Positions 1 through 64,000 of a DNA stretch of 64,000 nt are shown here, piece after piece. Source of the stretch: a virus. The DNA lies in IMG/VR virus record IMGVR_UViG_3300032770_000018, positions 1 to 64,000 of that record. One strand, written 5' to 3'. The first letter of the stretch is position 1. Every line of letters starts with the position of its first letter. The position numbers and the translations under genes were made by a program. The notes beneath the pieces were generated by a model that ran no database searches, was not told where the DNA came from, and was given only the letters and a program-made list of their open reading frames with translations.

Positions 1-664
1 CGTTCGCCGCATCCCTTAACGCCGCATTCGCCTGCTCCAACGCCGCTACTTTGATGCGAAGTGCGTCCAGTTCTGGACTGAGAAGCTTTACGTCGTTCAT
101 GGCGAGCGCACCTTGAGCCTGTTTCAGCTCGGCCTGTAGCGCAGACCACTCGGCGGGCGACTTGTAGCCGAGGCCGCAGGCGGAGGCTAACTTGGTTTGC
201 GAGCCACACCTATCTGAAACCTCGTTGAATTTTGATACCACCGAATCTCCGAGGCTTATGTCGAGCCGAGCCGCCAACAGGTCGGCATAAATTACAAGGT
301 CTGCCAACTCCTTGCCAATCTTCTGCCGCAATTCCATCCGGTGAATGTGGTTGTCCTTCACAGAATCAGCCCCGTCCAACCGTCGTAACTTTTTGACTTC
401 GTTGCAGGCTTCTCCGCACTCACCTGCCATTGCCGTGGCCCAATCGGTTGGCGACCAATCTGCTAGCGGGTGAAAAACATCTTCGCAACGTTTCACATTT
501 ACCTCGCGGAGTCGCTCAAAGCTTAATGATGCGCACGCCCTATTCGCCGCTTCGAGCGCGGCGCGAGTTTGCTCCAATTCCTGCCGCTGTTTGTCAATTA
601 CTTCGAGCGCCTTGTCGTATTGGCGGTCGACTTCGGTCTTGGGGCTGATTTTAGGTCTGTTCAT
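1..664 (-). CDS. MazG-like nucleotide pyrophosphohydrolase domain protein (partial)
   Basis: An open frame starts at ATG 664 and runs leftward off the window without a stop (about 221 codons visible). The N-terminal ~40 residues are a charged helix. The middle reads WATAMAGECGEACNEVKKLRR, then a conserved ELADLVIYADLLAARL segment and KFNEVSDR; this is the EExxE-like metal-binding and helical pattern of the MazG/all-alpha NTP pyrophosphohydrolase family, which hydrolyses (d)NTPs. Its first catalytic pair is partly changed (GECGE). The C-terminal part is coiled-coil-like and incomplete. The start overlaps the stop of the upstream small membrane gene by ATGA, so the two are probably translationally coupled. 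Family call good, substrate unknown. Confidence 0.75.
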   Translation of the reverse strand, partial: MNRPKISPKTEVDRQYDKALEVIDKQRQELEQTRAALEAANRACASLSFERLREVNVKRCEDVFHPLADWSPTDWATAMAGECGEACNEVKKLRRLDGADSVKDNHIHRMELRQKIGKELADLVIYADLLAARLDISLGDSVVSKFNEVSDRCGSQTKLASACGLGYKSPAEWSALQAELKQAQGALAMNDVKLLSPELDALRIKVAALEQANAALRDAAN

Positions 665-855
665 TTTGACGGTGGCGAATAGGACTCCGTGACAATCCGG
701 TCAATGATATAGCCCCGCTCTAACGCCGCGCGGATTCGCTGGTCGTAGAGCACAAAGCTCGTGATAGCAAGCGCCACGAGCGCCAAGGCAATAAGCGTGA
801 TGGCAAGCCACATTGTCAGGAATCGGACGGTGTCTTCGTTCTCGGGAGTTATCAT
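661..855 (-). CDS. Small single-pass membrane protein
   Basis: 64 residues. A hydrophobic stretch at about residues 14-36 (LTMWLAITLIALALVALAI) predicts one membrane helix, followed by a basic/acidic tail. Start and stop overlap both neighbours by ATGA (integrase upstream, MazG-like gene downstream), which supports real translation. No family recognised; function unknown. Confidence 0.6.
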   Translation of the reverse strand: MITPENEDTVRFLTMWLAITLIALALVALAITSFVLYDQRIRAALERGYIIDRIVTESYSPPSK

Positions 856-1736
856 GATGTTACTAGTTGCGCGTTAGTGCGGCTGGCGGCCAGCGCCGCC
901 GCTTTTGCCGCCGGTGAGACGTGGGCGTAGCTGCGAATTTGTTCGATGCTCTGGCCGGTCATGGAGGAAATCAGGACTGAATCAATCCCGGCGTTCAAGA
1001 GCCGGGTCACAAAGCCGTGTCTCAGTGAGTGGTAGGAGTGATTGGGCAGGCCGGCCCGTTCGCAAGCGAGGGCGAACCGCGAGGACAGCCGGGCCCGGTT
1101 GTCGCCGAACTGCCAGCACATGCCTGGAAGCACCCGCTCGCACGGCGGATTTAGCGGCACGGCGCTTAGGTGCTCGAACAGTTCCGGCTCTATCGGTATC
1201 TCCAAGCGCTGCCCACTGGCCTGGCGCTTCCGAGGGTTGACGGTAATCAGGCCGGCCGCGAGGTTTACCTGCGGCCAACTCAGGCACGCCACGTCACCCA
1301 TCCGCAGCCCCGTGTGCCAGCCAAGGCGCGTAGCCGTCGGCCAGTAGGGCTCGTATCCACCTTCCTCGCCGCGTTCCAGCTCAGCCAGGACCCGCCGATA
1401 CTCCGGTTCGGTGAACGCGACCTTCTCGGGCTTAGCCGCCTGGAGCCGAGGCAATAGCGCTCGCTGGCAGGGATTGCTTTCCATGAGCTTCCGGGCAACC
1501 GCCCAGGTGAAGAACGCGCGGAGCATGTTGACCCGCCCGTTGATCACCCCGTTGGAATTCTCGGCCATCGCTTCGCCCATGTACTCGGAGATAAGCGCCG
1601 GCGTGAGGTCCATCAACCTCACCCCACGCCGGTCGCACCAGCTTAGGAACGATTCAGCCATCGTCCTATAGGTCGCGCGTGAGGAATCGCGCAGACCGGT
1701 CTGGAAAGCAAGCCACTGGTCGAAGGTCGATCTCAC
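852..1736 (-). CDS. int: Tyrosine recombinase / integrase
   Basis: About 294 residues. An N-terminal SAM-like core-binding domain (STFDQWLAFQTGL onward) is followed by a catalytic domain with the family's Arg (TGLRMGDV), His-x-x-Arg (HSLRHG) and Tyr nucleophile (IRSYAHVS). It would integrate or excise the phage genome at an attachment site. The frame is open up to 1808, but I choose GTG 1736 because it overlaps the stop of the upstream ASCH gene as GTGA, the coupling used throughout this region; a start at 1808 would overlap that gene by 76 bases. No tRNA or obvious attP was found beside it. Presence of an integrase points to a temperate phage. Confidence 0.9.
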   Translation of the reverse strand: MRSTFDQWLAFQTGLRDSSRATYRTMAESFLSWCDRRGVRLMDLTPALISEYMGEAMAENSNGVINGRVNMLRAFFTWAVARKLMESNPCQRALLPRLQAAKPEKVAFTEPEYRRVLAELERGEEGGYEPYWPTATRLGWHTGLRMGDVACLSWPQVNLAAGLITVNPRKRQASGQRLEIPIEPELFEHLSAVPLNPPCERVLPGMCWQFGDNRARLSSRFALACERAGLPNHSYHSLRHGFVTRLLNAGIDSVLISSMTGQSIEQIRSYAHVSPAAKAAALAASRTNAQLVTS

Positions 1737-2251
1737 GGCAGCAAAACCTTTCCGCAACAGGCACATTCGATGTGCGTCTCGGTCTCTTTGGTTTCGAGGT
1801 GGTGGCAAAGCTGCTGGCGGACGCGCTCTTCAACCTCAGACGGAAGGAAGAACAATCCCTGATGGCCAACCACAGGCACCGCCTCGGCCAGCTCCTGGCA
1901 GTCGTCAGTCATCCAGATCCACCGGCCAGCCGAATAGTCCCCCAGATCGCGTTCAGCCTGTGCCAGCGGTCGAGGGCGGCCGCACTTGACGTTAATTTGG
2001 TTGAATTCCTCGCTGGGCACGCAATCCTGGAGGATAACCACACAGAGGACCTTTCCGTAGGGCACGGTTTTGGCGGCTGCTATAAGGGCCGGGTCGTGCC
2101 CAAGCTCGGCGTCGCTCGGGCGATGCTTCGACGCGCAGATCGCCAGTTCGCCGCGATGGCTCGTTGGCCAAGACCGCGTTTCGTTCTTCTTCAGCTTCTT
2201 GGCCATAGCCGTCGCGTACGGCTGCCAAAGGCTGATTGCTCGGAGGCTCAT
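1733..2251 (-). CDS. ASCH domain protein
   Basis: 172 residues. The N-terminus (RAISLWQPYATAMAKKLKKNETRSW) matches the ASCH fold, a PUA-like RNA/nucleotide-binding domain common in phages. Near the C-terminus a short C-A-C-C segment may bind metal. The exact role is unknown; ASCH proteins are proposed to act on RNA or modified nucleotides. ATG 2251 overlaps the stop of a seven-codon upstream mini-ORF (2248-2268), so expression may depend on re-initiation. Confidence 0.75.
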   Translation of the reverse strand: MSLRAISLWQPYATAMAKKLKKNETRSWPTSHRGELAICASKHRPSDAELGHDPALIAAAKTVPYGKVLCVVILQDCVPSEEFNQINVKCGRPRPLAQAERDLGDYSAGRWIWMTDDCQELAEAVPVVGHQGLFFLPSEVEERVRQQLCHHLETKETETHIECACCGKVLLP

Positions 2252-2268
2252 AACATTTCAATGTTCAC
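2248..2268 (-). promoter_or_regulatory. GTG leader mini-ORF (MNIEML) overlapping the ASCH gene start
   Basis: On the minus strand CAGTGAACATTGAAATG gives GTG-AAC-ATT-GAA-ATG-TTA-TGA, whose stop overlaps ATG 2251 as ATGA. It belongs to the recurring GTGAAx-x-GAA leader family described in the findings. The -10/-35 match upstream is poor here. Confidence 0.4.
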
Positions 2269-2285
2269 TGCGTTAAGGGGATCGT

Positions 2286-2546
2286 TTAGTTCCTGGGTGC
2301 GTTTAGCGCCGTGCCGCGCAGCCGCGCCCATTCCCGGGCCTCCGTTAACAACCTGCTAATTTGTGCCGCACCTTCTACCTCAGCCGCCTCGGTGTCTGGG
2401 CACTCTGAAATCGCGGCAACGGTTTCCAGCGCAACAAGAGCACCAGCCATAAACGCCTGATGGCACTCACGGTTCTGGTCGGCGGGAATGTCTTTCGGGT
2501 AGATGGCATCCCGGTAGGTCTTCCACTGGTCTTGCAGGGTTTTCAT
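2286..2546 (-). CDS. Hypothetical protein
   Basis: 86 residues, predicted helical, starting MKTLQDQWKTYRDAIYP. The pattern resembles short phage proteins with a Trp/Tyr-rich N-terminus and a helical body, but I do not recognise a family. ATGA overlap with the upstream gene supports it. Confidence 0.55.
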   Translation of the reverse strand: MKTLQDQWKTYRDAIYPKDIPADQNRECHQAFMAGALVALETVAAISECPDTEAAEVEGAAQISRLLTEAREWARLRGTALNAPRN

Positions 2547-2779
2547 TTCACAAAGACCGCGATTATCGTGTCAACCATCCCAGGACCAGCACCGTTGCCG
2601 GCGGGAACAAAGACGGTCGAGTACTGCCAGCTTTCCAGCCGATAGCCACGCTCCGAGTTGTGCTCAATGCCAGCCTCGAACAACTGAGAGACCAGGGGAC
2701 GCTCACTTGCGTCGGCTGTGTCTCTCGGCCAGTTGCGGGGGAACTCGGCTACGATTCGGTGTTTCAGTTGTTTTCTCAT
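2543..2779 (-). CDS. Hypothetical protein
   Basis: 78 residues; mixed alpha/beta composition (RYRLESWQYSTVFVPAGN, then a hydrophobic VDTIIAVFVK end). It overlaps both neighbours by four bases (ATGA), which is the main support. No recognised domain. Confidence 0.55.
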   Translation of the reverse strand: MRKQLKHRIVAEFPRNWPRDTADASERPLVSQLFEAGIEHNSERGYRLESWQYSTVFVPAGNGAGPGMVDTIIAVFVK

Positions 2780-3591
2780 GGTTGCCAGTCGTCCTTGTGC
2801 TGATGTCCAGCAACGATTTTGCCGCTCAGCAGCATTTCCCGGCGCTCGAGCGCGCTGGTAAGCACGTCGCCGTAGAAGCTACCGACCGAATCAAGCCAGC
2901 CGACAACCTCGTAACTGTCTTCCTCAAAGCGCTTCCAAATCTCGGTACCGAGGGCCATGTCGTAAGCGGTGGTCAGCGCCGATAGCTGGATGGTATTTCC
3001 TAGGTCCCAAAACCGCTGGCACCAGGTCACGTCATAGACGGCCAGCGCGCCGTTTGGGAACACACAGGACGGACCTTTGACCAGCGCGGGCAGCCATCCG
3101 TAGGTTGCGACCGGGACATTGCGCTTGATGTTCCTGGCCACTAGGCGAGCCCAGCGCCGGGCGGACTCTCCGCCAGCCGCGCAGGGATTGAAGCACGCGA
3201 GCGTTCCGGCGGCGATCAACGGGCGCCCCATGCTGAAAAACTCGTCGAAGATCACTTCGTCGTAGTGCTTTTGGCCGACCCGGCAGTCGCTTTCGAGGAA
3301 GAGCATGTGGGTGTAGCCCTTGGACGCGGCGATCCGCAGGCCGGTGAAGAAAGTCGCGTTGGGGATCGCAAACTTATTGGGCTTGCCGTCGGCGAACTTG
3401 GCGCCCTTGAGGATTTCCGGGCTCTTAATTTTGATCGCGCCCGGCCAATCGTGCTCCGAGTAGATCAGCAGGTCGTAGCGCGAAGGGAACTTTTGGAGGT
3501 TCTCCATGAAGACCCGGGCGCAACCGAAGGAGGGAGGCGGCGCGTACGCGAGCGTTGCTAGTTTGATGCTCATGGGTGGAGTGTGGCTCAT
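2776..3591 (-). CDS. Glycosyltransferase-like protein
   Basis: 271 residues (or 265 from a second Met). The fold cues are an N-terminal beta strand (IKLATLAYAPP), a central MLFLESDCRVG acid motif placed like the DxD nucleotide-sugar/metal site of GT-A enzymes, and Cys/Trp-rich later segments. It resembles the other glycosyltransferase-like genes of this window (45977, 47527, 48281, 56140), which suggests modification of virion or host-surface glycans. Substrate unknown. Confidence 0.6.
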   Translation of the reverse strand: MSHTPPMSIKLATLAYAPPPSFGCARVFMENLQKFPSRYDLLIYSEHDWPGAIKIKSPEILKGAKFADGKPNKFAIPNATFFTGLRIAASKGYTHMLFLESDCRVGQKHYDEVIFDEFFSMGRPLIAAGTLACFNPCAAGGESARRWARLVARNIKRNVPVATYGWLPALVKGPSCVFPNGALAVYDVTWCQRFWDLGNTIQLSALTTAYDMALGTEIWKRFEEDSYEVVGWLDSVGSFYGDVLTSALERREMLLSGKIVAGHQHKDDWQP

Positions 3592-3770
3592 TTCGGGAGT
3601 GCCCTACTGCCTAAAAAGACAAGGCTCGTAACCAAAATCCCACTAATCACGTAAAAGATCGTGTCGTTTTTGGTGGATGTTGGAGGCCACATGTCCCAAG
3701 TCAACGAAGCACCCACCAGGACGCCAAGAACGAAGCCTGCTGAGAATTTGACCTTTGGTTTGGTGCTCAT
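3588..3770 (-). CDS. Small two-helix membrane protein
   Basis: 60 residues with two hydrophobic segments (FSAGFVLGVLVGASLTW and FYVISGILVTSLVFLG). Coupled by ATGA overlaps to the genes on both sides. Could be a membrane-anchored phage accessory protein; no family recognised. Confidence 0.55.
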   Translation of the reverse strand: MSTKPKVKFSAGFVLGVLVGASLTWDMWPPTSTKNDTIFYVISGILVTSLVFLGSRALPK

Positions 3771-3973
3771 GACGGCCTTTTGCTGCGCTCCTCCGATAGA
3801 ATCTGCTCAAACCGCGCGAGCCACTCGTCCATAAACATTCGCTGGCGCTGGAGGCTCTCCTCAAGCTCGCCAACACTTCGGCGCATTGACTCGGCGGCAT
3901 CCCTCATCGCGCAGCCAGCACCTTGGACGTTCTCGGCATCCAGGACGAATGGCTGTTGGTTGGTGAAGCTCAT
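3767..3973 (-). CDS. Hypothetical helical protein
   Basis: 68 residues; after about residue 20 it is strongly helical and charged (SMRRSVGELEESLQRQRMFM), a likely short coiled coil. Overlaps the next gene by ATGA. Function unknown. Confidence 0.5.
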   Translation of the reverse strand: MSFTNQQPFVLDAENVQGAGCAMRDAAESMRRSVGELEESLQRQRMFMDEWLARFEQILSEERSKRPS

Positions 3974-4000
3974 CGGATTGGAAGCGGAGAGGGAAGGTAA

Positions 4001-4249
4001 TCAGTTCTGATCTGGTCGGATAATCCATGTCTCGGATTCCTTCCACTCCCTGTCGGAGATTGGCTCGCGCCGAAACAGCCGACACCAAAGCCGCACCATG
4101 TCCTGCTCTCGGCCCTCTTTGACAATCGCGGTGGAATAGTTTCTTCCGGTGATTGCATCAGCAAGGGTAGCAATGGCCGAATCGGCAAAGAGGCTTCGCC
4201 CTCTCGGAGCCAGTTTGCCAGCCTCAACAACTACGTCCTTCATGGTCAT
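4001..4249 (-). CDS. Hypothetical protein
   Basis: 82 residues beginning MTMKDVVVEAGKLAPRGRS. Composition is protein-like and the gene lies in line with the small-gene operon, 27 bases upstream of the next start. The start ATG overlaps a short ATG-AGT-TTA-TGA upstream frame. No family recognised. Confidence 0.45.
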   Translation of the reverse strand: MTMKDVVVEAGKLAPRGRSLFADSAIATLADAITGRNYSTAIVKEGREQDMVRLWCRLFRREPISDREWKESETWIIRPDQN

Positions 4250-4261
4250 AAACTCATTCTT

Positions 4262-4525
4262 TCAGATGGCAAGCTTGAGGGGAGGAGCCGAGCGGAAAGC
4301 ACCCCCAGGATGATTCCTGAGAGTGTTCCGCTCTGCCAGACGGTACGCCGTCGGGTTATCGCGTCGCGTTTTCAAACGGTCTCGCCCAATGGTCTGCCAT
4401 TCCGAGGCTAGGCTATTCTCGCAGCCTACCGTTACACCGCGCGGTTTTGGTCCATCGTGGACTACTGGCCGCGCCACATTAAGCGGAGTCGGTCCTGTTG
4501 GTCGCACTCCGCGCCATTCCTTCAC
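4262..4525 (-). CDS. Doubtful small ORF
   Basis: 87 codons from a GTG start. It sits just downstream of a terminator-like hairpin (4580-4614) and 12 bases before the next gene. The composition is Arg/Pro-rich and not convincing. It may be a real hypothetical gene or part of a non-coding stretch. Confidence 0.2.
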   Translation of the reverse strand: MKEWRGVRPTGPTPLNVARPVVHDGPKPRGVTVGCENSLASEWQTIGRDRLKTRRDNPTAYRLAERNTLRNHPGGAFRSAPPLKLAI

Positions 4526-4579
4526 CAGCGGGCCGCCTAACGCGATTCCCGGTGGCTACGCGGTTCAGACTGAGAGGAG

Positions 4580-4614
4580 AAAAAGACCCCGACCGGCTTT
4601 TACACCGTTCGGGG
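4580..4614 (-). terminator. Rho-independent terminator
   Basis: Minus strand: CCCCGA pairs with TCGGGG, three more pairs follow a mismatch, then an 8-nt loop; the hairpin is followed at once by TCTTTTTCTCC. It would end the candidate sRNA and any read-through from 5038. Confidence 0.6.
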
Positions 4615-4691
4615 AAGATACCCAGGGGGCCGACACCATGCTCGACGCATGTTCCGAAGGTGTTCAGCGAACGGTGTGTCGGCTGACCCCA
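4580..4691 (-). ncRNA. Candidate structured small RNA
   Basis: A promoter-like pair (TTAACG, 17 bp, AATTTA at 4698-4726, minus strand) would start a transcript near 4690. The first ~60 nt fold into a closed domain: GCCGACAC pairs with GTGTCGGC, flanked by GGGG/CCCC. Inside are small hairpins such as CATGC-GTCGA-GCATG. The transcript then meets a terminator hairpin (4587-4614) followed by TCTTTTT. There is no convincing ORF. Promoter, domain and terminator within about 140 bp make a phage sRNA of ~110 nt plausible. I recognise no known RNA family. Confidence 0.45.
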
Positions 4692-4697
4692 GGTCTC

Positions 4698-4726
4698 TAA
4701 ATTGAGATTTCGATAACATACGTTAA
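4698..4726 (-). promoter_or_regulatory. Promoter-like site for the candidate sRNA
   Basis: TTAACG at 4721-4726 and AATTTA at 4698-4703 with a 17-bp spacer on the minus strand. It is the only reasonable pair found between the upstream gene and the structured region. Confidence 0.35.
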
Positions 4727-4897
4727 GCAGGCGGCACTCCGCTCGCTGAACGTTGCCAGCTTCGCACCAGGGTGAGGAATGGTCAACAACAAAATTCGCC
4801 ATGCGATCCGCACGCACCATAGGCCAGCGCAGGCGATTGGCCGCCGCGCGGGTCAAAGTGGCTGGAAGCCAGGTCGAAGGCTTGTAGGGCGTTCTGG

Positions 4898-5038
4898 TCA
4901 CTCGTCGGCCTTGGTTCTGACCGCCGGCCCGGTCATCTCGCGGTATTCGTCGCGCCGGCCAGCCCAGTAGCCCCAGCGCCAGACGAATTCGGCGCTGACG
5001 CCAAGGCCGATTAACCAAAGGATTATCAGGATGGTCAT
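4898..5038 (-). CDS. Small membrane protein
   Basis: 46 residues: a hydrophobic N-terminus (MTILIILWLIGLGVSAEFVW) then a charged tail with RWGYWAGRRDEYRE, a typical phage single-pass membrane peptide. ATG 5038 lies three bases after the stop of the 35-codon leader ORF at 5042-5149. Role unknown. Confidence 0.5.
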   Translation of the reverse strand: MTILIILWLIGLGVSAEFVWRWGYWAGRRDEYREMTGPAVRTKADE

Positions 5039-5041
5039 AGG

Positions 5042-5149
5042 TCAAAGAATCGAGCCGTTAGCGTTTGAGGTGGGAAACAAGTGGGAGTCCGCTGGAAACG
5101 GCTCGGAAATTGGAAAATTGGGTATCGCGTTCACTGATTCACTTTTCAC
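5042..5149 (-). CDS. Leader ORF starting with GTG at a promoter
   Basis: 35 codons (MKSESVNAIPNFPISEPF...) opening with GTG inside the block ACAGTGAAAAGTGAATC. That block lies six bases after a TTGACG-17-TAGAGG promoter, so the mRNA would be essentially leaderless. It stops three bases before the next ATG. It may be a small protein or a translated leader that delivers ribosomes to the membrane gene. Confidence 0.4.
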   Translation of the reverse strand: MKSESVNAIPNFPISEPFPADSHLFPTSNANGSIL

Positions 5150-5187
5150 TGTAAGCAACCTCTACTCTTTTGACACGGGTGCGTCAA
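5147..5187 (-). promoter_or_regulatory. Promoter with CAGTGAAAA start block
   Basis: TTGACG (5182-5187), 17-bp spacer, TAGAGG (5159-5164), then 6 bases to ACAGTG. It lies within the 3' end of the upstream gene and would start a separate transcript for 5149 and 5038. Confidence 0.55.
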
Positions 5188-5413
5188 CTACTTTCTGTCG
5201 CAGCGCCACGTTTCGCAGGTTGGTCCACACCTTGCCCCGGCCAGGCGCTTGCAGCTCGACCAGGACGTCCGTCCGCCCGTAGCCTCGCCGCACGTCCACG
5301 ATCTTCACCGGGACCTCGACCGGCCCGTGATTGTTCTCGCCCCGCACTTCGATCCGGTAACTGCCTTGTCGGTTCATAAGTTCCTCTCTCAACTGGTTAA
5401 ACGTCTGTTTCAT
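5162..5413 (-). CDS. Hypothetical protein
   Basis: 83 residues from ATG 5413 (MKQTFNQLREELMNRQ). A beta-rich body (YRIEVRGENNHGPVEVPVKIVDV) suggests a small beta-barrel. The frame is open to 5476, but the upstream residues look unrelated and the gene head at 5413 fits the gap to the previous gene. No known family. Confidence 0.5.
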   Translation of the reverse strand: MKQTFNQLREELMNRQGSYRIEVRGENNHGPVEVPVKIVDVRRGYGRTDVLVELQAPGRGKVWTNLRNVALRQKVVDAPVSKE

Positions 5414-5443
5414 AATCAATGCAAGGCTTAATCGCCTGCGTGC

Positions 5444-5468
5444 CGGGCTCGCTGGCATCACGAGCCCG
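5444..5468. other. Intergenic hairpin
   Basis: CGGGCTCG and CGAGCCCG form a perfect 8-bp stem with a 9-nt loop between genes 5482-5706 and 5162-5413. No T-run follows on either strand, so it is more likely a processing or attenuation structure than a terminator. Confidence 0.4.
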
Positions 5469-5481
5469 AACCGCATCCGAC

Positions 5482-5706
5482 TTAGACGGGAATGCCCTTG
5501 CCGTCCAGGCCCATGAACCAGAACTTTCCGCCGTAGGAGGGTGCCCGCTCCGCAGCCAGGCGCTTTCCAGTCCTTTTGGCGTCAGCTTCGCTCGTCGTCT
5601 CAACGCCCTCGAAGGCGTCAACAAGTTCGCCGAACCGGTCTAGTTCGCCGAACCGAATCACGTTGTTCCGGTAGCGGAAGTGCAGACAGAAGTTTTTGCG
5701 CCTCAT
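5482..5706 (-). CDS. Hypothetical protein
   Basis: 74 residues starting MRRKNFCLHFRYRNNVIRFG; beta-rich N-terminus, then a helix and a C-terminal KFWFMGLDGKGIPV. I choose ATG 5706 because it overlaps the upstream stop as ATGA. Function unknown. Confidence 0.55.
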   Translation of the reverse strand: MRRKNFCLHFRYRNNVIRFGELDRFGELVDAFEGVETTSEADAKRTGKRLAAERAPSYGGKFWFMGLDGKGIPV

Positions 5707-6221
5707 AGCCCGCACGCCTCCTTCATCCGGTCTTCGACTTCGAGATCGAAGCGATCCACCTGCGCGCCGGCATCCTCAGCGCTCGCGCCGCTCAGCGCCA
5801 GGGGCAAGCCTGCAATCGTATGGGCCTGCGCCCAGGCGTAGGAGCCGAATTTCTTGTACCAGACTTTGGCATGGTGGGACCAATGGAAGCCGGCGGCCTT
5901 CAGTTCGCTCAGCTTCTCAGCCGATGGCTTGTCGGGGAATTGGATCTCCACGCCGTTGCGCGCGAGGTTGCGGCGGACAACTACCGTGGCGGGCGGTCTA
6001 TCCGGCGTTGCAAGATCGGCCTTGTACCATTCCTGGAACTCGCTCAGGATGGCCGACTGATCGGCACCCCGGCACTCATCGGAGTATTTGCGCCACAGGG
6101 CGTAAACCTCGGCTGGCGCTTTGCCGCAGCGTGCCGCTATCGCTTCGATCTCCTCAATGAAGCTCTGGCACAGTTGAACTTTATCCGGGCCAAAATCGGC
6201 CCAATGCTTGGTTATTTGCAT
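5703..6221 (-). CDS. Hypothetical phage protein
   Basis: 172 residues from ATG 6221, preceded by a purine-rich AAAGAAAGAGAG tract that could act as a weak ribosome site. The first half is helical (VQLCQSFIEEIEAIAARCG). The second half contains VEIQFPDKPSAEKLSELKAAGFHWSHHAKVWYKK, a pattern seen in small phage proteins that bind DNA ends or SSB-like partners, but I cannot name the family. The frame open further upstream (to 6527) is low-quality sequence. Confidence 0.55.
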   Translation of the reverse strand: MQITKHWADFGPDKVQLCQSFIEEIEAIAARCGKAPAEVYALWRKYSDECRGADQSAILSEFQEWYKADLATPDRPPATVVVRRNLARNGVEIQFPDKPSAEKLSELKAAGFHWSHHAKVWYKKFGSYAWAQAHTIAGLPLALSGASAEDAGAQVDRFDLEVEDRMKEACGL

Positions 6222-6307
6222 ACTGGCTCTCTTTCTTTGTTGATGGTTGCTCGGGCAATCTGCCCCGTGAGCCACCCGGCCAGCGGATGGCTCAAGGGGA
6301 GGATCGC

Positions 6308-6436
6308 TTACTTGTTGGCCAGCAGGTGGCACAGGCCGCCGCATTCCGGGCACTCGCATCGGCAAACATCCTCGCGCGCTTCCCAACAGGCAGGCCCGCA
6401 AGTGTGGCCGGAGATCATCGCAAGCACCGCGTTCAT
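6308..6436 (-). CDS. Cysteine-rich small protein
   Basis: 42 residues with eight of them Cys or His in zinc-knuckle spacing (HTCGPACWEAREDVCRCEC, then PECGGLCH). ATG 6436 overlaps the previous stop as ATGA. Probably binds zinc; role unknown. Confidence 0.55.
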   Translation of the reverse strand: MNAVLAMISGHTCGPACWEAREDVCRCECPECGGLCHLLANK

Positions 6437-6756
6437 TGCCCCCTCGCTTTCTGAATGGCCGCGCGAGCTTTGTCGGCAGCAGCGCCAGCTGGGCCGGCGC
6501 AGTTCTGGGAGTTGCCGTCCCCGACAAAGCGAGTCATCAAAGCCTCGCACGCTTCGAGCAGCTCGGGCGCCGCAGCGATTAGTCTGGCGTCGGCGTCATC
6601 GGTGATCGTTGTTGCAATCGTTGACTGCTTGCGCTCGTCGGCGTCGGTGTTCCCGACAATCGTCCATACGTTATAAGGGGGCCGCTTGTCCTTAGCTTCA
6701 TGCGCAAGGAGCCGCTGCCACGGCCCGGGAGTGTGTTGTGTCGTCATAAGTTTCAT
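6433..6756 (-). CDS. Conserved phage protein (TPGPW / RLIAAAPELL type)
   Basis: 107 residues. It has the two hallmarks of a very common phage family of unknown function: an N-terminal HTPGPWQ motif and a central DARLIAAAPELLEACEAL helix. Members sit in early accessory regions. Linked to its neighbours by ATGA overlaps on both sides. Confidence 0.7.
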   Translation of the reverse strand: MKLMTTQHTPGPWQRLLAHEAKDKRPPYNVWTIVGNTDADERKQSTIATTITDDADARLIAAAPELLEACEALMTRFVGDGNSQNCAGPAGAAADKARAAIQKARGQ

Positions 6757-6908
6757 TCCTCAATTTCACCATCGTCGTTGGTTTTCCCGAAACCCCAATA
6801 TTCCAGCGCTGCATCCAGCGCGTCCCAGTCGTCGTTGTCCAGCCAAGCTCTGTAGCCGGGTTCGTCTGCGAGGGCCGGCTGAGCGTCGAGAGCATCTTTG
6901 ATCGTCAT
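6753..6908 (-). CDS. Small acidic protein
   Basis: 51 residues (MTIKDALDAQPALADEPGYR, then a Trp/Asp-rich repeat WLDNDDWDALDAALEYWGFG). Strongly acidic. The stop overlaps the next ATG (ATGA). Such acidic phage peptides can mimic DNA, but nothing specific is shown here. Confidence 0.5.
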   Translation of the reverse strand: MTIKDALDAQPALADEPGYRAWLDNDDWDALDAALEYWGFGKTNDDGEIEE

Positions 6909-6920
6909 AGTGAGAGTGGG

Positions 6921-7160
6921 TTAGATGGATTGGTCCAAGTCGTAAATCCGCTGCTTGAGTGCCGCGGCCGCATTCTCGAATCGAGCCTGCGCACCCAAAC
7001 ACGATTCCCGGCCCGTCTCCCCGTAAGTTCGAGCCGCTGCGAGCGCGTACTGACATAGGGTGTCAGCCCGATGCTGGAGCCGGATGATTTCCGCGCTGAT
7101 TTCCTGACGACGACGGATGGAGGGTCCGTCACCCCGTATGATTTGCTGCACGATGTTCAT
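6921..7160 (-). CDS. Hypothetical helical protein
   Basis: 79 residues, nearly all helical (SIRRRQEISAEIIRLQHRAD... FENAAAALKQRIYDLDQ), consistent with a helical hairpin. Twelve bases separate it from the next gene. Unknown family. Confidence 0.5.
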   Translation of the reverse strand: MNIVQQIIRGDGPSIRRRQEISAEIIRLQHRADTLCQYALAAARTYGETGRESCLGAQARFENAAAALKQRIYDLDQSI

Positions 7161-7184
7161 CGTTGATCCTTTCGTGGGGGTGGG

Positions 7185-7475
7185 TTAACAGGTGAGATAG
7201 CCGGTGCTGAGGTGATGCTCAATGGTGGATCCATCACCGGGGAGCACCTGCGCACCCCGGTTTTCCCAAAGTACGATTGACCGTTCATCCAGATGGTCAA
7301 TCCTGAGAAATCGTCCATCCGCGAGCCGAATTGCTGGGGCCAGCTTTCCCGATCCATCGATCTTAATGGGGTGGGAGTCATAGGTTGGGACTTGTGTTTT
7401 CATCGTCGATCCTGTCGAAAAATCCCCGCGTGAATCCGGGGAGAGTTGGTCGATGTTTCGATATTCAATTTTCAC
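7185..7475 (-). CDS. Hypothetical protein with leaderless GTG start
   Basis: 96 residues if started at GTG 7475 (MKIEYRNIDQLSPDSRG), or 72 from ATG 7403 in the same frame (MKTQVPTYDSH). The GTG is part of the CACTGTGAAAATTGAA block located five bases after a TTGCAT-16-TAGGCT promoter, so the transcript would begin at the start codon. The C-terminal half is beta-rich. Function unknown. Confidence 0.5.
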   Translation of the reverse strand: MKIEYRNIDQLSPDSRGDFSTGSTMKTQVPTYDSHPIKIDGSGKLAPAIRLADGRFLRIDHLDERSIVLWENRGAQVLPGDGSTIEHHLSTGYLTC

Positions 7476-7512
7476 AGTGAGGCAAGCCTAACTCCTTATG
7501 CACATAATGCAA
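7473..7512 (-). promoter_or_regulatory. Promoter with CACTGTGAAAA start block
   Basis: TTGCAT (7507-7512), 16-bp spacer, TAGGCT (7485-7490), five bases, then CACTGTG. It is the likely start of the leftward small-gene operon and lies in the divergent gap with the plus-strand gene at 7592. Confidence 0.55.
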
Positions 7513-7554
7513 CAACTATTTTTGTAATCGGTTTCACCCGCATAAATATTGGGT

Positions 7555-7584
7555 TTCTCGCACAGTTGACTCGTGCGCTAGACT
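7555..7584 (+). promoter_or_regulatory. Leaderless-type promoter (weak -35)
   Basis: TAGACT at 7579-7584 ends seven bases before ATG 7592, as in the other leaderless heads of this genome. The -35 candidate TTCTCG (18-bp spacer) is poor. Confidence 0.35.
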
Positions 7585-7591
7585 CTCTGGC

Positions 7592-7957
7592 ATGAAAGTG
7601 TTCGGCCGTGATGCCTACTCGCTCGCTGTGATGCGGGCCATCAACGGCCGGCTTACCAAGATCGAACACAACCAAAGGAAAATTATGGACGCCATCCAAA
7701 GCGCGGCCGCGGCCGAACAGGCGAACACCGACGCGGTCAAAGCCGCGCTCACGAACATCAGCACGGGGATCACCGGGCTGCAAACCACCATCACCAGCCT
7801 CCAGGCCCAGATTGCGGCCCTCCAATCGGGAGGCAGCCTGAGCGCCGATGACCAGACGGCCGTTGACGCCATGCTCGCCGACAGCCAATCCGCGGTGACC
7901 CAGGTCCAGCAGATTGCCGCGGCTCTGACGCCCACGCCAGCGCCGGCCAAGAGCTGA
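7592..7957 (+). CDS. Coiled-coil phage protein
   Basis: 121 residues. After MKVFGRDAYSLAVMRAINGR, heptad-like repeats rich in Ala, Thr and Ile (GITGLQTTITSLQAQIAALQ) indicate a long, probably trimeric, coiled coil. It ends in a Pro/Ala tail. It is a lone plus-strand gene between minus-strand operons and is followed by a strong bidirectional terminator. It could be a small fibre or lysis-linked protein; unproven. Confidence 0.6.
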   Translation: MKVFGRDAYSLAVMRAINGRLTKIEHNQRKIMDAIQSAAAAEQANTDAVKAALTNISTGITGLQTTITSLQAQIAALQSGGSLSADDQTAVDAMLADSQSAVTQVQQIAAALTPTPAPAKS

Positions 7958-7979
7958 GCCGAGCCCAAAAGCCCCCAAA

Positions 7980-8013
7980 GGCCGGAAATTGCGCAAAATC
8001 GCAGTTTCCGGCC
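7980..8013. terminator. Bidirectional terminator hairpin
   Basis: GGCCGGAAA pairs perfectly with TTTCCGGCC, and TGCG/CGCA extend the stem around a CAAAAT loop. ATTTTCG follows on the plus strand and a CTTTTGGG-type tract on the minus strand. It closes the 7592 gene. Confidence 0.7.
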
Positions 8014-8123
8014 ATTTTCGTGAATTTACCCCCTCCAGAATGGCCCAGGACGCGTTTTGATCGCGCCGTCCGCTGTGTTGATGTGGGGGTAAAATGCCGT
8101 TTGGCTTCCGTAATCGTACGGAA

Positions 8124-8151
8124 TTGACGGCCAGCGGAATCGGTGTAGAAC
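8124..8151 (+). promoter_or_regulatory. Promoter of candidate small RNA
   Basis: TTGACG (8124-8129), 16-bp spacer, TAGAAC (8146-8151). The predicted start is around 8158, at an ATG (8159), with the same geometry as the leaderless promoters elsewhere. Confidence 0.5.
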
Positions 8152-8158
8152 CGACAAC

Positions 8159-8292
8159 ATGAAGTTGCGTTGCGAGCGCTGGCGTGGAATGGTGGCAGTG
8201 ACTTTCGGCCATCCCACGCCGAATACATCCGCAGGTCGAGTCATTCTCCGCCTGCAATCCCGGCCATGCTCGCAACATGGCCGGAGCTTTTT
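8159..8292 (+). ncRNA. Candidate structured RNA (or leaderless short ORF)
   Basis: A predicted transcript of about 134 nt starts at the TTGACG-16-TAGAAC promoter and ends in a strong terminator at 8260-8290. Inside, GGCGTGG (8181-8187) pairs with CCACGCC (8214-8220) and GCAGG (8231-8235) with CCTGC (8251-8255). An ORF beginning at 8159 runs through the terminator to 8449, but its product is Arg/Ser-rich and unconvincing. I therefore favour a small RNA; a short leaderless peptide is not excluded. Confidence 0.4.
8260..8290 (+). terminator. Rho-independent terminator
   Basis: CCGGCCATG and CATGGCCGG form a perfect 9-bp stem with a 7-nt loop, followed by AGCTTTTTC. One of the clearest terminators in the window. 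Confidence 0.75.
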
Positions 8293-8611
8293 CTTCCGTG
8301 TAATCTCCCAAACAAATGCCGTCCTCCGAAGCTGGTCACCCCGAAGGCTTGAGTGCCTGGGCGTGGACACCCGGATCGGCAGGCCAAGCCCGGCGGTGAG
8401 CCGACAAGCAGGCCATTGCACCCCGGGAGAACGGTCAACGGAAATGTAGATCGCTCGAGCTCCGTGGCTGGCTTAACCGGCTGGTCATGACCAAAGGACT
8501 CTCGAGCACGCGGCGCGGACGCCCTCCGGAAACCGCCGCGGCGACCTGATAGGGGTGCGTCATGCCCAAATCCATTCGTGCCCAGATCCGAAAGCCATCA
8601 AGCCGGGAGCA
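8293..8611. other. Stretch without a recognised gene
   Basis: Only very short or low-quality frames (17-27 codons) on the plus strand. I see no promoter, tRNA or repeat that I can support. Confidence 0.5.
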
Positions 8612-8950
8612 TTAACCACTCGCGCGCAAAAACGTCCAGTTCCAAGACAGCCAAACCGATGAATGATTGAATGATGCCCGGACCAAAGTTGCTCGTCTCG
8701 TTCTCAAAACTGCGAAAATCGGCGTTTCCGTTCGCAGAAGTGAGAACCGGCCAGCACAAAATACCCTATTTTGTCCGACTTTCCAAGATTCGCTCGACAG
8801 GTCAGCGGTTTGCGCTTCCTCGACCAGCGATTTCGAGCCCAGGCCGGCCGCCTGGTGGAGGATTCCACCCTCCCGGTGGTTGGGGCGGGACCGCCCGGCC
8901 ATGCCCGGCCAGCCGTCGCAGGTCACCCTGCTGGACTCAAAGCGATTCAT
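8612..8950 (-). CDS. Doubtful ORF over hairpin elements
   Basis: 112 codons (MNRFESSRVTCDGWPGMAGR...). An AAAGGTG sequence lies just before the ATG and the start is 11 bases after the previous stop, which favours translation. However, the frame crosses two strong dyads (8701-8746 and 8756-8774), which suggests a structured or non-coding element. Low confidence. Confidence 0.3.
   Translation of the reverse strand: MNRFESSRVTCDGWPGMAGRSRPNHREGGILHQAAGLGSKSLVEEAQTADLSSESWKVGQNRVFCAGRFSLLRTETPIFAVLRTRRATLVRASFNHSSVWLSWNWTFLRASG
8701..8746. repeat. Long imperfect hairpin
   Basis: TTCTCA pairs with TGAGAA and CTGCGAA with TTCGCAG across symmetric 3-nt internal loops; a CGG/CCG pair continues in the loop. 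The inner sequence resembles that of the 7980-8013 hairpin (both have GCGAAAATC/GCAAAATC then GTTTCCG), so the two may be copies of one intergenic element. Confidence 0.5.
8756..8774. promoter_or_regulatory. Palindrome, possible operator
   Basis: ACAAAATA-CCC-TATTTTGT is a perfect 8-bp inverted repeat with a 3-bp centre, the size expected for a dimeric repressor site. AT-rich in a GC-rich setting. No promoter was recognised next to it. Confidence 0.35.
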
Positions 8951-8961
8951 GGGTTCACCTT

Positions 8962-9270
8962 TCAGATTTTTTGAGGCTCTGGAGGGCGGGTTTTGCTGGC
9001 TGCTGGACGGGTTGGAGATTTTTTGAATGGGTTATTGGGCTGATTTGCGGCGTACAGGTTGGCGTCTGCCGGGCATGGGGTAGTGAATCCGTCGCGCAGG
9101 ACGTGGCCAACGACCGAGACCTTTCCTCGGGTGCGGAGGTTGCAGAGGTGGGCGCTGGCGCGGCGGCGGCTGGCGTAGAGTGATAGCTTTGGCCAGAGGA
9201 TGGCGCCAATCTCAGGGGCGGTGGCTGGTGAGTCGGCGAGGAGCCTGAGGATTCGGCAGGTGATGGTCAC
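8962..9270 (-). CDS. Putative winged-helix DNA-binding protein
   Basis: 102 residues from GTG 9270, which overlaps the upstream stop as GTGA. The helical segment TCRILRLLADSPATAPEIGAIL followed by a basic helix and beta wing (ASAHLCNLRTRGKVSVVGHV) fits a small winged helix. The tail is basic and Pro-rich. Could be an early regulator. Confidence 0.5.
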   Translation of the reverse strand: MTITCRILRLLADSPATAPEIGAILWPKLSLYASRRRASAHLCNLRTRGKVSVVGHVLRDGFTTPCPADANLYAANQPNNPFKKSPTRPAASKTRPPEPQKI

Positions 9271-9434
9271 CGCTGTTGGGCTTGTAACTCGTGGAACAAT
9301 TCGGTGTGGAGGCGCCGGCGTGAGCGTTCCTGTCGGGCGTGGCAGTCCCGGCAGGTGCGCTGGCCTGGGCGGGCGGGCAGGCCGCAACGGCAGTTGGTGT
9401 GGCCGATGGGCGGTGGTGCCGGCTGGGGATTCAC
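9267..9434 (-). CDS. Small zinc-ribbon-like protein
   Basis: 55 residues from GTG 9434 (GTGA overlap with the previous stop). C-R-C-G followed by C-R-D-C-H-A-R form a two-knuckle zinc site; the C-terminal half is a basic helix. DNA or RNA binding is likely but unproven. Confidence 0.5.
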   Translation of the reverse strand: MNPQPAPPPIGHTNCRCGLPARPGQRTCRDCHARQERSRRRLHTELFHELQAQQR

Positions 9435-9922
9435 AGTTCGAACGGCAGGAGGGTCTTGGGGGAGCCGTAGATTAGAGCGCAGCCAGCGCAGAGCTTGCGG
9501 CCGTTGGGGATTGGCTTGTGGCGGAGGGCTTCCTGCCAGACAGCGGGGTTGCGGCAGTAGGAGACCGAGCAGCGGATGACGATCCTGCGGCTGGGGATAG
9601 CCAGCATCTTCGGGTCCGGGTCCACGTCGTACCAGTGCAGGAACCACTCATTGCGCCGGCGCGACCTCCACATCTTGCCGAGATAAGTGCCGGTCGGGAT
9701 GCTCGCCGAATACTCGGCAAGCCGCTCGAAGTCGGCGAAGGTCATGCTGGCCTCCCTCGGGCTGAGCAGGATCCTTTCCAGGGCAGGCTGCTCCCAATGA
9801 GCGCACAGCGGGTCAGTCATTGGCGGGATGATGGTATCCGCCGGGCCGGTGCCGCGGAAGATGACATCGAAGTTCTCGGCGTAGGCGCGGCGGTTGGTGA
9901 CTCGGGATTGGGTGTCGTTCAT
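9431..9922 (-). CDS. Hypothetical protein with Cys cluster
   Basis: 163 residues. The C-terminal third has VIRCSVSYCRNP and KLCAGCALIYG, four Cys in zinc-binding spacing, after a Trp-rich region (GKMWRSRRRNEWFLHWY). No named family recognised. It starts seven bases after the stop of the upstream membrane gene. Confidence 0.5.
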   Translation of the reverse strand: MNDTQSRVTNRRAYAENFDVIFRGTGPADTIIPPMTDPLCAHWEQPALERILLSPREASMTFADFERLAEYSASIPTGTYLGKMWRSRRRNEWFLHWYDVDPDPKMLAIPSRRIVIRCSVSYCRNPAVWQEALRHKPIPNGRKLCAGCALIYGSPKTLLPFEL

Positions 9923-9929
9923 AGGGGGT

Positions 9930-10184
9930 CTATCGGTCTCCCCAGACTGCGAGGTTCATCGCCGCGGCTGCCAGGGAGAGCACGCAGAGGATTTTGGCCG
10001 GCAGGGGCAGGAGGGCGACCAGCGGGCAGGCCAGGAGGTTGAGCAGGACGGTCCGGCGCCAGCCCAGGAGGAAGACCAGCGGGTTGAGTTCCCGGGCGAG
10101 GTTCGGGCTGGCCAGGCGCGTGGTCAGGAGGTCGGCCGCGCGGCAGGCCAACAGGCAGAGCAGGATGAGGAAGTAGCCGATCAC
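9930..10184 (-). CDS. Small multi-pass membrane protein
   Basis: 84 residues with three hydrophobic segments (GYFLILLCLLACRAADLL; NPLVFLLGWRRTVLLNLLAC; ILCVLSLAAAAMNLAVW). I start it at GTG 10184, which is inside CACAGTGATCGG just after a TAGGAC -10 box, implying a leaderless mRNA. The pattern recalls short DUF5658-like proteins, but this is weak. Confidence 0.5.
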   Translation of the reverse strand: MIGYFLILLCLLACRAADLLTTRLASPNLARELNPLVFLLGWRRTVLLNLLACPLVALLPLPAKILCVLSLAAAAMNLAVWGDR

Positions 10185-10221
10185 TGTGTGGAGTCCTAGG
10201 CGGCGATCATGGCTTGGATAA
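10182..10221 (-). promoter_or_regulatory. Promoter with CACAGTG start block
   Basis: TTATCC (10216-10221), 17-bp spacer, TAGGAC (10193-10198), four bases, CACAGTG. The -35 is weak, but the layout equals the other members of the class. Confidence 0.4.
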
Positions 10222-10701
10222 TTTGCGCCGCGACTTGGGGGATCGCTCGGAGTCCCATCGTTTTTGGCAGACTCGGCAGACTCGCCTGCCGGACTTTGTT
10301 CTTCCGGTTTTAAGATGTCCGTGGATGCAGTGAGTTTTTGCGGGTGGCGCCGGAATGTCTCCGTTCTGATGATGAAGCCGCATGTGGCAGGTCGAGCAAA
10401 GCGTGGCGAGGTTGGCTGGTGAGTTGTCGGACCAAACACGGTTCTTGTGGTGAATCTCAAGGTCAGCGGTCGTTCCGCAGTTTTCGCAAGTGGTCTTTTT
10501 GAACCGCCGAGCAAGCATCTGCCATCGCCCTCGGGATTTCTTTTCTTTGACCATCGCCTTAGCCATGCAGAGAAATCCGCAGTACTTTCTCCTGCCGTAC
10601 ACGGCCCTATCTTCCCATCGGTCTCCGAACTGTTTTCTTTCCATGACCTTGCCGCAAAACGCGCAAGGTTTGAGGTCAACCGGGATAAGTTTTCTGCCCA
10701 T
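10207..10701 (-). CDS. HNH endonuclease
   Basis: 164 residues. An N-terminal zinc knuckle (CAFCGK... CGFLC) is followed by an HNH core: CENCG, LEIHHKNRVWSDNSPANL, LCSTCHMRLHH, then a second Cys pair region (CRVCQK). HNH enzymes nick or cut DNA; phage copies act in packaging, homing or defence. It is a relative of the HNH gene at 11706-12095 with the same knuckle-plus-HNH layout. Confidence 0.8.
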   Translation of the reverse strand: MGRKLIPVDLKPCAFCGKVMERKQFGDRWEDRAVYGRRKYCGFLCMAKAMVKEKKSRGRWQMLARRFKKTTCENCGTTADLEIHHKNRVWSDNSPANLATLCSTCHMRLHHQNGDIPAPPAKTHCIHGHLKTGRTKSGRRVCRVCQKRWDSERSPKSRRKLSKP

Positions 10702-10707
10702 GAATAG

Positions 10708-10736
10708 AACATAAGCCTATGGCCTATCTTCCGCAA
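10708..10736 (-). promoter_or_regulatory. Leaderless-type promoter of the HNH gene
   Basis: TTGCGG (10731-10736), 17-bp spacer, TATGTT (10708-10713), then six bases to ATG 10701. Confidence 0.5.
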
Positions 10737-10758
10737 GGATCATCGCTCGAATTATCTC

Positions 10759-11781
10759 CTAGGCCACCGGCCATACGATGGAATTTCCCAAGGCTGCAAT
10801 CATTTTTGAGCGAAATCGCTTAGGTATTCCAGACTGTACCCTTGCAGCCAAAGAGTGAAGGCCAACTGGAGCGCGGCGAACGACGGACCCTCCTTTGCCA
10901 TCGGGGCAGAGCAGCCATTGGAAGTCTCCCCAATGGCCCAATGCAAAGAGTCTATCAGCTCGGTTGAGTGGCCCTTGCGGCCTTCCGGTCTGCACGGACC
11001 GCCCTGAGTGCTCGCGTTGGCCGTCGGCCACAGGCTGGCTTTCAGGCTCAGAATATGTTCCGCCCGCGTCCCATCGGTCTGATTCGCCAGGGCCTCTTTG
11101 AGTTGCGCCGGCATCGGCATTCCGCCCTGGGCGAATTTGCTCACTCTGCCGCCCGACGGACTGACCGCCGTGCCCCACAAACTCGCCTTGAGTTGGTTGG
11201 GAAGCGAGTCGTTCACGTACCAAACACGCTGCGTCTGGCCTTTCCAGTCCCGGCTTCGGCACGTTGCCCAGTTCGCCATTGCGATGCCCGATAATCCAAA
11301 TTCTCTCCCGGTCTTGTGGCGAATCAATGGCACAAGCCGGTATAGAGACCGGTTGGACCTCGTAGCCGAGCCCCTCCAACTCAGCAAGGATTCCGTCGAG
11401 CCCCACGTCGAGGAGGCCAACAACGTTTTCAAAACAGAACCAAGCGGGCCGGATAATCGAACACACGGAAACAGCCTGAGGCCAGAGCCAACGCACATCG
11501 CTTTCGCCTCCTTGGTTCCCGGCTCGACTGGCGCTTTGGCAAGGAGGACTTCCTGTGAGCAGCCAGGTTCGGCCGGCGTATTCCTCTGATGGGAATGATT
11601 CGACGGCGCGGTAACAAGGGCACCCCCAAACTCTTTCAAGCCCGGCTGCGAGCCATTCTTCTCTTTCGCAAAGAGCGATCGTTGTGAGTCCGTTTGCATG
11701 GGCGGCTAGCGGCCAGCCCCCAATCCCGGAGAAGATGTCAACGTGTGTCCATGGTGAATTTTCATGTGGCAGGATCGGCAT
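10759..11781 (-). CDS. dcm-like: C5-cytosine DNA methyltransferase
   Basis: 340 residues. Motif I VDIFSGIGG near the N-terminus, the catalytic PCQ motif (LLTGSPPCQSAS), motif VI ENVVGLL, a QDRERIWI motif VIII-like segment, then a variable target-recognition region and the C-terminal motif X-like ALGNSIVWPVA. It would methylate cytosine at C5 to protect the phage DNA or modify regulation. The start overlaps the upstream HNH gene by 76 bases; a later start would lose motif I, so the overlap seems real. No cognate restriction gene is obvious other than the HNH proteins. Confidence 0.88.
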   Translation of the reverse strand: MPILPHENSPWTHVDIFSGIGGWPLAAHANGLTTIALCEREEWLAAGLERVWGCPCYRAVESFPSEEYAGRTWLLTGSPPCQSASRAGNQGGESDVRWLWPQAVSVCSIIRPAWFCFENVVGLLDVGLDGILAELEGLGYEVQPVSIPACAIDSPQDRERIWIIGHRNGELGNVPKPGLERPDAACLVRERLASQPTQGEFVGHGGQSVGRQSEQIRPGRNADAGATQRGPGESDRWDAGGTYSEPESQPVADGQREHSGRSVQTGRPQGPLNRADRLFALGHWGDFQWLLCPDGKGGSVVRRAPVGLHSLAARVQSGIPKRFRSKMIAALGNSIVWPVA

Positions 11782-12095
11782 ACGGTTAATAGGTTGAGGG
11801 TGGCATCGTTGCGCCAGTTGGTGTCTTTGTGGTGAACATCAAGCCGCCCTTTTCGGCCGCAGATTTCACAAGCCCCTTTGACAAACCCCCTAGCCCTAAA
11901 TCCGTGGGCTGATTTGCTCGCAGGCAATTCCATTTCGGCGTCCGCGCGGCACCTGTTGTTGCAGTAGCGCCTCCTCGCGAACATGACGTGAGATTCAAGC
12001 CAGCCACATGGCGACAAACGCCGCTTGAGTTTTTTTCCGCACTGCTCGCAGAATTTGTCCCCAACGATGATGGATGGTTTTCTGCCGGATTTCAT
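11706..12095 (-). CDS. HNH endonuclease
   Basis: 129 residues: N-terminal zinc knuckle (FCEQCGK... CNNRC), then CEICGRKGRLDVHHKDTNWRND, and LLTVCRSCHMKIHHG, the full HNH signature. It heads the operon with the cytosine methyltransferase. Its promoter carries a perfect dyad (12114-12142), so the pair may be controlled by a repressor. Could be a homing enzyme, a restriction partner or a packaging nickase. Confidence 0.8.
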   Translation of the reverse strand: MKSGRKPSIIVGDKFCEQCGKKLKRRLSPCGWLESHVMFARRRYCNNRCRADAEMELPASKSAHGFRARGFVKGACEICGRKGRLDVHHKDTNWRNDATLNLLTVCRSCHMKIHHGHTLTSSPGLGAGR

Positions 12096-12101
12096 TCCTG
12101 T

Positions 12102-12142
12102 AAAATAACGCTATTTGAGAATCACACAAGAGGATTCTCAAA
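12102..12142 (-). promoter_or_regulatory. Leaderless-type promoter with operator dyad
   Basis: TTGTGT (12124-12129), 16-bp spacer, TATTTT (12102-12107), six bases, ATG 12095. A perfect 10-bp inverted repeat (TTTGAGAATC at 12114-12123, GATTCTCAAA at 12133-12142, 9-bp centre) brackets the -35 element, as expected for a repressor operator. Confidence 0.6.
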
Positions 12143-12184
12143 CAAACCCGCCGATGCCCGAAAACAGGTCTATGTGGAGACAGG

Positions 12185-12541
12185 TCACGCCCTTGGAGGT
12201 TCGGGGATTGGGAGATGCGCCGGAGGAGCCTGCTCTTCGAGCATGTTCTCGACGACGTGCTTCATGTGCTCGGTGGCGTTAAGCTGGCGGCTGACCCGGC
12301 CGACGATGAGCGGCTGGATCTTGCCCGGCGAGTGCTGGGTGGCGATGCCGATCATGACGACGAGGTTGTGGCCAAAGAGGATGGCCAGACGCTCGCGCAG
12401 CCCAAACTTCCTGAACCACTCGACCTTGAGGGACGAGCGGAAGACCGTCGGGACTTCGCGGGCGCGGGACTTGGCCACCTTGCCGGAGACTTCTTTGGCT
12501 ACGGCTTTGAGGGTGTTGGCGTTGAGGTCTGGTCGTTGCAT
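12185..12541 (-). CDS. Hypothetical protein
   Basis: 118 residues from ATG 12541 (MQRPDLNANTLKAVAKEVSG); a frame-mate TTG at 12565 is possible. Composition is protein-like with a hydrophobic centre (ERLAILFGHNLVVMIGIATQ) and a helical acidic tail ending in Pro. No known family. A 136-base gap upstream holds no recognised feature. Confidence 0.45.
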   Translation of the reverse strand: MQRPDLNANTLKAVAKEVSGKVAKSRAREVPTVFRSSLKVEWFRKFGLRERLAILFGHNLVVMIGIATQHSPGKIQPLIVGRVSRQLNATEHMKHVVENMLEEQAPPAHLPIPEPPRA

Positions 12542-12677
12542 AAAATGGCGTCCCCCGTTTGCCAAAGCGGCGACCGAGCGAGTCCGAATGGCGAGCGGCC
12601 CGGAGAAGAGAGCCAGTAGGCAAGACCTGGGCCATTATCATGCGGATGTTCATTCGGTCCAGGGGACATAAAGTGAA

Positions 12678-13604
12678 TCAGTGGGCGCAGATGCCGGCGC
12701 CCAGCGGAAGTTCTTTCAAGGCCCATAGGTCGTCGGGGATGCGCCCTTGTTTATCGGGCTTCCGGCCGTAGTCCTGCTTGAACCACACGGCGCACTGATG
12801 GGCCTGGGCATCACGCACCAGGTTTATCAGGAGGTCAACTCCACGGTCGCGGAAGCTGGGCCCGCTCTCGCCGCCGACGACGATCCAGTCCAGGTAATGG
12901 GAGCAGCTTACCTCTTCGTCCTGGAGAAGCTCGCTGAATCCGAATGGCTCGAGCAGTGGCTCAGCGCTGCACCAGGTGACCAGCGCCGGGATGTGCTTGG
13001 CGATGTCATGCCGCTCACGCCACTCGCGGGCGGTCCCGGCGGTGTAGCCGAACCAGACGTTGGGAGGGGCCTTGCCGCCCAGCCAGGAACGGGCCCAGGC
13101 GACGGCGTCGGCATCGAGCGGGCTGCGGCATTCCTTGACGAGCAGTTCGAGTCCCGGTCGCCAGAGCTGCGGGCGCTTGGTCAGGAGCAGCCAATCCAGG
13201 CATGGCGAACTGCGGATGGCATTGACCACGCGCAACAGGCAGGCCGAGCGGGCCATCCAGTGGCCGTCGAGAGTGATCGCCCCGGCCGGCATGGCGTCGA
13301 ACGGGTCGATCAGGCTCATGAAGATGCGGCGGCGCTCGCCGGCTTTGGCGGCCGCGCGGTTGAGCCGCTCGACCCCGTCGGAGAAGCCCTGGGTGAGGAC
13401 GCGCGGCGCGTGGTCTCCCCAGACCGGGCGCGTGTCGTAGTCGTCTATTCCGGCCAGGCGGTAGGCTTCCCGGATGCGGGCTGAGTAGAACTTGCCGGTC
13501 ATCGCTTCGCTGTAGCAGTTGGTGCAACAGGCGTCCACTTTCGAGCACACCAGCCAGGGAGCCAGCGTGTGGTGCGCCCAAGGAACTTTGGAGTCTTTGC
13601 TCAT
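12678..13604 (-). CDS. DUF5131 family protein (phage Gp37-like)
   Basis: 308 residues. The Cys/Trp pattern WLVCSKVDACCTNCYSEAM near the N-terminus, FMSLIDPFD, WLLLTKRP, NVWFGYTAGT, WCSAEPLLEP and WIVVGGESGP are hallmarks of the DUF5131/phage Gp37-Gp68 family. It has a radical-SAM-like barrel appearance but no proven reaction. ATGA overlap with the DNA methyltransferase gene just upstream suggests a shared role, for example in DNA modification. Confidence 0.85.
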   Translation of the reverse strand: MSKDSKVPWAHHTLAPWLVCSKVDACCTNCYSEAMTGKFYSARIREAYRLAGIDDYDTRPVWGDHAPRVLTQGFSDGVERLNRAAAKAGERRRIFMSLIDPFDAMPAGAITLDGHWMARSACLLRVVNAIRSSPCLDWLLLTKRPQLWRPGLELLVKECRSPLDADAVAWARSWLGGKAPPNVWFGYTAGTAREWRERHDIAKHIPALVTWCSAEPLLEPFGFSELLQDEEVSCSHYLDWIVVGGESGPSFRDRGVDLLINLVRDAQAHQCAVWFKQDYGRKPDKQGRIPDDLWALKELPLGAGICAH

Positions 13605-15073
13605 AACGGTTTCTGGAAAATCAGGACTTCCTCGTAGTCAATCCTCGGCGAACCCTTCTTCTCGGCCAGCCGACGGAAGAAGCTCTTGCGGGATTTGGTT
13701 TCGAGCGTGCCGTCCTGCTCGAACAGGTCGTTGTGGCGCTTCTCTTTCACGAGCATCGCGTGAATGCGTTCGAGTGGGGTGAAGCCGATGTGTTCGAGGA
13801 GTCGGGCGGTGTCGTCGCAGAGGGGGACGCGCTGGCGATTTTTGATATAGTCCTTCACAACTAAGCAAATGATGCCGCCGGGTTTGATGGCGCGAAAGCA
13901 GGCGCGGTAAACGGCGTCAACGGCCTGCCAGTAGGTCTCACCGGATTCCTGGCCGATCTGGCCTTCGGTATTTCCGTATTCTTGGTCCTGCCGTCTCGCC
14001 AAGGCTGCAGCGCGCGCCGTCTCGCTCGCTGGATGCCCCTTGCCATTGTGGGGAACGAAATTGAACTTGCTCGCCTTCATTGAGCCCTCTTGATCCTCAA
14101 ACGGCGGACTCGTTACCACGCCGGCCACGGTTCCAGATTTGAGGCGCGAGATTTGCCCGTCTGTCGCGCCGTAGCGTTGGTCAGCGTTCTGGCTGGCGAG
14201 CGTTGCCGTGCGACCCGATTGCTGGCCGGGATGCTTGGCGGGCTTCGTGTTCAGGCCACCGGCGCCCGCCGCAATGTCGGAGTAAGGCGGCGATGAAACC
14301 ACCGCCGAAACCGTCCCCAATTTCAGCGTCTCGATATTTCCATCAGTCCTCTCCCCGGCGAGCCCCTGGTAAGTTCGGTTGCCGACCATGTCCGGTTTGT
14401 CTGGAGCGCCGTTCAGTGGCGCGGCGTATTTCCGCCCCGGTGCCGGCACGTAGCCTTTGACATTGATCCCGCCGCCGCCTTTCCCGCTGGTCTCGGCATA
14501 CGGCGGACTCGCAATCACCGCCCCAACCTTGCCCGAGCGCAGGCGTCCGATTTGGCCGGCTTCCTCGCCGTATTCCGCGTGGCACGAAACCCCCTTACTG
14601 TGATTCTGTCCAAGTTCCCCGTTCTGCTTCGCCTTCTCCCAGTCAATCCCGTCCTGTTGAGCGCGTAGTGACTCCGAATACGGCGGACTGGTGACGATGG
14701 CGCCGGCGCCCGCAATCACTTCATCGAACTGCCGCGAGTCACCCTGGACGATCACTGGCATCGGCGCGTTCAACTGGCCCAGCCGGTAGGCGTGCAGGGC
14801 GAAGTTGTCTTGGGCCATCTTTACAAAACGCGGTTCCAGTTCGCAGCCTACCCAGGCCAGCCCGCGATAGGCAGCGATCACCCCGCCGGTGCCGATGCCC
14901 CCAAAGCAGTCCACAACCGTGTCGCCTTTCGAGAGCCAGCCGCGCTCGATGCAATGGTCGAGGATGCGCTCAATGAGTCCGCGCGAGAACTTGGCTGGGT
15001 GAGCAAAGCTCTCCGACGTGATAAAGCCGTCCCAGCGGGAGTCGTAACAGCCGTGCCAGATGATGGGTTTCAT
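13601..15073 (-). CDS. DNA methyltransferase with four repeated PPY/PPF motifs
   Basis: 490 residues. A HPAKFSRGLIERIL motif X-like start is followed by VVDCFGGIGTGGVIAA (AdoMet-binding motif I), GCELEPRF, and then a repeated unit of about 70-80 residues: TSPPYSES, ASPPYAETSG, SSPPYSDIA and TSPPFEDQ, each preceded by GQI-x-x-LKSG-x-V-x-AVV-type sequence. The C-terminus has the usual CFRAIKPGGIICLVVKDY strand. One PPY is enough for catalysis in N4/N6 amino-methyltransferases, so three may be structural or regulatory copies. Coupled to the DUF5131 gene. Confidence 0.85.
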   Translation of the reverse strand: MKPIIWHGCYDSRWDGFITSESFAHPAKFSRGLIERILDHCIERGWLSKGDTVVDCFGGIGTGGVIAAYRGLAWVGCELEPRFVKMAQDNFALHAYRLGQLNAPMPVIVQGDSRQFDEVIAGAGAIVTSPPYSESLRAQQDGIDWEKAKQNGELGQNHSKGVSCHAEYGEEAGQIGRLRSGKVGAVIASPPYAETSGKGGGGINVKGYVPAPGRKYAAPLNGAPDKPDMVGNRTYQGLAGERTDGNIETLKLGTVSAVVSSPPYSDIAAGAGGLNTKPAKHPGQQSGRTATLASQNADQRYGATDGQISRLKSGTVAGVVTSPPFEDQEGSMKASKFNFVPHNGKGHPASETARAAALARRQDQEYGNTEGQIGQESGETYWQAVDAVYRACFRAIKPGGIICLVVKDYIKNRQRVPLCDDTARLLEHIGFTPLERIHAMLVKEKRHNDLFEQDGTLETKSRKSFFRRLAEKKGSPRIDYEEVLIFQKPL

Positions 15074-15097
15074 CGCGCTAAAACGGGATCTTGCTCT

Positions 15098-15574
15098 TTA
15101 CCTCAGCCGAGTGATTTCGATGCGGCACCCCTCTTCGCCGGGCGCGACCCTTACCACCGTCCACGACCCCGATACCAAGTCGTTCACCGAGTCGTCTTCG
15201 GGTAGCCGTGATAACATCGCAAAGAGTTTCGAGCGCACCCGTTGGGTCCCGTCGCTGCCGGTTTGACACATAATAAGTAACTGCGATTCTAAACTCTGGA
15301 TGGCCTTCTCCATCCATTCCTGAAACTCCGGGGATGTAATCAGGAGCGGCCTCTTGAGCGGCCTCCCGTTCGGCAACTTGGTGATCCACCGCTTGGAATT
15401 CTTGAAGCTTGGGATGTGGAAGTTCGGCGCCGACGATTGGGCCTCTGGTTCCCACTTCTTGCGCATTACCCGCGGAGCCTGGATTCGCTTTAGCTCCAGA
15501 ACGAGCGGCTCGCCTAAACGACCCGTCGGACTGCTGAACAAATCCCCGGGCAAGCATTGAGGCTCTGAGTTCAT
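15098..15574 (-). CDS. Conserved phage protein of unknown function; 5' end possibly frameshifted
   Basis: 158 residues. The core NFHIPSFKNSKRW... LLITSPEFQEWMEKAIQSLESQL, then an acidic and Trp-Val-Val-Arg end, is a family I recall from phage replication/recombination modules, but I cannot name its role. The N-terminal 45 residues look like out-of-frame sequence. In the next frame, starting at ATG 15590 (overlapping the stop of the upstream gene), MRVTSDELRASMLARGFVQQ reads like a true N-terminus. Either a frameshift splits one gene or two reading frames overlap. Confidence 0.55.
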   Translation of the reverse strand: MNSEPQCLPGDLFSSPTGRLGEPLVLELKRIQAPRVMRKKWEPEAQSSAPNFHIPSFKNSKRWITKLPNGRPLKRPLLITSPEFQEWMEKAIQSLESQLLIMCQTGSDGTQRVRSKLFAMLSRLPEDDSVNDLVSGSWTVVRVAPGEEGCRIEITRLR

Positions 15575-15580
15575 CGGAGG

Positions 15581-16078
15581 TCACTCGCATTTCTCCGGCA
15601 ACGCCTTGAACCCGCCCTCCTTGAGCGCCTGATAGAAGGTGCGTTCCCCGTCCCACGCGTAGGGCAGGAACACTTCGCGGTACTCGGCCTGCTTCATTTG
15701 GATCATGGACATCTGGACCTCGATCCAGTCTTGAACAATCTTCCAAGCCGTGCGCTCGGCCTGCTGCGCAAAGTCGGACTTACGCTTTTTCTTATGGGGG
15801 CTCCACGCCAAGGATTTCCCGTCCGATGATAGCTGTTCGCCATTGGCGTAGTTCAGCCAGAGTGCGTCCAGTGCCTTCTCTTTGTCGGCGGGAATGCGAA
15901 TCGTCATGCGCGGCGCGCCTTGGTCTGGCTGAATGTGGAAGGTGATGGCCGAAATCTCGCCGTTGGTACCGCGGTACTCCTTGGTGATCCCGCTCACCCC
16001 GCACCGAATTAGCACCTGCTCAATGCGGTAGATGGTCTGGCTTACCGGCACGTTGCTGGTGTAGTTCTTGAGGAACAT
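15581..16078 (-). CDS. Conserved phage protein of unknown function
   Basis: 165 residues: FLKNYTSNVPVSQTIYRIEQVL at the start, a beta-rich middle (SAITFHIQPDQGAPRMTIRI), a basic region KKKRKSDFAQQAERTAWKIVQDW and the C-terminal FLPYAWDGERTFYQAL motif. This arrangement recurs in phage early regions next to recombination genes. The start ATG lies inside a GTG leader ORF (16042-16092). Confidence 0.65.
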   Translation of the reverse strand: MFLKNYTSNVPVSQTIYRIEQVLIRCGVSGITKEYRGTNGEISAITFHIQPDQGAPRMTIRIPADKEKALDALWLNYANGEQLSSDGKSLAWSPHKKKRKSDFAQQAERTAWKIVQDWIEVQMSMIQMKQAEYREVFLPYAWDGERTFYQALKEGGFKALPEKCE

Positions 16079-16092
16079 ATCTCGATTTTCAC
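16042..16092 (-). promoter_or_regulatory. GTG leader mini-ORF over the gene start at 16078
   Basis: Minus strand CTGTGAAAATCGAGATATG: GTG 16092 opens a 16-codon frame (MKIEIC...) that overlaps ATG 16078. Same motif as the other leaders, but no good -10/-35 pair precedes it, so it may act only in translation. Confidence 0.35.
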
Positions 16093-16108
16093 AGTTTGTT
16101 TGCGCGGC

Positions 16109-16660
16109 CTACCTCGCGGGCTCCGGCGCGCGTTTGCGCACCCGGATTTCGCAAATCATCCCGGCCTTGAAGGCAGCGGGGTAGAACACGTCGGCCAGCG
16201 CCATCACCGATGGCACCTCCTCCGGGTCGTCTGGGTCGGCGTCAATATAGACCTTGATCTTGTCGCACTGGCGCTCGAAGGACAGTGGCATCTCGCGGTC
16301 GAACACCAGGGAGGTCGCCCGGCGAATCTGTTCGAGCAGGCCGTCCACGTCAAACTGCGGGTCCTGCTGGAACTCCCGCGCCGGCTCGGGCGAACCGACC
16401 AGCCCCTCCTCGAGCAGGATTTGCGCGTCGTAGCCTCCAAGCTGGCCGGCGCGCGCCGCCAGGTACTTGATGGCCTTGATCTGCCGCCCGGATTTTCCGC
16501 AGACAATTTTGAAGTCCGCGCGGTGGGGAATGACAGTGATTGCCACGTCGCTGCCATCCACGGCTTCCAGGATACGGCAGTCCGCCGGGTAGCGGCACAG
16601 GCCAAGAATCAGTGGGGCGATGGCCTTGCTAAGCGGGTGTTTCAGGTCTTCACGTTTCAC
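16109..16660 (-). CDS. KH-domain protein (KhpA-like), leaderless GTG start
   Basis: 183 residues. A KH-type RNA-binding core is seen around ITVIPHRADFKIVCGKSGRQIKAIKYLAARA: the GKSGRQIKAIK part equals the GxxG loop and helix of KH domains (KhpA/YlqC style). The remaining sequence is acidic with beta strands and resembles no named family. There is no ATG near the N-terminus; GTG 16660 lies in CACAGTGAAACGTGAA, five bases after a TTGACA-17-TATTGC promoter. A phage KH protein could bind phage sRNA or mRNA. Confidence 0.6.
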   Translation of the reverse strand: MKREDLKHPLSKAIAPLILGLCRYPADCRILEAVDGSDVAITVIPHRADFKIVCGKSGRQIKAIKYLAARAGQLGGYDAQILLEEGLVGSPEPAREFQQDPQFDVDGLLEQIRRATSLVFDREMPLSFERQCDKIKVYIDADPDDPEEVPSVMALADVFYPAAFKAGMICEIRVRKRAPEPAR

Positions 16661-16698
16661 TGTGATAAAGCAATAACCCGGGCGCGCCGGGCTGTCAA
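16658..16698 (-). promoter_or_regulatory. Strong promoter with CACAGTGAAA start block
   Basis: TTGACA (16693-16698), 17-bp spacer, TATTGC (16670-16675), five bases, CACAGTG. The best -35 of the class. Transcript would begin within a few bases of the GTG start of the KH gene. Confidence 0.65.
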
Positions 16699-16889
16699 CG
16701 ATTTCTCTTCGCGATGTTGTACCCCTGCACGAACGCGACCCACGCCGTTCCCATAGCCGCCGCCAGACAGCGCTCGCTCATGTAGGTATCGCGCTTGAGG
16801 ACGAGCTTCTGCTTGGCCCACATCTTTTCAAACTCCAGGCGCAGGGCCTCGCTCTGCTCCATGTGATGTTCGAGTTGGATCAGGGTCAT
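16695..16889 (-). CDS. Hypothetical helical protein
   Basis: 64 residues, helical (LEHHMEQSEALRLEFEKMWAKQK). ATG 16889 overlaps the stop of the dnaB gene (ATGA), so it is the last gene of the replication operon. Function unknown. Confidence 0.5.
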   Translation of the reverse strand: MTLIQLEHHMEQSEALRLEFEKMWAKQKLVLKRDTYMSERCLAAAMGTAWVAFVQGYNIAKRNR

Positions 16890-18346
16890 TGGGGTTGGTA
16901 GGCGAGATCCGGCTGGGTATCCACCTGGACATCATCGTCGGATATTTTAGCAGCGCTTTCGAAACGCGTGTAGCTCTTGCAAAACACAAGCGGGACCTCT
17001 CCGGTTGGTCCATCCTTCTGCTTGTCGATCAGGAGGTTCACGCGCTGGGTGTAGTCGTTCCCATTATCCGCAGCATCGTCGTCCTGCTCCTTCGGGCGGT
17101 AGAGCAGGCCAACCACGTCGGCATCCTGTTCAACGGCCCCGGACTCCCGCAGGTCGGCCATCCTTGGCTTGCGATTCTTTTCCCGGTCGAGCTCGCGGTT
17201 TAACTGGCTGAGGACGATTATCGGGATGTTCAGTTCCTTTCCGATTGCCTTAACGCCCGAGGAGATGTCGGCGATCTCCTGCTCCCGGGTTTTGGCCCGC
17301 GCGGAGGTAGAATGCAGAAGCTGGAGGTAGTCTATTACCAGGAGCTTTATTCCATGCTGCTGGTGCCACCGCCTGGCCTTGGCGCGCAGTTGCAGGACCG
17401 ATAGCCCTGACTTGTCGTGAACGAAAAGCGGCGCCCGGGACAACCGTCCTGCGGCATCGGTGATGCTCGAAAAATCGCGCTCGGCAATTAACCCCTGATG
17501 AACGTTGCGGATGTTCACCCTGGCCCGGGAACAGACCATCCGCATCATCAAGTTATCCGCAGTGGTCTCCAGCGTAAAGACCCCGACCGGAAGGCGCTGC
17601 TCGACGGCAACGTAATCGGCGATATTGGCCGCCAGTGAGCTTTTCCCCATGCTCGGACGGCCAGCGATGACGATCATGCTGGCCGGCTGCATCCCCCAGA
17701 TGAGGCGGTCCAGATCGACAAATCCCGTAGGAATGCCCCGCAGCTTTCCGCGGTTCTGGTGGCAGTCCTCAATCACAGCGATGGTCCGCTGCACCAGTTT
17801 TCCAACCGGATCGGTTTCACCTACCGACGCCCGAGCCTCAGCCACTCGGAGAACATCGCGCTCCATCTCATCAATCAAAGCGTCCACTTCGCCCTCATAG
17901 TCGTAAATCCTGCTGACTATCCCGGTGCAGGTCTGGATCATCCTTCGGAGCAGGTATTTCTCGTGGATGATGTCCGTGTAGTAGGTGACCATGGCTGGAG
18001 ACGCGGCCAGGTTTGGAAGTTGTGCTAGATACGCAATGCCACCAACCTGGTCCAGGAGGCGTTTATCCTTGAGTTTTTGCTGAAGGGTCACCACGTCAAT
18101 GCCCTCGCGCGCGTCGTACATCTCAACCATGGTCGAATAGATGGACTGATGCCGCAGATCATAGAACACCTCGGGGACTCCTGAAAATGCCCGGATGCAC
18201 TCCCCGATCGTGGAATTTGGGTCCTGTAGGATGCACCCAAGGCAAGCCTCTTCGGCCTCCGAAGAGTGTGGTGGAAGGCGATCGATGCTGGACCCGTTTC
18301 GGGACGCGCTGTTTCGCCGGCCGGATGTAAGGTCTGGGGAAATCAC
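16886..18346 (-). CDS. dnaB: Replicative DNA helicase DnaB
   Basis: 486 residues. N-terminal DnaB domain (PHSSEAEEACLGCILQDPN), linker, then a RecA-like motor: Walker A AGRPSMGKSS, Walker B region LLVIDYLQLL, and motif H4-like SQLNRELDRE with the ADLRESGAVEQDAD segment. Hexameric 5'-3' fork helicase. GTG 18346 overlaps the stop of the initiator gene (GTGA), giving a lambda-like initiator-helicase pair. Confidence 0.95.
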   Translation of the reverse strand: MISPDLTSGRRNSASRNGSSIDRLPPHSSEAEEACLGCILQDPNSTIGECIRAFSGVPEVFYDLRHQSIYSTMVEMYDAREGIDVVTLQQKLKDKRLLDQVGGIAYLAQLPNLAASPAMVTYYTDIIHEKYLLRRMIQTCTGIVSRIYDYEGEVDALIDEMERDVLRVAEARASVGETDPVGKLVQRTIAVIEDCHQNRGKLRGIPTGFVDLDRLIWGMQPASMIVIAGRPSMGKSSLAANIADYVAVEQRLPVGVFTLETTADNLMMRMVCSRARVNIRNVHQGLIAERDFSSITDAAGRLSRAPLFVHDKSGLSVLQLRAKARRWHQQHGIKLLVIDYLQLLHSTSARAKTREQEIADISSGVKAIGKELNIPIIVLSQLNRELDREKNRKPRMADLRESGAVEQDADVVGLLYRPKEQDDDAADNGNDYTQRVNLLIDKQKDGPTGEVPLVFCKSYTRFESAAKISDDDVQVDTQPDLAYQPQ

Positions 18347-19170
18347 GCGGAAACTCCTGCCAGGGCGATCTGGCGGTTAAGGTCATCAGCCCTCAAGCGC
18401 AGAGCTTTAAGCTCTGCCCGTTGGGCTTCGGTGCAACGCGGATTGTAGGCGGTGCTATCGCGGTTGGCCGGGTGAGTTGATATAACCTCGGACACAGACT
18501 TGAGTTGAACCGCCGGGCTCGGCGCGAAACCACTGCCATTACCGTTCAGTTTTTGCTCGAAGATTCCCTGATACCCCTTCTCAATCGAGTTGTTGATCGC
18601 ATCTACCCATCTTTTAGGCCCCCACTCCTTTAGCAACTTTAACTGGAGGCGTGCGGTGGATGGTGTAATCTTCTGACGGCGCTCCCGGCGGTACTTGTTC
18701 CAGTCATCCCACGCGACCCGGCATTCCTCGGTCATCAGCTCAGAGTCCTTGAAAAGCTCTGACGGTTGTACTGACGGATCTATGACGGGTACTGACGGAT
18801 CGGGTGACCCTGAGTGTACACGCCGGTCACCCCTCTCTGCCTCCAGGGTCACCCCTCCATTACCACGCCGGTCACCCCTCTCCGTTGACAGGTGACCTAC
18901 AGTCACCCGTGGGGTTAGCCTGTAAAGGTTAGTTGTTCCAGGCAGCCCTCCGCCACGCCTGACGCTCACCTTTCCGGACTTTGTCAGCCGAATGATTATA
19001 CGCTGAACCCCGCGGTCGGACATCCTGGCTTTTAGGGCAATGCTATCTATGCTTGGCCAAGCCTCTCCGGAGTCATTACAGAAGTCTGCAAGTGCCAGCA
19101 TTACAAGAAGTTCAGGCTGCTTAGATATAGAGGCGTCATCCCACACCTGGGACATTATTCGGATGCTCAT
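18343..19170 (-). CDS. Replication initiator-like protein with helix-turn-helix domain
   Basis: 275 residues. Residues ~15-90 form a winged helix (LALADFCNDSGEAWPSIDSIALKARMSDRGVQRIIIRLTKSGKVSVRR), as in phage replisome organisers. A low-complexity linker has repeated ERGDRR units and Pro/Ser stretches. The C-terminal part (VAWDDWNKYRRERRQKITPSTARLQL) is a helical domain seen in phage initiators. The linker DNA carries iteron-like repeats, so it may bind its own gene as origin, like lambda O. Confidence 0.75.
   Translation of the reverse strand: MSIRIMSQVWDDASISKQPELLVMLALADFCNDSGEAWPSIDSIALKARMSDRGVQRIIIRLTKSGKVSVRRGGGLPGTTNLYRLTPRVTVGHLSTERGDRRGNGGVTLEAERGDRRVHSGSPDPSVPVIDPSVQPSELFKDSELMTEECRVAWDDWNKYRRERRQKITPSTARLQLKLLKEWGPKRWVDAINNSIEKGYQGIFEQKLNGNGSGFAPSPAVQLKSVSEVISTHPANRDSTAYNPRCTEAQRAELKALRLRADDLNRQIALAGVSA
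18802..18911. repeat. Iteron-like repeats, putative replication origin
   Basis: GGTCACCCCTC occurs at 18825-18835, 18847-18857 and 18870-18880 (22-23 bp apart, two helical turns). Inverted copies GGGTGACC (18802-18809) and GGTGACC (18891-18897) and a degenerate AGTCACCCGTG at 18901 flank them. They lie inside the initiator gene. The two outer direct copies share an 18-bp identity. Confidence 0.55.
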
Positions 19171-19343
19171 GGGTTTTGAATTTGAACGTTCTGTGCTGCC
19201 TCCGGCAGATGTGACTCCGGACAGTTCGGCGGGACCGAAAAGGCCAGAAGCAGCACGGAATTTTCGTTATATCCGAAGTCACGAGACCGGTTCTACACCC
19301 CAGCTCGCGACCCGTGCAAGGGTTTTCTGAAAAAACTTCACGA

Positions 19344-19373
19344 TTGACACGAAGCCCGGTCGGTAGGACAACG
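19344..19373 (+). promoter_or_regulatory. Possible leaderless promoter
   Basis: TTGACA (19344-19349) with an 18-bp spacer to ACAACG, seven bases before ATG 19381. The -35 is consensus; the -10 is weak (an alternative TAGGAC lies at 14 bp). Confidence 0.35.
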
Positions 19374-19380
19374 GGGCGAT

Positions 19381-19584
19381 ATGGCAGCAGCGAATTGGAT
19401 CTCTGGAGCAGTGAAAAATCGAGGAGCACTCCACCGGGAACTCGGCATCCCTCAGGGCCAAAAAATACCGGCGTCCAAGCTGGCGAGCGCCGCGGCCAAG
19501 GGAGGAAAGCTTGGCCGGCGGGCACGCCTGGCTCAGACGCTCGGGAAGTTAAGGCGCAAGGGCTCACTGCGGGCGAAGCGGTAG
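19381..19584 (+). CDS. Small basic conserved phage protein
   Basis: 67 residues: AAANWISGAVKNRGALHREL, GIPQGQKIPASKLASAAAKG, GKLGRRARLAQTLGKLRRK. I recognise this order (W-I-x-G-A-V-K then G-x-P-x-G-x-K-I-P-x-x-K-L) as a widespread small, basic phage protein of unknown function, usually in head/early regions. It is a single plus-strand gene facing the 19586-19900 gene, separated by one base. Confidence 0.7.
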   Translation: MAAANWISGAVKNRGALHRELGIPQGQKIPASKLASAAAKGGKLGRRARLAQTLGKLRRKGSLRAKR

Positions 19585-19585
19585 C

Positions 19586-19900
19586 CTATTCGGGATCGTC
19601 CTCGATTTCGGTCTTCACTTTGAGCTTCTCGCTGGTCTCGAACTCGACCGAACGATGGGCGGTGACCTTTTCGGTCTTGCCGTCCTCCTCGCCCTCTGCT
19701 GGGACCTCGATCTCCACGTCGTAGGTGTAACCGCTCTGCTTGTGCTTCTGGAGGAGTTCCAAAAGCGCTTTCTTGGCCGCGATCTCCGTCTTTCCCCAGG
19801 CCATTCGGCTGTCACGCGCAGCCACGTAATTCTCGGCCGCCGTTTCGATCTCTTTGATTCTCGCCGGCCCGGTTCCGGGCAGGCTGTCTTGTTTTGCCAT
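19586..19900 (-). CDS. Conserved phage protein (recombination cassette)
   Basis: 104 residues, charged; starts MAKQDSLPGTGPARIKEIET, has KKALLELLQKHKQSGYTYD and an acidic end. Such proteins commonly accompany RecE/RecT-type genes in phages. Helical N-terminus, beta-strand C-terminus. Last gene of the leftward recombination operon. Confidence 0.6.
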   Translation of the reverse strand: MAKQDSLPGTGPARIKEIETAAENYVAARDSRMAWGKTEIAAKKALLELLQKHKQSGYTYDVEIEVPAEGEEDGKTEKVTAHRSVEFETSEKLKVKTEIEDDPE

Positions 19901-19938
19901 GATGTTCTTTCTGTGTTTTTGGTTAACCGTCGTGGAAA

Positions 19939-20919
19939 CTATTCGCCGTAGAGCATCAGCCGCTCAGGCGGTTCGGTGATGGTGAAGCCGTCAATAACCT
20001 TCTGCCCCTCGTCGTCCCAGGAAGGGAACACCCCGGACCTGAGGCATCGGCAGTAAAGCCGCAGGGCCATAACACACTTCTCCCGGCCGCGTCGCATGAA
20101 CTCCGCCGAGATGTGGCGCCGCGCTGGCTGGTAGGGGGCGACGTTTTCCTGGATGATGTGCCGGAAGTCCGTCCGGTCTTCGCCGGTGGCCAGCGTGTAA
20201 ACGTCCATGTTCATTGCCGCCTGCCAGTCGTAATTCCGCTTGTGGACCACCCAGCGCCAGCCGTCCGGGTCGGCCTCGCGCGCGGTTTTGAAATCGCCAA
20301 GGCACTTTCCGAACAGCGGGTGGGCCTTGTCGCAGACGAGATCGGTCAGCGTTTTTACCGGGATGACCAGACCGGTCTCGGGGTCCTTGTACTCCGCCAC
20401 ACACATGACCTGGAAAGCCGAGCACTTGATGAACGGCCCGCAGACCGGGTCCTTCATCAGGCGAGCGACGGCAGAGGTGGCCTCGAGCATCATCTCAGCG
20501 TCAACGACAGTCAGTCCGTCGGACTCCTGCTCAGCCTTCCAGTCCTTGCACTCCTTGCACTGGGGGTTCCATGGCACCTGCTCGCCAGCAACAGCCTTAC
20601 CCTCTTTGACGATGCTCATGGTTTTTGTCGCCGTACAGGTCTCCGGGGGAATGGCGTAGCGCTGGTCGAAGCGGCCGCGGTCGGTTACTAGGCAGTCAAT
20701 GAGGCTACCCCACTCGGTAGCGTCCGTGTCCTTGGGCTTGTAGCCAGCCAGCCAGTTCTGCGGGTTGCGCGTGAAAAGGCCAAGCTCGGAGCGTGTCATC
20801 GCGCGGCCGGGATGACCGCGCGGGAACGCCGGATCATCCAGGTGGTAGGCATCGGCGTCGACGTTGGCCCCGACCAGTTTGGCATTAGAGAACGGGTTTT
20901 TGAATTCGGGTAGTTCCAT
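19939..20919 (-). CDS. RecE-like exonuclease (PD-(D/E)XK family)
   Basis: 326 residues. The motifs AMTRSELGLFTRNPQNW, TEWGSLIDCLVTD, then LVCDKAHPLFGKCLGDFKTAREADPDGWRWVVHKRNYDWQAAM match the PD-(D/E)XK nuclease core used by RecE/exonuclease VIII-like phage enzymes (D...DFK, then Tyr/Gln helix). It would resect double-stranded ends for annealing-based recombination, together with the ATPases upstream. Confidence 0.8.
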   Translation of the reverse strand: MELPEFKNPFSNAKLVGANVDADAYHLDDPAFPRGHPGRAMTRSELGLFTRNPQNWLAGYKPKDTDATEWGSLIDCLVTDRGRFDQRYAIPPETCTATKTMSIVKEGKAVAGEQVPWNPQCKECKDWKAEQESDGLTVVDAEMMLEATSAVARLMKDPVCGPFIKCSAFQVMCVAEYKDPETGLVIPVKTLTDLVCDKAHPLFGKCLGDFKTAREADPDGWRWVVHKRNYDWQAAMNMDVYTLATGEDRTDFRHIIQENVAPYQPARRHISAEFMRRGREKCVMALRLYCRCLRSGVFPSWDDEGQKVIDGFTITEPPERLMLYGE

Positions 20920-20922
20920 AGG

Positions 20923-22350
20923 TCAGGGAGTAATGCCGAGTTCATCCTGGGCCCCGGGATTCGGGTCCTTGGCAGCCGCTGCCGGCTGCGGGTTTTCAAC
21001 TGACTCCGGCGGCGCACTCCCCACCACGTAGCCGTCCTCGATGATGACCGTCGGCTCGACATCCCGGGCGATGCGCTCGACCCAAATCTGGCAATCGGCC
21101 TTATCGGCGATTTCGGCCAGGAGTTTCATCCCGTCGGCGTCCACGTCGTTGCCGGCGCGGATGAGGCAGACCATGAGCTTGGGGTTTAGGGCGATAGCGA
21201 TTGAAACAGAGACAACGAGCTGCTCGCGCGTGCTGGCCTGGTCGAAGGGCAGGCCGTTGAGCAGCACCTCACCGGTTTCCTCGCCGATGGAAAGCCCTGG
21301 CACCGGGTATTTCGCCTCCTGGATGGCCGTCCGCTTCTTCGCGTCGAAATCCTCGAGCTTGCGGGTGAGCGCGTCGGCCTCTTTGGTCTTGGCCACAACT
21401 TTAGTCTTCAGGTCGGCGTGGGTCTTATTCGCCCGGACTTTCTCGTTGGTGATTTCAACTTCAAAAGCCTTCTGCTTGAAGGGCGCGAGGTCCACGTCCA
21501 CCAGATTCGCAACCGAAAGCTCAAGCCGTTTATGCTCCTCGAGCTTCTCAGTGTGGGATTTGGAGAGATTGTCGAGCGTGCGTTTCTGCGAAGCCAGTTC
21601 ATCCTGCAGGCGCTTAATCTCCTGCTCGGTTTCTGCGATCTTGCCCTGCTGGTAAGCCTTTGAGGCGGCAATGCGCGAGGCACTTTCGGCGGCGTTGTTG
21701 GCGGCCGTGCGGGCGGCAGCGTTCTGCGCGTTGGTCGCCGCCGCGGCCTCCTGCTGGGCGATGATGTCGGCGGCCGAGGTCTCGGTCTCCGGTGCGCCAG
21801 CGTAATGCGGAGCAGCCGATAGTTGGGCCTGAAGGCTGGCCAGGTCGCGATTGACCGCCGTGCGCTCGTTGAAGACCTTCTGGCGATCCTGGTCGTGGGC
21901 GGCAAAATCCAACCCGAGGATCTGCCGAAGGGTATCCCCACGCTTTTTGCTCTTGGCCTCATCCGAGATCGCCCCGGGGGGATTAACGAATTCGAGCGGG
22001 TCAAAGCTAAGGTTGCCGCAAAGACCGTCCAGGACAGCCTGGGGAGATTGGTATTTGTCGCCGTCCTTGGGTTTGACCACCAGTTGCATCCCGCCGGCGG
22101 CGGTGAACGTGCGTTTGACGGTGAAGTCGCCCAAGTCGAGCGTGCCCCCACCCTTTTGGTGGCCGCGGGTGACTGGCTTGGAGGGAATAGACTTTCCTCC
22201 GCGCAGAGCGGCCTCGACAAAGTCCAGAATGGACGATTTGCCGGCACCGTTCTTGCCGGAGATGATGACGAGGTTCCCATCCGGGGTGATCTCGACAAAG
22301 TTGACGCGCTTGAAATGCTCCATCTGGAGCCCGAGAATTTTTGTTGCCAT
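20923..22350 (-). CDS. SMC/RecF-like ATPase
   Basis: 475 residues. Walker A GKNGAGKSS near the N-terminus, a long coiled-coil middle (about residues 140-320, Ala/Gln/Lys/Glu-rich), and a C-terminal half with PKLMVCLIRAGNDVD as a weak Walker B region. The signature (ABC) motif is atypical (QASTREQLVVSVSIAIALNPK). Resembles DNA-repair ATPases of phage recombination modules, here next to a RecE-like nuclease, which is the classic nuclease-ATPase pairing. Confidence 0.8.
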   Translation of the reverse strand: MATKILGLQMEHFKRVNFVEITPDGNLVIISGKNGAGKSSILDFVEAALRGGKSIPSKPVTRGHQKGGGTLDLGDFTVKRTFTAAGGMQLVVKPKDGDKYQSPQAVLDGLCGNLSFDPLEFVNPPGAISDEAKSKKRGDTLRQILGLDFAAHDQDRQKVFNERTAVNRDLASLQAQLSAAPHYAGAPETETSAADIIAQQEAAAATNAQNAAARTAANNAAESASRIAASKAYQQGKIAETEQEIKRLQDELASQKRTLDNLSKSHTEKLEEHKRLELSVANLVDVDLAPFKQKAFEVEITNEKVRANKTHADLKTKVVAKTKEADALTRKLEDFDAKKRTAIQEAKYPVPGLSIGEETGEVLLNGLPFDQASTREQLVVSVSIAIALNPKLMVCLIRAGNDVDADGMKLLAEIADKADCQIWVERIARDVEPTVIIEDGYVVGSAPPESVENPQPAAAAKDPNPGAQDELGITP

Positions 22351-22383
22351 AAGAGGAAGGAGACGAAGGTTCAGGGACTGGGT

Positions 22384-22668
22384 TTAGTTCGGAGACGGCG
22401 CGCCAGGCGTCGGCGCCGGAGTCGCGCTCCTCGATCCACGCCGCTTTGTACCGCCATTGATGCTGCGGGCCTTGGGTTTGCTGTTGGGCTTCGTGGTGAG
22501 GATGTCGACGATGGCCTCCTTGTGGTTGATGACGGCTGCGACCGCGTTGTCTACGTCCGTCATGGCCGCCGAAGAGAAGATTCCCTTGAGTTCGTGCTTC
22601 TGTGCTTCCTCCAAACTCGCGTGAGTTTGTCCGTCCCCTGTTACGAATGCCTTTGTGAATGCGATCAT
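22384..22668 (-). CDS. Hypothetical protein
   Basis: 94 residues. N-terminal helical part (LEEAQKHELKGIFSSAAMTDVDNAVAAVINHKEAIVDILTT), C-terminal Ser/Pro/Lys tail. The TGD-GxTHASLEEAQ start resembles small phage proteins linked to DNA-binding partners. ATGA overlap with the ATPase upstream. Confidence 0.55.
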   Translation of the reverse strand: MIAFTKAFVTGDGQTHASLEEAQKHELKGIFSSAAMTDVDNAVAAVINHKEAIVDILTTKPNSKPKARSINGGTKRRGSRSATPAPTPGAPSPN

Positions 22669-23696
22669 GTTGCTGCCTTTTGTTGAATTTTCTCGTTAAG
22701 TTTGGCGATCACCTGTTTTAACCGCTCGACACCGAGATCGCCAAGTATTTCGGTGTCGGAAATGTAGTTTTCGTCGAGGAGGAACTGGTTGACCTTCGGC
22801 ATGACCGCCGCGCGGTCGGTCTTGCTGGCGTCCGCCGGCAGGTTGTGGATCGCGTGAATCAGCGGGTGGGCCCATATGGCCTTGGCCAGCTCGCCGCGTT
22901 CGGTCTTCGACGGTCCGGCCGCCGGAACATTCGCCGGCGCGCCCGAGGATTTAGACCCGCACCAGGCCGCAATCTTCTGCCCGTGCTCATAGGTGAGCTG
23001 CGTCTTCTCGTCGGGCAGGCAATGGAAAAGATCCTCGTGGGTGATTTTGGTGACGTGGCAGAAGCCGCCCTTGCCGTCTTTGGCGAAAACCTCAACGTTT
23101 ATGAGCATCTCGAAGATGAACCGCGGGTCAGCAATCGGCGTGGTGAACTCGTCGGTAACCACTTCCATGCCACGCTGACCCTTTACCATGTGGGTTTTTT
23201 CCTGGGCGCGGAGGCAGCAGATGACGGGCAGTGGGCAGCGAAGCAGGTATTGGACGAAAAACTTATGCTCCTGCTTGGGCTTTATCCAGGCGGCCATCTT
23301 GCATTTCTCGCGCTTGCCCCAATCGTCGCCGGCCATGCGGTGGAGTTCAGCCTCCTGCATATCCAGCACGCCGCCCTCGCCGTCCCACTCGTGGGTCATC
23401 GAGTCAACGACCACGATGTCGGAATCCTTGGCCGCCAGTTCGACAGCCGCTTTGTAGCGCGCGGGCGAGAACGGAGCGTCGAAGTTGAGCACGCGGTAGC
23501 CGCCTGGGATGACATCGGCAAAAATACTCCCACGTCGGTTTTCGGTGTCGATGAGGGTGATTTTTCCAGCGGGACCGACGATGCCGCGCGCCAAGATGAG
23601 AGCCGATCGGGTTTTGCCGCCGCCGCTTTTGCCGTAGGTGCCGATGAGGGGTTTAACCACGCCGCGCGTGGCCGTTTCAACGGTGAAGTCAGCCAT
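22665..23696 (-). CDS. RecA-like phage ATPase (Sak4-type)
   Basis: 343 residues. Walker A GKSGGGKT, Walker B-like IVVVDSMTHEWDGEGG, and a downstream RAQEKTHMVKGQRG segment; the layout equals the AAA/RecA-fold phage ATPases called Sak4, which assist single-strand annealing. First gene of the recombination operon, expressed from the 23736-23780 promoter. C-terminal ~80 residues are a helical add-on. Confidence 0.75.
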   Translation of the reverse strand: MADFTVETATRGVVKPLIGTYGKSGGGKTRSALILARGIVGPAGKITLIDTENRRGSIFADVIPGGYRVLNFDAPFSPARYKAAVELAAKDSDIVVVDSMTHEWDGEGGVLDMQEAELHRMAGDDWGKREKCKMAAWIKPKQEHKFFVQYLLRCPLPVICCLRAQEKTHMVKGQRGMEVVTDEFTTPIADPRFIFEMLINVEVFAKDGKGGFCHVTKITHEDLFHCLPDEKTQLTYEHGQKIAAWCGSKSSGAPANVPAAGPSKTERGELAKAIWAHPLIHAIHNLPADASKTDRAAVMPKVNQFLLDENYISDTEILGDLGVERLKQVIAKLNEKIQQKAAT

Positions 23697-23736
23697 AAGA
23701 GGAATTTAATGGGATAGAATCAGTTTCAAATTTCAC
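23689..23736 (-). promoter_or_regulatory. GTG leader mini-ORF overlapping the Sak4-like gene start
   Basis: 15 codons from GTG 23736, stop TGA ending at 23689; it overlaps ATG 23696 by eight bases. Translation of it would place ribosomes on the ATPase start. Confidence 0.45.
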
Positions 23737-23780
23737 AGTTCACTGTAAAGCGTTTTAACCCATGACGCGCGAAGGCGCAA
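23736..23780 (-). promoter_or_regulatory. Promoter with a doubled GTG leader block
   Basis: TTGCGC (23775-23780), 17-bp spacer, TAAAAC (23752-23757), five bases, then ACAGTGAA and, seven bases later, CTGTGAAATTTGAAAC. Two GTG starts result: one reads MNCEI-stop, the other (23689-23736) reads MKFETDSIPLNSSYG and its stop overlaps ATG 23696. Confidence 0.6.
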
Positions 23781-23795
23781 GCGAAATTTTGCGGC

Positions 23796-23824
23796 TTGCT
23801 CGGCGCCGGCCGTTTCGGTAATCG
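23796..23824 (+). promoter_or_regulatory. Rightward promoter of the plus-strand operon
   Basis: TTGCTC (23796-23801), 17-bp spacer, TAATCG (23819-23824), nine bases before the TTG start at 23834. A GGAGGG Shine-Dalgarno sequence (23824-23829) lies four bases from the start, one of the few in this window, and partly overlaps the -10 box. Confidence 0.45.
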
Positions 23825-23833
23825 GAGGGTCGC

Positions 23834-24916
23834 TTGAAGACCTCAACGCTCTGGGTGGTTCGCGGCCGGGAGCCCGTGCTTTGGACAATTCCGGTGTTTG
23901 TCGAGTGGCACGACAAGACGGCGATCATCCGGCCGGCGGTGGTGCTCAACGGGATGCAGGGCCACGCGCTGCTGGCGACGGTCAACAAATGGGGAAAGAT
24001 CGAGGACGGCAACTACATCATTCGCGAGTCGGCGCTCCGGCAGTGCGCGGAGGAGATCCCGCCGGAGGAAAACGCGGAGATGCACTTTTCCTGGGAGCGC
24101 GTCCGGGCGCCCCAGCGCACGCGCTACAACGCACCAGAGGACCAGGAACGCCGCGAATTCCTGGATGAACTGCACCTTTCGGGCGCCTGGCGGCCGTTCT
24201 GCTCCCGGCGCGAGGAGGTCGACTACGTGTTTCACGCGCTGTGCCGGTTCATGCTGGATTGGCTGGTAAACCAGGAGAAACCGGTGGACCTGCACTTCGC
24301 CAAACTGCACAACTGGCCCTGGCGCCAGAACTTCGCCGACGCGATCTACCGGCGCGAGAAGGCGTACGACCTGCGGCCGAGGGAATTGATGCGCAAGTAC
24401 GGCCCCCAGGAGGCCTGTGAGATTGAGGTCAACGCCCGGCTGCGGCACGCAATGCTGACCGGCCCGTTTTTCAGGATGATCGACGGAGACGTGATGGGAA
24501 GAGCCCTCTTTATCGAACCAACGCGGGCCTGGCACTCGCTGATTAAACGGATTGAACGGACCCGGTTCGAGGTGCTAAAGGAACAGGCGTATGCGGACCA
24601 GTTTATCCTCTCAGCCTCCCGGCAATGGCCCAGAGTGGCAAGATTCCTGGCTTCCTGGCTGGCGTCTAGCCTTCAATCATCGCCGATCCTTCTGGAAAGC
24701 GCTTCGAGTGGCTATCACCGGTTCGTTTCGAGGGCTCTCCTTCGGTCTGGCGATAAGGCGCTCATTAAACGCCTCTTTGTCACTATGCGCCTTGCTGGTT
24801 TTAAGAGCCCGGACTCGCGCAGATCCAAAAAGACCGTCGTACGCGCAAAGGCTCGAGCGATGCCGCCAGTGCCCCATGTTCAACCCGGAACTCCAGACCT
24901 GCGGAACGGCGCGTGA
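23834..24916 (+). CDS. Hypothetical protein; 3' part overlaps the next gene
   Basis: 360 codons from TTG 23834, behind GGAGGG. The N-terminal two thirds (TLWVVRGREPVLWTIPVFVEW, then Trp/Arg-rich segments) look like genuine protein. The C-terminal ~110 residues are Ser/Arg-rich and overlap the next frame by 326 bases. Either a long natural overlap or a frameshift. No family recognised. Confidence 0.5.
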   Translation: MKTSTLWVVRGREPVLWTIPVFVEWHDKTAIIRPAVVLNGMQGHALLATVNKWGKIEDGNYIIRESALRQCAEEIPPEENAEMHFSWERVRAPQRTRYNAPEDQERREFLDELHLSGAWRPFCSRREEVDYVFHALCRFMLDWLVNQEKPVDLHFAKLHNWPWRQNFADAIYRREKAYDLRPRELMRKYGPQEACEIEVNARLRHAMLTGPFFRMIDGDVMGRALFIEPTRAWHSLIKRIERTRFEVLKEQAYADQFILSASRQWPRVARFLASWLASSLQSSPILLESASSGYHRFVSRALLRSGDKALIKRLFVTMRLAGFKSPDSRRSKKTVVRAKARAMPPVPHVQPGTPDLRNGA

Positions 24917-25076
24917 GACCTTCTTTAGCCCCAGTGCCAGGCAGGTGCTACCGCTCGGCTGCTGGTGCTATATGCCGATCAAGGCGGCTCTGCGGTGCAA
25001 CTGCTGGTTGTATGACGTGAGCGCTGGTCAGGCGGGCTGGCCGCCGGAACTGAACGACTACCCACATGAGTTCTGA
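24591..25076 (+). CDS. Cys-rich hypothetical protein
   Basis: 161 codons from ATG 24591. The end RLERCRQCPMFNPELQTCG... LPLGCWCYMPIKAALRCNCWLYD is a clear Cys cluster (zinc or disulphide) and is the most convincing part. The middle has a hydrophobic/basic helix (KALRVAITGSFRGLSFGLAI). The first ~100 codons overlap the preceding gene. The stop overlaps the start of the next gene. Confidence 0.5.
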   Translation: MRTSLSSQPPGNGPEWQDSWLPGWRLAFNHRRSFWKALRVAITGSFRGLSFGLAIRRSLNASLSLCALLVLRARTRADPKRPSYAQRLERCRQCPMFNPELQTCGTARETFFSPSARQVLPLGCWCYMPIKAALRCNCWLYDVSAGQAGWPPELNDYPHEF

Positions 25077-25608
25077 AATTGTAAAAGTCGCCAACGGACA
25101 TCAGGTCCAGGTCGAGGTTGACCTGGAAGAGCCGGCAATGAGCGATGATCTGCTGGTCGAGACCCTCAAACGCTGCGGCTGCGCCACCTTCGGACCAACG
25201 AGGATAAAGGACCTGGCCAGAATCGGCGTCCATCTGCGGGGCGTTGGGGTGACGAAGATCCAGCGTGGCGCCGTGATGGTGGATCTCGGGAAAGTGGATG
25301 AGGTGATCGACGTGGTCCGTGGGATGTTGGGCGCCAGGGTGGAAAAGTCGGGGAAGGGGACAATCCGCGACCTGGCGGTGCTGACATCCGCTTTTGGGAT
25401 GCTGATGAAGACCAAAACGGATGTCCAACGATTGGCCCTTGAGGTCGAGCAGGCGGCGTCGCCGGGCAAGACCATCGAGGAACCGCCCGGGCCGGCCCAG
25501 AACTTCGCGCCGGGCAAGCGAATATCCCCCCGCGGCGGCGGCAACCAGACCTTGGTGCTGGCCCATAACGCCAACGTTTACCCAGACGGCAAGCCAGGGA
25601 AGCCTTAG
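25066..25608 (+). CDS. Hypothetical protein
   Basis: 180 residues; beta/alpha N-terminus (EIVKVANGHQVQVEVDLEEP), then a helical segment with VRGMLGARVEKSGKGTIRDLAVL and a Gly/Pro-rich tail. It overlaps the preceding stop by 11 bases. Position just before a new promoter suggests the end of an operon. No family recognised. Confidence 0.55.
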   Translation: MSSEIVKVANGHQVQVEVDLEEPAMSDDLLVETLKRCGCATFGPTRIKDLARIGVHLRGVGVTKIQRGAVMVDLGKVDEVIDVVRGMLGARVEKSGKGTIRDLAVLTSAFGMLMKTKTDVQRLALEVEQAASPGKTIEEPPGPAQNFAPGKRISPRGGGNQTLVLAHNANVYPDGKPGKP

Positions 25609-25615
25609 AAAACCG

Positions 25616-25645
25616 TTGCAGGCAAAAAAGAGGTGTGCGTAATGT
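25616..25645 (+). promoter_or_regulatory. Leaderless-type promoter
   Basis: TTGCAG (25616-25621), 18-bp spacer, TAATGT (25640-25645), six bases, ATG 25652. Confidence 0.55.
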
Positions 25646-25651
25646 GCGCCC

Positions 25652-25885
25652 ATGAATGGCGATGGATACGCACCAAATTACACGGTTCCAAACTTCAGCC
25701 ACCCAGAGCCCAGTAACGTTGGCGTCGTTAGCGCCGGCAGCGGCCTTGAGCAGGGCGCGTACGGAGGGATCGCTCCGACCGACACGCCAAGCGGCCCGAC
25801 TGAGCGGGTGGACACCGACACCGGCAAGGTCTGGTACTTCGTTGACGGCGAATGGGTCTTCAGCGGCATCACTCTCAGCCTATGA
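25652..25885 (+). CDS. Small virion-like protein
   Basis: 77 residues, Gly/Pro/Ser/Thr-rich, ending with a beta-like KVWYFVDGEWVFSGITLS segment. Similar short tails end fibre-associated proteins. Overlaps the next gene by ATGA. Its promoter implies a leaderless mRNA. Function unknown. Confidence 0.5.
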   Translation: MNGDGYAPNYTVPNFSHPEPSNVGVVSAGSGLEQGAYGGIAPTDTPSGPTERVDTDTGKVWYFVDGEWVFSGITLSL

Positions 25886-27564
25886 AAAAACTACTCTGCA
25901 CGCTTCTGGCGTCGGCCTCGCTCTGCGTGTTTGGCTCTGGCCTTCCAACATTCACCGGAATTGTGAAGGGAGACGGCTCGGGCCTAACGAATCTCAATCC
26001 TTTGTCGCTGCCACAGAGCCTGCCAGTGGGCAATACCAATGCGATTATCGTCACCGGCCTGGGGGCCAACTTTGTGACATGGCTTAACGGGGTCAACGGC
26101 CCGGCAACCAACCTGACGGCTGCCAACGGCACGTACTACGTGAGCAACAGCCTGGGCTTTGCCTATCTGCCAGGAACCACCTTTGCGATTGACCTGACTG
26201 TGTTTGTGCTGTCGAACGCGGTGTTCGCGGAGGACCTGAACAACGTGACGGTGCTGGCTACGGTGGCTTTGCCGGCTGCCAACCCGGCTCAGCCAGGCAG
26301 CGAGGTTGGGAGCATGACTCAGGGGACCGCGGACGGCAATGGCGCGTCCTACCCGGGATGCTCGATCAGTTACCGGAGCAACAGCGCGAACTTTTTCCCG
26401 GCCGCAACAAGTCAGGAGTTTTTCCAGTACCTTCGCGACGCGCTCAAACCGATGGCGAGTGCGCTGCTCTCCTCAAATCTTTTCAGCGCCACCAGCGGAA
26501 CGCTCAAAGGTTACAGTTTGCTGAGTGGAGGCTATCCATCAGTCGGCACGTACACCTTTGTTGGCGACACCTACACCGCCGTCCCCGGTTGCTTAGACGC
26601 GATGAGCGTAGCGTCTTTGTCAAATCAGGTGAGCCGCTACATGGGGCTGGCCACGAATGGTTTTCCTTTTTTGTACGATTCGCTCCTCGCTGATTCGTCC
26701 CTGAGTGGGTACCCGGGGAGTCCACCGCTCACGAACCTGATGTGCGCAGGTTTCCTGGGTTACGTGCAGATCGTGTACGACCTGTGGCAAGCGTCTGGTA
26801 AGGCGCCGTGGGTGTGGGGCGCCTTTGGTGGGAATGTGACGAACTTGCTCAGCACGACCAACGTCATCAACCACTTAACCTTTTCCTACAAGCAGGCGCA
26901 GCATCCGCTGGATGACGACGCGACGATGGACGCGTTCTATGACGGCCCGGATTATTTCTGCCTGGGCAGCGTGTTCCGGTGGGTGGCGTTGCAGCAAGCG
27001 GCGGAGATGGCTGACAGCGGCTACCATCCACTGGACGCAACCGCGTTTCGGAACGAGTCGGGCCTGCTCAAATCGAACTTGGTAGCGATTCTCTGGGACA
27101 ATACGGCTGGGCTGTTCAAGGCGGGGACAAATGCCTCGACACATGCTCACTGGCACAATATCCCCGCTAACCTGATGGCGGCGCGACTGGGGATCGGTTA
27201 CGGGACCAACCAGGCGGCGATACTGTCCAACACGGTGGCTTTTTACGGCAAGGGCTCGTGGTCTGACGCTTGGGCGCAGGTGTATCACTATCCCACGAAT
27301 GAAGTGACGCCGTACACGGGCGCAATCTCTGCCCCGTGGTCTTATCCTTACCTCTACTGGGCGGATGAGTACGGCGGCTGCCTGGAGTTGACGCGTCCCG
27401 ACCTCGCTCAAGCCTACTGGCTGCAATGGGCAACGCATTTCCTGACGATTGGGGACACTGACCCGATTGTTGGGGGTGGTGTGCGCAGTCCGAACTTTTT
27501 CAAGCCTTACGCGCACATCCGGTGGCGTGCGGGCGATGCGGCGGCATTTAATTGCCCAAAATGA
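25882..27564 (+). CDS. Secreted alpha/alpha-toroid-like glycosidase, tail-spike candidate
   Basis: 560 residues. Signal peptide MKKLLCTLLASASLCVFGSG, followed by FTGIVKGDGSGLTNLN, the GDGSGLTN repeat common in phage and PVC-group surface fibres. The C-terminal two thirds contain helical, Trp/Tyr-rich segments (AYWLQWATHFLTIG, WSYPYLYWADEYGG, AHWHNIPANLMAARLG), the look of a six-hairpin glycosidase. No catalytic residue assigned. Could be a spike that cuts surface glycan; the Sec signal would imply export by the host. It heads a block of secreted proteins. Confidence 0.5.
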   Translation: MKKLLCTLLASASLCVFGSGLPTFTGIVKGDGSGLTNLNPLSLPQSLPVGNTNAIIVTGLGANFVTWLNGVNGPATNLTAANGTYYVSNSLGFAYLPGTTFAIDLTVFVLSNAVFAEDLNNVTVLATVALPAANPAQPGSEVGSMTQGTADGNGASYPGCSISYRSNSANFFPAATSQEFFQYLRDALKPMASALLSSNLFSATSGTLKGYSLLSGGYPSVGTYTFVGDTYTAVPGCLDAMSVASLSNQVSRYMGLATNGFPFLYDSLLADSSLSGYPGSPPLTNLMCAGFLGYVQIVYDLWQASGKAPWVWGAFGGNVTNLLSTTNVINHLTFSYKQAQHPLDDDATMDAFYDGPDYFCLGSVFRWVALQQAAEMADSGYHPLDATAFRNESGLLKSNLVAILWDNTAGLFKAGTNASTHAHWHNIPANLMAARLGIGYGTNQAAILSNTVAFYGKGSWSDAWAQVYHYPTNEVTPYTGAISAPWSYPYLYWADEYGGCLELTRPDLAQAYWLQWATHFLTIGDTDPIVGGGVRSPNFFKPYAHIRWRAGDAAAFNCPK

Positions 27565-28154
27565 CCCGTCTCCTCACTATCCTCCTTTGCCTATTCGCCT
27601 TCGCGGGCGTGACGCAGACGAATCACATCACACACTTGTGGCAGGTGCAGGCCATCGGCGCGGCGAAGCGGGAAGGCCCTCACGCCTACAGCATGATGAT
27701 GCAATCACTCGGACTGGTGCCCCCACCAAGGACCAATCCGCCTGTCTTGCTCGCGGCGTGGACGGCCTCCATTGACCCGCTGGCTACCAGCAATCGAATC
27801 TATGCGGTGTCTGGCGGTAAGACCAATGTCACAGCCACGAGCAACACCAACGAGGCCGCGCTCGTCATCACCAATCGAACTAGCCTGACCGTGACCGCCG
27901 TTGACACCGTGAGTAAGCGCGAGAGTCTGCCGTCGAACACGGTTCACTACCCCGGCACGGCTGTTCTCCAATTCAGCAGCAAGACCGGAACAAATGTTGA
28001 GTTCACATCGGCATTCGCCGCCAAGCCACGTTGGGGCGTCACTAACTCCACCGTGACTATCAGCAACCCGCCACTCGCGGGCCTCGGTCAATTCTACCGC
28101 GCCATCGGGGGGATGAACCCGCCAAAGCGGTGGATAGATTACAACGGGCCATGA
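27561..28154 (+). CDS. Secreted Ig/fibronectin-like protein
   Basis: 197 residues from ATG 27561 (ATGA overlap with the previous stop). Signal peptide MTRLLTILLCLFAFAGVTQT, then a beta-rich body (TNVTATSNTNEAALVITNRTSLTVTAVDTVSKRESLPSNTV), the pattern of fibronectin/Ig-like domains. Likely a surface or fibre accessory. No recognised family. Confidence 0.5.
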   Translation: MTRLLTILLCLFAFAGVTQTNHITHLWQVQAIGAAKREGPHAYSMMMQSLGLVPPPRTNPPVLLAAWTASIDPLATSNRIYAVSGGKTNVTATSNTNEAALVITNRTSLTVTAVDTVSKRESLPSNTVHYPGTAVLQFSSKTGTNVEFTSAFAAKPRWGVTNSTVTISNPPLAGLGQFYRAIGGMNPPKRWIDYNGP

Positions 28155-28393
28155 CTGCCATCGAGAGAAACCAACCGCTAGACGTGCTGGACATTGAAAT
28201 CATCCGGCACCGGGGCTATCAGGATGCACCTGACAAGGAACTTGCTGTGGTCCTAGGAATAACACGCCCCGCAATGGAGGCGAGGTTGAAAAAGCTTCGA
28301 CGCATTTTCGGGCGCTGCGACCACCTGTTCATGCACCAGCTTGCCACCGCTTTTGGTCTGGCCCCTGTAATGCCCGTGATTTATGCCTCCTAA
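28151..28393 (+). CDS. Small helix-turn-helix protein
   Basis: 80 residues from ATG 28151. LDVLDIEIIRHRGYQDAPDKELAVVLGITRPAMEARLKKLRRIFG fits a helix-turn-helix of the sigma/LuxR type. Overlaps both neighbours. A late regulator or an RNA-polymerase partner is possible. Confidence 0.5.
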   Translation: MTAIERNQPLDVLDIEIIRHRGYQDAPDKELAVVLGITRPAMEARLKKLRRIFGRCDHLFMHQLATAFGLAPVMPVIYAS

Positions 28394-28634
28394 CAACCAG
28401 TCCCTCGAAATCGTGACCATCGTGCTCAGTGTCGGCTCGATCACGTTTCCAATCCTATTCGGGTTCATTATTTGGAAGATGATGAAGATTTTCGTCACCC
28501 GCGAGAGCTTTGACGATTACAAGAAGCTGGCGGACACGCAGCGGGCAGCTTTGGTGGATTCAAATATCAGGATCGAGAAGAAGTTGGACCTGCTGGTTGA
28601 GGCCCAAATGAACGGCAGAAGTCATGCGCGATGA
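28383..28634 (+). CDS. Holin-like membrane protein
   Basis: 83 residues: a short charged start, one long hydrophobic segment (IVTIVLSVGSITFPILFGFIIWKM), then a charged coiled-coil tail (YKKLADTQRAALVDSN). This is the layout of phage holin/DUF2730-type proteins. Position in a run of three membrane proteins supports a lysis role. Confidence 0.5.
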   Translation: MPPNNQSLEIVTIVLSVGSITFPILFGFIIWKMMKIFVTRESFDDYKKLADTQRAALVDSNIRIEKKLDLLVEAQMNGRSHAR

Positions 28635-28852
28635 ACAAGATCGAGGCTTACCTCTTGACCTGTCAGACCTCAGCGATTTGCGTGATCATCATTTCGGCGC
28701 TGGCTATCGTCGGATGGCTCTCGGGAGCTATCAGGCTCGCGTCATGGGGAAGCGCGGTGCCAATGTCTTTGCCGACAGCGGTTTGCTTCATTGCTATAGC
28801 GGTCAACGGGTTTCTTTTGGCCGAGTCGTTTCGGGTAACACGCAAGGAATAA
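28631..28852 (+). CDS. Two-helix holin-like protein
   Basis: 73 residues with two hydrophobic segments (ICVIIISALAIVGWLSGAI and LPTAVCFIAIAVNGFLLA). ATGA overlap with the previous gene. Lysis or membrane function likely. Confidence 0.5.
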   Translation: MNKIEAYLLTCQTSAICVIIISALAIVGWLSGAIRLASWGSAVPMSLPTAVCFIAIAVNGFLLAESFRVTRKE

Positions 28853-28853
28853 A

Positions 28854-29186
28854 ATGACCAACAGCACGCGCAAATGGCTTCGGGCTGGGATTGAGACCTT
28901 CATCCACGGCGGGGCGGCGGCAGTCGGAGGCGGCGTCGGCGCGGCTGCCATTGACTCGATCAACTTCGGGCTCTGCACGGCCAAGTCGTGGAAGCTCATG
29001 GGGTCGTGCTTTCTGGTAAACGGTATGCTCCGGTTCTTTCAGTGGTGGAGCAACAACCCGCTGCCAATGGACTCTAACCCGCCTTTCCCGATTGCGCCAG
29101 CCATCAGCCTAAACCCTCTGGCAAAGGTCCAGACGATTGCGCCGCAGCCGCCTGCACCGGGACCGGAGCCCGCGCCGAAGCCATGA
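28854..29186 (+). CDS. Membrane protein of the lysis block
   Basis: 110 residues: a Gly/Ala-rich hydrophobic segment (HGGAAAVGGGVGAAAIDSIN), a second Met/Phe-rich segment (LMGSCFLVNGMLRFFQWW) and a long Pro tail ending in KP. Could be an antiholin or a spanin-like protein; uncertain. Confidence 0.45.
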   Translation: MTNSTRKWLRAGIETFIHGGAAAVGGGVGAAAIDSINFGLCTAKSWKLMGSCFLVNGMLRFFQWWSNNPLPMDSNPPFPIAPAISLNPLAKVQTIAPQPPAPGPEPAPKP

Positions 29187-29251
29187 TCACCCGCAAAGAG
29201 CTTATCCGCATCATCATCGGCCTGGCGGTGATTGCGCCAAACCATGCTTGA
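29183..29251 (+). CDS. Very short membrane peptide ORF
   Basis: 22 codons (MITRKELIRIIIGLAVIAPN). ATG 29183 overlaps the previous stop (ATGA), and its own stop overlaps the ATG at 29244. Most of it is hydrophobic. A leader or a very small lysis peptide. Confidence 0.3.
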   Translation: MITRKELIRIIIGLAVIAPNHA

Positions 29252-30419
29252 CGCTATTCTGCTTTTGACCTATGCTTTTCTCGCTTTGAGTGACGCACAA
29301 AAACCTTTGCCGTCTGCCGCGTTGGAAACTTCGCAAGTCGTATCCTCAAAGCACGCGGCGGACGGCGCTTTGGTTTCAAAGAGCATGAGCGAACCGATCC
29401 ACATAATTAGCCTCGGCGCTGGCGTGCAGTCTTCAACGGATGCTCTGATGGCCAGCGAAGGGGAATCCCCGCCGATGCCGGACTTGGGTTGTTTTGCCGA
29501 CACACAACGGGAGCCCCTGAGTGTTTATCTGTGGCTCTCAAAACTATGTGGCGTACAAGTGCGGTTCCGTCCAAATGGAAGGCCATACGTCGAACCGGGC
29601 GTTTACCACTCTGGCCTTCTTAAATTTCCAGTTCACATTGTCACAAAAGGCGACATCGGAGAAGATGCGCTGCGGGTGAGAAAGCGCAAGGACGGCAATG
29701 GTTCATGGGTGCGCAGTGGAGTTCCTCACTACAGCATCAATGCTGATGGATTAAAAGGCCACGGACCTAGGCAATGCACGTATGATTTCAAAATTATACC
29801 GTTAGAGCAGGAGCAACGCCGATTGATTGGCAAAGACAAGATGAGAGTATGGCGCAAGAGGCACCGATCAGCTTTGAAGGAAATTGCCAAACACGAGAAA
29901 GAACTGTCGGTGTGGAAGCGTGCAAAAAAGGCAGGGTTGCCGCATTCTCCGGTTGCTCCATTAAGACCAGAGGTGGCGTGGGCAGAATGTCAAGCAGACC
30001 CGCTTGTCGTGGTCCGTATTGGCATTTCCACAGACGAGGCAGGCCGCGCAAAGCCATCACGGATTCCTTGGGCAGTTCATCGTTGGCCGCATTTAGAGAG
30101 GGGCACGAACCGGGATGGATGCGTCGAATGGTTAGCCGCCCGAAATCTTAAAGCTCCGAAATCAGCTTGCGAATTTTGCCCATACCATGATGACGATGAA
30201 TGGATCAGATTGAGGGATGTCGAACCGGAGAGCTTTGCCCGAGCTGTGCAATTCGATTATGCCTACCGCGCAGCGAAAATAAAAACTGTTTCACAAAAAG
30301 GCTTCAAGCCTTATTTACACAACAGCAGAGTCCCGCTGGACAAGGTTAAATTCCAGAAATTGCAAGGCAAACAACTGACGATGTTTAACAACGAGTGCCA
30401 AGGGATGTGCGGGGTATGA
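29244..30419 (+). CDS. PAPS-reductase-like (PP-loop) protein
   Basis: 391 codons from ATG 29244; a second in-frame ATG at 29385 gives MSEPIHIISLGAGVQSST, the natural enzyme N-terminus. SLGAGVQSS is the PP-loop variant of the phage PAPS reductase/adenine-nucleotide alpha-hydrolase family, and the C-terminal CEFCPYHDDDEW motif is typical of it. The upstream ~47 codons include a hydrophobic segment (LDAILLLTYAFLALSD) that may be a separate product. Such enzymes handle sulfur or nucleotides and are linked to DNA modification in phages. Confidence 0.7.
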   Translation: MLDAILLLTYAFLALSDAQKPLPSAALETSQVVSSKHAADGALVSKSMSEPIHIISLGAGVQSSTDALMASEGESPPMPDLGCFADTQREPLSVYLWLSKLCGVQVRFRPNGRPYVEPGVYHSGLLKFPVHIVTKGDIGEDALRVRKRKDGNGSWVRSGVPHYSINADGLKGHGPRQCTYDFKIIPLEQEQRRLIGKDKMRVWRKRHRSALKEIAKHEKELSVWKRAKKAGLPHSPVAPLRPEVAWAECQADPLVVVRIGISTDEAGRAKPSRIPWAVHRWPHLERGTNRDGCVEWLAARNLKAPKSACEFCPYHDDDEWIRLRDVEPESFARAVQFDYAYRAAKIKTVSQKGFKPYLHNSRVPLDKVKFQKLQGKQLTMFNNECQGMCGV

Positions 30420-30571
30420 AACTCGCCAAAACCATCCTCACCCTGCTCGCAGCCGGAGCCGTCGTCTGGTTCGTCGTCTGGCTGCTGACGGGTGCGTTCA
30501 CTGGCCGGGCAAGGACGACACCGAATACGATTCGTCTGGACAATTTCACCCGTATCACCCAACCTCACTGA
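30416..30571 (+). CDS. Small membrane protein
   Basis: 51 residues: an N-terminal hydrophobic segment (ILTLLAAGAVVWFVVWLLTG) then a short polar tail. ATG 30416 overlaps the stop of the previous gene. Unknown function. Confidence 0.45.
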   Translation: MKLAKTILTLLAAGAVVWFVVWLLTGAFTGRARTTPNTIRLDNFTRITQPH

Positions 30572-30584
30572 ATAGCACGAACAA

Positions 30585-30809
30585 ATGAATGGGCCTTCAT
30601 ATTGCGAGACTTGCGGCTCGTGGCCAGCGAGAGAAACAGCCAAGGGCCTTCGCTGCCACATTTTCGAGTGCCGTGACCTTGCCGCGGAACACCCCGTACC
30701 GTTACCAAATGACGCACAAATGCTCAAAGACTTGGCGGAAATCGGGGTTGCTGGTGCGCAGCAAAAGCTCAATGAGATGATTTTGGACGCGGTCTTCACT
30801 CCACTGTAA
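30585..30809 (+). CDS. Small zinc-finger-like protein
   Basis: 74 residues: YCETCGSWPARETAKGLRCHIFEC forms a likely CxxC...C...C zinc site; the rest is helical. Starts 14 bases after the previous stop. Could bind nucleic acid. Confidence 0.45.
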   Translation: MNGPSYCETCGSWPARETAKGLRCHIFECRDLAAEHPVPLPNDAQMLKDLAEIGVAGAQQKLNEMILDAVFTPL

Positions 30810-30835
30810 CAACAACTCAAACTGAAAGGTTCAAA

Positions 30836-31405
30836 ATGAAAAAACTGTTCGTAATAGCATCCATCGTCGCACTGTGCGGCCTGCCAGTGAAGGCTCAAAC
30901 CAACACCACCCTGCCGACGGCCCCGCAGCCAAGCCCGCAGCAAAGCTGGCTGGTCAACGCCCTCAGCCTGCACAATCCCACGTTGGAGTACTTCACCAAT
31001 GACATTTCGGTGGAGTTGGAGCAGGCCGCCAAGATTGATTCGGCGCTCCCTGGCACGCTCCAAAGTACTACTCTCGACCTCTGGAAGCGGATCGGCACTT
31101 CCACCGAACTGGGCGGTGATGCTGAAATTGACACGCTCGGAGTCGACAACGACATCAACGGCATTTTCGGCCACGTTGATCTGCGTCTGGATTGGGACAA
31201 CATCGCCGGCGGACTTAGCCTCGGCGGTGGCCGGCAAATCACGTTGCAGACCACTCGAATCGAGGGCGGCTTCTTTGCCGAATACCGAGTGATACCCAAC
31301 GTCGGCGCAAATCTCCGGTGGTACGCCGGATACCAGCCAGACGGTGTGGCAAAGAAAGCCTACACGGCTTTGCTTTTGGGCATCACGGTCGGCCTGGGCA
31401 AGTAA
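30836..31405 (+). CDS. Secreted beta-rich protein
   Basis: 189 residues with an AAAGG ribosome site. Signal peptide MKKLFVIASIVALCGLPVKA; the body has alternating strands ending in an aromatic/Gly-rich stretch (YRVIPNVGANLRWYAGYQ... LLLGITVGLGK), the look of an outer-membrane barrel or a secreted beta protein. Its place beside lysis and hydrolase genes suggests a role at the envelope. Confidence 0.5.
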   Translation: MKKLFVIASIVALCGLPVKAQTNTTLPTAPQPSPQQSWLVNALSLHNPTLEYFTNDISVELEQAAKIDSALPGTLQSTTLDLWKRIGTSTELGGDAEIDTLGVDNDINGIFGHVDLRLDWDNIAGGLSLGGGRQITLQTTRIEGGFFAEYRVIPNVGANLRWYAGYQPDGVAKKAYTALLLGITVGLGK

Positions 31406-31422
31406 TCTGATTCCCGCGAAGT

Positions 31423-31974
31423 ATGGAAATCGCCCAGTACAAGGGCAGGACATTTAATCCATCCAGGATCATCGAGTTCCTCACGCGCGGCCCGTACTCC
31501 CATTCGGCTTTTCACTTTGACGAGCACGCCAGCGTGGTGGCCGCTCAACTTGTCCGGTCGGAAACGCCAATGGGAGACCTGAGGTGGATCAGTGAGGGAA
31601 GCGTGGTCGAAGCGTGGCCCCCAAAGCTGCGCTCCGTCGAATCGCTCAGCGCCCAACACGATCCTGGAACGGTGGTAGACATCTTTGGCTACGATCCACC
31701 GCTCAGTGGCACCGAGGAGGCGGCGCTCATTAGGCTCATCATCCCAGAGATCGGCACGCCCTACGACTGGAAGGACGTGCTGCGCTTCGTCACCCGCCGG
31801 AGACCCAAGCCGGAGGACCTGGAGCGGACATGGTTTTGCTCTGAGTTTGTCACCGAACTGTCCCGCAAGATCGGGCGCCCGTTCTTCAACCAGACCGAAT
31901 CCTGGGAGGTTCCCCCATCATGGGTGCAACGCACTCGCGCGCTCAAATACCTGCGCACTGAGACAACAACCTGA
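31423..31974 (+). CDS. Permuted NlpC/P60-like (YiiX-type) hydrolase
   Basis: 183 residues. A His in GPYSHSAFHF precedes the Cys of TWFCSEFVTEL by ~120 residues, with a conserved TPYDWKDVLRF: the His-before-Cys order of circularly permuted papain-like amidases. Could cut peptidoglycan cross-links (endolysin) or another amide; sits next to the holin-like block. No signal peptide. Confidence 0.65.
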   Translation: MEIAQYKGRTFNPSRIIEFLTRGPYSHSAFHFDEHASVVAAQLVRSETPMGDLRWISEGSVVEAWPPKLRSVESLSAQHDPGTVVDIFGYDPPLSGTEEAALIRLIIPEIGTPYDWKDVLRFVTRRRPKPEDLERTWFCSEFVTELSRKIGRPFFNQTESWEVPPSWVQRTRALKYLRTETTT

Positions 31975-32342
31975 TGCTGGTCGACATCGCCTCAAAGTTT
32001 CCGCCCCGGGCCTGCCGGATGCTCGCCAGGAAGGGCAACGGCCGGAACTGCCGGCCAAAGAGTTACGACGAAATCGCCAGGGAGGTGGGGGTAGCTCGGT
32101 CAACGCTGATCCTGATCCTCAGCCGCCCGGACTGGGGAAACACCGGGATCAGAACGGTTGACGCCATCGCACGTGCGTGCGGAGTGGACTTCCTCAATCC
32201 GAAACGGCACGCCAAACTGGTTCGCCGTGGGAAGTTCGCTCACATCGCCAACGCCAATGGGAGCCAGCGGCTGATGTTTGACCGGATACTTCCGAAGGAT
32301 ATGGGCAGCCGGCAGAGTTCTGGGCCGCCAAAGGCCATCTGA
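31974..32342 (+). CDS. Helix-turn-helix protein (XRE-like)
   Basis: 122 residues; SYDEIAREVGVARSTLILILSRPDWGNTGIRTVDAIARACGVDFL reads as an XRE-type helix-turn-helix. Starts with a one-base overlap (TGATG). The Arg/Gly-rich ends may bind nucleic acid. It directly faces the terminase gene, so it may be the small terminase or a regulator of the switch to packaging. Confidence 0.5.
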   Translation: MLVDIASKFPPRACRMLARKGNGRNCRPKSYDEIAREVGVARSTLILILSRPDWGNTGIRTVDAIARACGVDFLNPKRHAKLVRRGKFAHIANANGSQRLMFDRILPKDMGSRQSSGPPKAI

Positions 32343-32396
32343 CGGCCGCGGCGGCGCGCGGCGCGGACGCGTTGCGACGGCTGCTCTCTTCTCCTC

Positions 32397-33992
32397 TCAG
32401 GAAATGCTCGTGGCAAAGGCCGGCCGGTCTCGCCTGCCAACGGTCTCGGGGTCCAATGTCTGCAATTCCTCAGCGCACTCCATCAGCAGCGCGTAGGTCA
32501 GGGCGTCGAAGACGTGCTTGTTCTCGTCGTCCACCACGTAGTTAAGGGCGCCCTTTCCCTTTTTGAGGTCGCGCAGCATCTGGATGGTCATTGTGCAGTG
32601 GGCGCTTACGCGAATTCGTCCCTGCATCAGCAGCTTTTTCAGCAACCTCACACGCTGGGCAACGCTGTGTTTGGCCTTTGGGACCCCGATAAGCTGAATT
32701 CGGTTCCTGGATGCCGCATAGACCTCCAGATGCTGGTAGGTGTCGCCGGTGCTCTGGTACTTCTCGATGGAAGATCGATCCGACCAGGCGCGTTCCAGGT
32801 CAAGCCTGTGACCGGCGATTTCCTCGATGGACAGCCTTCCCTCGGGCATGTCGGGATTGCCCTCGATGAGCCCCATGAACGCCACGGTAAATTCCTCAAC
32901 CGACATTTCCTTGCCGATGTTGACCAGCTCGTCGAGCACGGAGAAATAGGACCGCCCGCTGATGACGTTTCGCTCGATGGCGACGGCAGCGTGGTTTTTG
33001 TCTCCCAGGTCCCAACCGGTTATCAACTCGGCGATCGTCGGACTGGGGTTGAGGTATTCCCAGTCGTCTTCATTCTGCGATGAGCAGTTTCCAACAACGT
33101 GAAGATTTTCACGGAAGCAGCCACGGAAGTGTCGGCTCTGGTCACCGAAGCCAAAAACCCACTTGCCGTTCACCAGGCGCTCATACATCCCGATGTCCGA
33201 GCCGCAGGCGACGGTGACCTCGTCGATCTGTCTGGGATCCAGCCGCGGGTTCTCGCGGATACCCCATTCCAGGACGTCCGAGTTGGTCTTGAAGAAGTCG
33301 AAAACCCGCTCAGGCAGGACGGGCAACCCCACCTCGGTATTGTGCGCGGTATACTCATCGTAGGTCCACTTGCGCTCGAGGTAGAACGCCCGGTAAATCC
33401 AGGAGCTTTCGCCTTCCTCGGCCGGGTTGGTATCGGCAATCCACTGCTGTTGCTCGAACGGGATGTTGAGCATACGCAGCGCTGGGAGGCCGTACTGGAG
33501 CACGCCACGGGTGCCGAACTTCGAAAGCTCAGAAAAGTAGATGAGGCTGAACTCCATTTCCTTGAGCTTATCCTCAACGTCGTTATCAACGTCGAGGGAG
33601 AACAACATGCACTCCGATTCACCGCCGTAGCCGTTGCGCACCCGAAAGAATGGAGTGCGGGTCTGGCCGTCAACTTTTGGACCCGGACGCTTGTCGGCGC
33701 CCATGGTGGTGTAGCGGATGCCGATGCCGGATTTGAACCACTCCGGCAGGATGTCCCGCTGCATCTTCATCCATGGGCCGCCGTCCTTCGAGTTCTTGAG
33801 CGTGCGGCTGAACATCGCGACCCGGGCGCCCTTAACCTCCCAGAGATGGCGGACGATCTTATGCAGGACGGCGATGGTCTTGCCCGATAGGCGTGGGCCG
33901 CAGACCAGCATTGCCCGCTTCATGCAGTTGTAGACCTCCAACTGCCGATCGAACAGGTCGGGAAAGAAAATGCCTTCGGAGTCGATTGGCAT
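32397..33992 (-). CDS. terL: Terminase large subunit
   Basis: 531 residues from ATG 33992 (TAATG overlap with the GroES-like gene). Walker A-like CGPRLSGKT, Walker B-like FSLIYFSELSKFG region, coupling TNPAE motif, and a nuclease domain with ITGWDLGDKNHAAV. Packages DNA into the procapsid. Encoded on the opposite strand to the head genes, with a separate promoter shared with the chaperonin gene. Confidence 0.9.
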   Translation of the reverse strand: MPIDSEGIFFPDLFDRQLEVYNCMKRAMLVCGPRLSGKTIAVLHKIVRHLWEVKGARVAMFSRTLKNSKDGGPWMKMQRDILPEWFKSGIGIRYTTMGADKRPGPKVDGQTRTPFFRVRNGYGGESECMLFSLDVDNDVEDKLKEMEFSLIYFSELSKFGTRGVLQYGLPALRMLNIPFEQQQWIADTNPAEEGESSWIYRAFYLERKWTYDEYTAHNTEVGLPVLPERVFDFFKTNSDVLEWGIRENPRLDPRQIDEVTVACGSDIGMYERLVNGKWVFGFGDQSRHFRGCFRENLHVVGNCSSQNEDDWEYLNPSPTIAELITGWDLGDKNHAAVAIERNVISGRSYFSVLDELVNIGKEMSVEEFTVAFMGLIEGNPDMPEGRLSIEEIAGHRLDLERAWSDRSSIEKYQSTGDTYQHLEVYAASRNRIQLIGVPKAKHSVAQRVRLLKKLLMQGRIRVSAHCTMTIQMLRDLKKGKGALNYVVDDENKHVFDALTYALLMECAEELQTLDPETVGRRDRPAFATSIS

Positions 33993-34273
33993 TAGCCGAG
34001 GATGGCCACAACGTCGCGGATGCTGTAAACGCGACACTTCTGGCCATTGAAATCGGTTTCCTGGCTGCCGTAGCTGTTATCGACATGCACGCGATGGCCA
34101 ACCCGTAGGTCTGGTGGCAGAAGGTTTGGACGACCGCCGCGGCGCCCTCCGGAGCCGAGGAGGAGAACGATCCCCGTGCTTTGGAGTTTCGACTTTCCGT
34201 GCTCGACTAGGACGAACGATTCGGTGGGAGGAGGATCAAGTCGGACGAGGACGCGATTGCCGAGAAGCTTCAT
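33992..34273 (-). CDS. groES-like: GroES-like co-chaperonin (Cpn10 family)
   Basis: 93 residues (MKLLGNRVLVRLDPPPTESF, a mobile-loop-like region HGKSKLQSTGIVLLLGSGGRRG, then DLRVGHRVHVDNSYG, and the C-terminal KCRVYSIRDVVAILG). This matches the Cpn10 beta-barrel and its C-terminal strand. By analogy with T4 gp31, it would redirect host GroEL to fold the capsid protein. Co-transcribed with terL from the 34280-34309 promoter. Confidence 0.75.
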   Translation of the reverse strand: MKLLGNRVLVRLDPPPTESFVLVEHGKSKLQSTGIVLLLGSGGRRGGRPNLLPPDLRVGHRVHVDNSYGSQETDFNGQKCRVYSIRDVVAILG

Positions 34274-34279
34274 ATCCGC

Positions 34280-34309
34280 AAATTGCGCTTGCAAATCCAA
34301 GTGAGGCAA
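34280..34309 (-). promoter_or_regulatory. Leaderless-type promoter of groES-like/terL
   Basis: TTGCCT (34304-34309), 18-bp spacer, CAATTT (34280-34285), six bases, ATG 34273. It overlaps the divergent plus-strand promoter. Confidence 0.45.
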
Positions 34310-34318
34310 GCGTAAAAG
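34289..34318 (+). promoter_or_regulatory. Leaderless-type promoter of the head operon
   Basis: TTGCAA (34289-34294), 18-bp spacer, TAAAAG (34313-34318), six bases, ATG 34325. It overlaps the oppositely directed groES-like promoter, so the two may exclude one another. Confidence 0.55.
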
Positions 34319-34324
34319 GCACCC

Positions 34325-34627
34325 ATGAGTGCACCGATTTGTAAGATTCGTCTTCCCAGCCATCACCCCGCCGTCGCCGGATTGAGGAAAGGCGACCGCG
34401 TCCACCTCATCGCCGAAAAGGCTGAAGAGGAGGCCAACGCGATGTCGGAGAAGCCGCCCGGGCCGCAGGTGCCACCGCTCGAAACGCCCTTCCACGTCAA
34501 CTCGATCGCCAAGGCGCGCGGGGCAGGCGCGGCGCTTCCCGGTGGAAAAGGCGGAGTCCAATCGCCGGCCGAATATCTCAACAGTCGCCGGCGCTCAGAG
34601 GCTGGCGCGGTTGACAGCATGTCGTGA
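34325..34627 (+). CDS. Small protein before the portal gene
   Basis: 100 residues: ICKIRLPSHHPAVAGLRKGDRVHLIAEKAEEE at the N-terminus suggests a small beta-barrel (OB/translation-protein-like), followed by a Gly/Pro-rich tail. Leaderless promoter. Its stop overlaps the portal's GTG start by four bases. Function unknown. Confidence 0.5.
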   Translation: MSAPICKIRLPSHHPAVAGLRKGDRVHLIAEKAEEEANAMSEKPPGPQVPPLETPFHVNSIAKARGAGAALPGGKGGVQSPAEYLNSRRRSEAGAVDSMS

Positions 34628-37161
34628 TCGACCTGAAGCTACTCGAGCAGAAGGGCATCAACCCGGACAAGCTGAGGGCCAAGCTACAGCCCAGCGGCTT
34701 CAACTGGGTGCCAAAGAAGGGGGCTTGGGAGAAGGACCCCGGCTACATGACGCACCCGACCAACGAGCCGGGCGAGTCAGACGCCGAGCGCGTCCATAAG
34801 CTGATCCTCCGCATCCGCTCGCGCATCCAGGAGGGGATGACCCGCAATTTCCAGGACTTCCGCGTCTACTACGCGCTTGATGTCGCCTGGGACACCCCGT
34901 TCCGCCAGATCACCCCGACGCTGATCTCGACCTTCCTCGACGCCGACCCAAACGACGAAAAGGTCTACAAAGCCGTACAGGACTGGGGGCTCGCCCATCT
35001 CATCCAAAACGAGAAGGACCCGAAGACCGGCAAGGACGTAAAGACCCTTAACCTCCCGGTATTCTTCAGCGTGGTGGTCCCCCTCGTCCGAGCCTACGTG
35101 ACGATTCGTTGGGCCAAGGTGATGAACGACCGCCGGCAATTTCCGTATTACAAATACGAGCCGGCCAAGAACACGACCGAACTCAGCCTCAAGTGCGAGG
35201 CGCTGAGCGACCGAGTGCAGGTGATGTCATCTCAGTACGGCTATTACGACCAGGACAAGCAGGCGGTGCTCAAGATGCTCCACTACGGGCTGTGCCTGAA
35301 GTTCATCAAAGAAGCCTGGCACTCGGAGGAGCAGTGGAAGGAAGCGGACGCCCAGGACGTGCAGGCCGGCGCCGAGAAGCCCGATGGCAACAAGGCAAGC
35401 ATTGGTGATCCGATAAAGGTGACTACCCGGGAGGGCCTGCGCTATCACATCCCGCACCCAAGCCGAATCTTTCGTGACCTAGCGCACGGGCCGTGGACTT
35501 TCAACTACGATTGTGGATGCGAGTACGGCGGCTACTGGCGCATCGCGCGCTACCGCGAGATCGAGCAGAACCCGGATTTCTGGAACCGCGACAAGATCGG
35601 CTTTGGCGCCGTGGACTTCGTGAGCGGCAACCGGCTCTTTTTCACCACCGTCTATTCGGCCTGCACGCTGACCATCCCGGTCGCCCAACCCGACAAGCAG
35701 CCGGAGGGCCCGGCGCTGGGTGCCGGCATTGGCCTGGGCGCTGGTGACCTCGACCGCGAGAAAGAGATCGCGACCATCTACTACGGAACGGAGCACGGCG
35801 ACCAGGGGGTGCTGGTGACCGAGTACTTTGAAAAGCTGATTCCCAGCCAGAACGGCCTTGGCGACTACGACTGCCCGGTGTGGTTCCGCTTTGTGGTCGC
35901 CGGCGACTCCTGCACGATTCTCTACGCCGAGCCCCTGCCCTACGTGCCGATCACCTACTACGGCTACGACGCGGACGAAAGCCGCAGCAAGCCCGCGAGC
36001 CTGAGCCTCGAGGTGCTTCCCTTCCAGGACCATTTCAGCAACCTGCTGACCCAGACGATCCTCACCTGCAAGCAGAACCTGGCGAACCTGACTTTCATTG
36101 ATAGCGACCAGATTGACGTAGAAACCCAGGGCAAGATCAAGGGCATCGGTGCCTCGCTCTACCGGTTCCTCAACATCATGCCCTACTCGAGCAAGAAGGC
36201 GGCGCGCCTGCAGAACAAGCTCGCGGAGGCGGTGCAGTCTTACGCCCTGCCAAAGGGCAATGTTGCCGAGCTGATCGGAGTGATGAAGCAGATTCTGGAC
36301 GTCATCGAGCGGGTGCTGGTGATGAGCAGCCAGGAAGTTGGCCAGGCGGCCAGCCACGAGTTGCGCGCGGAGGAAGTTCGCAACATCCAGGCCAGCACCT
36401 CGACGCGCCTGATTTTCACCGCTACACCGGTGGATATTGCGACCGATGCGGACAAGCGCCGGATCTACCAGGCGCTGATGGCCTACGGCGACGAGGAGTT
36501 CTCGGTACACGTGCCGGCCGAGTCCCCGGTCACCCCCGATCAATTCAAGGCGATGGGGTTCACCTTCGGTCCAAAGCAGGTCCAGACCCAGTTCCCAGGC
36601 GCGGCCCGAGACCGCTACATCCACGCGCGGGTCAAAAAGAGCGCCCTGGCGATGGACCTCTGGTCGTTTGCCAGCACCAAGAACGACGCCGACCGCGTTG
36701 GTGACGCTCAGATGGCCGTCGCGATGTCGCAGATCACGCTCAACCTGCTCAATAACCCGATGACCGCGCAGGCGATTGGCCCCGACCAGGCGATTGACCT
36801 CGCTAACCATATCTGGCGCCTGAGCGGACTACCGCGGGACATGAAGCTCCGGAACGTCTCCCCGGCGCCCGACCCGCAACAGGCTCAGCAGGAGGCCCAA
36901 CAGCAGCTCGCAGCAACGGCGCAGGCGGTCCTCAAAGCAATCCAGCCTGAGCTTCACCCGTTAATGGATGAGGTGAAGCGCCAACGCGACGAGATCAACG
37001 TGGTTTTCAGGGCGCTCAACCTCCCTATCCCGCAACCCTCGAATGATAACACTCCACCAACGGCCGCTCCCGGACCCGGACCAGGCATCCATGCGCCAAT
37101 GGCTCAACCAGCCGGCGTCCCGGCGCTTCCGGGCGCTCCTGGCCAACCTGGCGGCGGCTGA
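34624..37161 (+). CDS. Portal protein (podovirus-like)
   Basis: 845 residues from GTG 34624. Mixed helical/beta clip, stem and crown-like segments, including FRVYYALDVAWDTPFRQITPT, VVVPLVRAYVTIRWAK, DEALSDR-VQVMSSQYGYYDQ and a long helical tail ending in a Gly/Pro stretch. Length fits large portals of short-tailed phages. Position after terL and before scaffold and capsid genes is the main support. Confidence 0.75.
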   Translation: MIDLKLLEQKGINPDKLRAKLQPSGFNWVPKKGAWEKDPGYMTHPTNEPGESDAERVHKLILRIRSRIQEGMTRNFQDFRVYYALDVAWDTPFRQITPTLISTFLDADPNDEKVYKAVQDWGLAHLIQNEKDPKTGKDVKTLNLPVFFSVVVPLVRAYVTIRWAKVMNDRRQFPYYKYEPAKNTTELSLKCEALSDRVQVMSSQYGYYDQDKQAVLKMLHYGLCLKFIKEAWHSEEQWKEADAQDVQAGAEKPDGNKASIGDPIKVTTREGLRYHIPHPSRIFRDLAHGPWTFNYDCGCEYGGYWRIARYREIEQNPDFWNRDKIGFGAVDFVSGNRLFFTTVYSACTLTIPVAQPDKQPEGPALGAGIGLGAGDLDREKEIATIYYGTEHGDQGVLVTEYFEKLIPSQNGLGDYDCPVWFRFVVAGDSCTILYAEPLPYVPITYYGYDADESRSKPASLSLEVLPFQDHFSNLLTQTILTCKQNLANLTFIDSDQIDVETQGKIKGIGASLYRFLNIMPYSSKKAARLQNKLAEAVQSYALPKGNVAELIGVMKQILDVIERVLVMSSQEVGQAASHELRAEEVRNIQASTSTRLIFTATPVDIATDADKRRIYQALMAYGDEEFSVHVPAESPVTPDQFKAMGFTFGPKQVQTQFPGAARDRYIHARVKKSALAMDLWSFASTKNDADRVGDAQMAVAMSQITLNLLNNPMTAQAIGPDQAIDLANHIWRLSGLPRDMKLRNVSPAPDPQQAQQEAQQQLAATAQAVLKAIQPELHPLMDEVKRQRDEINVVFRALNLPIPQPSNDNTPPTAAPGPGPGIHAPMAQPAGVPALPGAPGQPGGG

Positions 37162-37375
37162 GGCTGCCGAGGCGGCAAATAAGCTCTGCGCCCAGCCGGC
37201 GAACGACCGGACGGAGGTGGTGTCCAATGAAGCGCGGGAACTTATTCGCAGATCCCAGGACCTGACGGCTGCTCGGAATCTCCTTGAGGGGATGGCGGTG
37301 CCCGACTACAAGTTCTCTGAATATGACCTCAAGCCCGACACTGCACCCTCCGAGACAGTTAACGTAGAAATGTAA
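37043..37375 (+). CDS. Small protein overlapping the portal 3' end
   Basis: 110 codons; the stretch DPDQASMRQWLNQPASRRFRALLANLAAAEAAEAANKLC is helical and protein-like. It overlaps the portal gene by 119 bases in another frame. Probably a head accessory protein. Confidence 0.5.
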   Translation: MITLHQRPLPDPDQASMRQWLNQPASRRFRALLANLAAAEAAEAANKLCAQPANDRTEVVSNEARELIRRSQDLTAARNLLEGMAVPDYKFSEYDLKPDTAPSETVNVEM

Positions 37376-37380
37376 AACCT

Positions 37381-38877
37381 ATGGCACAGATCGACCTCGT
37401 TACCCGCAGAACCACCCCGAAACCTCCTACAGCCGCGCCAGCGACGGCAGCCGAACCACCACCAGTCGTGATACCGACCCCCGAGGAGCTGAAGAAGCGA
37501 ACAAGCGAGATGTTCACCAGCTTGGGGTGGGGAACACCTCCAGAGGCTGCGCTGGGAGCCCAACCAGCAGCTCCCGCCGTGGAACCGCCGGCGCCCACTC
37601 CGCCACCGCCAGCGGCGGCCGAGCCCACCCCGGAACCGGAACCCCAACCTGAACCACAGCCCGAACCCACGACGGCTGACCTTATCGCCAGCACGGCCCG
37701 GGAGACCGCCATCGAGGTTTCCAAAGCAATCAGCCGCGTTCCCGCCACGCCTGCCGCCGCACCTGAGCCAGCGCTCGATCTGACGCCGGAGGATCAGGAG
37801 ACACTGACCGTCCTTGAGTGGATGGAAAAGAGCGAGCCCAGCAAATATCGAGGGCGCGCCGCGCAGTTCCGCGACTACCTGCGAAAGGTGTATGCCTACC
37901 AAGACGCCTGGCTGGCCAAGAACGAAGGCAAGGATTTCAACGCCAATGACGAGGAGCATTCGGCGTTCTACGCCGAGAATCCGTTCCCGGTGACCTTGCA
38001 GGAGATCCAGAACGCCCAGGTGGACATGCGGGCGGAAGCCAAGTGGGAGACCCGCGTGAAGCCATTGCAGGAACGGATCGACATGATGGATAACGAGCGA
38101 AAGGTCCAGGAGGCCATGCCCGTCATCGGCGCCAACCTCGCGAAGATGGTCTATCGGATGGTTGAGGTGGGTGCTCCCGAGCTGGCCACGCTGGTTCGTG
38201 GCGCCGACGGCAAGCCGAACTTCAGCCCCGAATCCATCGCGGCAGTCGAGGCCAAGGACCCAATCGCCAAAACCATCCTCGACGCCTTTGTGGACAACCA
38301 ACTCAAACCGATGATCATGGAGTTGGAAAAGACGGTCATTCCAGGCGCGCGCTTCCAACTCGACCCGGACCACAACGCGGTTCACGCGCAGATTCGGGAT
38401 TACCACCTCAAGGCCGAGCGGGAGATGGCAGCCGCGCCCGCCAGCGTGCGAATCCAGAACGGAAAGCAGTGGGTGCCGGTCCAGAGATTATCCCAAATGC
38501 GCCGGCAGGTGCAGGGTGGCCCCAGCAGTGACGCCGATAAGGCGGCGGCGATGGACGACATCAATGCGCGGTACTGGTGCCTGAGCGTTGACGATCTGGA
38601 AAGCTCGATTGCCTACGATTTGGCGCTCAAGGCGCAAGCGCTAATTGCGCAAACCGATACCCTGGCGAAGAAAAAATACGGCGGGTCAGCCGCCCCGCAA
38701 CCCCAACCCAGACCCGCAGCGCCAGCGCCAGCTCCAGCGCCGCAGGTAGCGGCACCGGGCGCAAAACCGCGTTCCCCCTCCACCTCGTCGCCGTCCGATA
38801 CTTCGTCCGGCGCAGGAAGTCCTGGCGGAGGTGAAAAAAGTTTCGGGGAACGCGTCACAGCCAATCTCTTCGCGTAG
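37381..38877 (+). CDS. Scaffold-like head protein
   Basis: 498 residues. A Pro/Ala/Glu-rich N-terminal third, a helical acidic centre (NAQVDMRAEAKWETRVKPLQERIDMMDNERKVQEAMP), and a Pro/Ser-rich tail. High acidity, coiled-coil content and position between portal and capsid genes are typical of scaffolding proteins. It could also be a head-assembly protease substrate. Confidence 0.6.
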   Translation: MAQIDLVTRRTTPKPPTAAPATAAEPPPVVIPTPEELKKRTSEMFTSLGWGTPPEAALGAQPAAPAVEPPAPTPPPPAAAEPTPEPEPQPEPQPEPTTADLIASTARETAIEVSKAISRVPATPAAAPEPALDLTPEDQETLTVLEWMEKSEPSKYRGRAAQFRDYLRKVYAYQDAWLAKNEGKDFNANDEEHSAFYAENPFPVTLQEIQNAQVDMRAEAKWETRVKPLQERIDMMDNERKVQEAMPVIGANLAKMVYRMVEVGAPELATLVRGADGKPNFSPESIAAVEAKDPIAKTILDAFVDNQLKPMIMELEKTVIPGARFQLDPDHNAVHAQIRDYHLKAEREMAAAPASVRIQNGKQWVPVQRLSQMRRQVQGGPSSDADKAAAMDDINARYWCLSVDDLESSIAYDLALKAQALIAQTDTLAKKKYGGSAAPQPQPRPAAPAPAPAPQVAAPGAKPRSPSTSSPSDTSSGAGSPGGGEKSFGERVTANLFA

Positions 38878-38881
38878 TAGC

Positions 38882-38935
38882 ATCGGTCTCAGTTGAAGCG
38901 GCCGGGTCAGACGGCCGCCAAAAACCGAGACCGAT
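38882..38935 (+). other. Two-stem RNA structure ending at the capsid ATG
   Basis: Outer arms ATCGGTCTC (38882-38890) and GAGACCGAT (38927-38935), inner arms GCGGCCG (38898-38904) and CGGCCGC (38912-38918) with a 7-base loop. The outer 3' arm ends one base before ATG 38936. It has no T-run, so it is not a terminator. Confidence 0.65.
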
Positions 38936-40891
38936 ATGAAAGTAAGAAATTCGCTTTTGGTGCTGGCGGTCCTCACGTTGGCCCTGCTGGCTATAGCCTT
39001 CACGGTGCCCTACCTCAAGGAGTTCGCGCTGGGCACAGCCCTCGCGCTGCCCTTCCTGGCGGTGACGAGCACCCAAAACCGTTTCCAAGACACGCCATGT
39101 ACGGTCGTGGTGTCGAACAACTACGACACCCACGGAACGATCACGCGCGCCAGCGTGGCCAACCTGACGCCCGCGCAGCTTGAGGCGCTGTTCCGACCGG
39201 GGGGCCTGTTTGCTGACATGGACTCGTGGTTCAAGACCTCCTTCGAGATGAAAGCCTGCGGCATCAAGGTCAACGGCATGTATGACTGGGTAATGTCCAG
39301 CCAGCGCTCGATGGGCAGCCTGCTCACCTACGAGAAGATGGACCGCGGCCCCAGCCTGCTGAAGCCCTTCGTCATGGGCCGACAGGACTCGGTGATCAAC
39401 AAGGAATTCTGGGCGATCACTGGCGGCGTCGCCGAATCGGGTTACACGCCAGACCAGCCCGGCACGGCCATCGGGACGGCCACCGCTGGTCCCATCACCG
39501 CAGCCGACCTCAGCGCCTCCGGCGCCGCCTCCTCCGACCGCATCATCCGCGTGGTCAACCGCTACGGGATGGACCTGGATGCCAAGTGGTTCCTCAACCG
39601 CGACCGCGTCTTCATCATGGGTTTGAAAAACGGCCAGGCTACCTCCGGCTCGTGGAAGGTCCTGGCCTCCGGCGTTTCGACCGACCTCTCCTACGTGGAT
39701 GTCTGCATCACGAGCGAAAACGCGGGATCGACCAGCGTCTACGACGCGACCCCAACGGCTGGCGTGTTGCTGGCCGGCGGCAATAACGTGAGCGACTACG
39801 AAAGCTGGTGCAATAACCGGCCGACGGTTGACCCCCGCAAGCGCGTGCCGTTCTGGTATCAGACCATGCGCCGAGCCCGGGCGGTTGACTCGGAATACAA
39901 GGTGGTGTTCGCGCGCCTGATGGAGAGCAACGAATATTTCCGCCAGTTCGGCGACCTGCCGTTGGCTGAACGCAATCGCCAGGACGAAGAGCTTTTCCAG
40001 CGCTCTTGGCTGAACAGCTTCTTCTTCGGCAAGAAGATCAGCACCAACCAGACGCTGGCTAACTGGCAGAGTCTGGAACAGATTCTCACGGTCACCAGCA
40101 CCGGGGTTGATCCGGGCCAGGGCGGCAAACTCGTCGCCTACCGAGCCAACATGGTAGGCATCTACGAGCAGCTCAAAGCGTGTAGCCGGGTCAAGGACCT
40201 GCAGAACAACCAGATCAACCTCTACGAGTTCCTCGGCGAGTGCTACCGCATCTACCGCGCGCGCAAGAGCCAGGGCCGGGTGGTTGATTCGCTGGACGTG
40301 TTCATGGACAGCGTGTCAGCCGCCGACTGGGAGACCGCGTTCATCAACTACTACAAGCAGGAGTACGGCGACATCGTCCGTATCAACATCGAGACCGGCA
40401 GCAACGAACTGGGCTTCCACTGGCGGTCTTTCACGGTTAAATACCCGATTGGCGTGCAGATTAACCTCGTGACCCACGAGTTCTTCGATGACATCGCCAA
40501 CGCGTTCACCACGGAGAATCTCGCCAGCCGCGGCAACTTCGCGCTGATCCTGGACATCGGAAAGCCCGGCCCAAAGGGCGGGACGATCTATCCGGGAATG
40601 ATCGCCTCCAACCGCAAGATGCGGACGCTGGGTGACCTCGAACAACTGGCGAGGATCGACCCGACCTTCGCCTGCACGATGGAGAGCGTGACTGAGGAAA
40701 TCAGCCTGACATCGGAGACCTGCACAGCCGTCTGCGAGTGCCCGGCAAACTCGGTCTGGATCGAGAACCGCGCGCCCGGTGTTCCGAGCACCAGCGCGAT
40801 GACGCAAAATCCAGACTACTTGAATTTGTATCAGTTACCATGGGCTTTTCTAATCGCCGCATCATTGGCGATTGGCGGTCTTTTGTGCTGA
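38936..40891 (+). CDS. Probable major capsid protein with hydrophobic ends
   Basis: 651 residues. Synteny (after portal and scaffold) and internal patterns (FGDLPLAERNRQDEELFQRSW, DMDSWFKTSFEMKACGIKVNG) support a capsid or head-shell protein. Unusually, both ends are hydrophobic: MKVRNSLLVLAVLTLALLAI at the start and a hydrophobic stretch before the last Cys (LPWAFLIAASLAIGGLLC). Either a membrane-associated assembly stage or a mis-set start is possible. An alternative call is a membrane-anchored head or tail protein. Confidence 0.55.
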   Translation: MKVRNSLLVLAVLTLALLAIAFTVPYLKEFALGTALALPFLAVTSTQNRFQDTPCTVVVSNNYDTHGTITRASVANLTPAQLEALFRPGGLFADMDSWFKTSFEMKACGIKVNGMYDWVMSSQRSMGSLLTYEKMDRGPSLLKPFVMGRQDSVINKEFWAITGGVAESGYTPDQPGTAIGTATAGPITAADLSASGAASSDRIIRVVNRYGMDLDAKWFLNRDRVFIMGLKNGQATSGSWKVLASGVSTDLSYVDVCITSENAGSTSVYDATPTAGVLLAGGNNVSDYESWCNNRPTVDPRKRVPFWYQTMRRARAVDSEYKVVFARLMESNEYFRQFGDLPLAERNRQDEELFQRSWLNSFFFGKKISTNQTLANWQSLEQILTVTSTGVDPGQGGKLVAYRANMVGIYEQLKACSRVKDLQNNQINLYEFLGECYRIYRARKSQGRVVDSLDVFMDSVSAADWETAFINYYKQEYGDIVRINIETGSNELGFHWRSFTVKYPIGVQINLVTHEFFDDIANAFTTENLASRGNFALILDIGKPGPKGGTIYPGMIASNRKMRTLGDLEQLARIDPTFACTMESVTEEISLTSETCTAVCECPANSVWIENRAPGVPSTSAMTQNPDYLNLYQLPWAFLIAASLAIGGLLC

Positions 40892-40927
40892 TCGTTTCGA
40901 TGTAGCGCTACAACGAGGGTTGAGTGC

Positions 40928-40962
40928 GGCGCCCCGGCGAAAGTCGGGGCGCCTGCTTTTTT
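40928..40962 (+). terminator. Rho-independent terminator after the capsid gene
   Basis: GGCGCCCCG pairs with CGGGGCGCC around an 8-base loop, followed by TGCTTTTTT. Clear and strong; it separates the head operon from the next gene. Confidence 0.8.
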
Positions 40963-40965
40963 GCT

Positions 40966-41032
40966 TTGCTTGGTTGGCGATTCGGTGCAATGCTCTGGCA
41001 CAGTGAAAATCGAAATCCAATGCCGCACATAG
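40966..41032 (+). promoter_or_regulatory. Promoter with CACAGTGAAAA block and GTG leader ORF
   Basis: TTGCTT (40966-40971), 16-bp spacer, CAATGC (40988-40993), five bases, CACAGTG. GTG 41003 opens a nine-codon frame (MKIEIQCRT) that overlaps ATG 41020. Confidence 0.55.
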
Positions 41033-41829
41033 TCAGCTTCTCTGGCGGGGTTTGTTCCTTTTGGGCCGCTAAACGCACGGTATCGCGCTACGGAAAAGAG
41101 AACGTAATTCTGCTGTTTGCCGACACCTTAATCGAGGACGAGGACCTCTACAGATTCAACAAACAGGCGCAGGATCACCTCGGAGTGCCAATTACAAGGA
41201 TCGCCGATGGGAGAACACCTTGGCAGGTATTTAGGGATGAACACCTGATAGGGAACACGCACGCAGACATCTGCTCAAGGATTCTAAAACGGGAGCTTAT
41301 TTGGTCATGGATAAGGGGGCATTTCTTCGCCTTTGGACCCGATCCGGCGGTCGTCCATCTCGGCATGGATTTCTCGGAGTTTTCCAGACTTGCAGAGGTG
41401 CAAGCCAACAACCGCGATTATCTTATCACCGCGCCGATGTGCGAGGGCGAGCTTTGGGACAAATGCCGGATGCTGGAGGAACTAAAATCCATTGGGATAG
41501 CGCCACCACGACTCTACTCGTTTGGGTTTCCGCACAATAACTGCGGCGGGTTTTGCGTTAAGGCTGGAATCTCCCACTTTGTTCACCTGCACGACGTTCT
41601 CCCAAAGGTCTTTGCCACCCACGAGCAGGAAGAACTTTTTACCCAGCAATGGCTGAGAGAGCGGGGTGTAAGCAATTGGCAATACACGATCCTCCTGGAC
41701 AGGCGCGGGGGTAAAACCAAGCCGCTTTTGCTCCGCGACCTCAGGCTTCGCATCGAAGCGGGCGAGAAATTCCCGAGGGACGAGTGGGGTGGTTGTGGCT
41801 GCGCTGTGTCGTATCAAGCTGCAGCGTAG
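41020..41829 (+). CDS. PP-loop adenine-nucleotide alpha-hydrolase-like protein
   Basis: 269 residues from ATG 41020. VSFSGGVCSFWAAKRT is a PP-loop (SGGxxS) ATP-pyrophosphatase signature; ILLFADTLIEDEDLYRFN follows, as in PAPS reductase/QueC/TtcA relatives. The Cys-rich end (NNCGGFCVKAG; WGGCGC) may bind metal. Second PP-loop gene of the window. Possible role in nucleoside thiolation or deazaguanine-type modification; unproven. Confidence 0.7.
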   Translation: MPHIVSFSGGVCSFWAAKRTVSRYGKENVILLFADTLIEDEDLYRFNKQAQDHLGVPITRIADGRTPWQVFRDEHLIGNTHADICSRILKRELIWSWIRGHFFAFGPDPAVVHLGMDFSEFSRLAEVQANNRDYLITAPMCEGELWDKCRMLEELKSIGIAPPRLYSFGFPHNNCGGFCVKAGISHFVHLHDVLPKVFATHEQEELFTQQWLRERGVSNWQYTILLDRRGGKTKPLLLRDLRLRIEAGEKFPRDEWGGCGCAVSYQAAA

Positions 41830-41841
41830 CTATTTTTCGCT

Positions 41842-41868
41842 TTGCAACTCCGCAAACGGCGGTATAAG
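41842..41868 (+). promoter_or_regulatory. Leaderless-type promoter
   Basis: TTGCAA (41842-41847), 15-bp spacer, TATAAG (41863-41868), seven bases, ATG 41876. An alternative -35 with 17-bp spacing is CTTTGC. Confidence 0.45.
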
Positions 41869-41875
41869 TGCGTCC

Positions 41876-42376
41876 ATGGCAGTCAAGTTCTACAAAAAGC
41901 TTTCGCCAGAGACAGAGGTGGTGGTCCTCGGGAAATTCAAGCTCAAGTTCGACACGCTCGACCACGTCGTCGGCTATTACGCGACGGACAAACCTGAGGT
42001 TTGGGCGGAGTTCGAGAAGTTCATGCGCGAGCAGCGCTACTGCATCAGCGAGATCAGCGAATCGGAATTTCACGAAAACTTCGTAAAAAAAAAGGCGACA
42101 AGCAGTCCATTAAGGCCCGATTGGAGGGAGGAGATTTCCAAAGGTACGCGTTCGGGCGAGGAGCCCATGGAGCGTATAAAAGGGCCTCTGGCAAATGCCG
42201 TACGTGTTGAGGGCTGCGACGGCCACAAAGCCCCTCCCTGCGCCTCAGCCATGGGCGACGCCCGGGTGGTAGCCGCTGCGGAGGTCCCGCCTACACCCAA
42301 GGAATTCAAGCCACCGGTCGGCCGGCGCACGCGAGCGACCAGAACCAAACCCACGCCGGCTGAGCCCAAAGCGTGA
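41876..42376 (+). CDS. Head/tail-region protein with A9 slippery tract
   Basis: 166 residues from ATG 41876 (MAVKFYKKLSPETEVVVLGK), with a Pro/Arg-rich tail. Its stop overlaps the next gene's GTG, so this frame is translated to the end. At 42085-42093 a run of nine A could shift ribosomes into the -1 frame, giving a shorter alternative tail (GDKQSIKARLEGGDFQRYAF...RTC, stop 42208-42210). Unrecognised family. Confidence 0.55.
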   Translation: MAVKFYKKLSPETEVVVLGKFKLKFDTLDHVVGYYATDKPEVWAEFEKFMREQRYCISEISESEFHENFVKKKATSSPLRPDWREEISKGTRSGEEPMERIKGPLANAVRVEGCDGHKAPPCASAMGDARVVAAAEVPPTPKEFKPPVGRRTRATRTKPTPAEPKA

Positions 42377-43956
42377 AAACCGTATCCCAGTTAAAGACGG
42401 AGATCCGAAACCAGGTTTGGCCATCTGGTCCGCCGGAGAACCTCACTAGCGCACATGATCTGCTCTTCCAGGAAGCCTTCGCCGAGATCGCCAAGTGGGT
42501 GGAATGCGAGCAGGTGGGCAACGTGGATGTTACGGACTTCTGCAAGACGTTTTTCAAATGCGGGGTGACGGTCCTCCCATGCCCGAAGGGTATCATCCGC
42601 CGGCTCTACGTCATCGCCAATGACGATTTCTGCGACCCGGTATTCTACGAGGAGGTGACGTACGAAAAGCTCGTGGCCTGGTCGAACTTCCTGGCCTACA
42701 TCATCAAGCAGGCCAATGTCCCGCTAACAGGCGGCCCGCTGCCGCTGGGATTCAGGGCGGCCGACGCTTCGACCGATAGCCTCTGCGGGCGCGCCCGGCA
42801 AGGCTACTGGGCCAAATACCGCGGCAACATCTACATTGCTCCGTGGATTCAGAGCATGGAGAGCGTGGTCGTCGAGTGGGATGGCATCAAGACCGTCTGG
42901 GGAGACTCCGACGTGGTGACTGACACCCAGGACTATAAAAAGGCCATCAAACTCTATTTCCAGTACGGTCACGAGCGCGACTATGGCGACCAGAGCATGG
43001 CGGCTGCTCTCAAAGTCGGAAACCCTCCCGGAACCGGAGGATTTGACCAGGCACTGGCGGACCTCGGGTGGCAGTGCCGTGAGAACACGCGCGTCCGTGA
43101 GAGCCAGCCGCAGCCAAACAAGCAGCGGTTCGGCTGGATCACGCTCGACCTGATCGAGAAAGGACTGCCGCCAGGGCCTGTGCCACCATCGGTCATCGCG
43201 CATCTGGGCAACTTCTTCCCGTCTGGTTCGGCCTCCGACGAGGTGGGCGCTTTGGTTCGGACGATGTCTCCGGCGGCGCTGGTCGCCTGCGGGTTGGTGG
43301 CTGGCGCCTCGGGAGACAGCTACGACGATCCGACCGGAAAATGGTTCCACGACTTTATTCAGCCATACCTTGGGGCCCAAGGCGCCGGCTCGGACGCTGG
43401 GAACGCCTTCTGGCCGGCAGTGGGCCCGGGCGACTGGGCAAAGGACGCCTGCGCGACCTTCTTGGCCTGGTTCCCGATAGGCAATCGCCTCTACTACTCG
43501 AAATGCCTGCAAAACATCGAATTCTTCTTCCTGGACACCAACGTGCGTGAGCCTGACGGAAACTGGTTAAACTCCACGCAAGCGCAATGGCTCCAGGTGT
43601 GGATCGCGATGAGCACCTCGCCCTGGAAAGTGGTGGTAATGGCCGACTGCCCGTATGGCTCGGTCCGCAGCAACGGATTGCTCCAGTGGCCGTTCAGGTC
43701 GTGGGGGATTGATATGGTGCTTTGCTCGGGCGCCGTGAACTACGAGCGGCTTTCGGTGTCGGGGATGCCGGTGATTAACAATGGACTGGCTGGAGGAAGT
43801 GCTATTGAGCCGGTGGTAACTCCGGACCCCAACTCGGTGTTCGTTTACAGCGCCGGAGGTGGTGTTGGCCGAATGACCCTCGATGCCAATAACCTGCTCT
43901 ACGAGTTTGTTCAGCTCGACGGCTCAACCATTGACTCGGTGAAGCTCACCAAATGA
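42373..43956 (+). CDS. Virion protein: adaptor-like domain plus degenerate metallophosphatase
   Basis: 527 residues from GTG 42373. The N-terminal ~230 residues are a helical/beta region that looks like a head-tail adaptor (TEIRNQVWPSGPPENLTSAHDLLFQEAFAE). The C-terminal ~260 residues follow the plan of calcineurin-like metallophosphatases (purple acid phosphatase type): AVGPGDW stands where GNHD-type and VLCSGAVNYERL where SGHxHxYER is expected. The metal ligands are largely lost, so it is probably a structural or sugar-binding pseudo-enzyme. Confidence 0.5.
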   Translation: MKTVSQLKTEIRNQVWPSGPPENLTSAHDLLFQEAFAEIAKWVECEQVGNVDVTDFCKTFFKCGVTVLPCPKGIIRRLYVIANDDFCDPVFYEEVTYEKLVAWSNFLAYIIKQANVPLTGGPLPLGFRAADASTDSLCGRARQGYWAKYRGNIYIAPWIQSMESVVVEWDGIKTVWGDSDVVTDTQDYKKAIKLYFQYGHERDYGDQSMAAALKVGNPPGTGGFDQALADLGWQCRENTRVRESQPQPNKQRFGWITLDLIEKGLPPGPVPPSVIAHLGNFFPSGSASDEVGALVRTMSPAALVACGLVAGASGDSYDDPTGKWFHDFIQPYLGAQGAGSDAGNAFWPAVGPGDWAKDACATFLAWFPIGNRLYYSKCLQNIEFFFLDTNVREPDGNWLNSTQAQWLQVWIAMSTSPWKVVVMADCPYGSVRSNGLLQWPFRSWGIDMVLCSGAVNYERLSVSGMPVINNGLAGGSAIEPVVTPDPNSVFVYSAGGGVGRMTLDANNLLYEFVQLDGSTIDSVKLTK

Positions 43957-45980
43957 TAAACTTCCCCGTCATCAACGAAGACCGGTGTCAGCAACCGGCC
44001 GCGACATGCGTGGACCCGCGGTGCTCTGACCCGACGTTTGCGGCAGCCAACCCATTGCTCTGCTCCACGACCGGAAACCTCGTGGTTAAGCCTGAGGTAG
44101 CTGAACTCTGCGCTCCGACCGAACTTCAATTCGGCCTCTACGCCAGGACGCCAACCGGGGATGTAGAGATTGCCGACGGCATCACCTGGAGCAGCTCGAA
44201 CTCGGCCGTAATGACCATTGGAGCGGTGGACGGCAAGGGCAGCGCGCTCACCGCCGGGCTAGTGACCATCACCGCGACCTGGCAGGGGGTCAGCGCCTTC
44301 GCGCAGGTCAATGTTCTGGGCGTGGACGGCAGTTGCTGCGACGGCGTCCAGGTCGAGTTCGCAACGGTGGTGGACAATTCGCTTTCGATGAGCCAACCCT
44401 TCGGCGGCTCGTACCCCACCAAGCTCTCGGTGGCCAAGGCCCTCCTCCAGGGGATGATCTCGCAACTGCAGGCCAAGGACATCATGGCAGTCGGCGAGTT
44501 CAACGACGGCTACAAGACTGACCAGGGCTTTACCTCAAACCAATCTCTCCTGGACGCGGCCGTTAACGCCATCCCCACAAGCAGTGGACAGACCAACGTG
44601 CCGCTCGCCATTCAGAACGCCCAGGCGCTCCTGGCTGCTGCGCCTGCACCAACCGGCCAGACCACAAGTTCGCTAAAAATCATCCTGCTCGTGAGCGATG
44701 GCGATAGCCGGCCGCTGCTGAGCACCTCTGACATGGCGGCGCTTCTCAATTCAGCCAAGGCATTCAAGGCCTCTGGCGGGGTGATCATGTGCTGCGGCAT
44801 TCGCGCCAAAGGCGATGGCTTCAACCTCCTGGACCAGATTTCGAGCGGCGGTTTCTTTATCAATGTCTTCGGCTCCGACTCGGAGGTGTCGGACGCGATC
44901 ACGCGCCTGACATGCAGCATGGGCTACGTCTGCGCTGGGTCTCGGCCGCCGGACGGCTACAGCTGCGCTGGCTACGGCTACAACTGCTGTGACGCGCCGA
45001 TTGGCCCTCAAGAGCCGGACCCGACGAACCCCTGGGACCTTGAGGACGGCAGTCCTCCACAACCTCCACCGCAGCTTCCACCAGTCCAGTTCTCACCCGC
45101 AGATGGAACATTCCAAACCAACGCAGCGCACGTCTCACTCTCCGTACCGGGGCACCCGAACGCGGCAATCATGTTTTCGATCAATGGAACAAGCACGCCC
45201 CCAGACCCGTCCTTTTCTCCTCCGGTTGGGCAGGCCTACGAAGGGCAAAACGCGCCGGTAACCCTCTGGCTTAACGGTTCGGATTCGGTCTGCATCAAGG
45301 CGATGGCGAGAGAATCTGGATACGCCGACAGTGCGGTCTCACAGGCGTGCTACCCACCAACCAGGACAATAGCAGCCCAACTCAGCGGGCTGCGCTGGGA
45401 GATGCCGCTTATTTCCGATCTCACACCATGGCTCTACACCACGGAGTCGGTAGTCCCAGACAAAAACACCGTGCTGGTCGGAGACCCGAACCGGGTGTAC
45501 AACGTGACGCTCAGGTTTCGAGGCTTTGTTGAGCCGTTTCCAGACTATACCGGAACCCCAGACCCCAGCGCCACGGGCTCGCAGCTTCTGATCGCCCTGG
45601 GGGACGTTAACCCAACCACGAGGTCAGGAGGCGGTGCGTTTGTCACGGGCGGGACCGCGCCAACCAACACGGCTGGGAATGTATACGAGTTGATTATTTC
45701 AGACCCTCCGCAGCATTTCTTCCTCAACGGGGCTGTCGCTGGACTGCTTCAAGACGTCGGGATGCTAATTGATTACACCGAGACTATCCAGATGCGAACA
45801 GGGGCAACCGTAACGATGAAGGCCAGTTCAGGCGACGGCCAGGCAATCGGAAATGGCAGCTTTGGGGACCCCGGCGGGTCGGGATACCACGTCTGCTATC
45901 TCGCCGCCGTTGGGGTGCCCCCTTACCCTGCGGCTTTCATAACCCAGTACATCCAGATGGACGTGGTCTCAGTGACGTGA
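43953..45980 (+). CDS. VWA-domain virion protein with Ig-like and chitobiase-like modules
   Basis: 675 residues. The N-terminus has a Cys-rich segment and an Ig/BIG2-like domain (VEIADGITWSSSNSAVMTI). Residues ~135-300 are a von Willebrand A domain with an intact MIDAS: D-x-S-x-S at Asp141, Thr in TNVPLAI and Asp in SDGDSRP. Then comes a Cys-rich loop, a Pro-rich linker, a chitobiase/Ig-like module (FSPADGTFQTNAAHVSLSVPG) and a beta-rich C-terminus. Metal-dependent adhesion to a host surface is a fair guess. Confidence 0.7.
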   Translation: MINFPVINEDRCQQPAATCVDPRCSDPTFAAANPLLCSTTGNLVVKPEVAELCAPTELQFGLYARTPTGDVEIADGITWSSSNSAVMTIGAVDGKGSALTAGLVTITATWQGVSAFAQVNVLGVDGSCCDGVQVEFATVVDNSLSMSQPFGGSYPTKLSVAKALLQGMISQLQAKDIMAVGEFNDGYKTDQGFTSNQSLLDAAVNAIPTSSGQTNVPLAIQNAQALLAAAPAPTGQTTSSLKIILLVSDGDSRPLLSTSDMAALLNSAKAFKASGGVIMCCGIRAKGDGFNLLDQISSGGFFINVFGSDSEVSDAITRLTCSMGYVCAGSRPPDGYSCAGYGYNCCDAPIGPQEPDPTNPWDLEDGSPPQPPPQLPPVQFSPADGTFQTNAAHVSLSVPGHPNAAIMFSINGTSTPPDPSFSPPVGQAYEGQNAPVTLWLNGSDSVCIKAMARESGYADSAVSQACYPPTRTIAAQLSGLRWEMPLISDLTPWLYTTESVVPDKNTVLVGDPNRVYNVTLRFRGFVEPFPDYTGTPDPSATGSQLLIALGDVNPTTRSGGGAFVTGGTAPTNTAGNVYELIISDPPQHFFLNGAVAGLLQDVGMLIDYTETIQMRTGATVTMKASSGDGQAIGNGSFGDPGGSGYHVCYLAAVGVPPYPAAFITQYIQMDVVSVT

Positions 45981-47014
45981 GCCGAATAACCGTTCTTGGG
46001 GCAGTAAACAGCTACACCGGATACGGACTGCACACCATCCAGGCGGTCAGGGATATTGAGACTCTTTCTGGCGCTTACGTCTCGGTCAGAGCGCTCTCCA
46101 CTTCCGAGGCCTTTGGCGCACGCATCCCGATGGATATTCGGCGCCGCTTTGTGAATGGTCCGCAGCCAGAGCCCTGGGAACTCCTGATCCACCCGCCGAA
46201 CTTCCTGCCCACGCCGGGCAAAAAAACGGCCTACTTTTCGATGTGGGAGGCTACCCGGCTTCCTCCCAAGGGGCGCAGCCTGCTCAACAAGGCCACGGTT
46301 GTTTTCACGCCCAGCCACTGGAATGCCTCGACGTTCTCGGCCTGCGGGGTGGATGTGCCGATCGAGGTCGTGCCGCTCGGGATAAACACCAAAGCCTTTT
46401 ATTATCGGCCACCCCCGCAACGACTCGACGGCCTGTGCGTCTTTGGAGCCGCAGGCAGGATGGCCCACGGCGGGGTGCGTAAGGGCATCAACGAGGTGAT
46501 TGAAGCATTCCTAGCGGCGTTCCCGAAGCAGGACGACGCGCGGTTGAGGATAAAATGCTGGCCGGACTGCCCGGTCGCAAAGGTGCGGGACAACCGAATC
46601 AGTATCACGGCCGCCTACCTGAGCGACGACGAGGTAGCTGAATGGTTTTCCGGCATCCACGTTTTCGTCAGTGCCGCCCGGGCAGAGGGCTGGGGATTGA
46701 TGCAACACCAGGCCATGGCGGTAGGGCGCCCGATTATAACCGTGGATTTCGGCGGCGTCCGGGAGTTCTTCAAGCCGGCGATGGGCTACGCGCTGCCCTA
46801 TCGGATGGTCCAGGCGACCAAAGCCTACGACGGCTGCGGCCACTGGGCAGAGCCGGACTTCGATGATTTTGTTTCGATGATGCGCCACGTGTACGAGCGG
46901 CGCGAGCAGGCGCAGGAAAAAGGCCGGGCCGCCGCAGTGGCCATGATGGGCACCGACTGGCTCGACGCCAATCGCGTGCTGGTCAGCAAACTCATGAAAC
47001 TTGGGGCTTTGTGA
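45977..47014 (+). CDS. GT4-family glycosyltransferase
   Basis: 345 residues from GTG 45977. GT-B fold cues: FTPSHWNASTFSACGV, VPLGINTKAFYY, GAAGRMAHGGVRKGINEVIEAF, and the EGWGLMQHQAMAVGRPIITVDFGG nucleotide-sugar motif. Transfers a sugar from an activated donor. First gene of a five-gene glycan island. Confidence 0.85.
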   Translation: MSRITVLGAVNSYTGYGLHTIQAVRDIETLSGAYVSVRALSTSEAFGARIPMDIRRRFVNGPQPEPWELLIHPPNFLPTPGKKTAYFSMWEATRLPPKGRSLLNKATVVFTPSHWNASTFSACGVDVPIEVVPLGINTKAFYYRPPPQRLDGLCVFGAAGRMAHGGVRKGINEVIEAFLAAFPKQDDARLRIKCWPDCPVAKVRDNRISITAAYLSDDEVAEWFSGIHVFVSAARAEGWGLMQHQAMAVGRPIITVDFGGVREFFKPAMGYALPYRMVQATKAYDGCGHWAEPDFDDFVSMMRHVYERREQAQEKGRAAAVAMMGTDWLDANRVLVSKLMKLGAL

Positions 47015-47017
47015 ACT

Positions 47018-47530
47018 ATGCCGGGATCTGACTACAGGTTCGACGCGACGGCCGCAGCGGTCGTGCGTGTGATGTTCCGTGGCCGAAAGCCGCTTGTCCT
47101 GGACGTTGGCGCCGGCGCCGGGAAGGGAGCAACGGTCTTTGGACCACCTTTGTCGCGCGAGGTTCACGGGCTTGAAATCTTCCGCAAATACATCGACGAG
47201 TTCGACCTGCGAACGAAGTACGCTGAGGTCTTCTGTGGCAACATCATGGATTGGAGCCCGTGTCAGCTCTCGAAGTACGACCTCCTGGTTGCCGGCGACG
47301 TGCTCGAGCACCTCACTATTGACGATGCCAGGAAGCTAATCCGCAACTGCCAACTGTCCGGATGCAGTATGATCGTCCAGGTGCCGTTCCTCTACGAGCA
47401 GGGTCCGGAGAACGGCAACGAGTACGAGCGGCACATTCAGCCGGATCTGACGCGCGACCTGATGGCTGTCCGCTACCCCATGCTCTTCGAGGTCTTGGCC
47501 GATCCCCGTCTGGGCTTGTACATCCTATGA
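47018..47530 (+). CDS. SAM-dependent methyltransferase
   Basis: 170 residues. Class I methyltransferase: motif I VLDVGAGAGKGA, acidic motif II-like HGLEIFRKYIDEF, and a later YDLLVAGDVLEHL strand. Could methylate sugars made by the adjacent glycosyltransferases. Confidence 0.8.
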   Translation: MPGSDYRFDATAAAVVRVMFRGRKPLVLDVGAGAGKGATVFGPPLSREVHGLEIFRKYIDEFDLRTKYAEVFCGNIMDWSPCQLSKYDLLVAGDVLEHLTIDDARKLIRNCQLSGCSMIVQVPFLYEQGPENGNEYERHIQPDLTRDLMAVRYPMLFEVLADPRLGLYIL

Positions 47531-48291
47531 ATCCAACCGTTTCGCTCGCAATCTTCACCCACAACGACCTTCCGATGCTCAAGGCCACACTGCTTCACGA
47601 GCAGCGCTGGGTAGACCAGGTGTGCATCCTCGACATGGCTTCCGCCGATGGCACTCAAGAATTCTGTGAGGCGTGGCTCCGGCCCGGCGTGGACGTATAC
47701 CGGCGCCGGGATACCAATACCTGCCCTGACCTGGGGTTCTCCGAAGCCAAAAACGCCGTCATGGACATGGCGACCTCCGACTGGGTGCTTTGCGCCGGCG
47801 CCGACACCATCATGGACTGGCGGCAGGCACCGAACATCAAGCGCGTATTGGCCGAGGTTAAAGCCGACGCATTGAGCATAAACACCGTCAGCATCCTGCC
47901 ATTCAAAGAGTGCCAACCCCACCAGATCGAGGAGGCAGTGGCACGCAAGAACTTCGGGAAGGATGGGCGCCATCGGTGCTTTGTTCGTCGTGGCTCAGGA
48001 ATTGTCTTCAAGGGCTACATCCACGAAGAGCCATTCCGCGGAGAGGTAAACGTGTTCGGAGAGGCTCAGCTAACACAGCTTTCCAGATTTCACCTGCACG
48101 GCTGGGGCAACGACAACCTGCGTTCCTGGCGCTACGGCTGGATGCTGCTCCGGGCCTGGCAGCGTGAGCCCGCGCTTCAGGCATACACAAACGAATGGTG
48201 GTACAAGGAGTATTGCCCTCAGAACGCCGACCTGCTGAAAAGGCAATCAGAGGCCTACGAGGAATATCGCCAGAAAACCGGTGACCGCTGA
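47527..48291 (+). CDS. GT2-family glycosyltransferase
   Basis: 254 residues. VSLAIFTHNDLPMLKATLLHEQ, CILDMASADGTQEFCEAW, SEAKNAVMDMATSDWVLCAGADTIMDW: a GT-A fold with the DxD-like GADT site. Starts at ATG 47527 in an ATGA overlap with the methyltransferase gene. Confidence 0.8.
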   Translation: MNPTVSLAIFTHNDLPMLKATLLHEQRWVDQVCILDMASADGTQEFCEAWLRPGVDVYRRRDTNTCPDLGFSEAKNAVMDMATSDWVLCAGADTIMDWRQAPNIKRVLAEVKADALSINTVSILPFKECQPHQIEEAVARKNFGKDGRHRCFVRRGSGIVFKGYIHEEPFRGEVNVFGEAQLTQLSRFHLHGWGNDNLRSWRYGWMLLRAWQREPALQAYTNEWWYKEYCPQNADLLKRQSEAYEEYRQKTGDR

Positions 48292-49018
48292 GCCCAAGAT
48301 CGCCGGCGGACTCATCACCCGGAACTACAGCCGGTTTCCGGGGACCTTCCCAGTGCTAAAGCAGATGTCGGACGTGACCATCGTCATTGACGACAGCCCG
48401 GGGTCCGCAATTCCAGACATTGGCGCCGACGAGACCGTCTCACTGCGGAGAAAGGGCGAGTGGAACGACACGGCCAACCAGGTCCTGCTCTTCCTGCGGG
48501 CGGCCGTCCATGGGTGCAACTGGGTTATTGGCTGCGGCGACGACATGCTGCCATCGGTTGCGCTGTTCAACGGGATAAGAGCCCTCTCCAAGACCGATGC
48601 CGACATGGTATGGGTTGAGTTTCGGGAGCTTTGGGAGGGCATTGACCAATACCGCTCCGATGGCATTTGGGGGACGAAGGGGGCGCCGGCTCTGGTGCGC
48701 AACTGGATGCTCGAGCAGAGGATAACGCTGCCTGACCTGACCATGCGGCTTCACCGAAGGGCCTGGAATGAGGACCGGAAGGCCGCGCATACGAAAGCCG
48801 ACGCCAAATACGCCGTCTATCACTTCGGGTCGCTAACGCGGGCACTCCGCGAGGCTAGGGTCGAGAAGTATCGCCGGGCTGACCCGACAAACCGTTTCCA
48901 GCGCGACTACTCCTACATGCTGGACGATTCAGGCATACAGCTTTCCAAGGTGCCGCGGGAGGACCAGGGGGCCATGCTGGAATGGATCGGTGGGTCCGCA
49001 AATCCAATTAAGGCTTGA
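48281..49018 (+). CDS. Glycosyltransferase-like protein
   Basis: 245 residues from GTG 48281. GGLITRNYSRFPGTFPVLKQ, VTIVIDDSPG, and WVIGCGDDMLPSVALF place an acidic DD site as in GT-A enzymes. Short overlap with the previous gene. Last gene of the glycan island before the fibre genes. Confidence 0.65.
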   Translation: MTAEPKIAGGLITRNYSRFPGTFPVLKQMSDVTIVIDDSPGSAIPDIGADETVSLRRKGEWNDTANQVLLFLRAAVHGCNWVIGCGDDMLPSVALFNGIRALSKTDADMVWVEFRELWEGIDQYRSDGIWGTKGAPALVRNWMLEQRITLPDLTMRLHRRAWNEDRKAAHTKADAKYAVYHFGSLTRALREARVEKYRRADPTNRFQRDYSYMLDDSGIQLSKVPREDQGAMLEWIGGSANPIKA

Positions 49019-49042
49019 GCGCCAGGAGAATCGGCGTATAGC
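49015..49042 (+). promoter_or_regulatory. Leaderless-type promoter
   Basis: TTGAGC (49015-49020), 16-bp spacer, TATAGC (49037-49042), eight bases, ATG 49051. Confidence 0.5.
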
Positions 49043-49050
49043 GTTGCGCC

Positions 49051-49731
49051 ATGAGTATCTCGGCCGCAGATTTCAAAGCGCTTATCCCGGACCCATCAGC
49101 CTCGATGTGCGGGAACTTCATCAACAGCCTGCTCAAGCTTCCAGTCCTGCTCTACCAATGGATCCAGCAGGTGGAGGGCACGAGCTCCGGAGGTGGTGGC
49201 GGCGGCGGCGGCACAGTGGCTGGGACGCTCAAACCCGGGGACCTTATCTTCTCCGCCGCGCCGGCCGCTGCGGACTCGACGCGTCTCCTGTGCGACGGCA
49301 CCGAATACCCTCAGGCGACATATCCGGCGCTCTTCGCGGCGATTGGCAACATCTATGGGACGCCCTCAAACAGCGCCAACTTTAAAGTCCCGAATTTCAG
49401 CGGGCGCTTCCCCGTCGGCGTCGGTAACTTTCCAAACGCCGGGGCGGTATCGCTCGGAAACACCGGGGGCAGCGATCAGCAGGCGATCAGCGAGGCAAAC
49501 CTGCCCCTCTATACACCGGGGCCACTCAAGTCCTCTAATGGAACGGACAAAGTTTGGACGGACGTCTATGGCACGGGCCCGACTAAAAACGGTCCTGGGT
49601 TCAACGCTACACAGGGCGCCCAGAATCAGCCGGAGGTAGACTTCTCCGACCCATCCTACGGAAGCAGTACCCCGACGCAGCTCCCAATTCTTCCGCCGTA
49701 CGTTGGAACGTACATCTACATCAAGACCTAG
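49051..49731 (+). CDS. Phage tail collar domain protein
   Basis: 226 residues. After a Gly-rich spacer, LKPGDLIFSAAPAAADSTRLLCDGTEYPQATYPALFAAIGNIYG... FKVPNFSGRFPVGVG is the classic phage tail-collar (fibre) module, and a beta-rich C-terminal end follows. It is a receptor-binding or fibre part. Leaderless promoter, then three bases to the next gene. Confidence 0.85.
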   Translation: MSISAADFKALIPDPSASMCGNFINSLLKLPVLLYQWIQQVEGTSSGGGGGGGGTVAGTLKPGDLIFSAAPAAADSTRLLCDGTEYPQATYPALFAAIGNIYGTPSNSANFKVPNFSGRFPVGVGNFPNAGAVSLGNTGGSDQQAISEANLPLYTPGPLKSSNGTDKVWTDVYGTGPTKNGPGFNATQGAQNQPEVDFSDPSYGSSTPTQLPILPPYVGTYIYIKT

Positions 49732-49734
49732 CCC

Positions 49735-51741
49735 ATGCCATCGCTCCAAATAAGAGGCGTCCCAGTGGCGCCGCTGACGGGGCCGCTCGACCTCCGAAGC
49801 GAAGTCGCACTGATGGAGGGATCGTCGCTTAGGATGCGGCAGAACTTCCAAGCGACCGGAAAGGGCAAGCTCACGCGTGGCTGTGGATGGGCCAAACTGC
49901 TGGACTCGGCGACCTACAACAACCAGGACTTTCACGACCAACTCCTCTATTTCGGGCCCAATGGGGCGATCCGCCAGCCAGTCACAATGCTCTTCCCAGC
50001 CGAGTCCACGATGGGCGTCCGCAGCCTAATCCTGGCCACACAGAGCCAAATCTGCATGTTGGTCGAGTCCTCCGGCGACTACCGCGTTCTTGGAAACGCC
50101 TACGGTGGCGTCCCATCGGCATCGGCATCGGCGCCACGCTTCAAAGCCGCCCAGGTCAACGACTACGTCGCTTTCACCAACGACTTCAACAAGCCGATGT
50201 ATTACGTGCTCGAGGACGGCTCGGGCACGCTGCTCCAGACTTTCGACGACCTTGACACCATCGGGGTCAGCCGGGCCGCTGTAACCTGGGCCTGGAGAGG
50301 ATGCTTGTTCTTCGCTGACGTGGTGATGGACGGCCAGCGGCAGAGCAACCTGCTGCTTTGGTCGGATTATCAGAACCCGACGAGCTTCGACCCAGCCGTC
50401 CTTTCGTCGATCACTGGCACGAAATATCTCAATCCAGGAGAGCGCATCTTGGCTGGCTTGGAGTTCGGAAACTCCTTCCTCATCTACACAACCGAGAACA
50501 TTTGGGAGATGGTGGTCGTCGGCGGAGACCAGTCGTTCGACTTCGCTATCCGCTACCCAGGCTCAAAGAACCGTTCAATCGGCCTGCTGAAATACCCGAA
50601 TACCCTCGCATCCCTCGGCGATGAGCACTGCTACCTGGCTGAGGACGGCCTTTACACGTTCAACCCGTACTATCTCAAGCCCGACCGCGTCGAGTGGGCG
50701 CACCTGGCGACGCCGGAGGTCCTGGACAACATTGACTCGGCCAACTGCTCGGTCCACGTCGGGCTCTACAACAACTACGAGTACCTGCTTTCGGTCGCAA
50801 AGGTTGGGGACGCCAACAACTGCCCAAGTGTCACTCTCAGGCTGAATACCGCCTATAGCTGCGCCGACGTGGTCGACGCTGGCTTTACCGCCTTTTGCAA
50901 TTTCCAGAGCTTCCTTTCCCCAACGGTTCGCGATTTCATCACCTCGAACGGAATATGCTCTTTGCAGGGAATGGCGAACCTCGGCTTCCCGCTAGGCCAG
51001 CAGGGCGTTGCAAAGCCTCCGGGAGCAATCACATCGGCATTCACCCCGGACTGCTTCTACACTAAGGTCACGCAGACGATTGGCGATGTGACCGTCGAGG
51101 ACTGGAATCAGGCGCACGCCGCCCCAACGTCGCTTTGCGCCCTATTGGGCAACCAGACCTTTGATAGCGTCTGCCGGAAGTGCGCGGGGCCAACGTTGCT
51201 GGTCGCCGCCAGCTCGGACGACTGGTGCCTGAAGCAAATCGGAGGCGTTAGCTACCGTGAGGTCTGCCTGAATCCGTCCGCCATCGGGAGCTTCATCACC
51301 AATGCGGGATACAGCAGCGCCGTCGGGAACTACGCGCTGCGTGGGTATGACTCAATACTCAGGCTCTCTCCGATGTACATTGCCGGCGAGCGCGCGCCGA
51401 TGATGCAACTCGACAGTGTGACGCTCGACTTCGAGGCTAGAGCATCAAGCCAACCGGCTTCGGTCTCACTGCGCGTTGGCGTCTCGGCCCAACCGACCGA
51501 CCCCAACGGGCCCGACATGCAGTGGTTTGCCCACAGCGCCAAGACGCTGGCCCTTCAAAGCTCCACCACGCCAGCCCAGCGCCTCGCCGCCAATGTGACG
51601 CCCTCCCAAGTAATGCGCTGGCAGCTTTACCGAGTAGCCAGGATGCTCTACCTCGAATTGACCATTTCAGGGACGGGTGGGGACGCTGACTTTAGCCGCG
51701 TGACCGTTGAGGCCGGCCCGTCGCGCGCGAGGAACTTCTAA
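49735..51741 (+). CDS. Tail nozzle-like protein (P22 gp10 / T7 gp12-type)
   Basis: 668 residues. The N-terminal segments (PLTGPLDLRSEVALMEGSSLRMRQNFQATGKGKLTRGCGW) followed by repeated beta-blade-like sequences (DYVAFTNDFNKPMYYVLEDG, GNSFLIYTTENIWEMVVVGG, AEDGLYTFNPYYLKP) match the beta-propeller tail-nozzle or packaged-DNA-stabilisation proteins of podoviruses. Supports a short-tailed virion. Confidence 0.6.
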   Translation: MPSLQIRGVPVAPLTGPLDLRSEVALMEGSSLRMRQNFQATGKGKLTRGCGWAKLLDSATYNNQDFHDQLLYFGPNGAIRQPVTMLFPAESTMGVRSLILATQSQICMLVESSGDYRVLGNAYGGVPSASASAPRFKAAQVNDYVAFTNDFNKPMYYVLEDGSGTLLQTFDDLDTIGVSRAAVTWAWRGCLFFADVVMDGQRQSNLLLWSDYQNPTSFDPAVLSSITGTKYLNPGERILAGLEFGNSFLIYTTENIWEMVVVGGDQSFDFAIRYPGSKNRSIGLLKYPNTLASLGDEHCYLAEDGLYTFNPYYLKPDRVEWAHLATPEVLDNIDSANCSVHVGLYNNYEYLLSVAKVGDANNCPSVTLRLNTAYSCADVVDAGFTAFCNFQSFLSPTVRDFITSNGICSLQGMANLGFPLGQQGVAKPPGAITSAFTPDCFYTKVTQTIGDVTVEDWNQAHAAPTSLCALLGNQTFDSVCRKCAGPTLLVAASSDDWCLKQIGGVSYREVCLNPSAIGSFITNAGYSSAVGNYALRGYDSILRLSPMYIAGERAPMMQLDSVTLDFEARASSQPASVSLRVGVSAQPTDPNGPDMQWFAHSAKTLALQSSTTPAQRLAANVTPSQVMRWQLYRVARMLYLELTISGTGGDADFSRVTVEAGPSRARNF

Positions 51742-52628
51742 TGGCAGCGAGAGCCAACCCGCTGGACGGTTTCAGGACGTCGGTAACGACGAATGATTTC
51801 CGGGTGCCGGAGATCCCAAACCTCGGGCAACTCATCGAGCAGCACGGCTTTTCCGCCGGCATGAAAGCCCATGCCCAGGCGATGACGCAGTGGAGCAAGG
51901 AACTTGAGGCCACAGTCAACGCCCGCCTCCAACCAAAGGACCAGGCGGCGAGCCTCGGATCGGCTGCGGCTCCAGCGTCCACGACACCACCCACCGGCGG
52001 CACGACCGTCTCCTCCGGTTCAGGCTCAACTAGCCCGTCAGCACCATCCTTTCCCGGGTACAGCACTCTCCTCCATGCCTTCGCCGACGATAACTGGAAC
52101 AACGCGTTGCGAGATTTCATCAGCACCATCCTACATGGGCTGGGAATCCTCACCGAGGGAAGCTATGGAGGGCAGACACCGCCGTTCACCCCGGCAGCAA
52201 TGTCCATAGCGGTGGACGATGACACAGGAACGGTCTGGATTTTTGAAAATGGGGGCTGGGTTAAAATGCAGACAGCCGCCAGCCAGGGACCGGTCTATTT
52301 TTACTGCGCGGACACTGGACTATGGCACCAGGTCTCGGTTGTCGGCGATCCATCCGACTGGGGGATTGACGGCGTTGGGGTCCAATTTCCCCCGCAGGGC
52401 GTTACGCACGCCTACACGTCATTTCAGTTCCCTTGCGCCGATACCAGGCTTTGGCATGAAGTCAGCCTTGTAGGAACTCCTCCCACGTGGGCGATTAACC
52501 CGACCGGGGCTGGCCCGTCCGACATTGACGTTGACTTCGGCTTTGCCCTACAACCGTTTTGGAATGCGGACCTTGAAGAATGGGTGTATCCGAAGCTCGT
52601 CGGCTCACCGCCGAGCTGGGGATTCTAA
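51741..52628 (+). CDS. Tail protein with three C-terminal repeats
   Basis: 295 residues. Helical N-terminus (NLGQLIEQHGFSAGMKAHAQAMTQW), a Thr/Pro/Ser linker, then three related units: ADTGLWHQVSVVGDPSDWGI, ADTRLWHEVSLVGTPPTWAI and ADLEEWVYPKLVGSPPSWGF. Repeats of this kind are found in fibre tips. Starts with ATG overlapping the previous stop. Confidence 0.55.
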   Translation: MAARANPLDGFRTSVTTNDFRVPEIPNLGQLIEQHGFSAGMKAHAQAMTQWSKELEATVNARLQPKDQAASLGSAAAPASTTPPTGGTTVSSGSGSTSPSAPSFPGYSTLLHAFADDNWNNALRDFISTILHGLGILTEGSYGGQTPPFTPAAMSIAVDDDTGTVWIFENGGWVKMQTAASQGPVYFYCADTGLWHQVSVVGDPSDWGIDGVGVQFPPQGVTHAYTSFQFPCADTRLWHEVSLVGTPPTWAINPTGAGPSDIDVDFGFALQPFWNADLEEWVYPKLVGSPPSWGF

Positions 52629-52631
52629 ACT

Positions 52632-53807
52632 ATGAAACGAACACATTTGATAATCGTAATGTTGGCCGGGCTCGCGCTTTTACTGCTGGCCGCAACCCTG
52701 CCCAATCGCACGGTGCTGTGCGACTCGAACGGGAACCTGCTCTGGCCCACGAACTTCTTTTCCGATGCCACCAACGGCGTGGACTTCGCAGCGGCGGTCA
52801 ATGCCGTTTCGACTGTCGGAGGCGGAGGCATCAGCGCAGCCAACGCGACGAATGCCGCTCGCACTGTAGTTACGTGGAGCAATTCGCTCTATCTGCCTAT
52901 TGGCGGCACAGCAGTCGCGGCCTCATCCGGTTGGCCTACAACTTGGGACTGGACGGCGGCGGTGACAGGGAAACCGGATTTCGCGACGAACACGTATGCG
53001 GGGGTGTCGAACGCGTTGGGGTTTGTGGCGGCAACGAACGGGGCGGCGATTGGGGCAGCGCAGCTTCCGGCGTTGAGCGGCGATATCACGACGAGCGCGG
53101 GGTCGGCGGCGACTTCCTTGAAGGCAACCGGGACGGCCGGCACCTATCGGAGCGTGACGTTCGATGCGCAGGGGCGCGAGACGGGCGGCACAAGTCCGAC
53201 GACATTCGCGGGCTACGGCGTGAGCGATAGCGCCGCAAACTTGCTGGCGGCTTTGACGGACCGGAACTTTTTCGGGGCGACAAATGAGGTTGCCACCAAC
53301 CTGAACAGCGCCGGGGTGACGGCCGGGTATGTGCTGACGGCGACATCCTCAAATAACCCGGCGTGGGAACCGTCCCAGGGCGGAGGCACGACCGGGGCTC
53401 TGACTAACAACTCGGCCCAGGGCATGATCAATTTGCAGGGACCAGTCAACGTCACGAACGGAGTTTACCAGGGCACGACAACGCTGGCTTACACGGGCTA
53501 CACCAACGTTCTGGTGGACTTCTCGACGGGCACGCGGTTCAAGTTGCTCATCTCGACCAACACTTGGTTGATTCCGACAAACATTGGCACCGTGCTGGAC
53601 TCGGATTTTGTTCTCAAAACCTTTATGGCCAGCCCGGGTGTGTTCACGGTTGGGTTGGGGACCAACGCCCTGGGCCAGCGCTTCACGCTGCCCGGCGGCG
53701 TCGCGTTCACGGCGACCACCAATGTCGGCGCGGCAGACCTTTACACCATGATGGCCGATTACACCGGGACCAACACCATGATCGTCTTAGCCCCCAACTT
53801 CAAATGA
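52632..53807 (+). CDS. Secreted or membrane-anchored fibre-like protein
   Basis: 391 residues. Hydrophobic N-terminus (THLIIVMLAGLALLLLAAT) and a long Thr/Ala/Gly/Asn-rich repetitive beta region (SGDITTSAGSAATSLKATGT). Looks like a fibre shaft with a signal or membrane anchor. Unknown partner. Confidence 0.55.
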   Translation: MKRTHLIIVMLAGLALLLLAATLPNRTVLCDSNGNLLWPTNFFSDATNGVDFAAAVNAVSTVGGGGISAANATNAARTVVTWSNSLYLPIGGTAVAASSGWPTTWDWTAAVTGKPDFATNTYAGVSNALGFVAATNGAAIGAAQLPALSGDITTSAGSAATSLKATGTAGTYRSVTFDAQGRETGGTSPTTFAGYGVSDSAANLLAALTDRNFFGATNEVATNLNSAGVTAGYVLTATSSNNPAWEPSQGGGTTGALTNNSAQGMINLQGPVNVTNGVYQGTTTLAYTGYTNVLVDFSTGTRFKLLISTNTWLIPTNIGTVLDSDFVLKTFMASPGVFTVGLGTNALGQRFTLPGGVAFTATTNVGAADLYTMMADYTGTNTMIVLAPNFK

Positions 53808-54592
53808 AAGCCTTGCTATTCTACATCTTTCTGGTTTGTGCATCGGCCTCGGCGCAGATGGCGCTCTGGAACAAGACACAGTTGGCCATAGTCCCGCAAG
53901 GGTTGGTCGGATACTGGACGCTGGACGTCGCGGATTGCCCAAGCGGAAAGGCGCTGGATGCCAGCGGCGCGGCGACTAGCGCGTTCCAAGTCGCGGCTCC
54001 AACCCAGACAAATGGAGTTGTTGGGCAGGGGATGTTCTTTAATGGCTCAACCCAATACATTGACATCACAACTTCATCGAATGCCTGGTACAATTTTAAG
54101 ACCGGAACGGTGTGTTTGTGGTGCAAGGAGCGGGATACGGGAGGGGAAACGATCCCGTGGTCAGCGTCGTCAACCAGCGCATCCACCACAGAAATTTTCA
54201 TTGAGGAAGATTGGCGCTCTGGAAACAAATTCTGGAATATCGTTGGTCGTTACAATAGCAGCACAGAATGGCAGTACACGATTTACATTCCTGGGGGCTA
54301 CGCCTCTAACAACTGGGTTCACATCGCCCTCGTCCAAAATGGGGTCGCCCCGACGTTCTTTACGAACGGGGTTCTGTCAACGATGACGGGAACAACCACC
54401 ACGGCTCCGTCATACTGGCTAAGCAACATTTTGTATTCGGCTAACGCCACGCCCGCGAACAAGATTTCCATCGGGCTGTTGCATCGGAGTACGCTGGTGT
54501 CTCAGTATGCTGGGGCGGTGGATGATGTGCGGGTTTACAACTACCCGCTTTCGGCAGCGCAGATTGCGAACATTTACAAGGCGGGACATTGA
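53804..54592 (+). CDS. Secreted LamG/ConA-like lectin domain protein
   Basis: 262 residues from ATG 53804. Signal peptide MKALLFYIFLVCASASAQMA, then LVGYWTLDVADCPSGKALDASG... VGQGMFFNGSTQYIDI, WVHIALVQNGV, and YAGAVDDVRVYNYPLSAAQIANIY, the hallmarks of laminin-G/concanavalin-like lectin domains. Probably a carbohydrate-binding fibre tip. Confidence 0.8.
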   Translation: MKALLFYIFLVCASASAQMALWNKTQLAIVPQGLVGYWTLDVADCPSGKALDASGAATSAFQVAAPTQTNGVVGQGMFFNGSTQYIDITTSSNAWYNFKTGTVCLWCKERDTGGETIPWSASSTSASTTEIFIEEDWRSGNKFWNIVGRYNSSTEWQYTIYIPGGYASNNWVHIALVQNGVAPTFFTNGVLSTMTGTTTTAPSYWLSNILYSANATPANKISIGLLHRSTLVSQYAGAVDDVRVYNYPLSAAQIANIYKAGH

Positions 54593-55050
54593 AGGGCTCA
54601 GTTGAATCAGAATTCCGACCAGCGGTAGCTTCCGACCTACTGAAGATCGGGCGACTGGTCCGGGAGTTCTACCACAAGGTCGGAGGTGTTTACGGCATCG
54701 AGTACAGTCACGACGACGCAATGAACCTGATTTCTGGGCTGATTGCGCGCGGGATTTGCCTTGTTGGGCCTACGAGTTGCGCCGGTGCGCTGGTGATGCC
54801 CTTTCCGTACAACAACAAGGCGCAGGTGGCCTACGTTGCCTTCTGGTATTTTCAGGAGTCCCGCGAGATACGAATTTTCGAGGAGTTGCTGCGCCGGTGT
54901 GCGGCAGCCGGGGCCACACACGTCAGCGCGGCCAGCCACTTCCCGCACAACCGGATCGCCAGGTGGTATCTCAAGCTGGGGCTCCATCCGGTCGAGGGCC
55001 AGTTCTGCCGGGCGCTGAATAGTGCTTGCATCCAGCCGGGAGCGGCGTAA
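54589..55050 (+). CDS. GNAT-family acetyltransferase
   Basis: 153 codons from TTG 54589 (TTGA overlap with the previous stop). Acetyl-CoA site cues: RPAVASDLLKIGRLVREFYHK, AYVAFWYFQESREIRIFEELLRRCAAAGATHVSAASHFPHN, then ARWYLKLGLHPVEGQFCRAL. Could acetylate sugars or a protein; found in phage tail regions. Confidence 0.75.
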   Translation: MKGSVESEFRPAVASDLLKIGRLVREFYHKVGGVYGIEYSHDDAMNLISGLIARGICLVGPTSCAGALVMPFPYNNKAQVAYVAFWYFQESREIRIFEELLRRCAAAGATHVSAASHFPHNRIARWYLKLGLHPVEGQFCRALNSACIQPGAA

Positions 55051-55053
55051 AAG
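55026..55053 (+). promoter_or_regulatory. Leaderless-type promoter
   Basis: TTGCAT (55026-55031), 16-bp spacer, TAAAAG (55048-55053), six bases, ATG 55060. It lies inside the 3' end of the acetyltransferase gene. Confidence 0.5.
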
Positions 55054-55059
55054 GCAGAT

Positions 55060-55857
55060 ATGGGTTCGATGATCACAGCCTTTCAGGGAAACCCGACGTT
55101 TTCCACCCTGACGAACGTCAAGAACCCCGGGCTCAACAAGCAAATCAACAGCGCCGCCGCCGGGGCAGGCACGCTCAACTCGAATGCCCAGGCCTCCCTC
55201 GCCGACTACATCACGAAGTACATGGGCGGTCTGCCAGCAGCCCAACAGCGGACTAACCAGGAAGTGGCGTCGGTGGACAGCCTCTACAACGGCGGCATGG
55301 CCCAGCAACTGGCCGCCCTCAGGGCAGCCCAGATGTCGGCAACCAACGCCGCGGCCAACGTCGCAACCCAGCAGGCGCTGCGCGGGCTGAATGCCGGCCG
55401 CCTCGGAGAACAGGGCGCAGGCAGCTCCTACGACGCCCGTATGGCCATCGGTGCGCTTCAGCCAATCGCGGTGCAGGCGGCGCTCACCAATGCCGGGCAG
55501 GCCAGGACAGACCTCGGGACGCTGACGGGCCTTCAGCTTGGAAACCTTGGGGTGGCCCAGGGCTTGGCCAACCAGCAGGCGGCTTACGGTATGCAACCCG
55601 TCTCGGCCGCCGAGGCGGTCTATGGGCAGAACCTGAACAATTTGAACGGGCTGGCCGGCCTCTACAACGCCAACGACATCTACGGCGTGCAGCAGAACAA
55701 AACGACGCTCGATGAAATCGGCAATTTCTTCGGCGGCATGGGCAGTGCTGGATCGTCCTTCATGTCCACGATGGGCAACAACCCCGGGTTGGCCAGCAGT
55801 CTTGGAATGGGTGGCATGTTTGGCCCCGGCGGTAGCAGTGGAGGAATGAGCCTGTGA
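55060..55857 (+). CDS. Internal virion/ejection-type protein
   Basis: 265 residues, Ala/Gly/Asn/Gln-rich and helical (DYITKYMGGLPAAQQRTNQEVASVDSLYNGGMAQQLAALRAAQ), with a Gly-rich C-terminus (GSSFMSTMGNNPGLASSLGM). This style fits internal core or ejection proteins of podoviruses. No named family. Confidence 0.55.
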   Translation: MGSMITAFQGNPTFSTLTNVKNPGLNKQINSAAAGAGTLNSNAQASLADYITKYMGGLPAAQQRTNQEVASVDSLYNGGMAQQLAALRAAQMSATNAAANVATQQALRGLNAGRLGEQGAGSSYDARMAIGALQPIAVQAALTNAGQARTDLGTLTGLQLGNLGVAQGLANQQAAYGMQPVSAAEAVYGQNLNNLNGLAGLYNANDIYGVQQNKTTLDEIGNFFGGMGSAGSSFMSTMGNNPGLASSLGMGGMFGPGGSSGGMSL

Positions 55858-56099
55858 GCGCTAGGGTGTGTGGAAGCTGCGGGACACGAATGCCAGCGCG
55901 GCCAGTGATCGGACGATGGGCGCAGGTCCTGCACAAAGCTCGACGCCTCATCGTGGTAGGAACAGTGATCGACGCCTACCCAGGAACGCAGCGGGCCAAG
56001 AGAATCCGCATCCAGCGCGGGCCGCTTCAGGGAGAGGTTGTGCAGCCGCACGAGTACGAGTTCAAGGGCTTCATCGAGGACGAAGAAGTTGACCCCTGA
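55854..56099 (+). CDS. Small zinc-knuckle protein
   Basis: 81 residues from GTG 55854 (GTGA overlap). Opens with VCGSCGTRMP, a C-x-x-C knuckle; the rest is basic with beta strands (RRLIVVGTVIDAYPGTQR). Unknown role. Confidence 0.5.
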   Translation: MSARVCGSCGTRMPARPVIGRWAQVLHKARRLIVVGTVIDAYPGTQRAKRIRIQRGPLQGEVVQPHEYEFKGFIEDEEVDP

Positions 56100-56143
56100 C
56101 GCCTCCGGGCGTAGGTTTTGGCACAGTGAAAAGTGAACTATGA
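56089..56143 (+). promoter_or_regulatory. Promoter with CACAGTGAAAA block and GTG leader ORF
   Basis: TTGACC (56089-56094), 17-bp spacer, TAGGTT (56112-56117), four bases, CACAGTG. GTG 56126 reads MKSEL-stop (56126-56143); its TGA overlaps ATG 56140. Confidence 0.6.
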
Positions 56144-56934
56144 AAGTGTTTATCCTCGTGACCTGCCGCAAGCCCGAGTTGCTTCCGGCTTCGACCCTCG
56201 TCTTCAAGAGCCTCCGAACAGGTTTCCCAACCGCCGAGGTCACAGCCTTTGTTAACTGTGCACCGGACCACGAGTGTGGAAGGGTGATCACTGAGGCGAT
56301 GCTGGCTGCTGGGGTCAATGCCGCTGGATGGGAACCAAGGACCGATAACGACCCTAAAAAACCAACAACGATTCATCACCGCTTCATTTACGAACTCCTG
56401 CTCAAGGAATCTGATCCGTTTTGGATCTGCGACACTGATGTAATCTTTTGGGGCCAGGTCGAAGGCAAAGGATCCTCGGCGCCGATGCTCGGACGCTACA
56501 TCCCGCAATTTCGGGATAAATTTACCAACTGCGTCACTCGCCCACGGCTTCACACGTCGCTCCTCTGGTTCAACACGCCGGTCCTCAAGAGGGCGCTCTC
56601 GCAATACTGGCAGCAGTTCCCAGAGACGCCGTTCAACCCTCGGCCAAACCTCATCTACCCGGCCTTCTACCCGTTCCGCGTTGGAGCGAAGGTCACGAAC
56701 TACTTTCACGACACCTGCTCGCTGCTTTACCAGGCAGTCGGAGGCCAGAGCTTTAGCACGGCCGAACTTGACCTCTACGACCATCTCAACTTCGCGACGA
56801 TCAGCGACATCGTGGCGCCGTTCTACCCGGAGTTGCGCTTTCGGGAATCCCATTTTGCGGTCTTCGAGAACACAAAGCTGGCCAAGGGAGCCTGGCGCGA
56901 TCAGGACAGGTTCTATGCAGCCAACGCCGTTTGA
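56140..56934 (+). CDS. Glycosyltransferase-like protein
   Basis: 264 residues. KVFILVTCRKPELLPASTLVFKSLR, FWICDTDVIFWG (DxD), and HDTCSLLYQAVGG are the main GT-A cues. A relative of the GT-like genes elsewhere. Own promoter. Confidence 0.65.
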   Translation: MKVFILVTCRKPELLPASTLVFKSLRTGFPTAEVTAFVNCAPDHECGRVITEAMLAAGVNAAGWEPRTDNDPKKPTTIHHRFIYELLLKESDPFWICDTDVIFWGQVEGKGSSAPMLGRYIPQFRDKFTNCVTRPRLHTSLLWFNTPVLKRALSQYWQQFPETPFNPRPNLIYPAFYPFRVGAKVTNYFHDTCSLLYQAVGGQSFSTAELDLYDHLNFATISDIVAPFYPELRFRESHFAVFENTKLAKGAWRDQDRFYAANAV

Positions 56935-57442
56935 CTGCGCCCAGGTGGACGCCGGCCTGCGCGACTTCTTCTCAAAGGTCTCGAACGGCGACCGACTGGC
57001 CGCCGACTTCCTCTGCCGGTTCATGGCCTATTGCCACGGCGTCGACGACGTAATCGACGAGTCCAAATGGGACGCCGAGACGTTGCTGGCGCTTCTGGTT
57101 CAAGCCTCCGAGGTCTATTCGCACGAGTTCTACCGGATGCACGTCGGGCGGCTCCAGACGCCGATTCTCACGGCTACCAGCGTTTACGCCGACTCGATCA
57201 AATGGGAGAAAGACCCGGCGCTTTGGAAGCGCGAATGGGCGGAGGTTACGCGGCACGCCGGCAATGAGGTTATCCTGGCGGTTGCCCTTATCTGCGGCGG
57301 ATTCGCCCACCTGCGCGACGTGAGTGCTCCGCTTTACGCCACCTGTTTCGTTTACCACAAAGACCGCTATGGCACCCCAACCGAACCCCGAACGGAGCGA
57401 ACAGCAACGCCTCTGCCTGAGCCTTTACCAAACGGCAGCTAA
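56915..57442 (+). CDS. Paralogue A: helical protein with DDxIDE motif
   Basis: 175 codons from ATG 56915. Conserved core: AYCHGVDDVIDESKWD, LLVQASEVYSHEFYR, VYADSIKWEKDP, RHAGNEVILAVALICGG. Shares this core with the next gene. The DDxIDE acid motif superficially resembles isoprenoid synthase active sites, but the size is too small and I do not assign it. Overlaps the previous gene by 20 bases. Confidence 0.55.
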   Translation: MQPTPFDCAQVDAGLRDFFSKVSNGDRLAADFLCRFMAYCHGVDDVIDESKWDAETLLALLVQASEVYSHEFYRMHVGRLQTPILTATSVYADSIKWEKDPALWKREWAEVTRHAGNEVILAVALICGGFAHLRDVSAPLYATCFVYHKDRYGTPTEPRTERTATPLPEPLPNGS

Positions 57443-57878
57443 CGGCATCCCGGAGGCCGAGCAGTTCCTGGGCGACTGGCACGATTACTGTCATGGGATT
57501 GACGACTTCATTGACGAGGGTAAGCGCGACCCGGAGGCCCTGCTGGCAATCCTGGCCCACGCCAACATCCTCTACTCCCGACCGTTCTACGTGGTCAACG
57601 CCCACCGCCTGCAACTGGTGGTCGCGCTCATCACCAGCGGCTACGCCGACAGTATTCAGTGGGAAGGCTCGCCGGTTGACTGGCGCGCGCGATGGGCGGA
57701 CGTGCTGCGCTACGCCGGCAACGAGATGGTTCTGGCGGTCGCGCAGATAACCGGGGGCTTCTCGCTTGTCCGCCAACTGAGCCCGCGGCTTCGAGAATTC
57801 TCCTGGGAGTGCCACCACGACGATAGGCCGATACCAGTGCCAACAGCCCAAGGCCGGGAGCTTCCGCTCACAGAATGA
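57369..57878 (+). CDS. Paralogue B: helical protein with DDxIDE motif
   Basis: 169 residues from ATG 57369. Same core as paralogue A: DYCHGIDDFIDEGKRD, ILAHANILYSRPFY, GYADSIQWEGSP, YAGNEMVLAVAQITGG. A tandem duplication overlapping its twin by 74 bases. Function unknown. Confidence 0.55.
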   Translation: MAPQPNPERSEQQRLCLSLYQTAANGIPEAEQFLGDWHDYCHGIDDFIDEGKRDPEALLAILAHANILYSRPFYVVNAHRLQLVVALITSGYADSIQWEGSPVDWRARWADVLRYAGNEMVLAVAQITGGFSLVRQLSPRLREFSWECHHDDRPIPVPTAQGRELPLTE

Positions 57879-57880
57879 CG

Positions 57881-57910
57881 TTGACGACGGCGGCTAATGG
57901 GGGGTAAAGC
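57881..57910 (+). promoter_or_regulatory. Leaderless-type promoter
   Basis: TTGACG (57881-57886), 18-bp spacer, TAAAGC (57905-57910), six bases, ATG 57917. Confidence 0.6.
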
Positions 57911-57916
57911 AGTCCC

Positions 57917-59014
57917 ATGGCGTACGGCAGCGATTTTTCAGCCGCTCAGTCGGCGGCACTTCAGGAAAGGGGATTGGCCCAGTCCCAGGCGCAGTTCGAC
58001 GAGAGCGAGATGCAGAGGGCGCTCCAGTTTGCAACCCAGGCGGGTGCGGCTCAGCGCCAGTTCCAATACCTGAGGGATGTGGTAAACCCCACAGAGTGGG
58101 CGATGCGTGGCCGGCAGTTGGACATTGAGCAGGCCCGCGCGGACAGGGCCCTGAGCATCGAGCAGCGCCGGGCCGACACCGCCCAAGGCTATCTCGACAT
58201 CTACAAGAAGCAGATGGACACCGCTGCCGCCCAGGGCACGCCCGCGCAGATTAAAGACCACGAGTTTGCTTTTGTGGCTGCCGCTCAGGACGCCGAGCGC
58301 GGAATGTTCGACTCCCCACAGCACGTCTCCCAGCTTTACCCCGCACTCTCGCCAGCCGAGGCCAACCTGATGTATCAGCGCAGCGCGGCGGTGCGGCCAA
58401 GCGTCGAGGCGCAATACCGGACGGCGGAGAACGCGCGGTCGCTCCTCAACGCCTACGATGCGACGAACATGCAGTTGCTGCCGAATTACGTGGACCCGAC
58501 CGGGCGCCCAACCATCGCACCCGTCCACTGGTTTGACAGCCAACAGACAGTGGCCCAGAAGCAGCAGCACAATGCGGCGTTGCTGATGCGAAATCGCCTG
58601 GACCAGACAGGCATCATTCCGAATCTGCGAAAGAGTCCGCTACTGAGCTACGACGCGGAGAGCGGGCAGTGGCAGAACAACGTTCCTCAGCCGCGCTGGT
58701 TTCCGACGGGCGGTACTCCAACACCCACCGGGCCATCCACTGAGGCACCGATGGGCTGGCAGCCCACGACTGGCGGTGGCTGGTTAAAGCCAGTCCTGCC
58801 GGCCGGACCGCCCGCGCCTTCTCCGGGCCGTAACATCACCTATATCTCTCCGCCGCAGGTTCCGGGGTCGTCCGGCATGGGCAATCCGATGACCCAGCGG
58901 AAGTACACGCCTTTTGTCTATAACCGCGTGAACGAGCTGGTGAATCGTATGGGAATGGACCCGTCGGCAGCACTCAGGCAGGCTCAGGCCGAGGACCAGG
59001 CACTCTCTCAGTAA
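57917..59014 (+). CDS. Internal virion protein candidate
   Basis: 365 residues, Gln/Ala/Arg-rich helical N-terminal half (QSAALQERGLAQSQAQFDESEMQRALQFAT), a Pro/Gly/Thr-rich C-terminal half. Similar to structural ejection proteins before the giant virion gene. Leaderless promoter. Confidence 0.5.
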   Translation: MAYGSDFSAAQSAALQERGLAQSQAQFDESEMQRALQFATQAGAAQRQFQYLRDVVNPTEWAMRGRQLDIEQARADRALSIEQRRADTAQGYLDIYKKQMDTAAAQGTPAQIKDHEFAFVAAAQDAERGMFDSPQHVSQLYPALSPAEANLMYQRSAAVRPSVEAQYRTAENARSLLNAYDATNMQLLPNYVDPTGRPTIAPVHWFDSQQTVAQKQQHNAALLMRNRLDQTGIIPNLRKSPLLSYDAESGQWQNNVPQPRWFPTGGTPTPTGPSTEAPMGWQPTTGGGWLKPVLPAGPPAPSPGRNITYISPPQVPGSSGMGNPMTQRKYTPFVYNRVNELVNRMGMDPSAALRQAQAEDQALSQ

Positions 59015-59026
59015 ATCTAATTTCCG

Positions 59027-59054
59027 TTGATATGCCCGGGTTCCGTGCTAAAAC
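59027..59054 (+). promoter_or_regulatory. Leaderless-type promoter of the giant gene
   Basis: TTGATA (59027-59032), 16-bp spacer, TAAAAC (59049-59054), six bases, ATG 59061. Confidence 0.55.
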
Positions 59055-59060
59055 GGCGCC

Positions 59061-62000
59061 ATGGCTTTTCTGACACCAGAGGAGATCGACGCGATAGGCG
59101 AAACGCCATCCGGCGCGGCACCACGTTCAATGGAGCGCGTGCTGACGCCCGACCAGATTGACCAAATCGGCCAGGGATCAGCACTCAGAAGCCGTCAAGA
59201 GATCGACACCCGCTCGTTTCAGACGCCCAGCATCGCGTCGCACCAAGCCACTTTCTTTCCCCGACCTGGCCCGACTGCGCCCTCGGGAGTGCCTGTAGAG
59301 CCAATTACGGCGCCCGACATTGCTGGCGGCGCGGCGGAGGCGGTGCAGGAATACCCCAAGAACGTCGGTAAGATCCTGTCCCTCGGGTACGCGGGCGCGG
59401 CTGACGTTACCTCGCAGGCCATGGGGCTGCCAAAGGCCCAGGCGGATGCGACCGGCCAGACCGAGCCTGATAGCTGGGCTAACATCAAGGCTGTTCTCAA
59501 CGAGGAAGACCTGCCGATGGACCAGATAATCAGGCAGACCCCAGGGCTGCCCGGCATGTTGGCCAAGGCTGGCAAAATGTGGTTGGACCTCATCCCGAGA
59601 ATCTATCTGATGCGCGGATTTGGCGCGGCTGGCATGGGGCCGGCAACGGCTGGGGCGCTCGCATTCGGCACGAAACCAACCGGCAGCGGCATTGACCCGG
59701 TTGGCGCGGCGCTGGGCGCGCTGATGCCCGGAGTCCAGGAAGTTGGCCGAACTCTTGGGGGTAGCCTGGCCGATTCGCTGATGCGGCGCGGGCTCATCAA
59801 CGCGGGCGACAAGTTCACACGCAACCTCGTTGAGGAAGTTGGGGGTGTTGGCGCAATCCAAACTCTTAACGAAGCGCTCAATTCGCCGCAGCTTTACCAG
59901 CTTTACCAGCAGGACCCCCATCAGTTCTGGAGCCAGATCGGGGCGGACACTCTTGGAAGCGCGGCGTTCATGCTGGTTGGCGCCCGGGATTGGGCGACGG
60001 GGCCCGGACCGTGGAGCAGCGCCTTTATGCGGGCGGTCGAGAAGACCTACACGCCGGAAGACCTCAAGGACATTTACCTGAGAGTCAACCGCGGGGAAGC
60101 CACCCAGGAAGAGCAGCAGATTGTCCGGTTCATCAACACGAAGGTCAGCAGCCCGGGCGAGGCAATTCGCGGGGGTGCGACCATCCGGACGGAGACCCCG
60201 ATCTTCACCAGCCCATTCTGGCAAAAGTTTTTCGGCCTGGCAGCCAAGGACCCTGAGATCCGGCTGACAGGGGCGCCGGGACAGCAACCGCCGGCCGCGC
60301 CGGCAGCAACAGCGGCACCGCAGCCAAGGCCCGGCGGACGGCCGCTCTTGCTGGGAACAGGAGAGGCAGATGCCACTACTCAAGAGCAGCAGCCAGGAAG
60401 CGTTCCACCGCAACGTGGCGGAACTATACCGCAGCAACCAGGACAAGCCCCCGGAGGAACGGCGGTCGCGCCAGCAGATACTGGCAATCGCCTACCGGGT
60501 GCAGCGGGGAGCCCACCGGGAGGAATCCCAGCGGGCACGCCGCCGACCACGCCAACGCCCGTCCCGCCTGCGCCAAAGCCAGCGGCGGGGGGCAAGCCTC
60601 CGGCGGTAGCGCCCGACTGGAAAACCATCAAGCCCGACGACATTTCGGCAATGCCGGCGGAGACCTTTGGGCCGTGGTACGCGTCGCTCGTGGTAAACCG
60701 GAAGCCTTTGCAGGATCGGCTGGCCAAAGAGGAAACGGCGGACACTCTCGCCCAGCATCTCGCGGCGGCCACCACTGGTGCGGGGCTAGTCCGGCGCATG
60801 GCCGAGGCGGAAACCGATCCCGCCAAGCGGCAGGACTTGATGAACCGCTACCTCGCGGCCACGCAGAAGGTTCAACTGTTCCACGAGGCCCTTGGAATAA
60901 AAAATGGAATAATTGCCAAGGGACCTGCCAAGCCATCTCTGCCAATAAACCCAGCGACCATTGGGCTACCCCAGTGGCGGCAACAGGACCACAACGTCAC
61001 TCGCAGCGGCAAGGACAGCTACTACGTTCCAACCACCGGAGACCGCACACTATGGCCGGGCGTCACCAGCAAGCGCCGGGTGGTGGACATGCAGTATTTC
61101 CTGGAGAAGCTGAAGCGCGGCGAGATCGGCCAGGAAGAATACAACCGACAGATTCAAGGCATCCGGGACAACCCGATGTATGGAAAGCCCGAGCCTGTGC
61201 CGCCACCCGCGGCTCCGAAATGGAAGGACATCGGACCCAACAGCAACGGCGACACCGTCTTTGAGGATGACAACGGTGTCCGATCGATTCTGCGAGGCAG
61301 CGTCAGGGTTACCGAACCGGTGCGGATGATACCAACCCGAGAAGGCGTCCAGACCGCGACCGGAGACCGGACGGGCACGGAGTTTGAGACCGCAACGGAG
61401 GCCAGGAAGCGCACGTCCCCCGAAGCCGGAAACGCTCTCCGCGCCCTCGTCAACAGCGCGGAGAACAACCAGCAAAAGGCTGCGGAGGTTAAGCGGCTGG
61501 CCGATAAAGAGGGCGTCACGGTCAAGCAGATGCAGGAGCGCATCGAGGCCGAGGTGGTGAAGATGGCCAACGAGACTGCGCGACGGCCAGACCTCTCGCC
61601 AAAAGAAAAGTTCCAGGAACTGATCGCCCTCTACAACCGCCAGCCGGTTTTCTCCGCGCGGACCAGCACCAGCGTCGAGAATCAAGCCTACTCGACGCCC
61701 GCGCCAATCGCTTTCGCTACCGGCTACATGGCGGACGTCGGACCATCCTCCAGCCAGTACGACGGCACGGGCGGCAATGGGATGCTCCTCATCGGCGGGG
61801 ACATCGCGCATTCATGGGCCAATGAACTCGACCCCGCGCGGCAGGCGGCGCTCAAGGCGCTGGGTGTCGGAATCGTCACCGGCAACGACGCGACGACCTT
61901 CCGTCCGAACGTGAAATACGATGTAGTGCGGCTCAATCCGCCCTTCGGCTCGATCGGCAACACGCTCTACGACGGGTTTGGCATCAGCAAGCTCGAACAC

Positions 62001-64000
62001 CTGATCGCCCTCAAATCCCTCGAGGCGATGAAGAACGACGGTACCGCCGCGGTAATCCTCGGGGCAACCATGCAGCCGCAGCAGAAGGTGGTCAAAGGCG
62101 CACAGTGGGTTTTCGAGAATTACCTCTATGGCCACTATCACGTTGCCGCAAACTTTGAAGTCTCTGGCGATCTCTACGCCAAGCAGGGAACGAAGTGGCC
62201 GATTCGGGTGATCATCATTGCCGGGCGCCGGGCGACTCCGCTGACGGGCGAGCTGGCGCCGGCGAGCGTGCAACGCCTGGGCATGTTCGACGAACTATGG
62301 ACCCAGGCCGAAAGGACTCACGATGACGTTGTTAGAGCAAAAGAAGCCCTGGTGTCCGGTCGAGAGCCCGGACTACCTGTGCCTGCTGGGGCCAAACCAG
62401 GCCCCGCCAAAGGACAAACTCCGGTTCCTCTTCCTCCAACAGGACCTCCTGGAACTCCTGGTAAAGGAGGCAAGCCACAACGAGGTGGAGGAGGCAAACC
62501 GACGCCTGCTGGAAAACCTACAGGAGGACTTCCTGGTCAACCTCCCGTGCAAGCTCCTGGCGGACCCGGCGGGACCCCACCAACTGCTGTTCAACCCGGC
62601 GCCGGAGGGGACAAAACTGTCGGAGTGGAAGGAGGAACTCCCGGAAAAACTGGCGCTCCCGGAAATGCCCCAGGCGCAGGCGGCGGCGCTGGCAAAGAGC
62701 CTCAGCCTGGAAAGCTTCCTGGCAAGGGTCCTGTAAGGGGCGGCCGAAAGGCTGACGACCTCTCCGGGATGGCCGACGATGAGTTGGATAACCTACTCGA
62801 CGCGGCGGTCCAGGAGAATCAGCCGGCTCCGGCTCAGGCACCGAAAGCGGCGCCGGCGCCGAAGGCATCAACCTCGGGCCAACGCGGCGGCGCGCTTCCC
62901 GGCGGCAAGGCCCAGGCGCCGAAGCCTGCGCCAGCGCCGAAGCTTTCGGACGCAGCCAAAGACGCGGCCAAGGCGTTCGACGAAGGGATGAAAGGCCTTA
63001 ACGACCTCTTCGGAGGCGGAGGGCTGGTTGGTAGTGGGCCAGCGTTCAACGAAGACACCTACCAGAAGGCCAAGGGCCATTTCAAACAGGCATACGACGC
63101 GTTTGTGAGCATGGGTCGCACACTCAAGGAGTTCGTGGCCGAGTGTCTGCGCCGCTGGGGCAATAACGTGCGGGACTACATCCGCCGGTTCATCAAGGAC
63201 ATGCAGGCCGAACAGGAGGCCAAGACGGAGATCGAACCGGGGAAGGCCAACGCCTTGCAGGATGTTTACGAGCCGCGCTCGGAGGCGACGCCGCTGGGAA
63301 CGCTCACTCCGAAGAACATCTCGGTCGGGGAGCACGCGGCGCTCGATGCCCTCAAAGCCCGGGTTGGTTCGCTCGACAACTACGTGGCGGACAAGCTCAA
63401 TATGCAGCCGGACGAGGTGAAACAGGTCCTGGCCGGCGAGCAGGTTGACGGCGTGGCACAGGGGATTAACCAGGTCGAGACCGGAGGGGCGGTCATTATC
63501 GGAGACCAAACGGGTATCGGTAAAGGGCGCCAGGGAGCCGGGATGCTGCGATACGGCATCGTTAATGGAGCGGTCGCCGTGTTCATGACCAAGGACCCGA
63601 AGCTCTTCTCAGACATGCACGGGGACCTTGCGGACATCCACACGCAGATCCGTCCATTCATCATGGGCAGTCCGGCAAAGGCCAGCATCGTCGGCAGGGA
63701 CGGCCAGGTGATCCACCGTGCTCCCGGGCTTGAGGTCCAGCGGCGCGAAATGGCACGCATTCTCCAGGGCGGCTGGGCCAACAGTGGCTACAACTGCATC
63801 TTTCTCACCTACTCGCAGGTCAACGATCGGAACGAACGGCAGCAGTTCCTCGAGCGGTTGGCGGCTACCAATCCCACGCTGATCGTGATGGATGAGGCTC
63901 ACGAGGCGGCTGGCGACTCGGGAAGCTCGATGCAGGCGGCATTCATCACCGGCGGTCAGGTCCAGCGCGGGTCGGGGGCGCAGCGGAAGACCATCACGGT
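59061..64000 (+). CDS. Giant DarB-like polyvalent protein: methyltransferase plus strawberry-notch helicase (partial)
   Basis: A frame without stop from ATG 59061 to the window end (>1,640 codons). It opens with repeats LTPEEIDAIG / LTPDQIDQIG. An N6-adenine methyltransferase module lies around residues 870-1060 (AYSTPAPIAF, motif I-like DGTGGNGMLL, catalytic LNPPF at about residue 958). After a collagen-like Gly/Pro linker (about residues 1108-1227) comes a strawberry-notch helicase with GDQTGIGKGR (about residue 1481) and the DEAH box (about residue 1611). In phage P1, DarB of this build is packaged in the virion and protects incoming DNA. First linker: about residues 404-514. Right end missing. 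Confidence 0.85.
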   Translation, partial: MAFLTPEEIDAIGETPSGAAPRSMERVLTPDQIDQIGQGSALRSRQEIDTRSFQTPSIASHQATFFPRPGPTAPSGVPVEPITAPDIAGGAAEAVQEYPKNVGKILSLGYAGAADVTSQAMGLPKAQADATGQTEPDSWANIKAVLNEEDLPMDQIIRQTPGLPGMLAKAGKMWLDLIPRIYLMRGFGAAGMGPATAGALAFGTKPTGSGIDPVGAALGALMPGVQEVGRTLGGSLADSLMRRGLINAGDKFTRNLVEEVGGVGAIQTLNEALNSPQLYQLYQQDPHQFWSQIGADTLGSAAFMLVGARDWATGPGPWSSAFMRAVEKTYTPEDLKDIYLRVNRGEATQEEQQIVRFINTKVSSPGEAIRGGATIRTETPIFTSPFWQKFFGLAAKDPEIRLTGAPGQQPPAAPAATAAPQPRPGGRPLLLGTGEADATTQEQQPGSVPPQRGGTIPQQPGQAPGGTAVAPADTGNRLPGAAGSPPGGIPAGTPPTTPTPVPPAPKPAAGGKPPAVAPDWKTIKPDDISAMPAETFGPWYASLVVNRKPLQDRLAKEETADTLAQHLAAATTGAGLVRRMAEAETDPAKRQDLMNRYLAATQKVQLFHEALGIKNGIIAKGPAKPSLPINPATIGLPQWRQQDHNVTRSGKDSYYVPTTGDRTLWPGVTSKRRVVDMQYFLEKLKRGEIGQEEYNRQIQGIRDNPMYGKPEPVPPPAAPKWKDIGPNSNGDTVFEDDNGVRSILRGSVRVTEPVRMIPTREGVQTATGDRTGTEFETATEARKRTSPEAGNALRALVNSAENNQQKAAEVKRLADKEGVTVKQMQERIEAEVVKMANETARRPDLSPKEKFQELIALYNRQPVFSARTSTSVENQAYSTPAPIAFATGYMADVGPSSSQYDGTGGNGMLLIGGDIAHSWANELDPARQAALKALGVGIVTGNDATTFRPNVKYDVVRLNPPFGSIGNTLYDGFGISKLEHLIALKSLEAMKNDGTAAVILGATMQPQQKVVKGAQWVFENYLYGHYHVAANFEVSGDLYAKQGTKWPIRVIIIAGRRATPLTGELAPASVQRLGMFDELWTQAERTHDDVVRAKEALVSGREPGLPVPAGAKPGPAKGQTPVPLPPTGPPGTPGKGGKPQRGGGGKPTPAGKPTGGLPGQPPVQAPGGPGGTPPTAVQPGAGGDKTVGVEGGTPGKTGAPGNAPGAGGGAGKEPQPGKLPGKGPVRGGRKADDLSGMADDELDNLLDAAVQENQPAPAQAPKAAPAPKASTSGQRGGALPGGKAQAPKPAPAPKLSDAAKDAAKAFDEGMKGLNDLFGGGGLVGSGPAFNEDTYQKAKGHFKQAYDAFVSMGRTLKEFVAECLRRWGNNVRDYIRRFIKDMQAEQEAKTEIEPGKANALQDVYEPRSEATPLGTLTPKNISVGEHAALDALKARVGSLDNYVADKLNMQPDEVKQVLAGEQVDGVAQGINQVETGGAVIIGDQTGIGKGRQGAGMLRYGIVNGAVAVFMTKDPKLFSDMHGDLADIHTQIRPFIMGSPAKASIVGRDGQVIHRAPGLEVQRREMARILQGGWANSGYNCIFLTYSQVNDRNERQQFLERLAATNPTLIVMDEAHEAAGDSGSSMQAAFITGGQVQRGSGAQRKTIT
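60370..60609 (+). CDS. Overprinted small conserved phage protein in the giant gene linker
   Basis: 79 codons in the +1 frame relative to the giant gene. MPLLKSSSQEAFHRNVAEL... SRQQILAIAYRVQR matches a well-known small phage protein pattern (MPL-K-S-S-x-x-AF-x-x-NV, then Q-x-x-AIAY-x-VQR). The giant frame here is low-complexity (Pro/Gln/Gly), as if the linker evolved over a pre-existing gene. The last ~30 codons (Arg-rich) are less convincing. Confidence 0.5.
   Translation: MPLLKSSSQEAFHRNVAELYRSNQDKPPEERRSRQQILAIAYRVQRGAHREESQRARRRPRQRPSRLRQSQRRGASLRR

Follow-up and report, generated by a model that had tools for sequence, protein, structure and literature searches.

A 15-bp repeated block, ACWGTGAA-NNN-YGAA (about 21 bits), is present in nine copies at eight loci of the 78-kb record of an uncultivated phage, and each copy marks the beginning of a gene or transcription unit. 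The block is a real repeat, it appears from the scans reported below to belong to this phage alone, and it is tentatively explained, with a confidence slightly short of even, as a phage-specific recognition site for a sequence-specific regulator that is probably encoded by the phage itself.

The window, that is, the whole stretch of DNA under analysis, comprises bases 1-64000 (64,000 nucleotides) of the 78,136-bp viral record IMGVR_UViG_3300032770_000018, the remainder of which was also analysed. The record has a GC content of 60% and contains recognisable genes for a terminase, a portal-like protein, DnaB, an O-like initiator and exonuclease VIII, in addition to two DNA methyltransferase genes and a tyrosine integrase gene. 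It is the record of an uncultivated tailed phage with an integrase, and the phage is possibly temperate. Among phage isolates there is no near match to the record, and tblastn searches with the terminase or the portal returned no match. All evidence on the block comes from this one phage and from sequence only.

A repeated block at the heads of transcription units

The ends of the block are constant and its middle varies, its flanks are nearly blank, and its two TGAA units are spaced 7 bp apart. When a 15-base matrix built from the nine copies (Table 1) was used to score the whole record, exactly nine positions scored above 14, compared with a mean of 0.05 positions in third-order Markov genomes; the best other match (10.4) overlaps the 56126 site, and the best independent match scores 9.5. 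Since these same sites had served to build the matrix, scoring was repeated with each locus left out, whereupon eight copies rank first among 156,244 positions and the copy at 23743 ranks second. Similarly, the block is the top sense-upstream repeat when every 15-mer upstream of called genes is used as a seed, a search that makes no use of the list of positions in an earlier sequence-only reading of this DNA. A search pattern for the block matches 7 times in the whole 78,136-bp record, while a reversed control pattern matches 0 times. All nine copies are oriented syn to transcription, with none antisense or mid-gene.

Together these data answer the concern that A-rich gene starts had been picked by eye and resemble one another by chance, an explanation that is refuted for the nine copies and whose remaining probability is negligible. 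Chance did contribute one of the ten positions first listed. Specifically, 10184 lacks the GAA-NNN-YGAA half of the block (it reads ACAGTGATCGGCTAC), its promoter is unremarkable (tail probability 0.14), and it was rejected as a copy. The nine heads originally said to share a block are now counted as eight loci with nine copies, 10184 being no member and 23743/23736 forming one tandem site.

The earlier observation that the GTG within the block opens a peptide of the form M(K/N)-x-E holds throughout, in that all nine copies do encode V(K/N)xE. The conserved bases nevertheless reach upstream of the GTG (ACW), and these the peptide leaves unexplained. An Rfam search of the window gave no match to an RNA leader or riboswitch family, and no RNA structure was found at the block leaders.

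Table 1. Copies of the block, associated promoters and neighbouring genes (positions in the window; copies are named in the text by the position of their GTG).
Feature	Positions	Strand	Remarks
Block GCAGTGAACATTGAA	2257..2271	(-)	GTG 2268, 17 nt before ATG 2251; no promoter at expected place
Block ACAGTGAAAAGTGAA	5138..5152	(-)	5149; at promoter; next called ATG 5038, 111 nt on
Promoter TTGACG-17-TAGAGG	5159..5187	(-)	Serves 5149 block
Block ACTGTGAAAATTGAA	7464..7478	(-)	7475; at promoter; GTG opens 96-codon ORF of doubtful coding potential
Promoter TTGCAT-16-TAGGCT	7485..7512	(-)	Serves 7475 block
Non-member ACAGTGATCGG	10170..10187	(-)	10184; has ACAGTGA alone in common with block
Conserved 165-aa protein	15581..16078	(-)	Start Met kept in 15 viral relatives
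Block ACTGTGAAAATCGAG	16081..16095	(-)	16092; operon-internal, in gap from KH gene stop to ATG 16078; 14 nt before ATG; no promoter
KH-domain protein	16109..16660	(-)	KhpA/B match weak; two related phages have homologs
Block ACAGTGAAACGTGAA	16649..16663	(-)	GTG 16660 is start codon of KH-domain protein
Promoter TTGACA-17-TATTGC	16670..16698	(-)	Ends 9 nt before GTG 16660
Block ACTGTGAAATTTGAA	23725..23739	(-)	23736; second, overlapping tandem copy; same tandem site as 23743
Block ACAGTGAACTGTGAA	23732..23746	(-)	23743; first of tandem pair; head of recombination/replication operon; ATG 23696, 47 nt away
Promoter TTGCGC-17-TAAAAC	23752..23780	(-)	Serves 23743 block
Weak promoter TTGCTT-17-AATGCT	40966..40994	(+)	Serves 41003 block
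Block ACAGTGAAAATCGAA	41000..41014	(+)	41003; 17 nt before ATG 41020 of PAPS-reductase-like moron
Promoter TTGACC-17-TAGGTT	56089..56117	(+)	Serves 56126 block
Block ACAGTGAAAAGTGAA	56123..56137	(+)	56126; 14 nt before ATG 56140

Position relative to promoters and start codons

A good TTGnnn-16/17-TAnnnn promoter precedes the block at five sites (5149, 7475, 16660, 23743 and 56126), with genome-wide tail probabilities of 0.002-0.035. These are five of the six heads to which the sequence-only reading had assigned such a box, the sixth being 10184; the same layout, as claimed for 41003, is present there in a weaker form, in which the best -10 element is AATGCT. At six of the eight loci the distance from the end of the -10 element to the A of the block is 5-6 nt, a constant offset, and at the five promoter sites this A is predicted to lie at about +1. 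No promoter was found at the expected position at 16092 (tail probability 1.0) or 2268 (0.58). With respect to translation, the main ATG follows the GTG by 14 or 17 nt at four sites (2268, 16092, 41003 and 56126); the distance to the ATG is 111 nt at 5149 and 47 nt at 23743. Neither a rule of "always at +1" nor one of "always just before the ATG" fits all eight loci. The block is missing from late structural promoters of the leaderless type, the division of transcription units into early and late resting on gene content.

As a gene start, the GTG is supported at 16660 only, where the homologs of the KH-domain protein in two related phages begin within a few residues of it. The same role had been proposed for 7475 and 10184. 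The ORF at 7475, with a hexamer score of -0.08 per codon, is without coding-potential support, and 10184 is no member. At 41003, where the GTG had been taken to open a mini-ORF, the unit starts at ATG 41020, the product of which (MPHIVSFSGG) matches the PHROG PAPS reductase from residue 1. The ATG at 2251 belongs to an ASCH-domain gene, after which comes the tyrosine integrase.

Translation starts without Shine-Dalgarno sequences

No Shine-Dalgarno signal above that of shuffled upstream sequence is found in the phage. In 14 of 63 genes, the starts of which derive partly from a home-made gene caller and were checked by homology for some genes, a -10 element ends 5-9 nt upstream of the start codon, most often at 6-7 nt; the corresponding background is 2.0 genes in other search windows and 2.9 after shuffling, and the controls lambda (2/38) and DMS3 (2/41) show no excess. 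Similarly, the related record G007 has such -10-adjacent starts in 11 of 38 genes compared with 1.1 elsewhere, homology-anchored starts in relatives are -10-adjacent in 9 of 67 cases compared with about 3.5 in other search windows, and orthologs of the terminase, 41876 and 55060 genes retain a -10-adjacent promoter in some relatives. Because the phage, G007 and orthologs in some relatives display -10-adjacent starts, leaderless messages are apparently a feature of this phage group.

Leaderless mRNAs have been described in the Thermus phage phiYS40 (PMC3594737), and a -10 motif adjacent to ORFs is an established layout in Deinococcus-Thermus (PMC12340547). The present phage resembles both in having a -10 element close upstream of the start codon, at a distance of a few bp, and no ribosome-binding site; the described systems, however, have no repeated downstream block, whereas here it is the 15-bp block and not the start codon that would occupy +1 at six sites.

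Within such a context the block could itself be a translation-start element: it would supply an open, A-rich 5' leader, in many cases the entire 5' UTR of 17-20 nt, which would take over the role of the Shine-Dalgarno sequence and guide the ribosome to a nearby ATG or, at the KH gene, to the GTG. The absence of a Shine-Dalgarno signal speaks for this explanation, as do the four ATGs at short and recurring distances from the GTG, two of which are at promoterless sites, and the operon-internal copy at 16092, which directly precedes a conserved ATG. In addition, block leaders surpass random sequence in openness (0.56 vs 0.46 unpaired, P=0.009) but not other heads (P=0.42), and 21 bits is too specific for openness alone. 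The distant ATGs at 5149 and 23743 likewise count against it, and a signal read by the host ribosome should recur in relatives and genomes, where the block is absent (see below). A translation-start element is therefore considered possible but rather unlikely.

The sequence-only reading had proposed a more elaborate scheme, in which ribosomes enter at the near-leaderless GTG, translate the V(K/N)xE mini-ORF and re-initiate at the overlapping main ATG. Its premise of leaderless initiation is supported by the phage-wide signature and, for the GTG itself, by one near-leaderless gene, that of the KH protein at 16660; five GTGs, moreover, lie 8-9 nt past a good -10 element, and at five sites the mini-ORF stop falls at +1, +1, +5, +10 and -6 relative to the ATG. 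Such stops, however, are no commoner than background, since about 60% of unrelated heads place a stop equally close when given 14- or 17-nt leaders, compared with 3/4 of the block sites. The copy at 16092 contradicts the coupling: its mini-ORF overruns the conserved ATG by 34 nt and, as the site is without a promoter, there would be no leaderless entry there. Further difficulties are that the first 23743 mini-ORF ends 32 nt before its ATG, that the 5149 ORF has a negative coding score, and that the predicted transcription start is the A of the block, giving a 3-nt leader and not a true leaderless end. Coupled re-initiation thus finds no support in the stop positions, and the scheme as a whole is improbable. 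The proposal that 5'-ACAGUGAA-NNN-YGAA constitutes a fixed 5'-terminal, Shine-Dalgarno-free ribosome entry module of early mRNAs, with near-leaderless GUG entry that either makes protein or feeds the adjacent ATG, is held to be just as doubtful; if true, it would amount to an alternative to Shine-Dalgarno initiation that a phage encodes.

Distribution in related phages and other genomes

Relatives of the phage were found among viral records by means of conserved proteins, mostly 40-72% identical to its own. The 28 related records, scanned whole, contain no block above chance, and they include relatives that carry an ortholog of the gene behind the 16092 copy. A search of related phages, which the sequence-only reading had suggested, thus revealed no excess, and the idea that the block is common to them was rejected. 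One relative, G019, possesses repeats of its own at gene starts, which are A/C-rich and quite unlike the block.

Wider collections were scanned for exact matches, from which diverged copies can escape. The strict promoter-plus-block pattern, which occurs three times in the window, gave 24 scattered hits in 84,980 genomes, a chance level. A looser version gave 9 matches in IMG/VR, almost only chance coding matches, and a scan of IMG/VR for the block followed by an ATG gave 24 matches, nearly all coding and of the VK(I/V/T)E type. In one viral record (L038, GC 0.65) a single copy directly precedes an ATG, with no second copy.

The apparent restriction to this phage argues against a signal of the host ribosome or the host promoter. 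The block might still be an ordinary promoter or leader motif borrowed from the host, a suggestion that could draw on the sigma70-like promoters with normal spacing at six sites and that would suit an unsampled host. The chance-level hits and the block-less relatives weigh against it; a host-wide motif was rejected at the sensitivity of the strict scan, and a borrowed host motif is very unlikely.

Comparison with described repeat systems

The claim that the layout is not a described phage system was too strong, as leaderless mRNAs in phiYS40 and oriented blocks in mycobacteriophages of Clusters K and A have been published (PMC3594737, PMC3203893, PMC9283540, PMC6550527). Cluster K mycobacteriophages carry Start-Associated Sequences (SAS/ESAS) for which a translation role has been proposed, their function being unknown (PMC3203893). 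Like the block, these are asymmetric repeats of about 13 bp that lie in one orientation beside the starts of non-structural genes, and they are rare or absent in the host genomes checked, as the block is in the genome scans. The SAS, however, is cluster-wide and includes the Shine-Dalgarno core AGGAG, placed 3-7 bp ahead of the start, whereas the block has no such core, is found on the start or 14-17 nt ahead of the ATG, and is missing from the 28 related records.

The nearest described behaviour is that of the operator and stoperator sites of Cluster A mycobacteriophages such as L5 and TipsytheTRex, which are asymmetric, 13 bp long and syn-oriented; L5-type genomes contain more than 20 of them (26 in TipsytheTRex) and encode a known repressor (PMC9283540, PMC6550527). 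Shared characteristics include short asymmetric syn-oriented sites at early promoters and in short intergenic gaps, conserved ends around a variable middle, a sequence that differs between related phages, and a temperate phage with an integrase, which the present phage may be. The L5-type layout is found here as well, in that 9/9 copies are syn-oriented, six loci are at promoters, and 16092 is intergenic inside an operon. Differences are the smaller number of copies (nine), the fixed placement at +1 of promoters, and the Shine-Dalgarno-free leaderless genome; in addition, no protein of the phage among those scanned matches an L5-type repressor with HTH and Stoperator domains. Membership in this class is not claimed.

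A putative regulator site

The preferred explanation, a recognition site for a regulator, would place the site, syn-oriented, where transcription of early and accessory units begins (+1 to about +15) and, at two loci, immediately ahead of a start codon. Most likely, a repressor or other regulator would bind the asymmetric two-part DNA site (ACWGTGAA ... YGAA) and thereby block or tune initiation, while at the operon-internal copy 16092 it would affect elongation, on the model of Cluster A operators and stoperators. In an alternative version, the regulator would recognise the same sequence at the 5' end of the RNA, which would then serve as a translational operator. Because the phage is without Shine-Dalgarno sequences and its mRNAs are often leaderless or near-leaderless, such a site would come to coincide with start codons or to lie shortly ahead of them, and in the case of the KH gene the GTG of the block would have become the start codon itself.

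Several findings favour a regulator, among them the uniform syn orientation of the copies, the lack of the block in the related records and genome scans, and its absence from late structural promoters. The information content of the block exceeds the specificity that an A-rich ribosome leader should need, its constant promoter offset is that at which the leaderless ATGs of this phage sit, and tandem copies stand at the main recombination/replication promoter. Furthermore, the integrase downstream of the 2268 site makes lysogeny-type control plausible. Against this, no HTH or repressor family match was obtained among the proteins scanned, in a genome with many ORFans, and the 7-bp spacing of the TGAA repeat departs from a helical turn. 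A pure DNA operator is further disfavoured by the recurrence of GTG-to-ATG distances of 14, 17, 17 and 14 nt both with and without a promoter. As for an RNA regulator, the candidacy of the KH protein, the sole RNA-binding candidate, is weakened by its homologs in block-less relatives.

Implications

The block is a clear example of an oriented repeat that is phage-specific and sits at transcript starts; the phage family concerned is apparently free of Shine-Dalgarno sequences and has many leaderless messages. If the block is an operator, it would reveal the circuit by which this uncultivated and possibly temperate phage is controlled; if its role is in translation, it would represent a sequence-specific start signal free of the Shine-Dalgarno sequence.

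Promoters and gene starts

Across the whole record, 14 of 63 genes possess a leaderless-type promoter, that is, a promoter in which the start codon lies 5-9 nt past the end of the -10 element, and no Shine-Dalgarno signal was found. One such promoter (TTGATA-16-TAAAAC-6-ATG) precedes the 4616-codon ORF at 59061, and leaderless-type promoters are also present in the related viral records G007 and G003.

Coordinates of features
Feature	Position	Strand	Remark
Tyrosine integrase	852-1736	-	directly behind ASCH-domain gene
KH-domain protein	16109-16660	-	weak KhpA/B match
von Willebrand factor A domain	43953-45980	+	plus weak Ig-like matches
Single ORF	59061-72911	+	4616 codons; runs past window end into remainder of record (L001)
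Leaderless-type promoter examples	33992(-), 41876(+), 55060(+), 57917(+), 59061(+)		-10 end to start codon 5-9 nt
G019 gene-start repeat examples	G019 37581(+), 31143(-), 6843(-)

Gene neighborhoods and a related phage

The 2268 block belongs to the ASCH-domain gene. Further along, approximately 1.5 kb (7958-9430) is free of called genes, with negative coding scores for the ORFs examined therein, and adjoins the 7592 gene, the only rightward gene in the left arm. The KH-domain gene sits in the replication region and its product has homologs in two relatives. A glycosyltransferase gene (45977) adjoins the von Willebrand factor A gene.

Gene starts in the related phage G019 (stretches L111-L114) carry repeats of its own, AACCAACCAAT and AATGAGCACnATC, which differ from the block and are G-poor and A/C-rich in composition.
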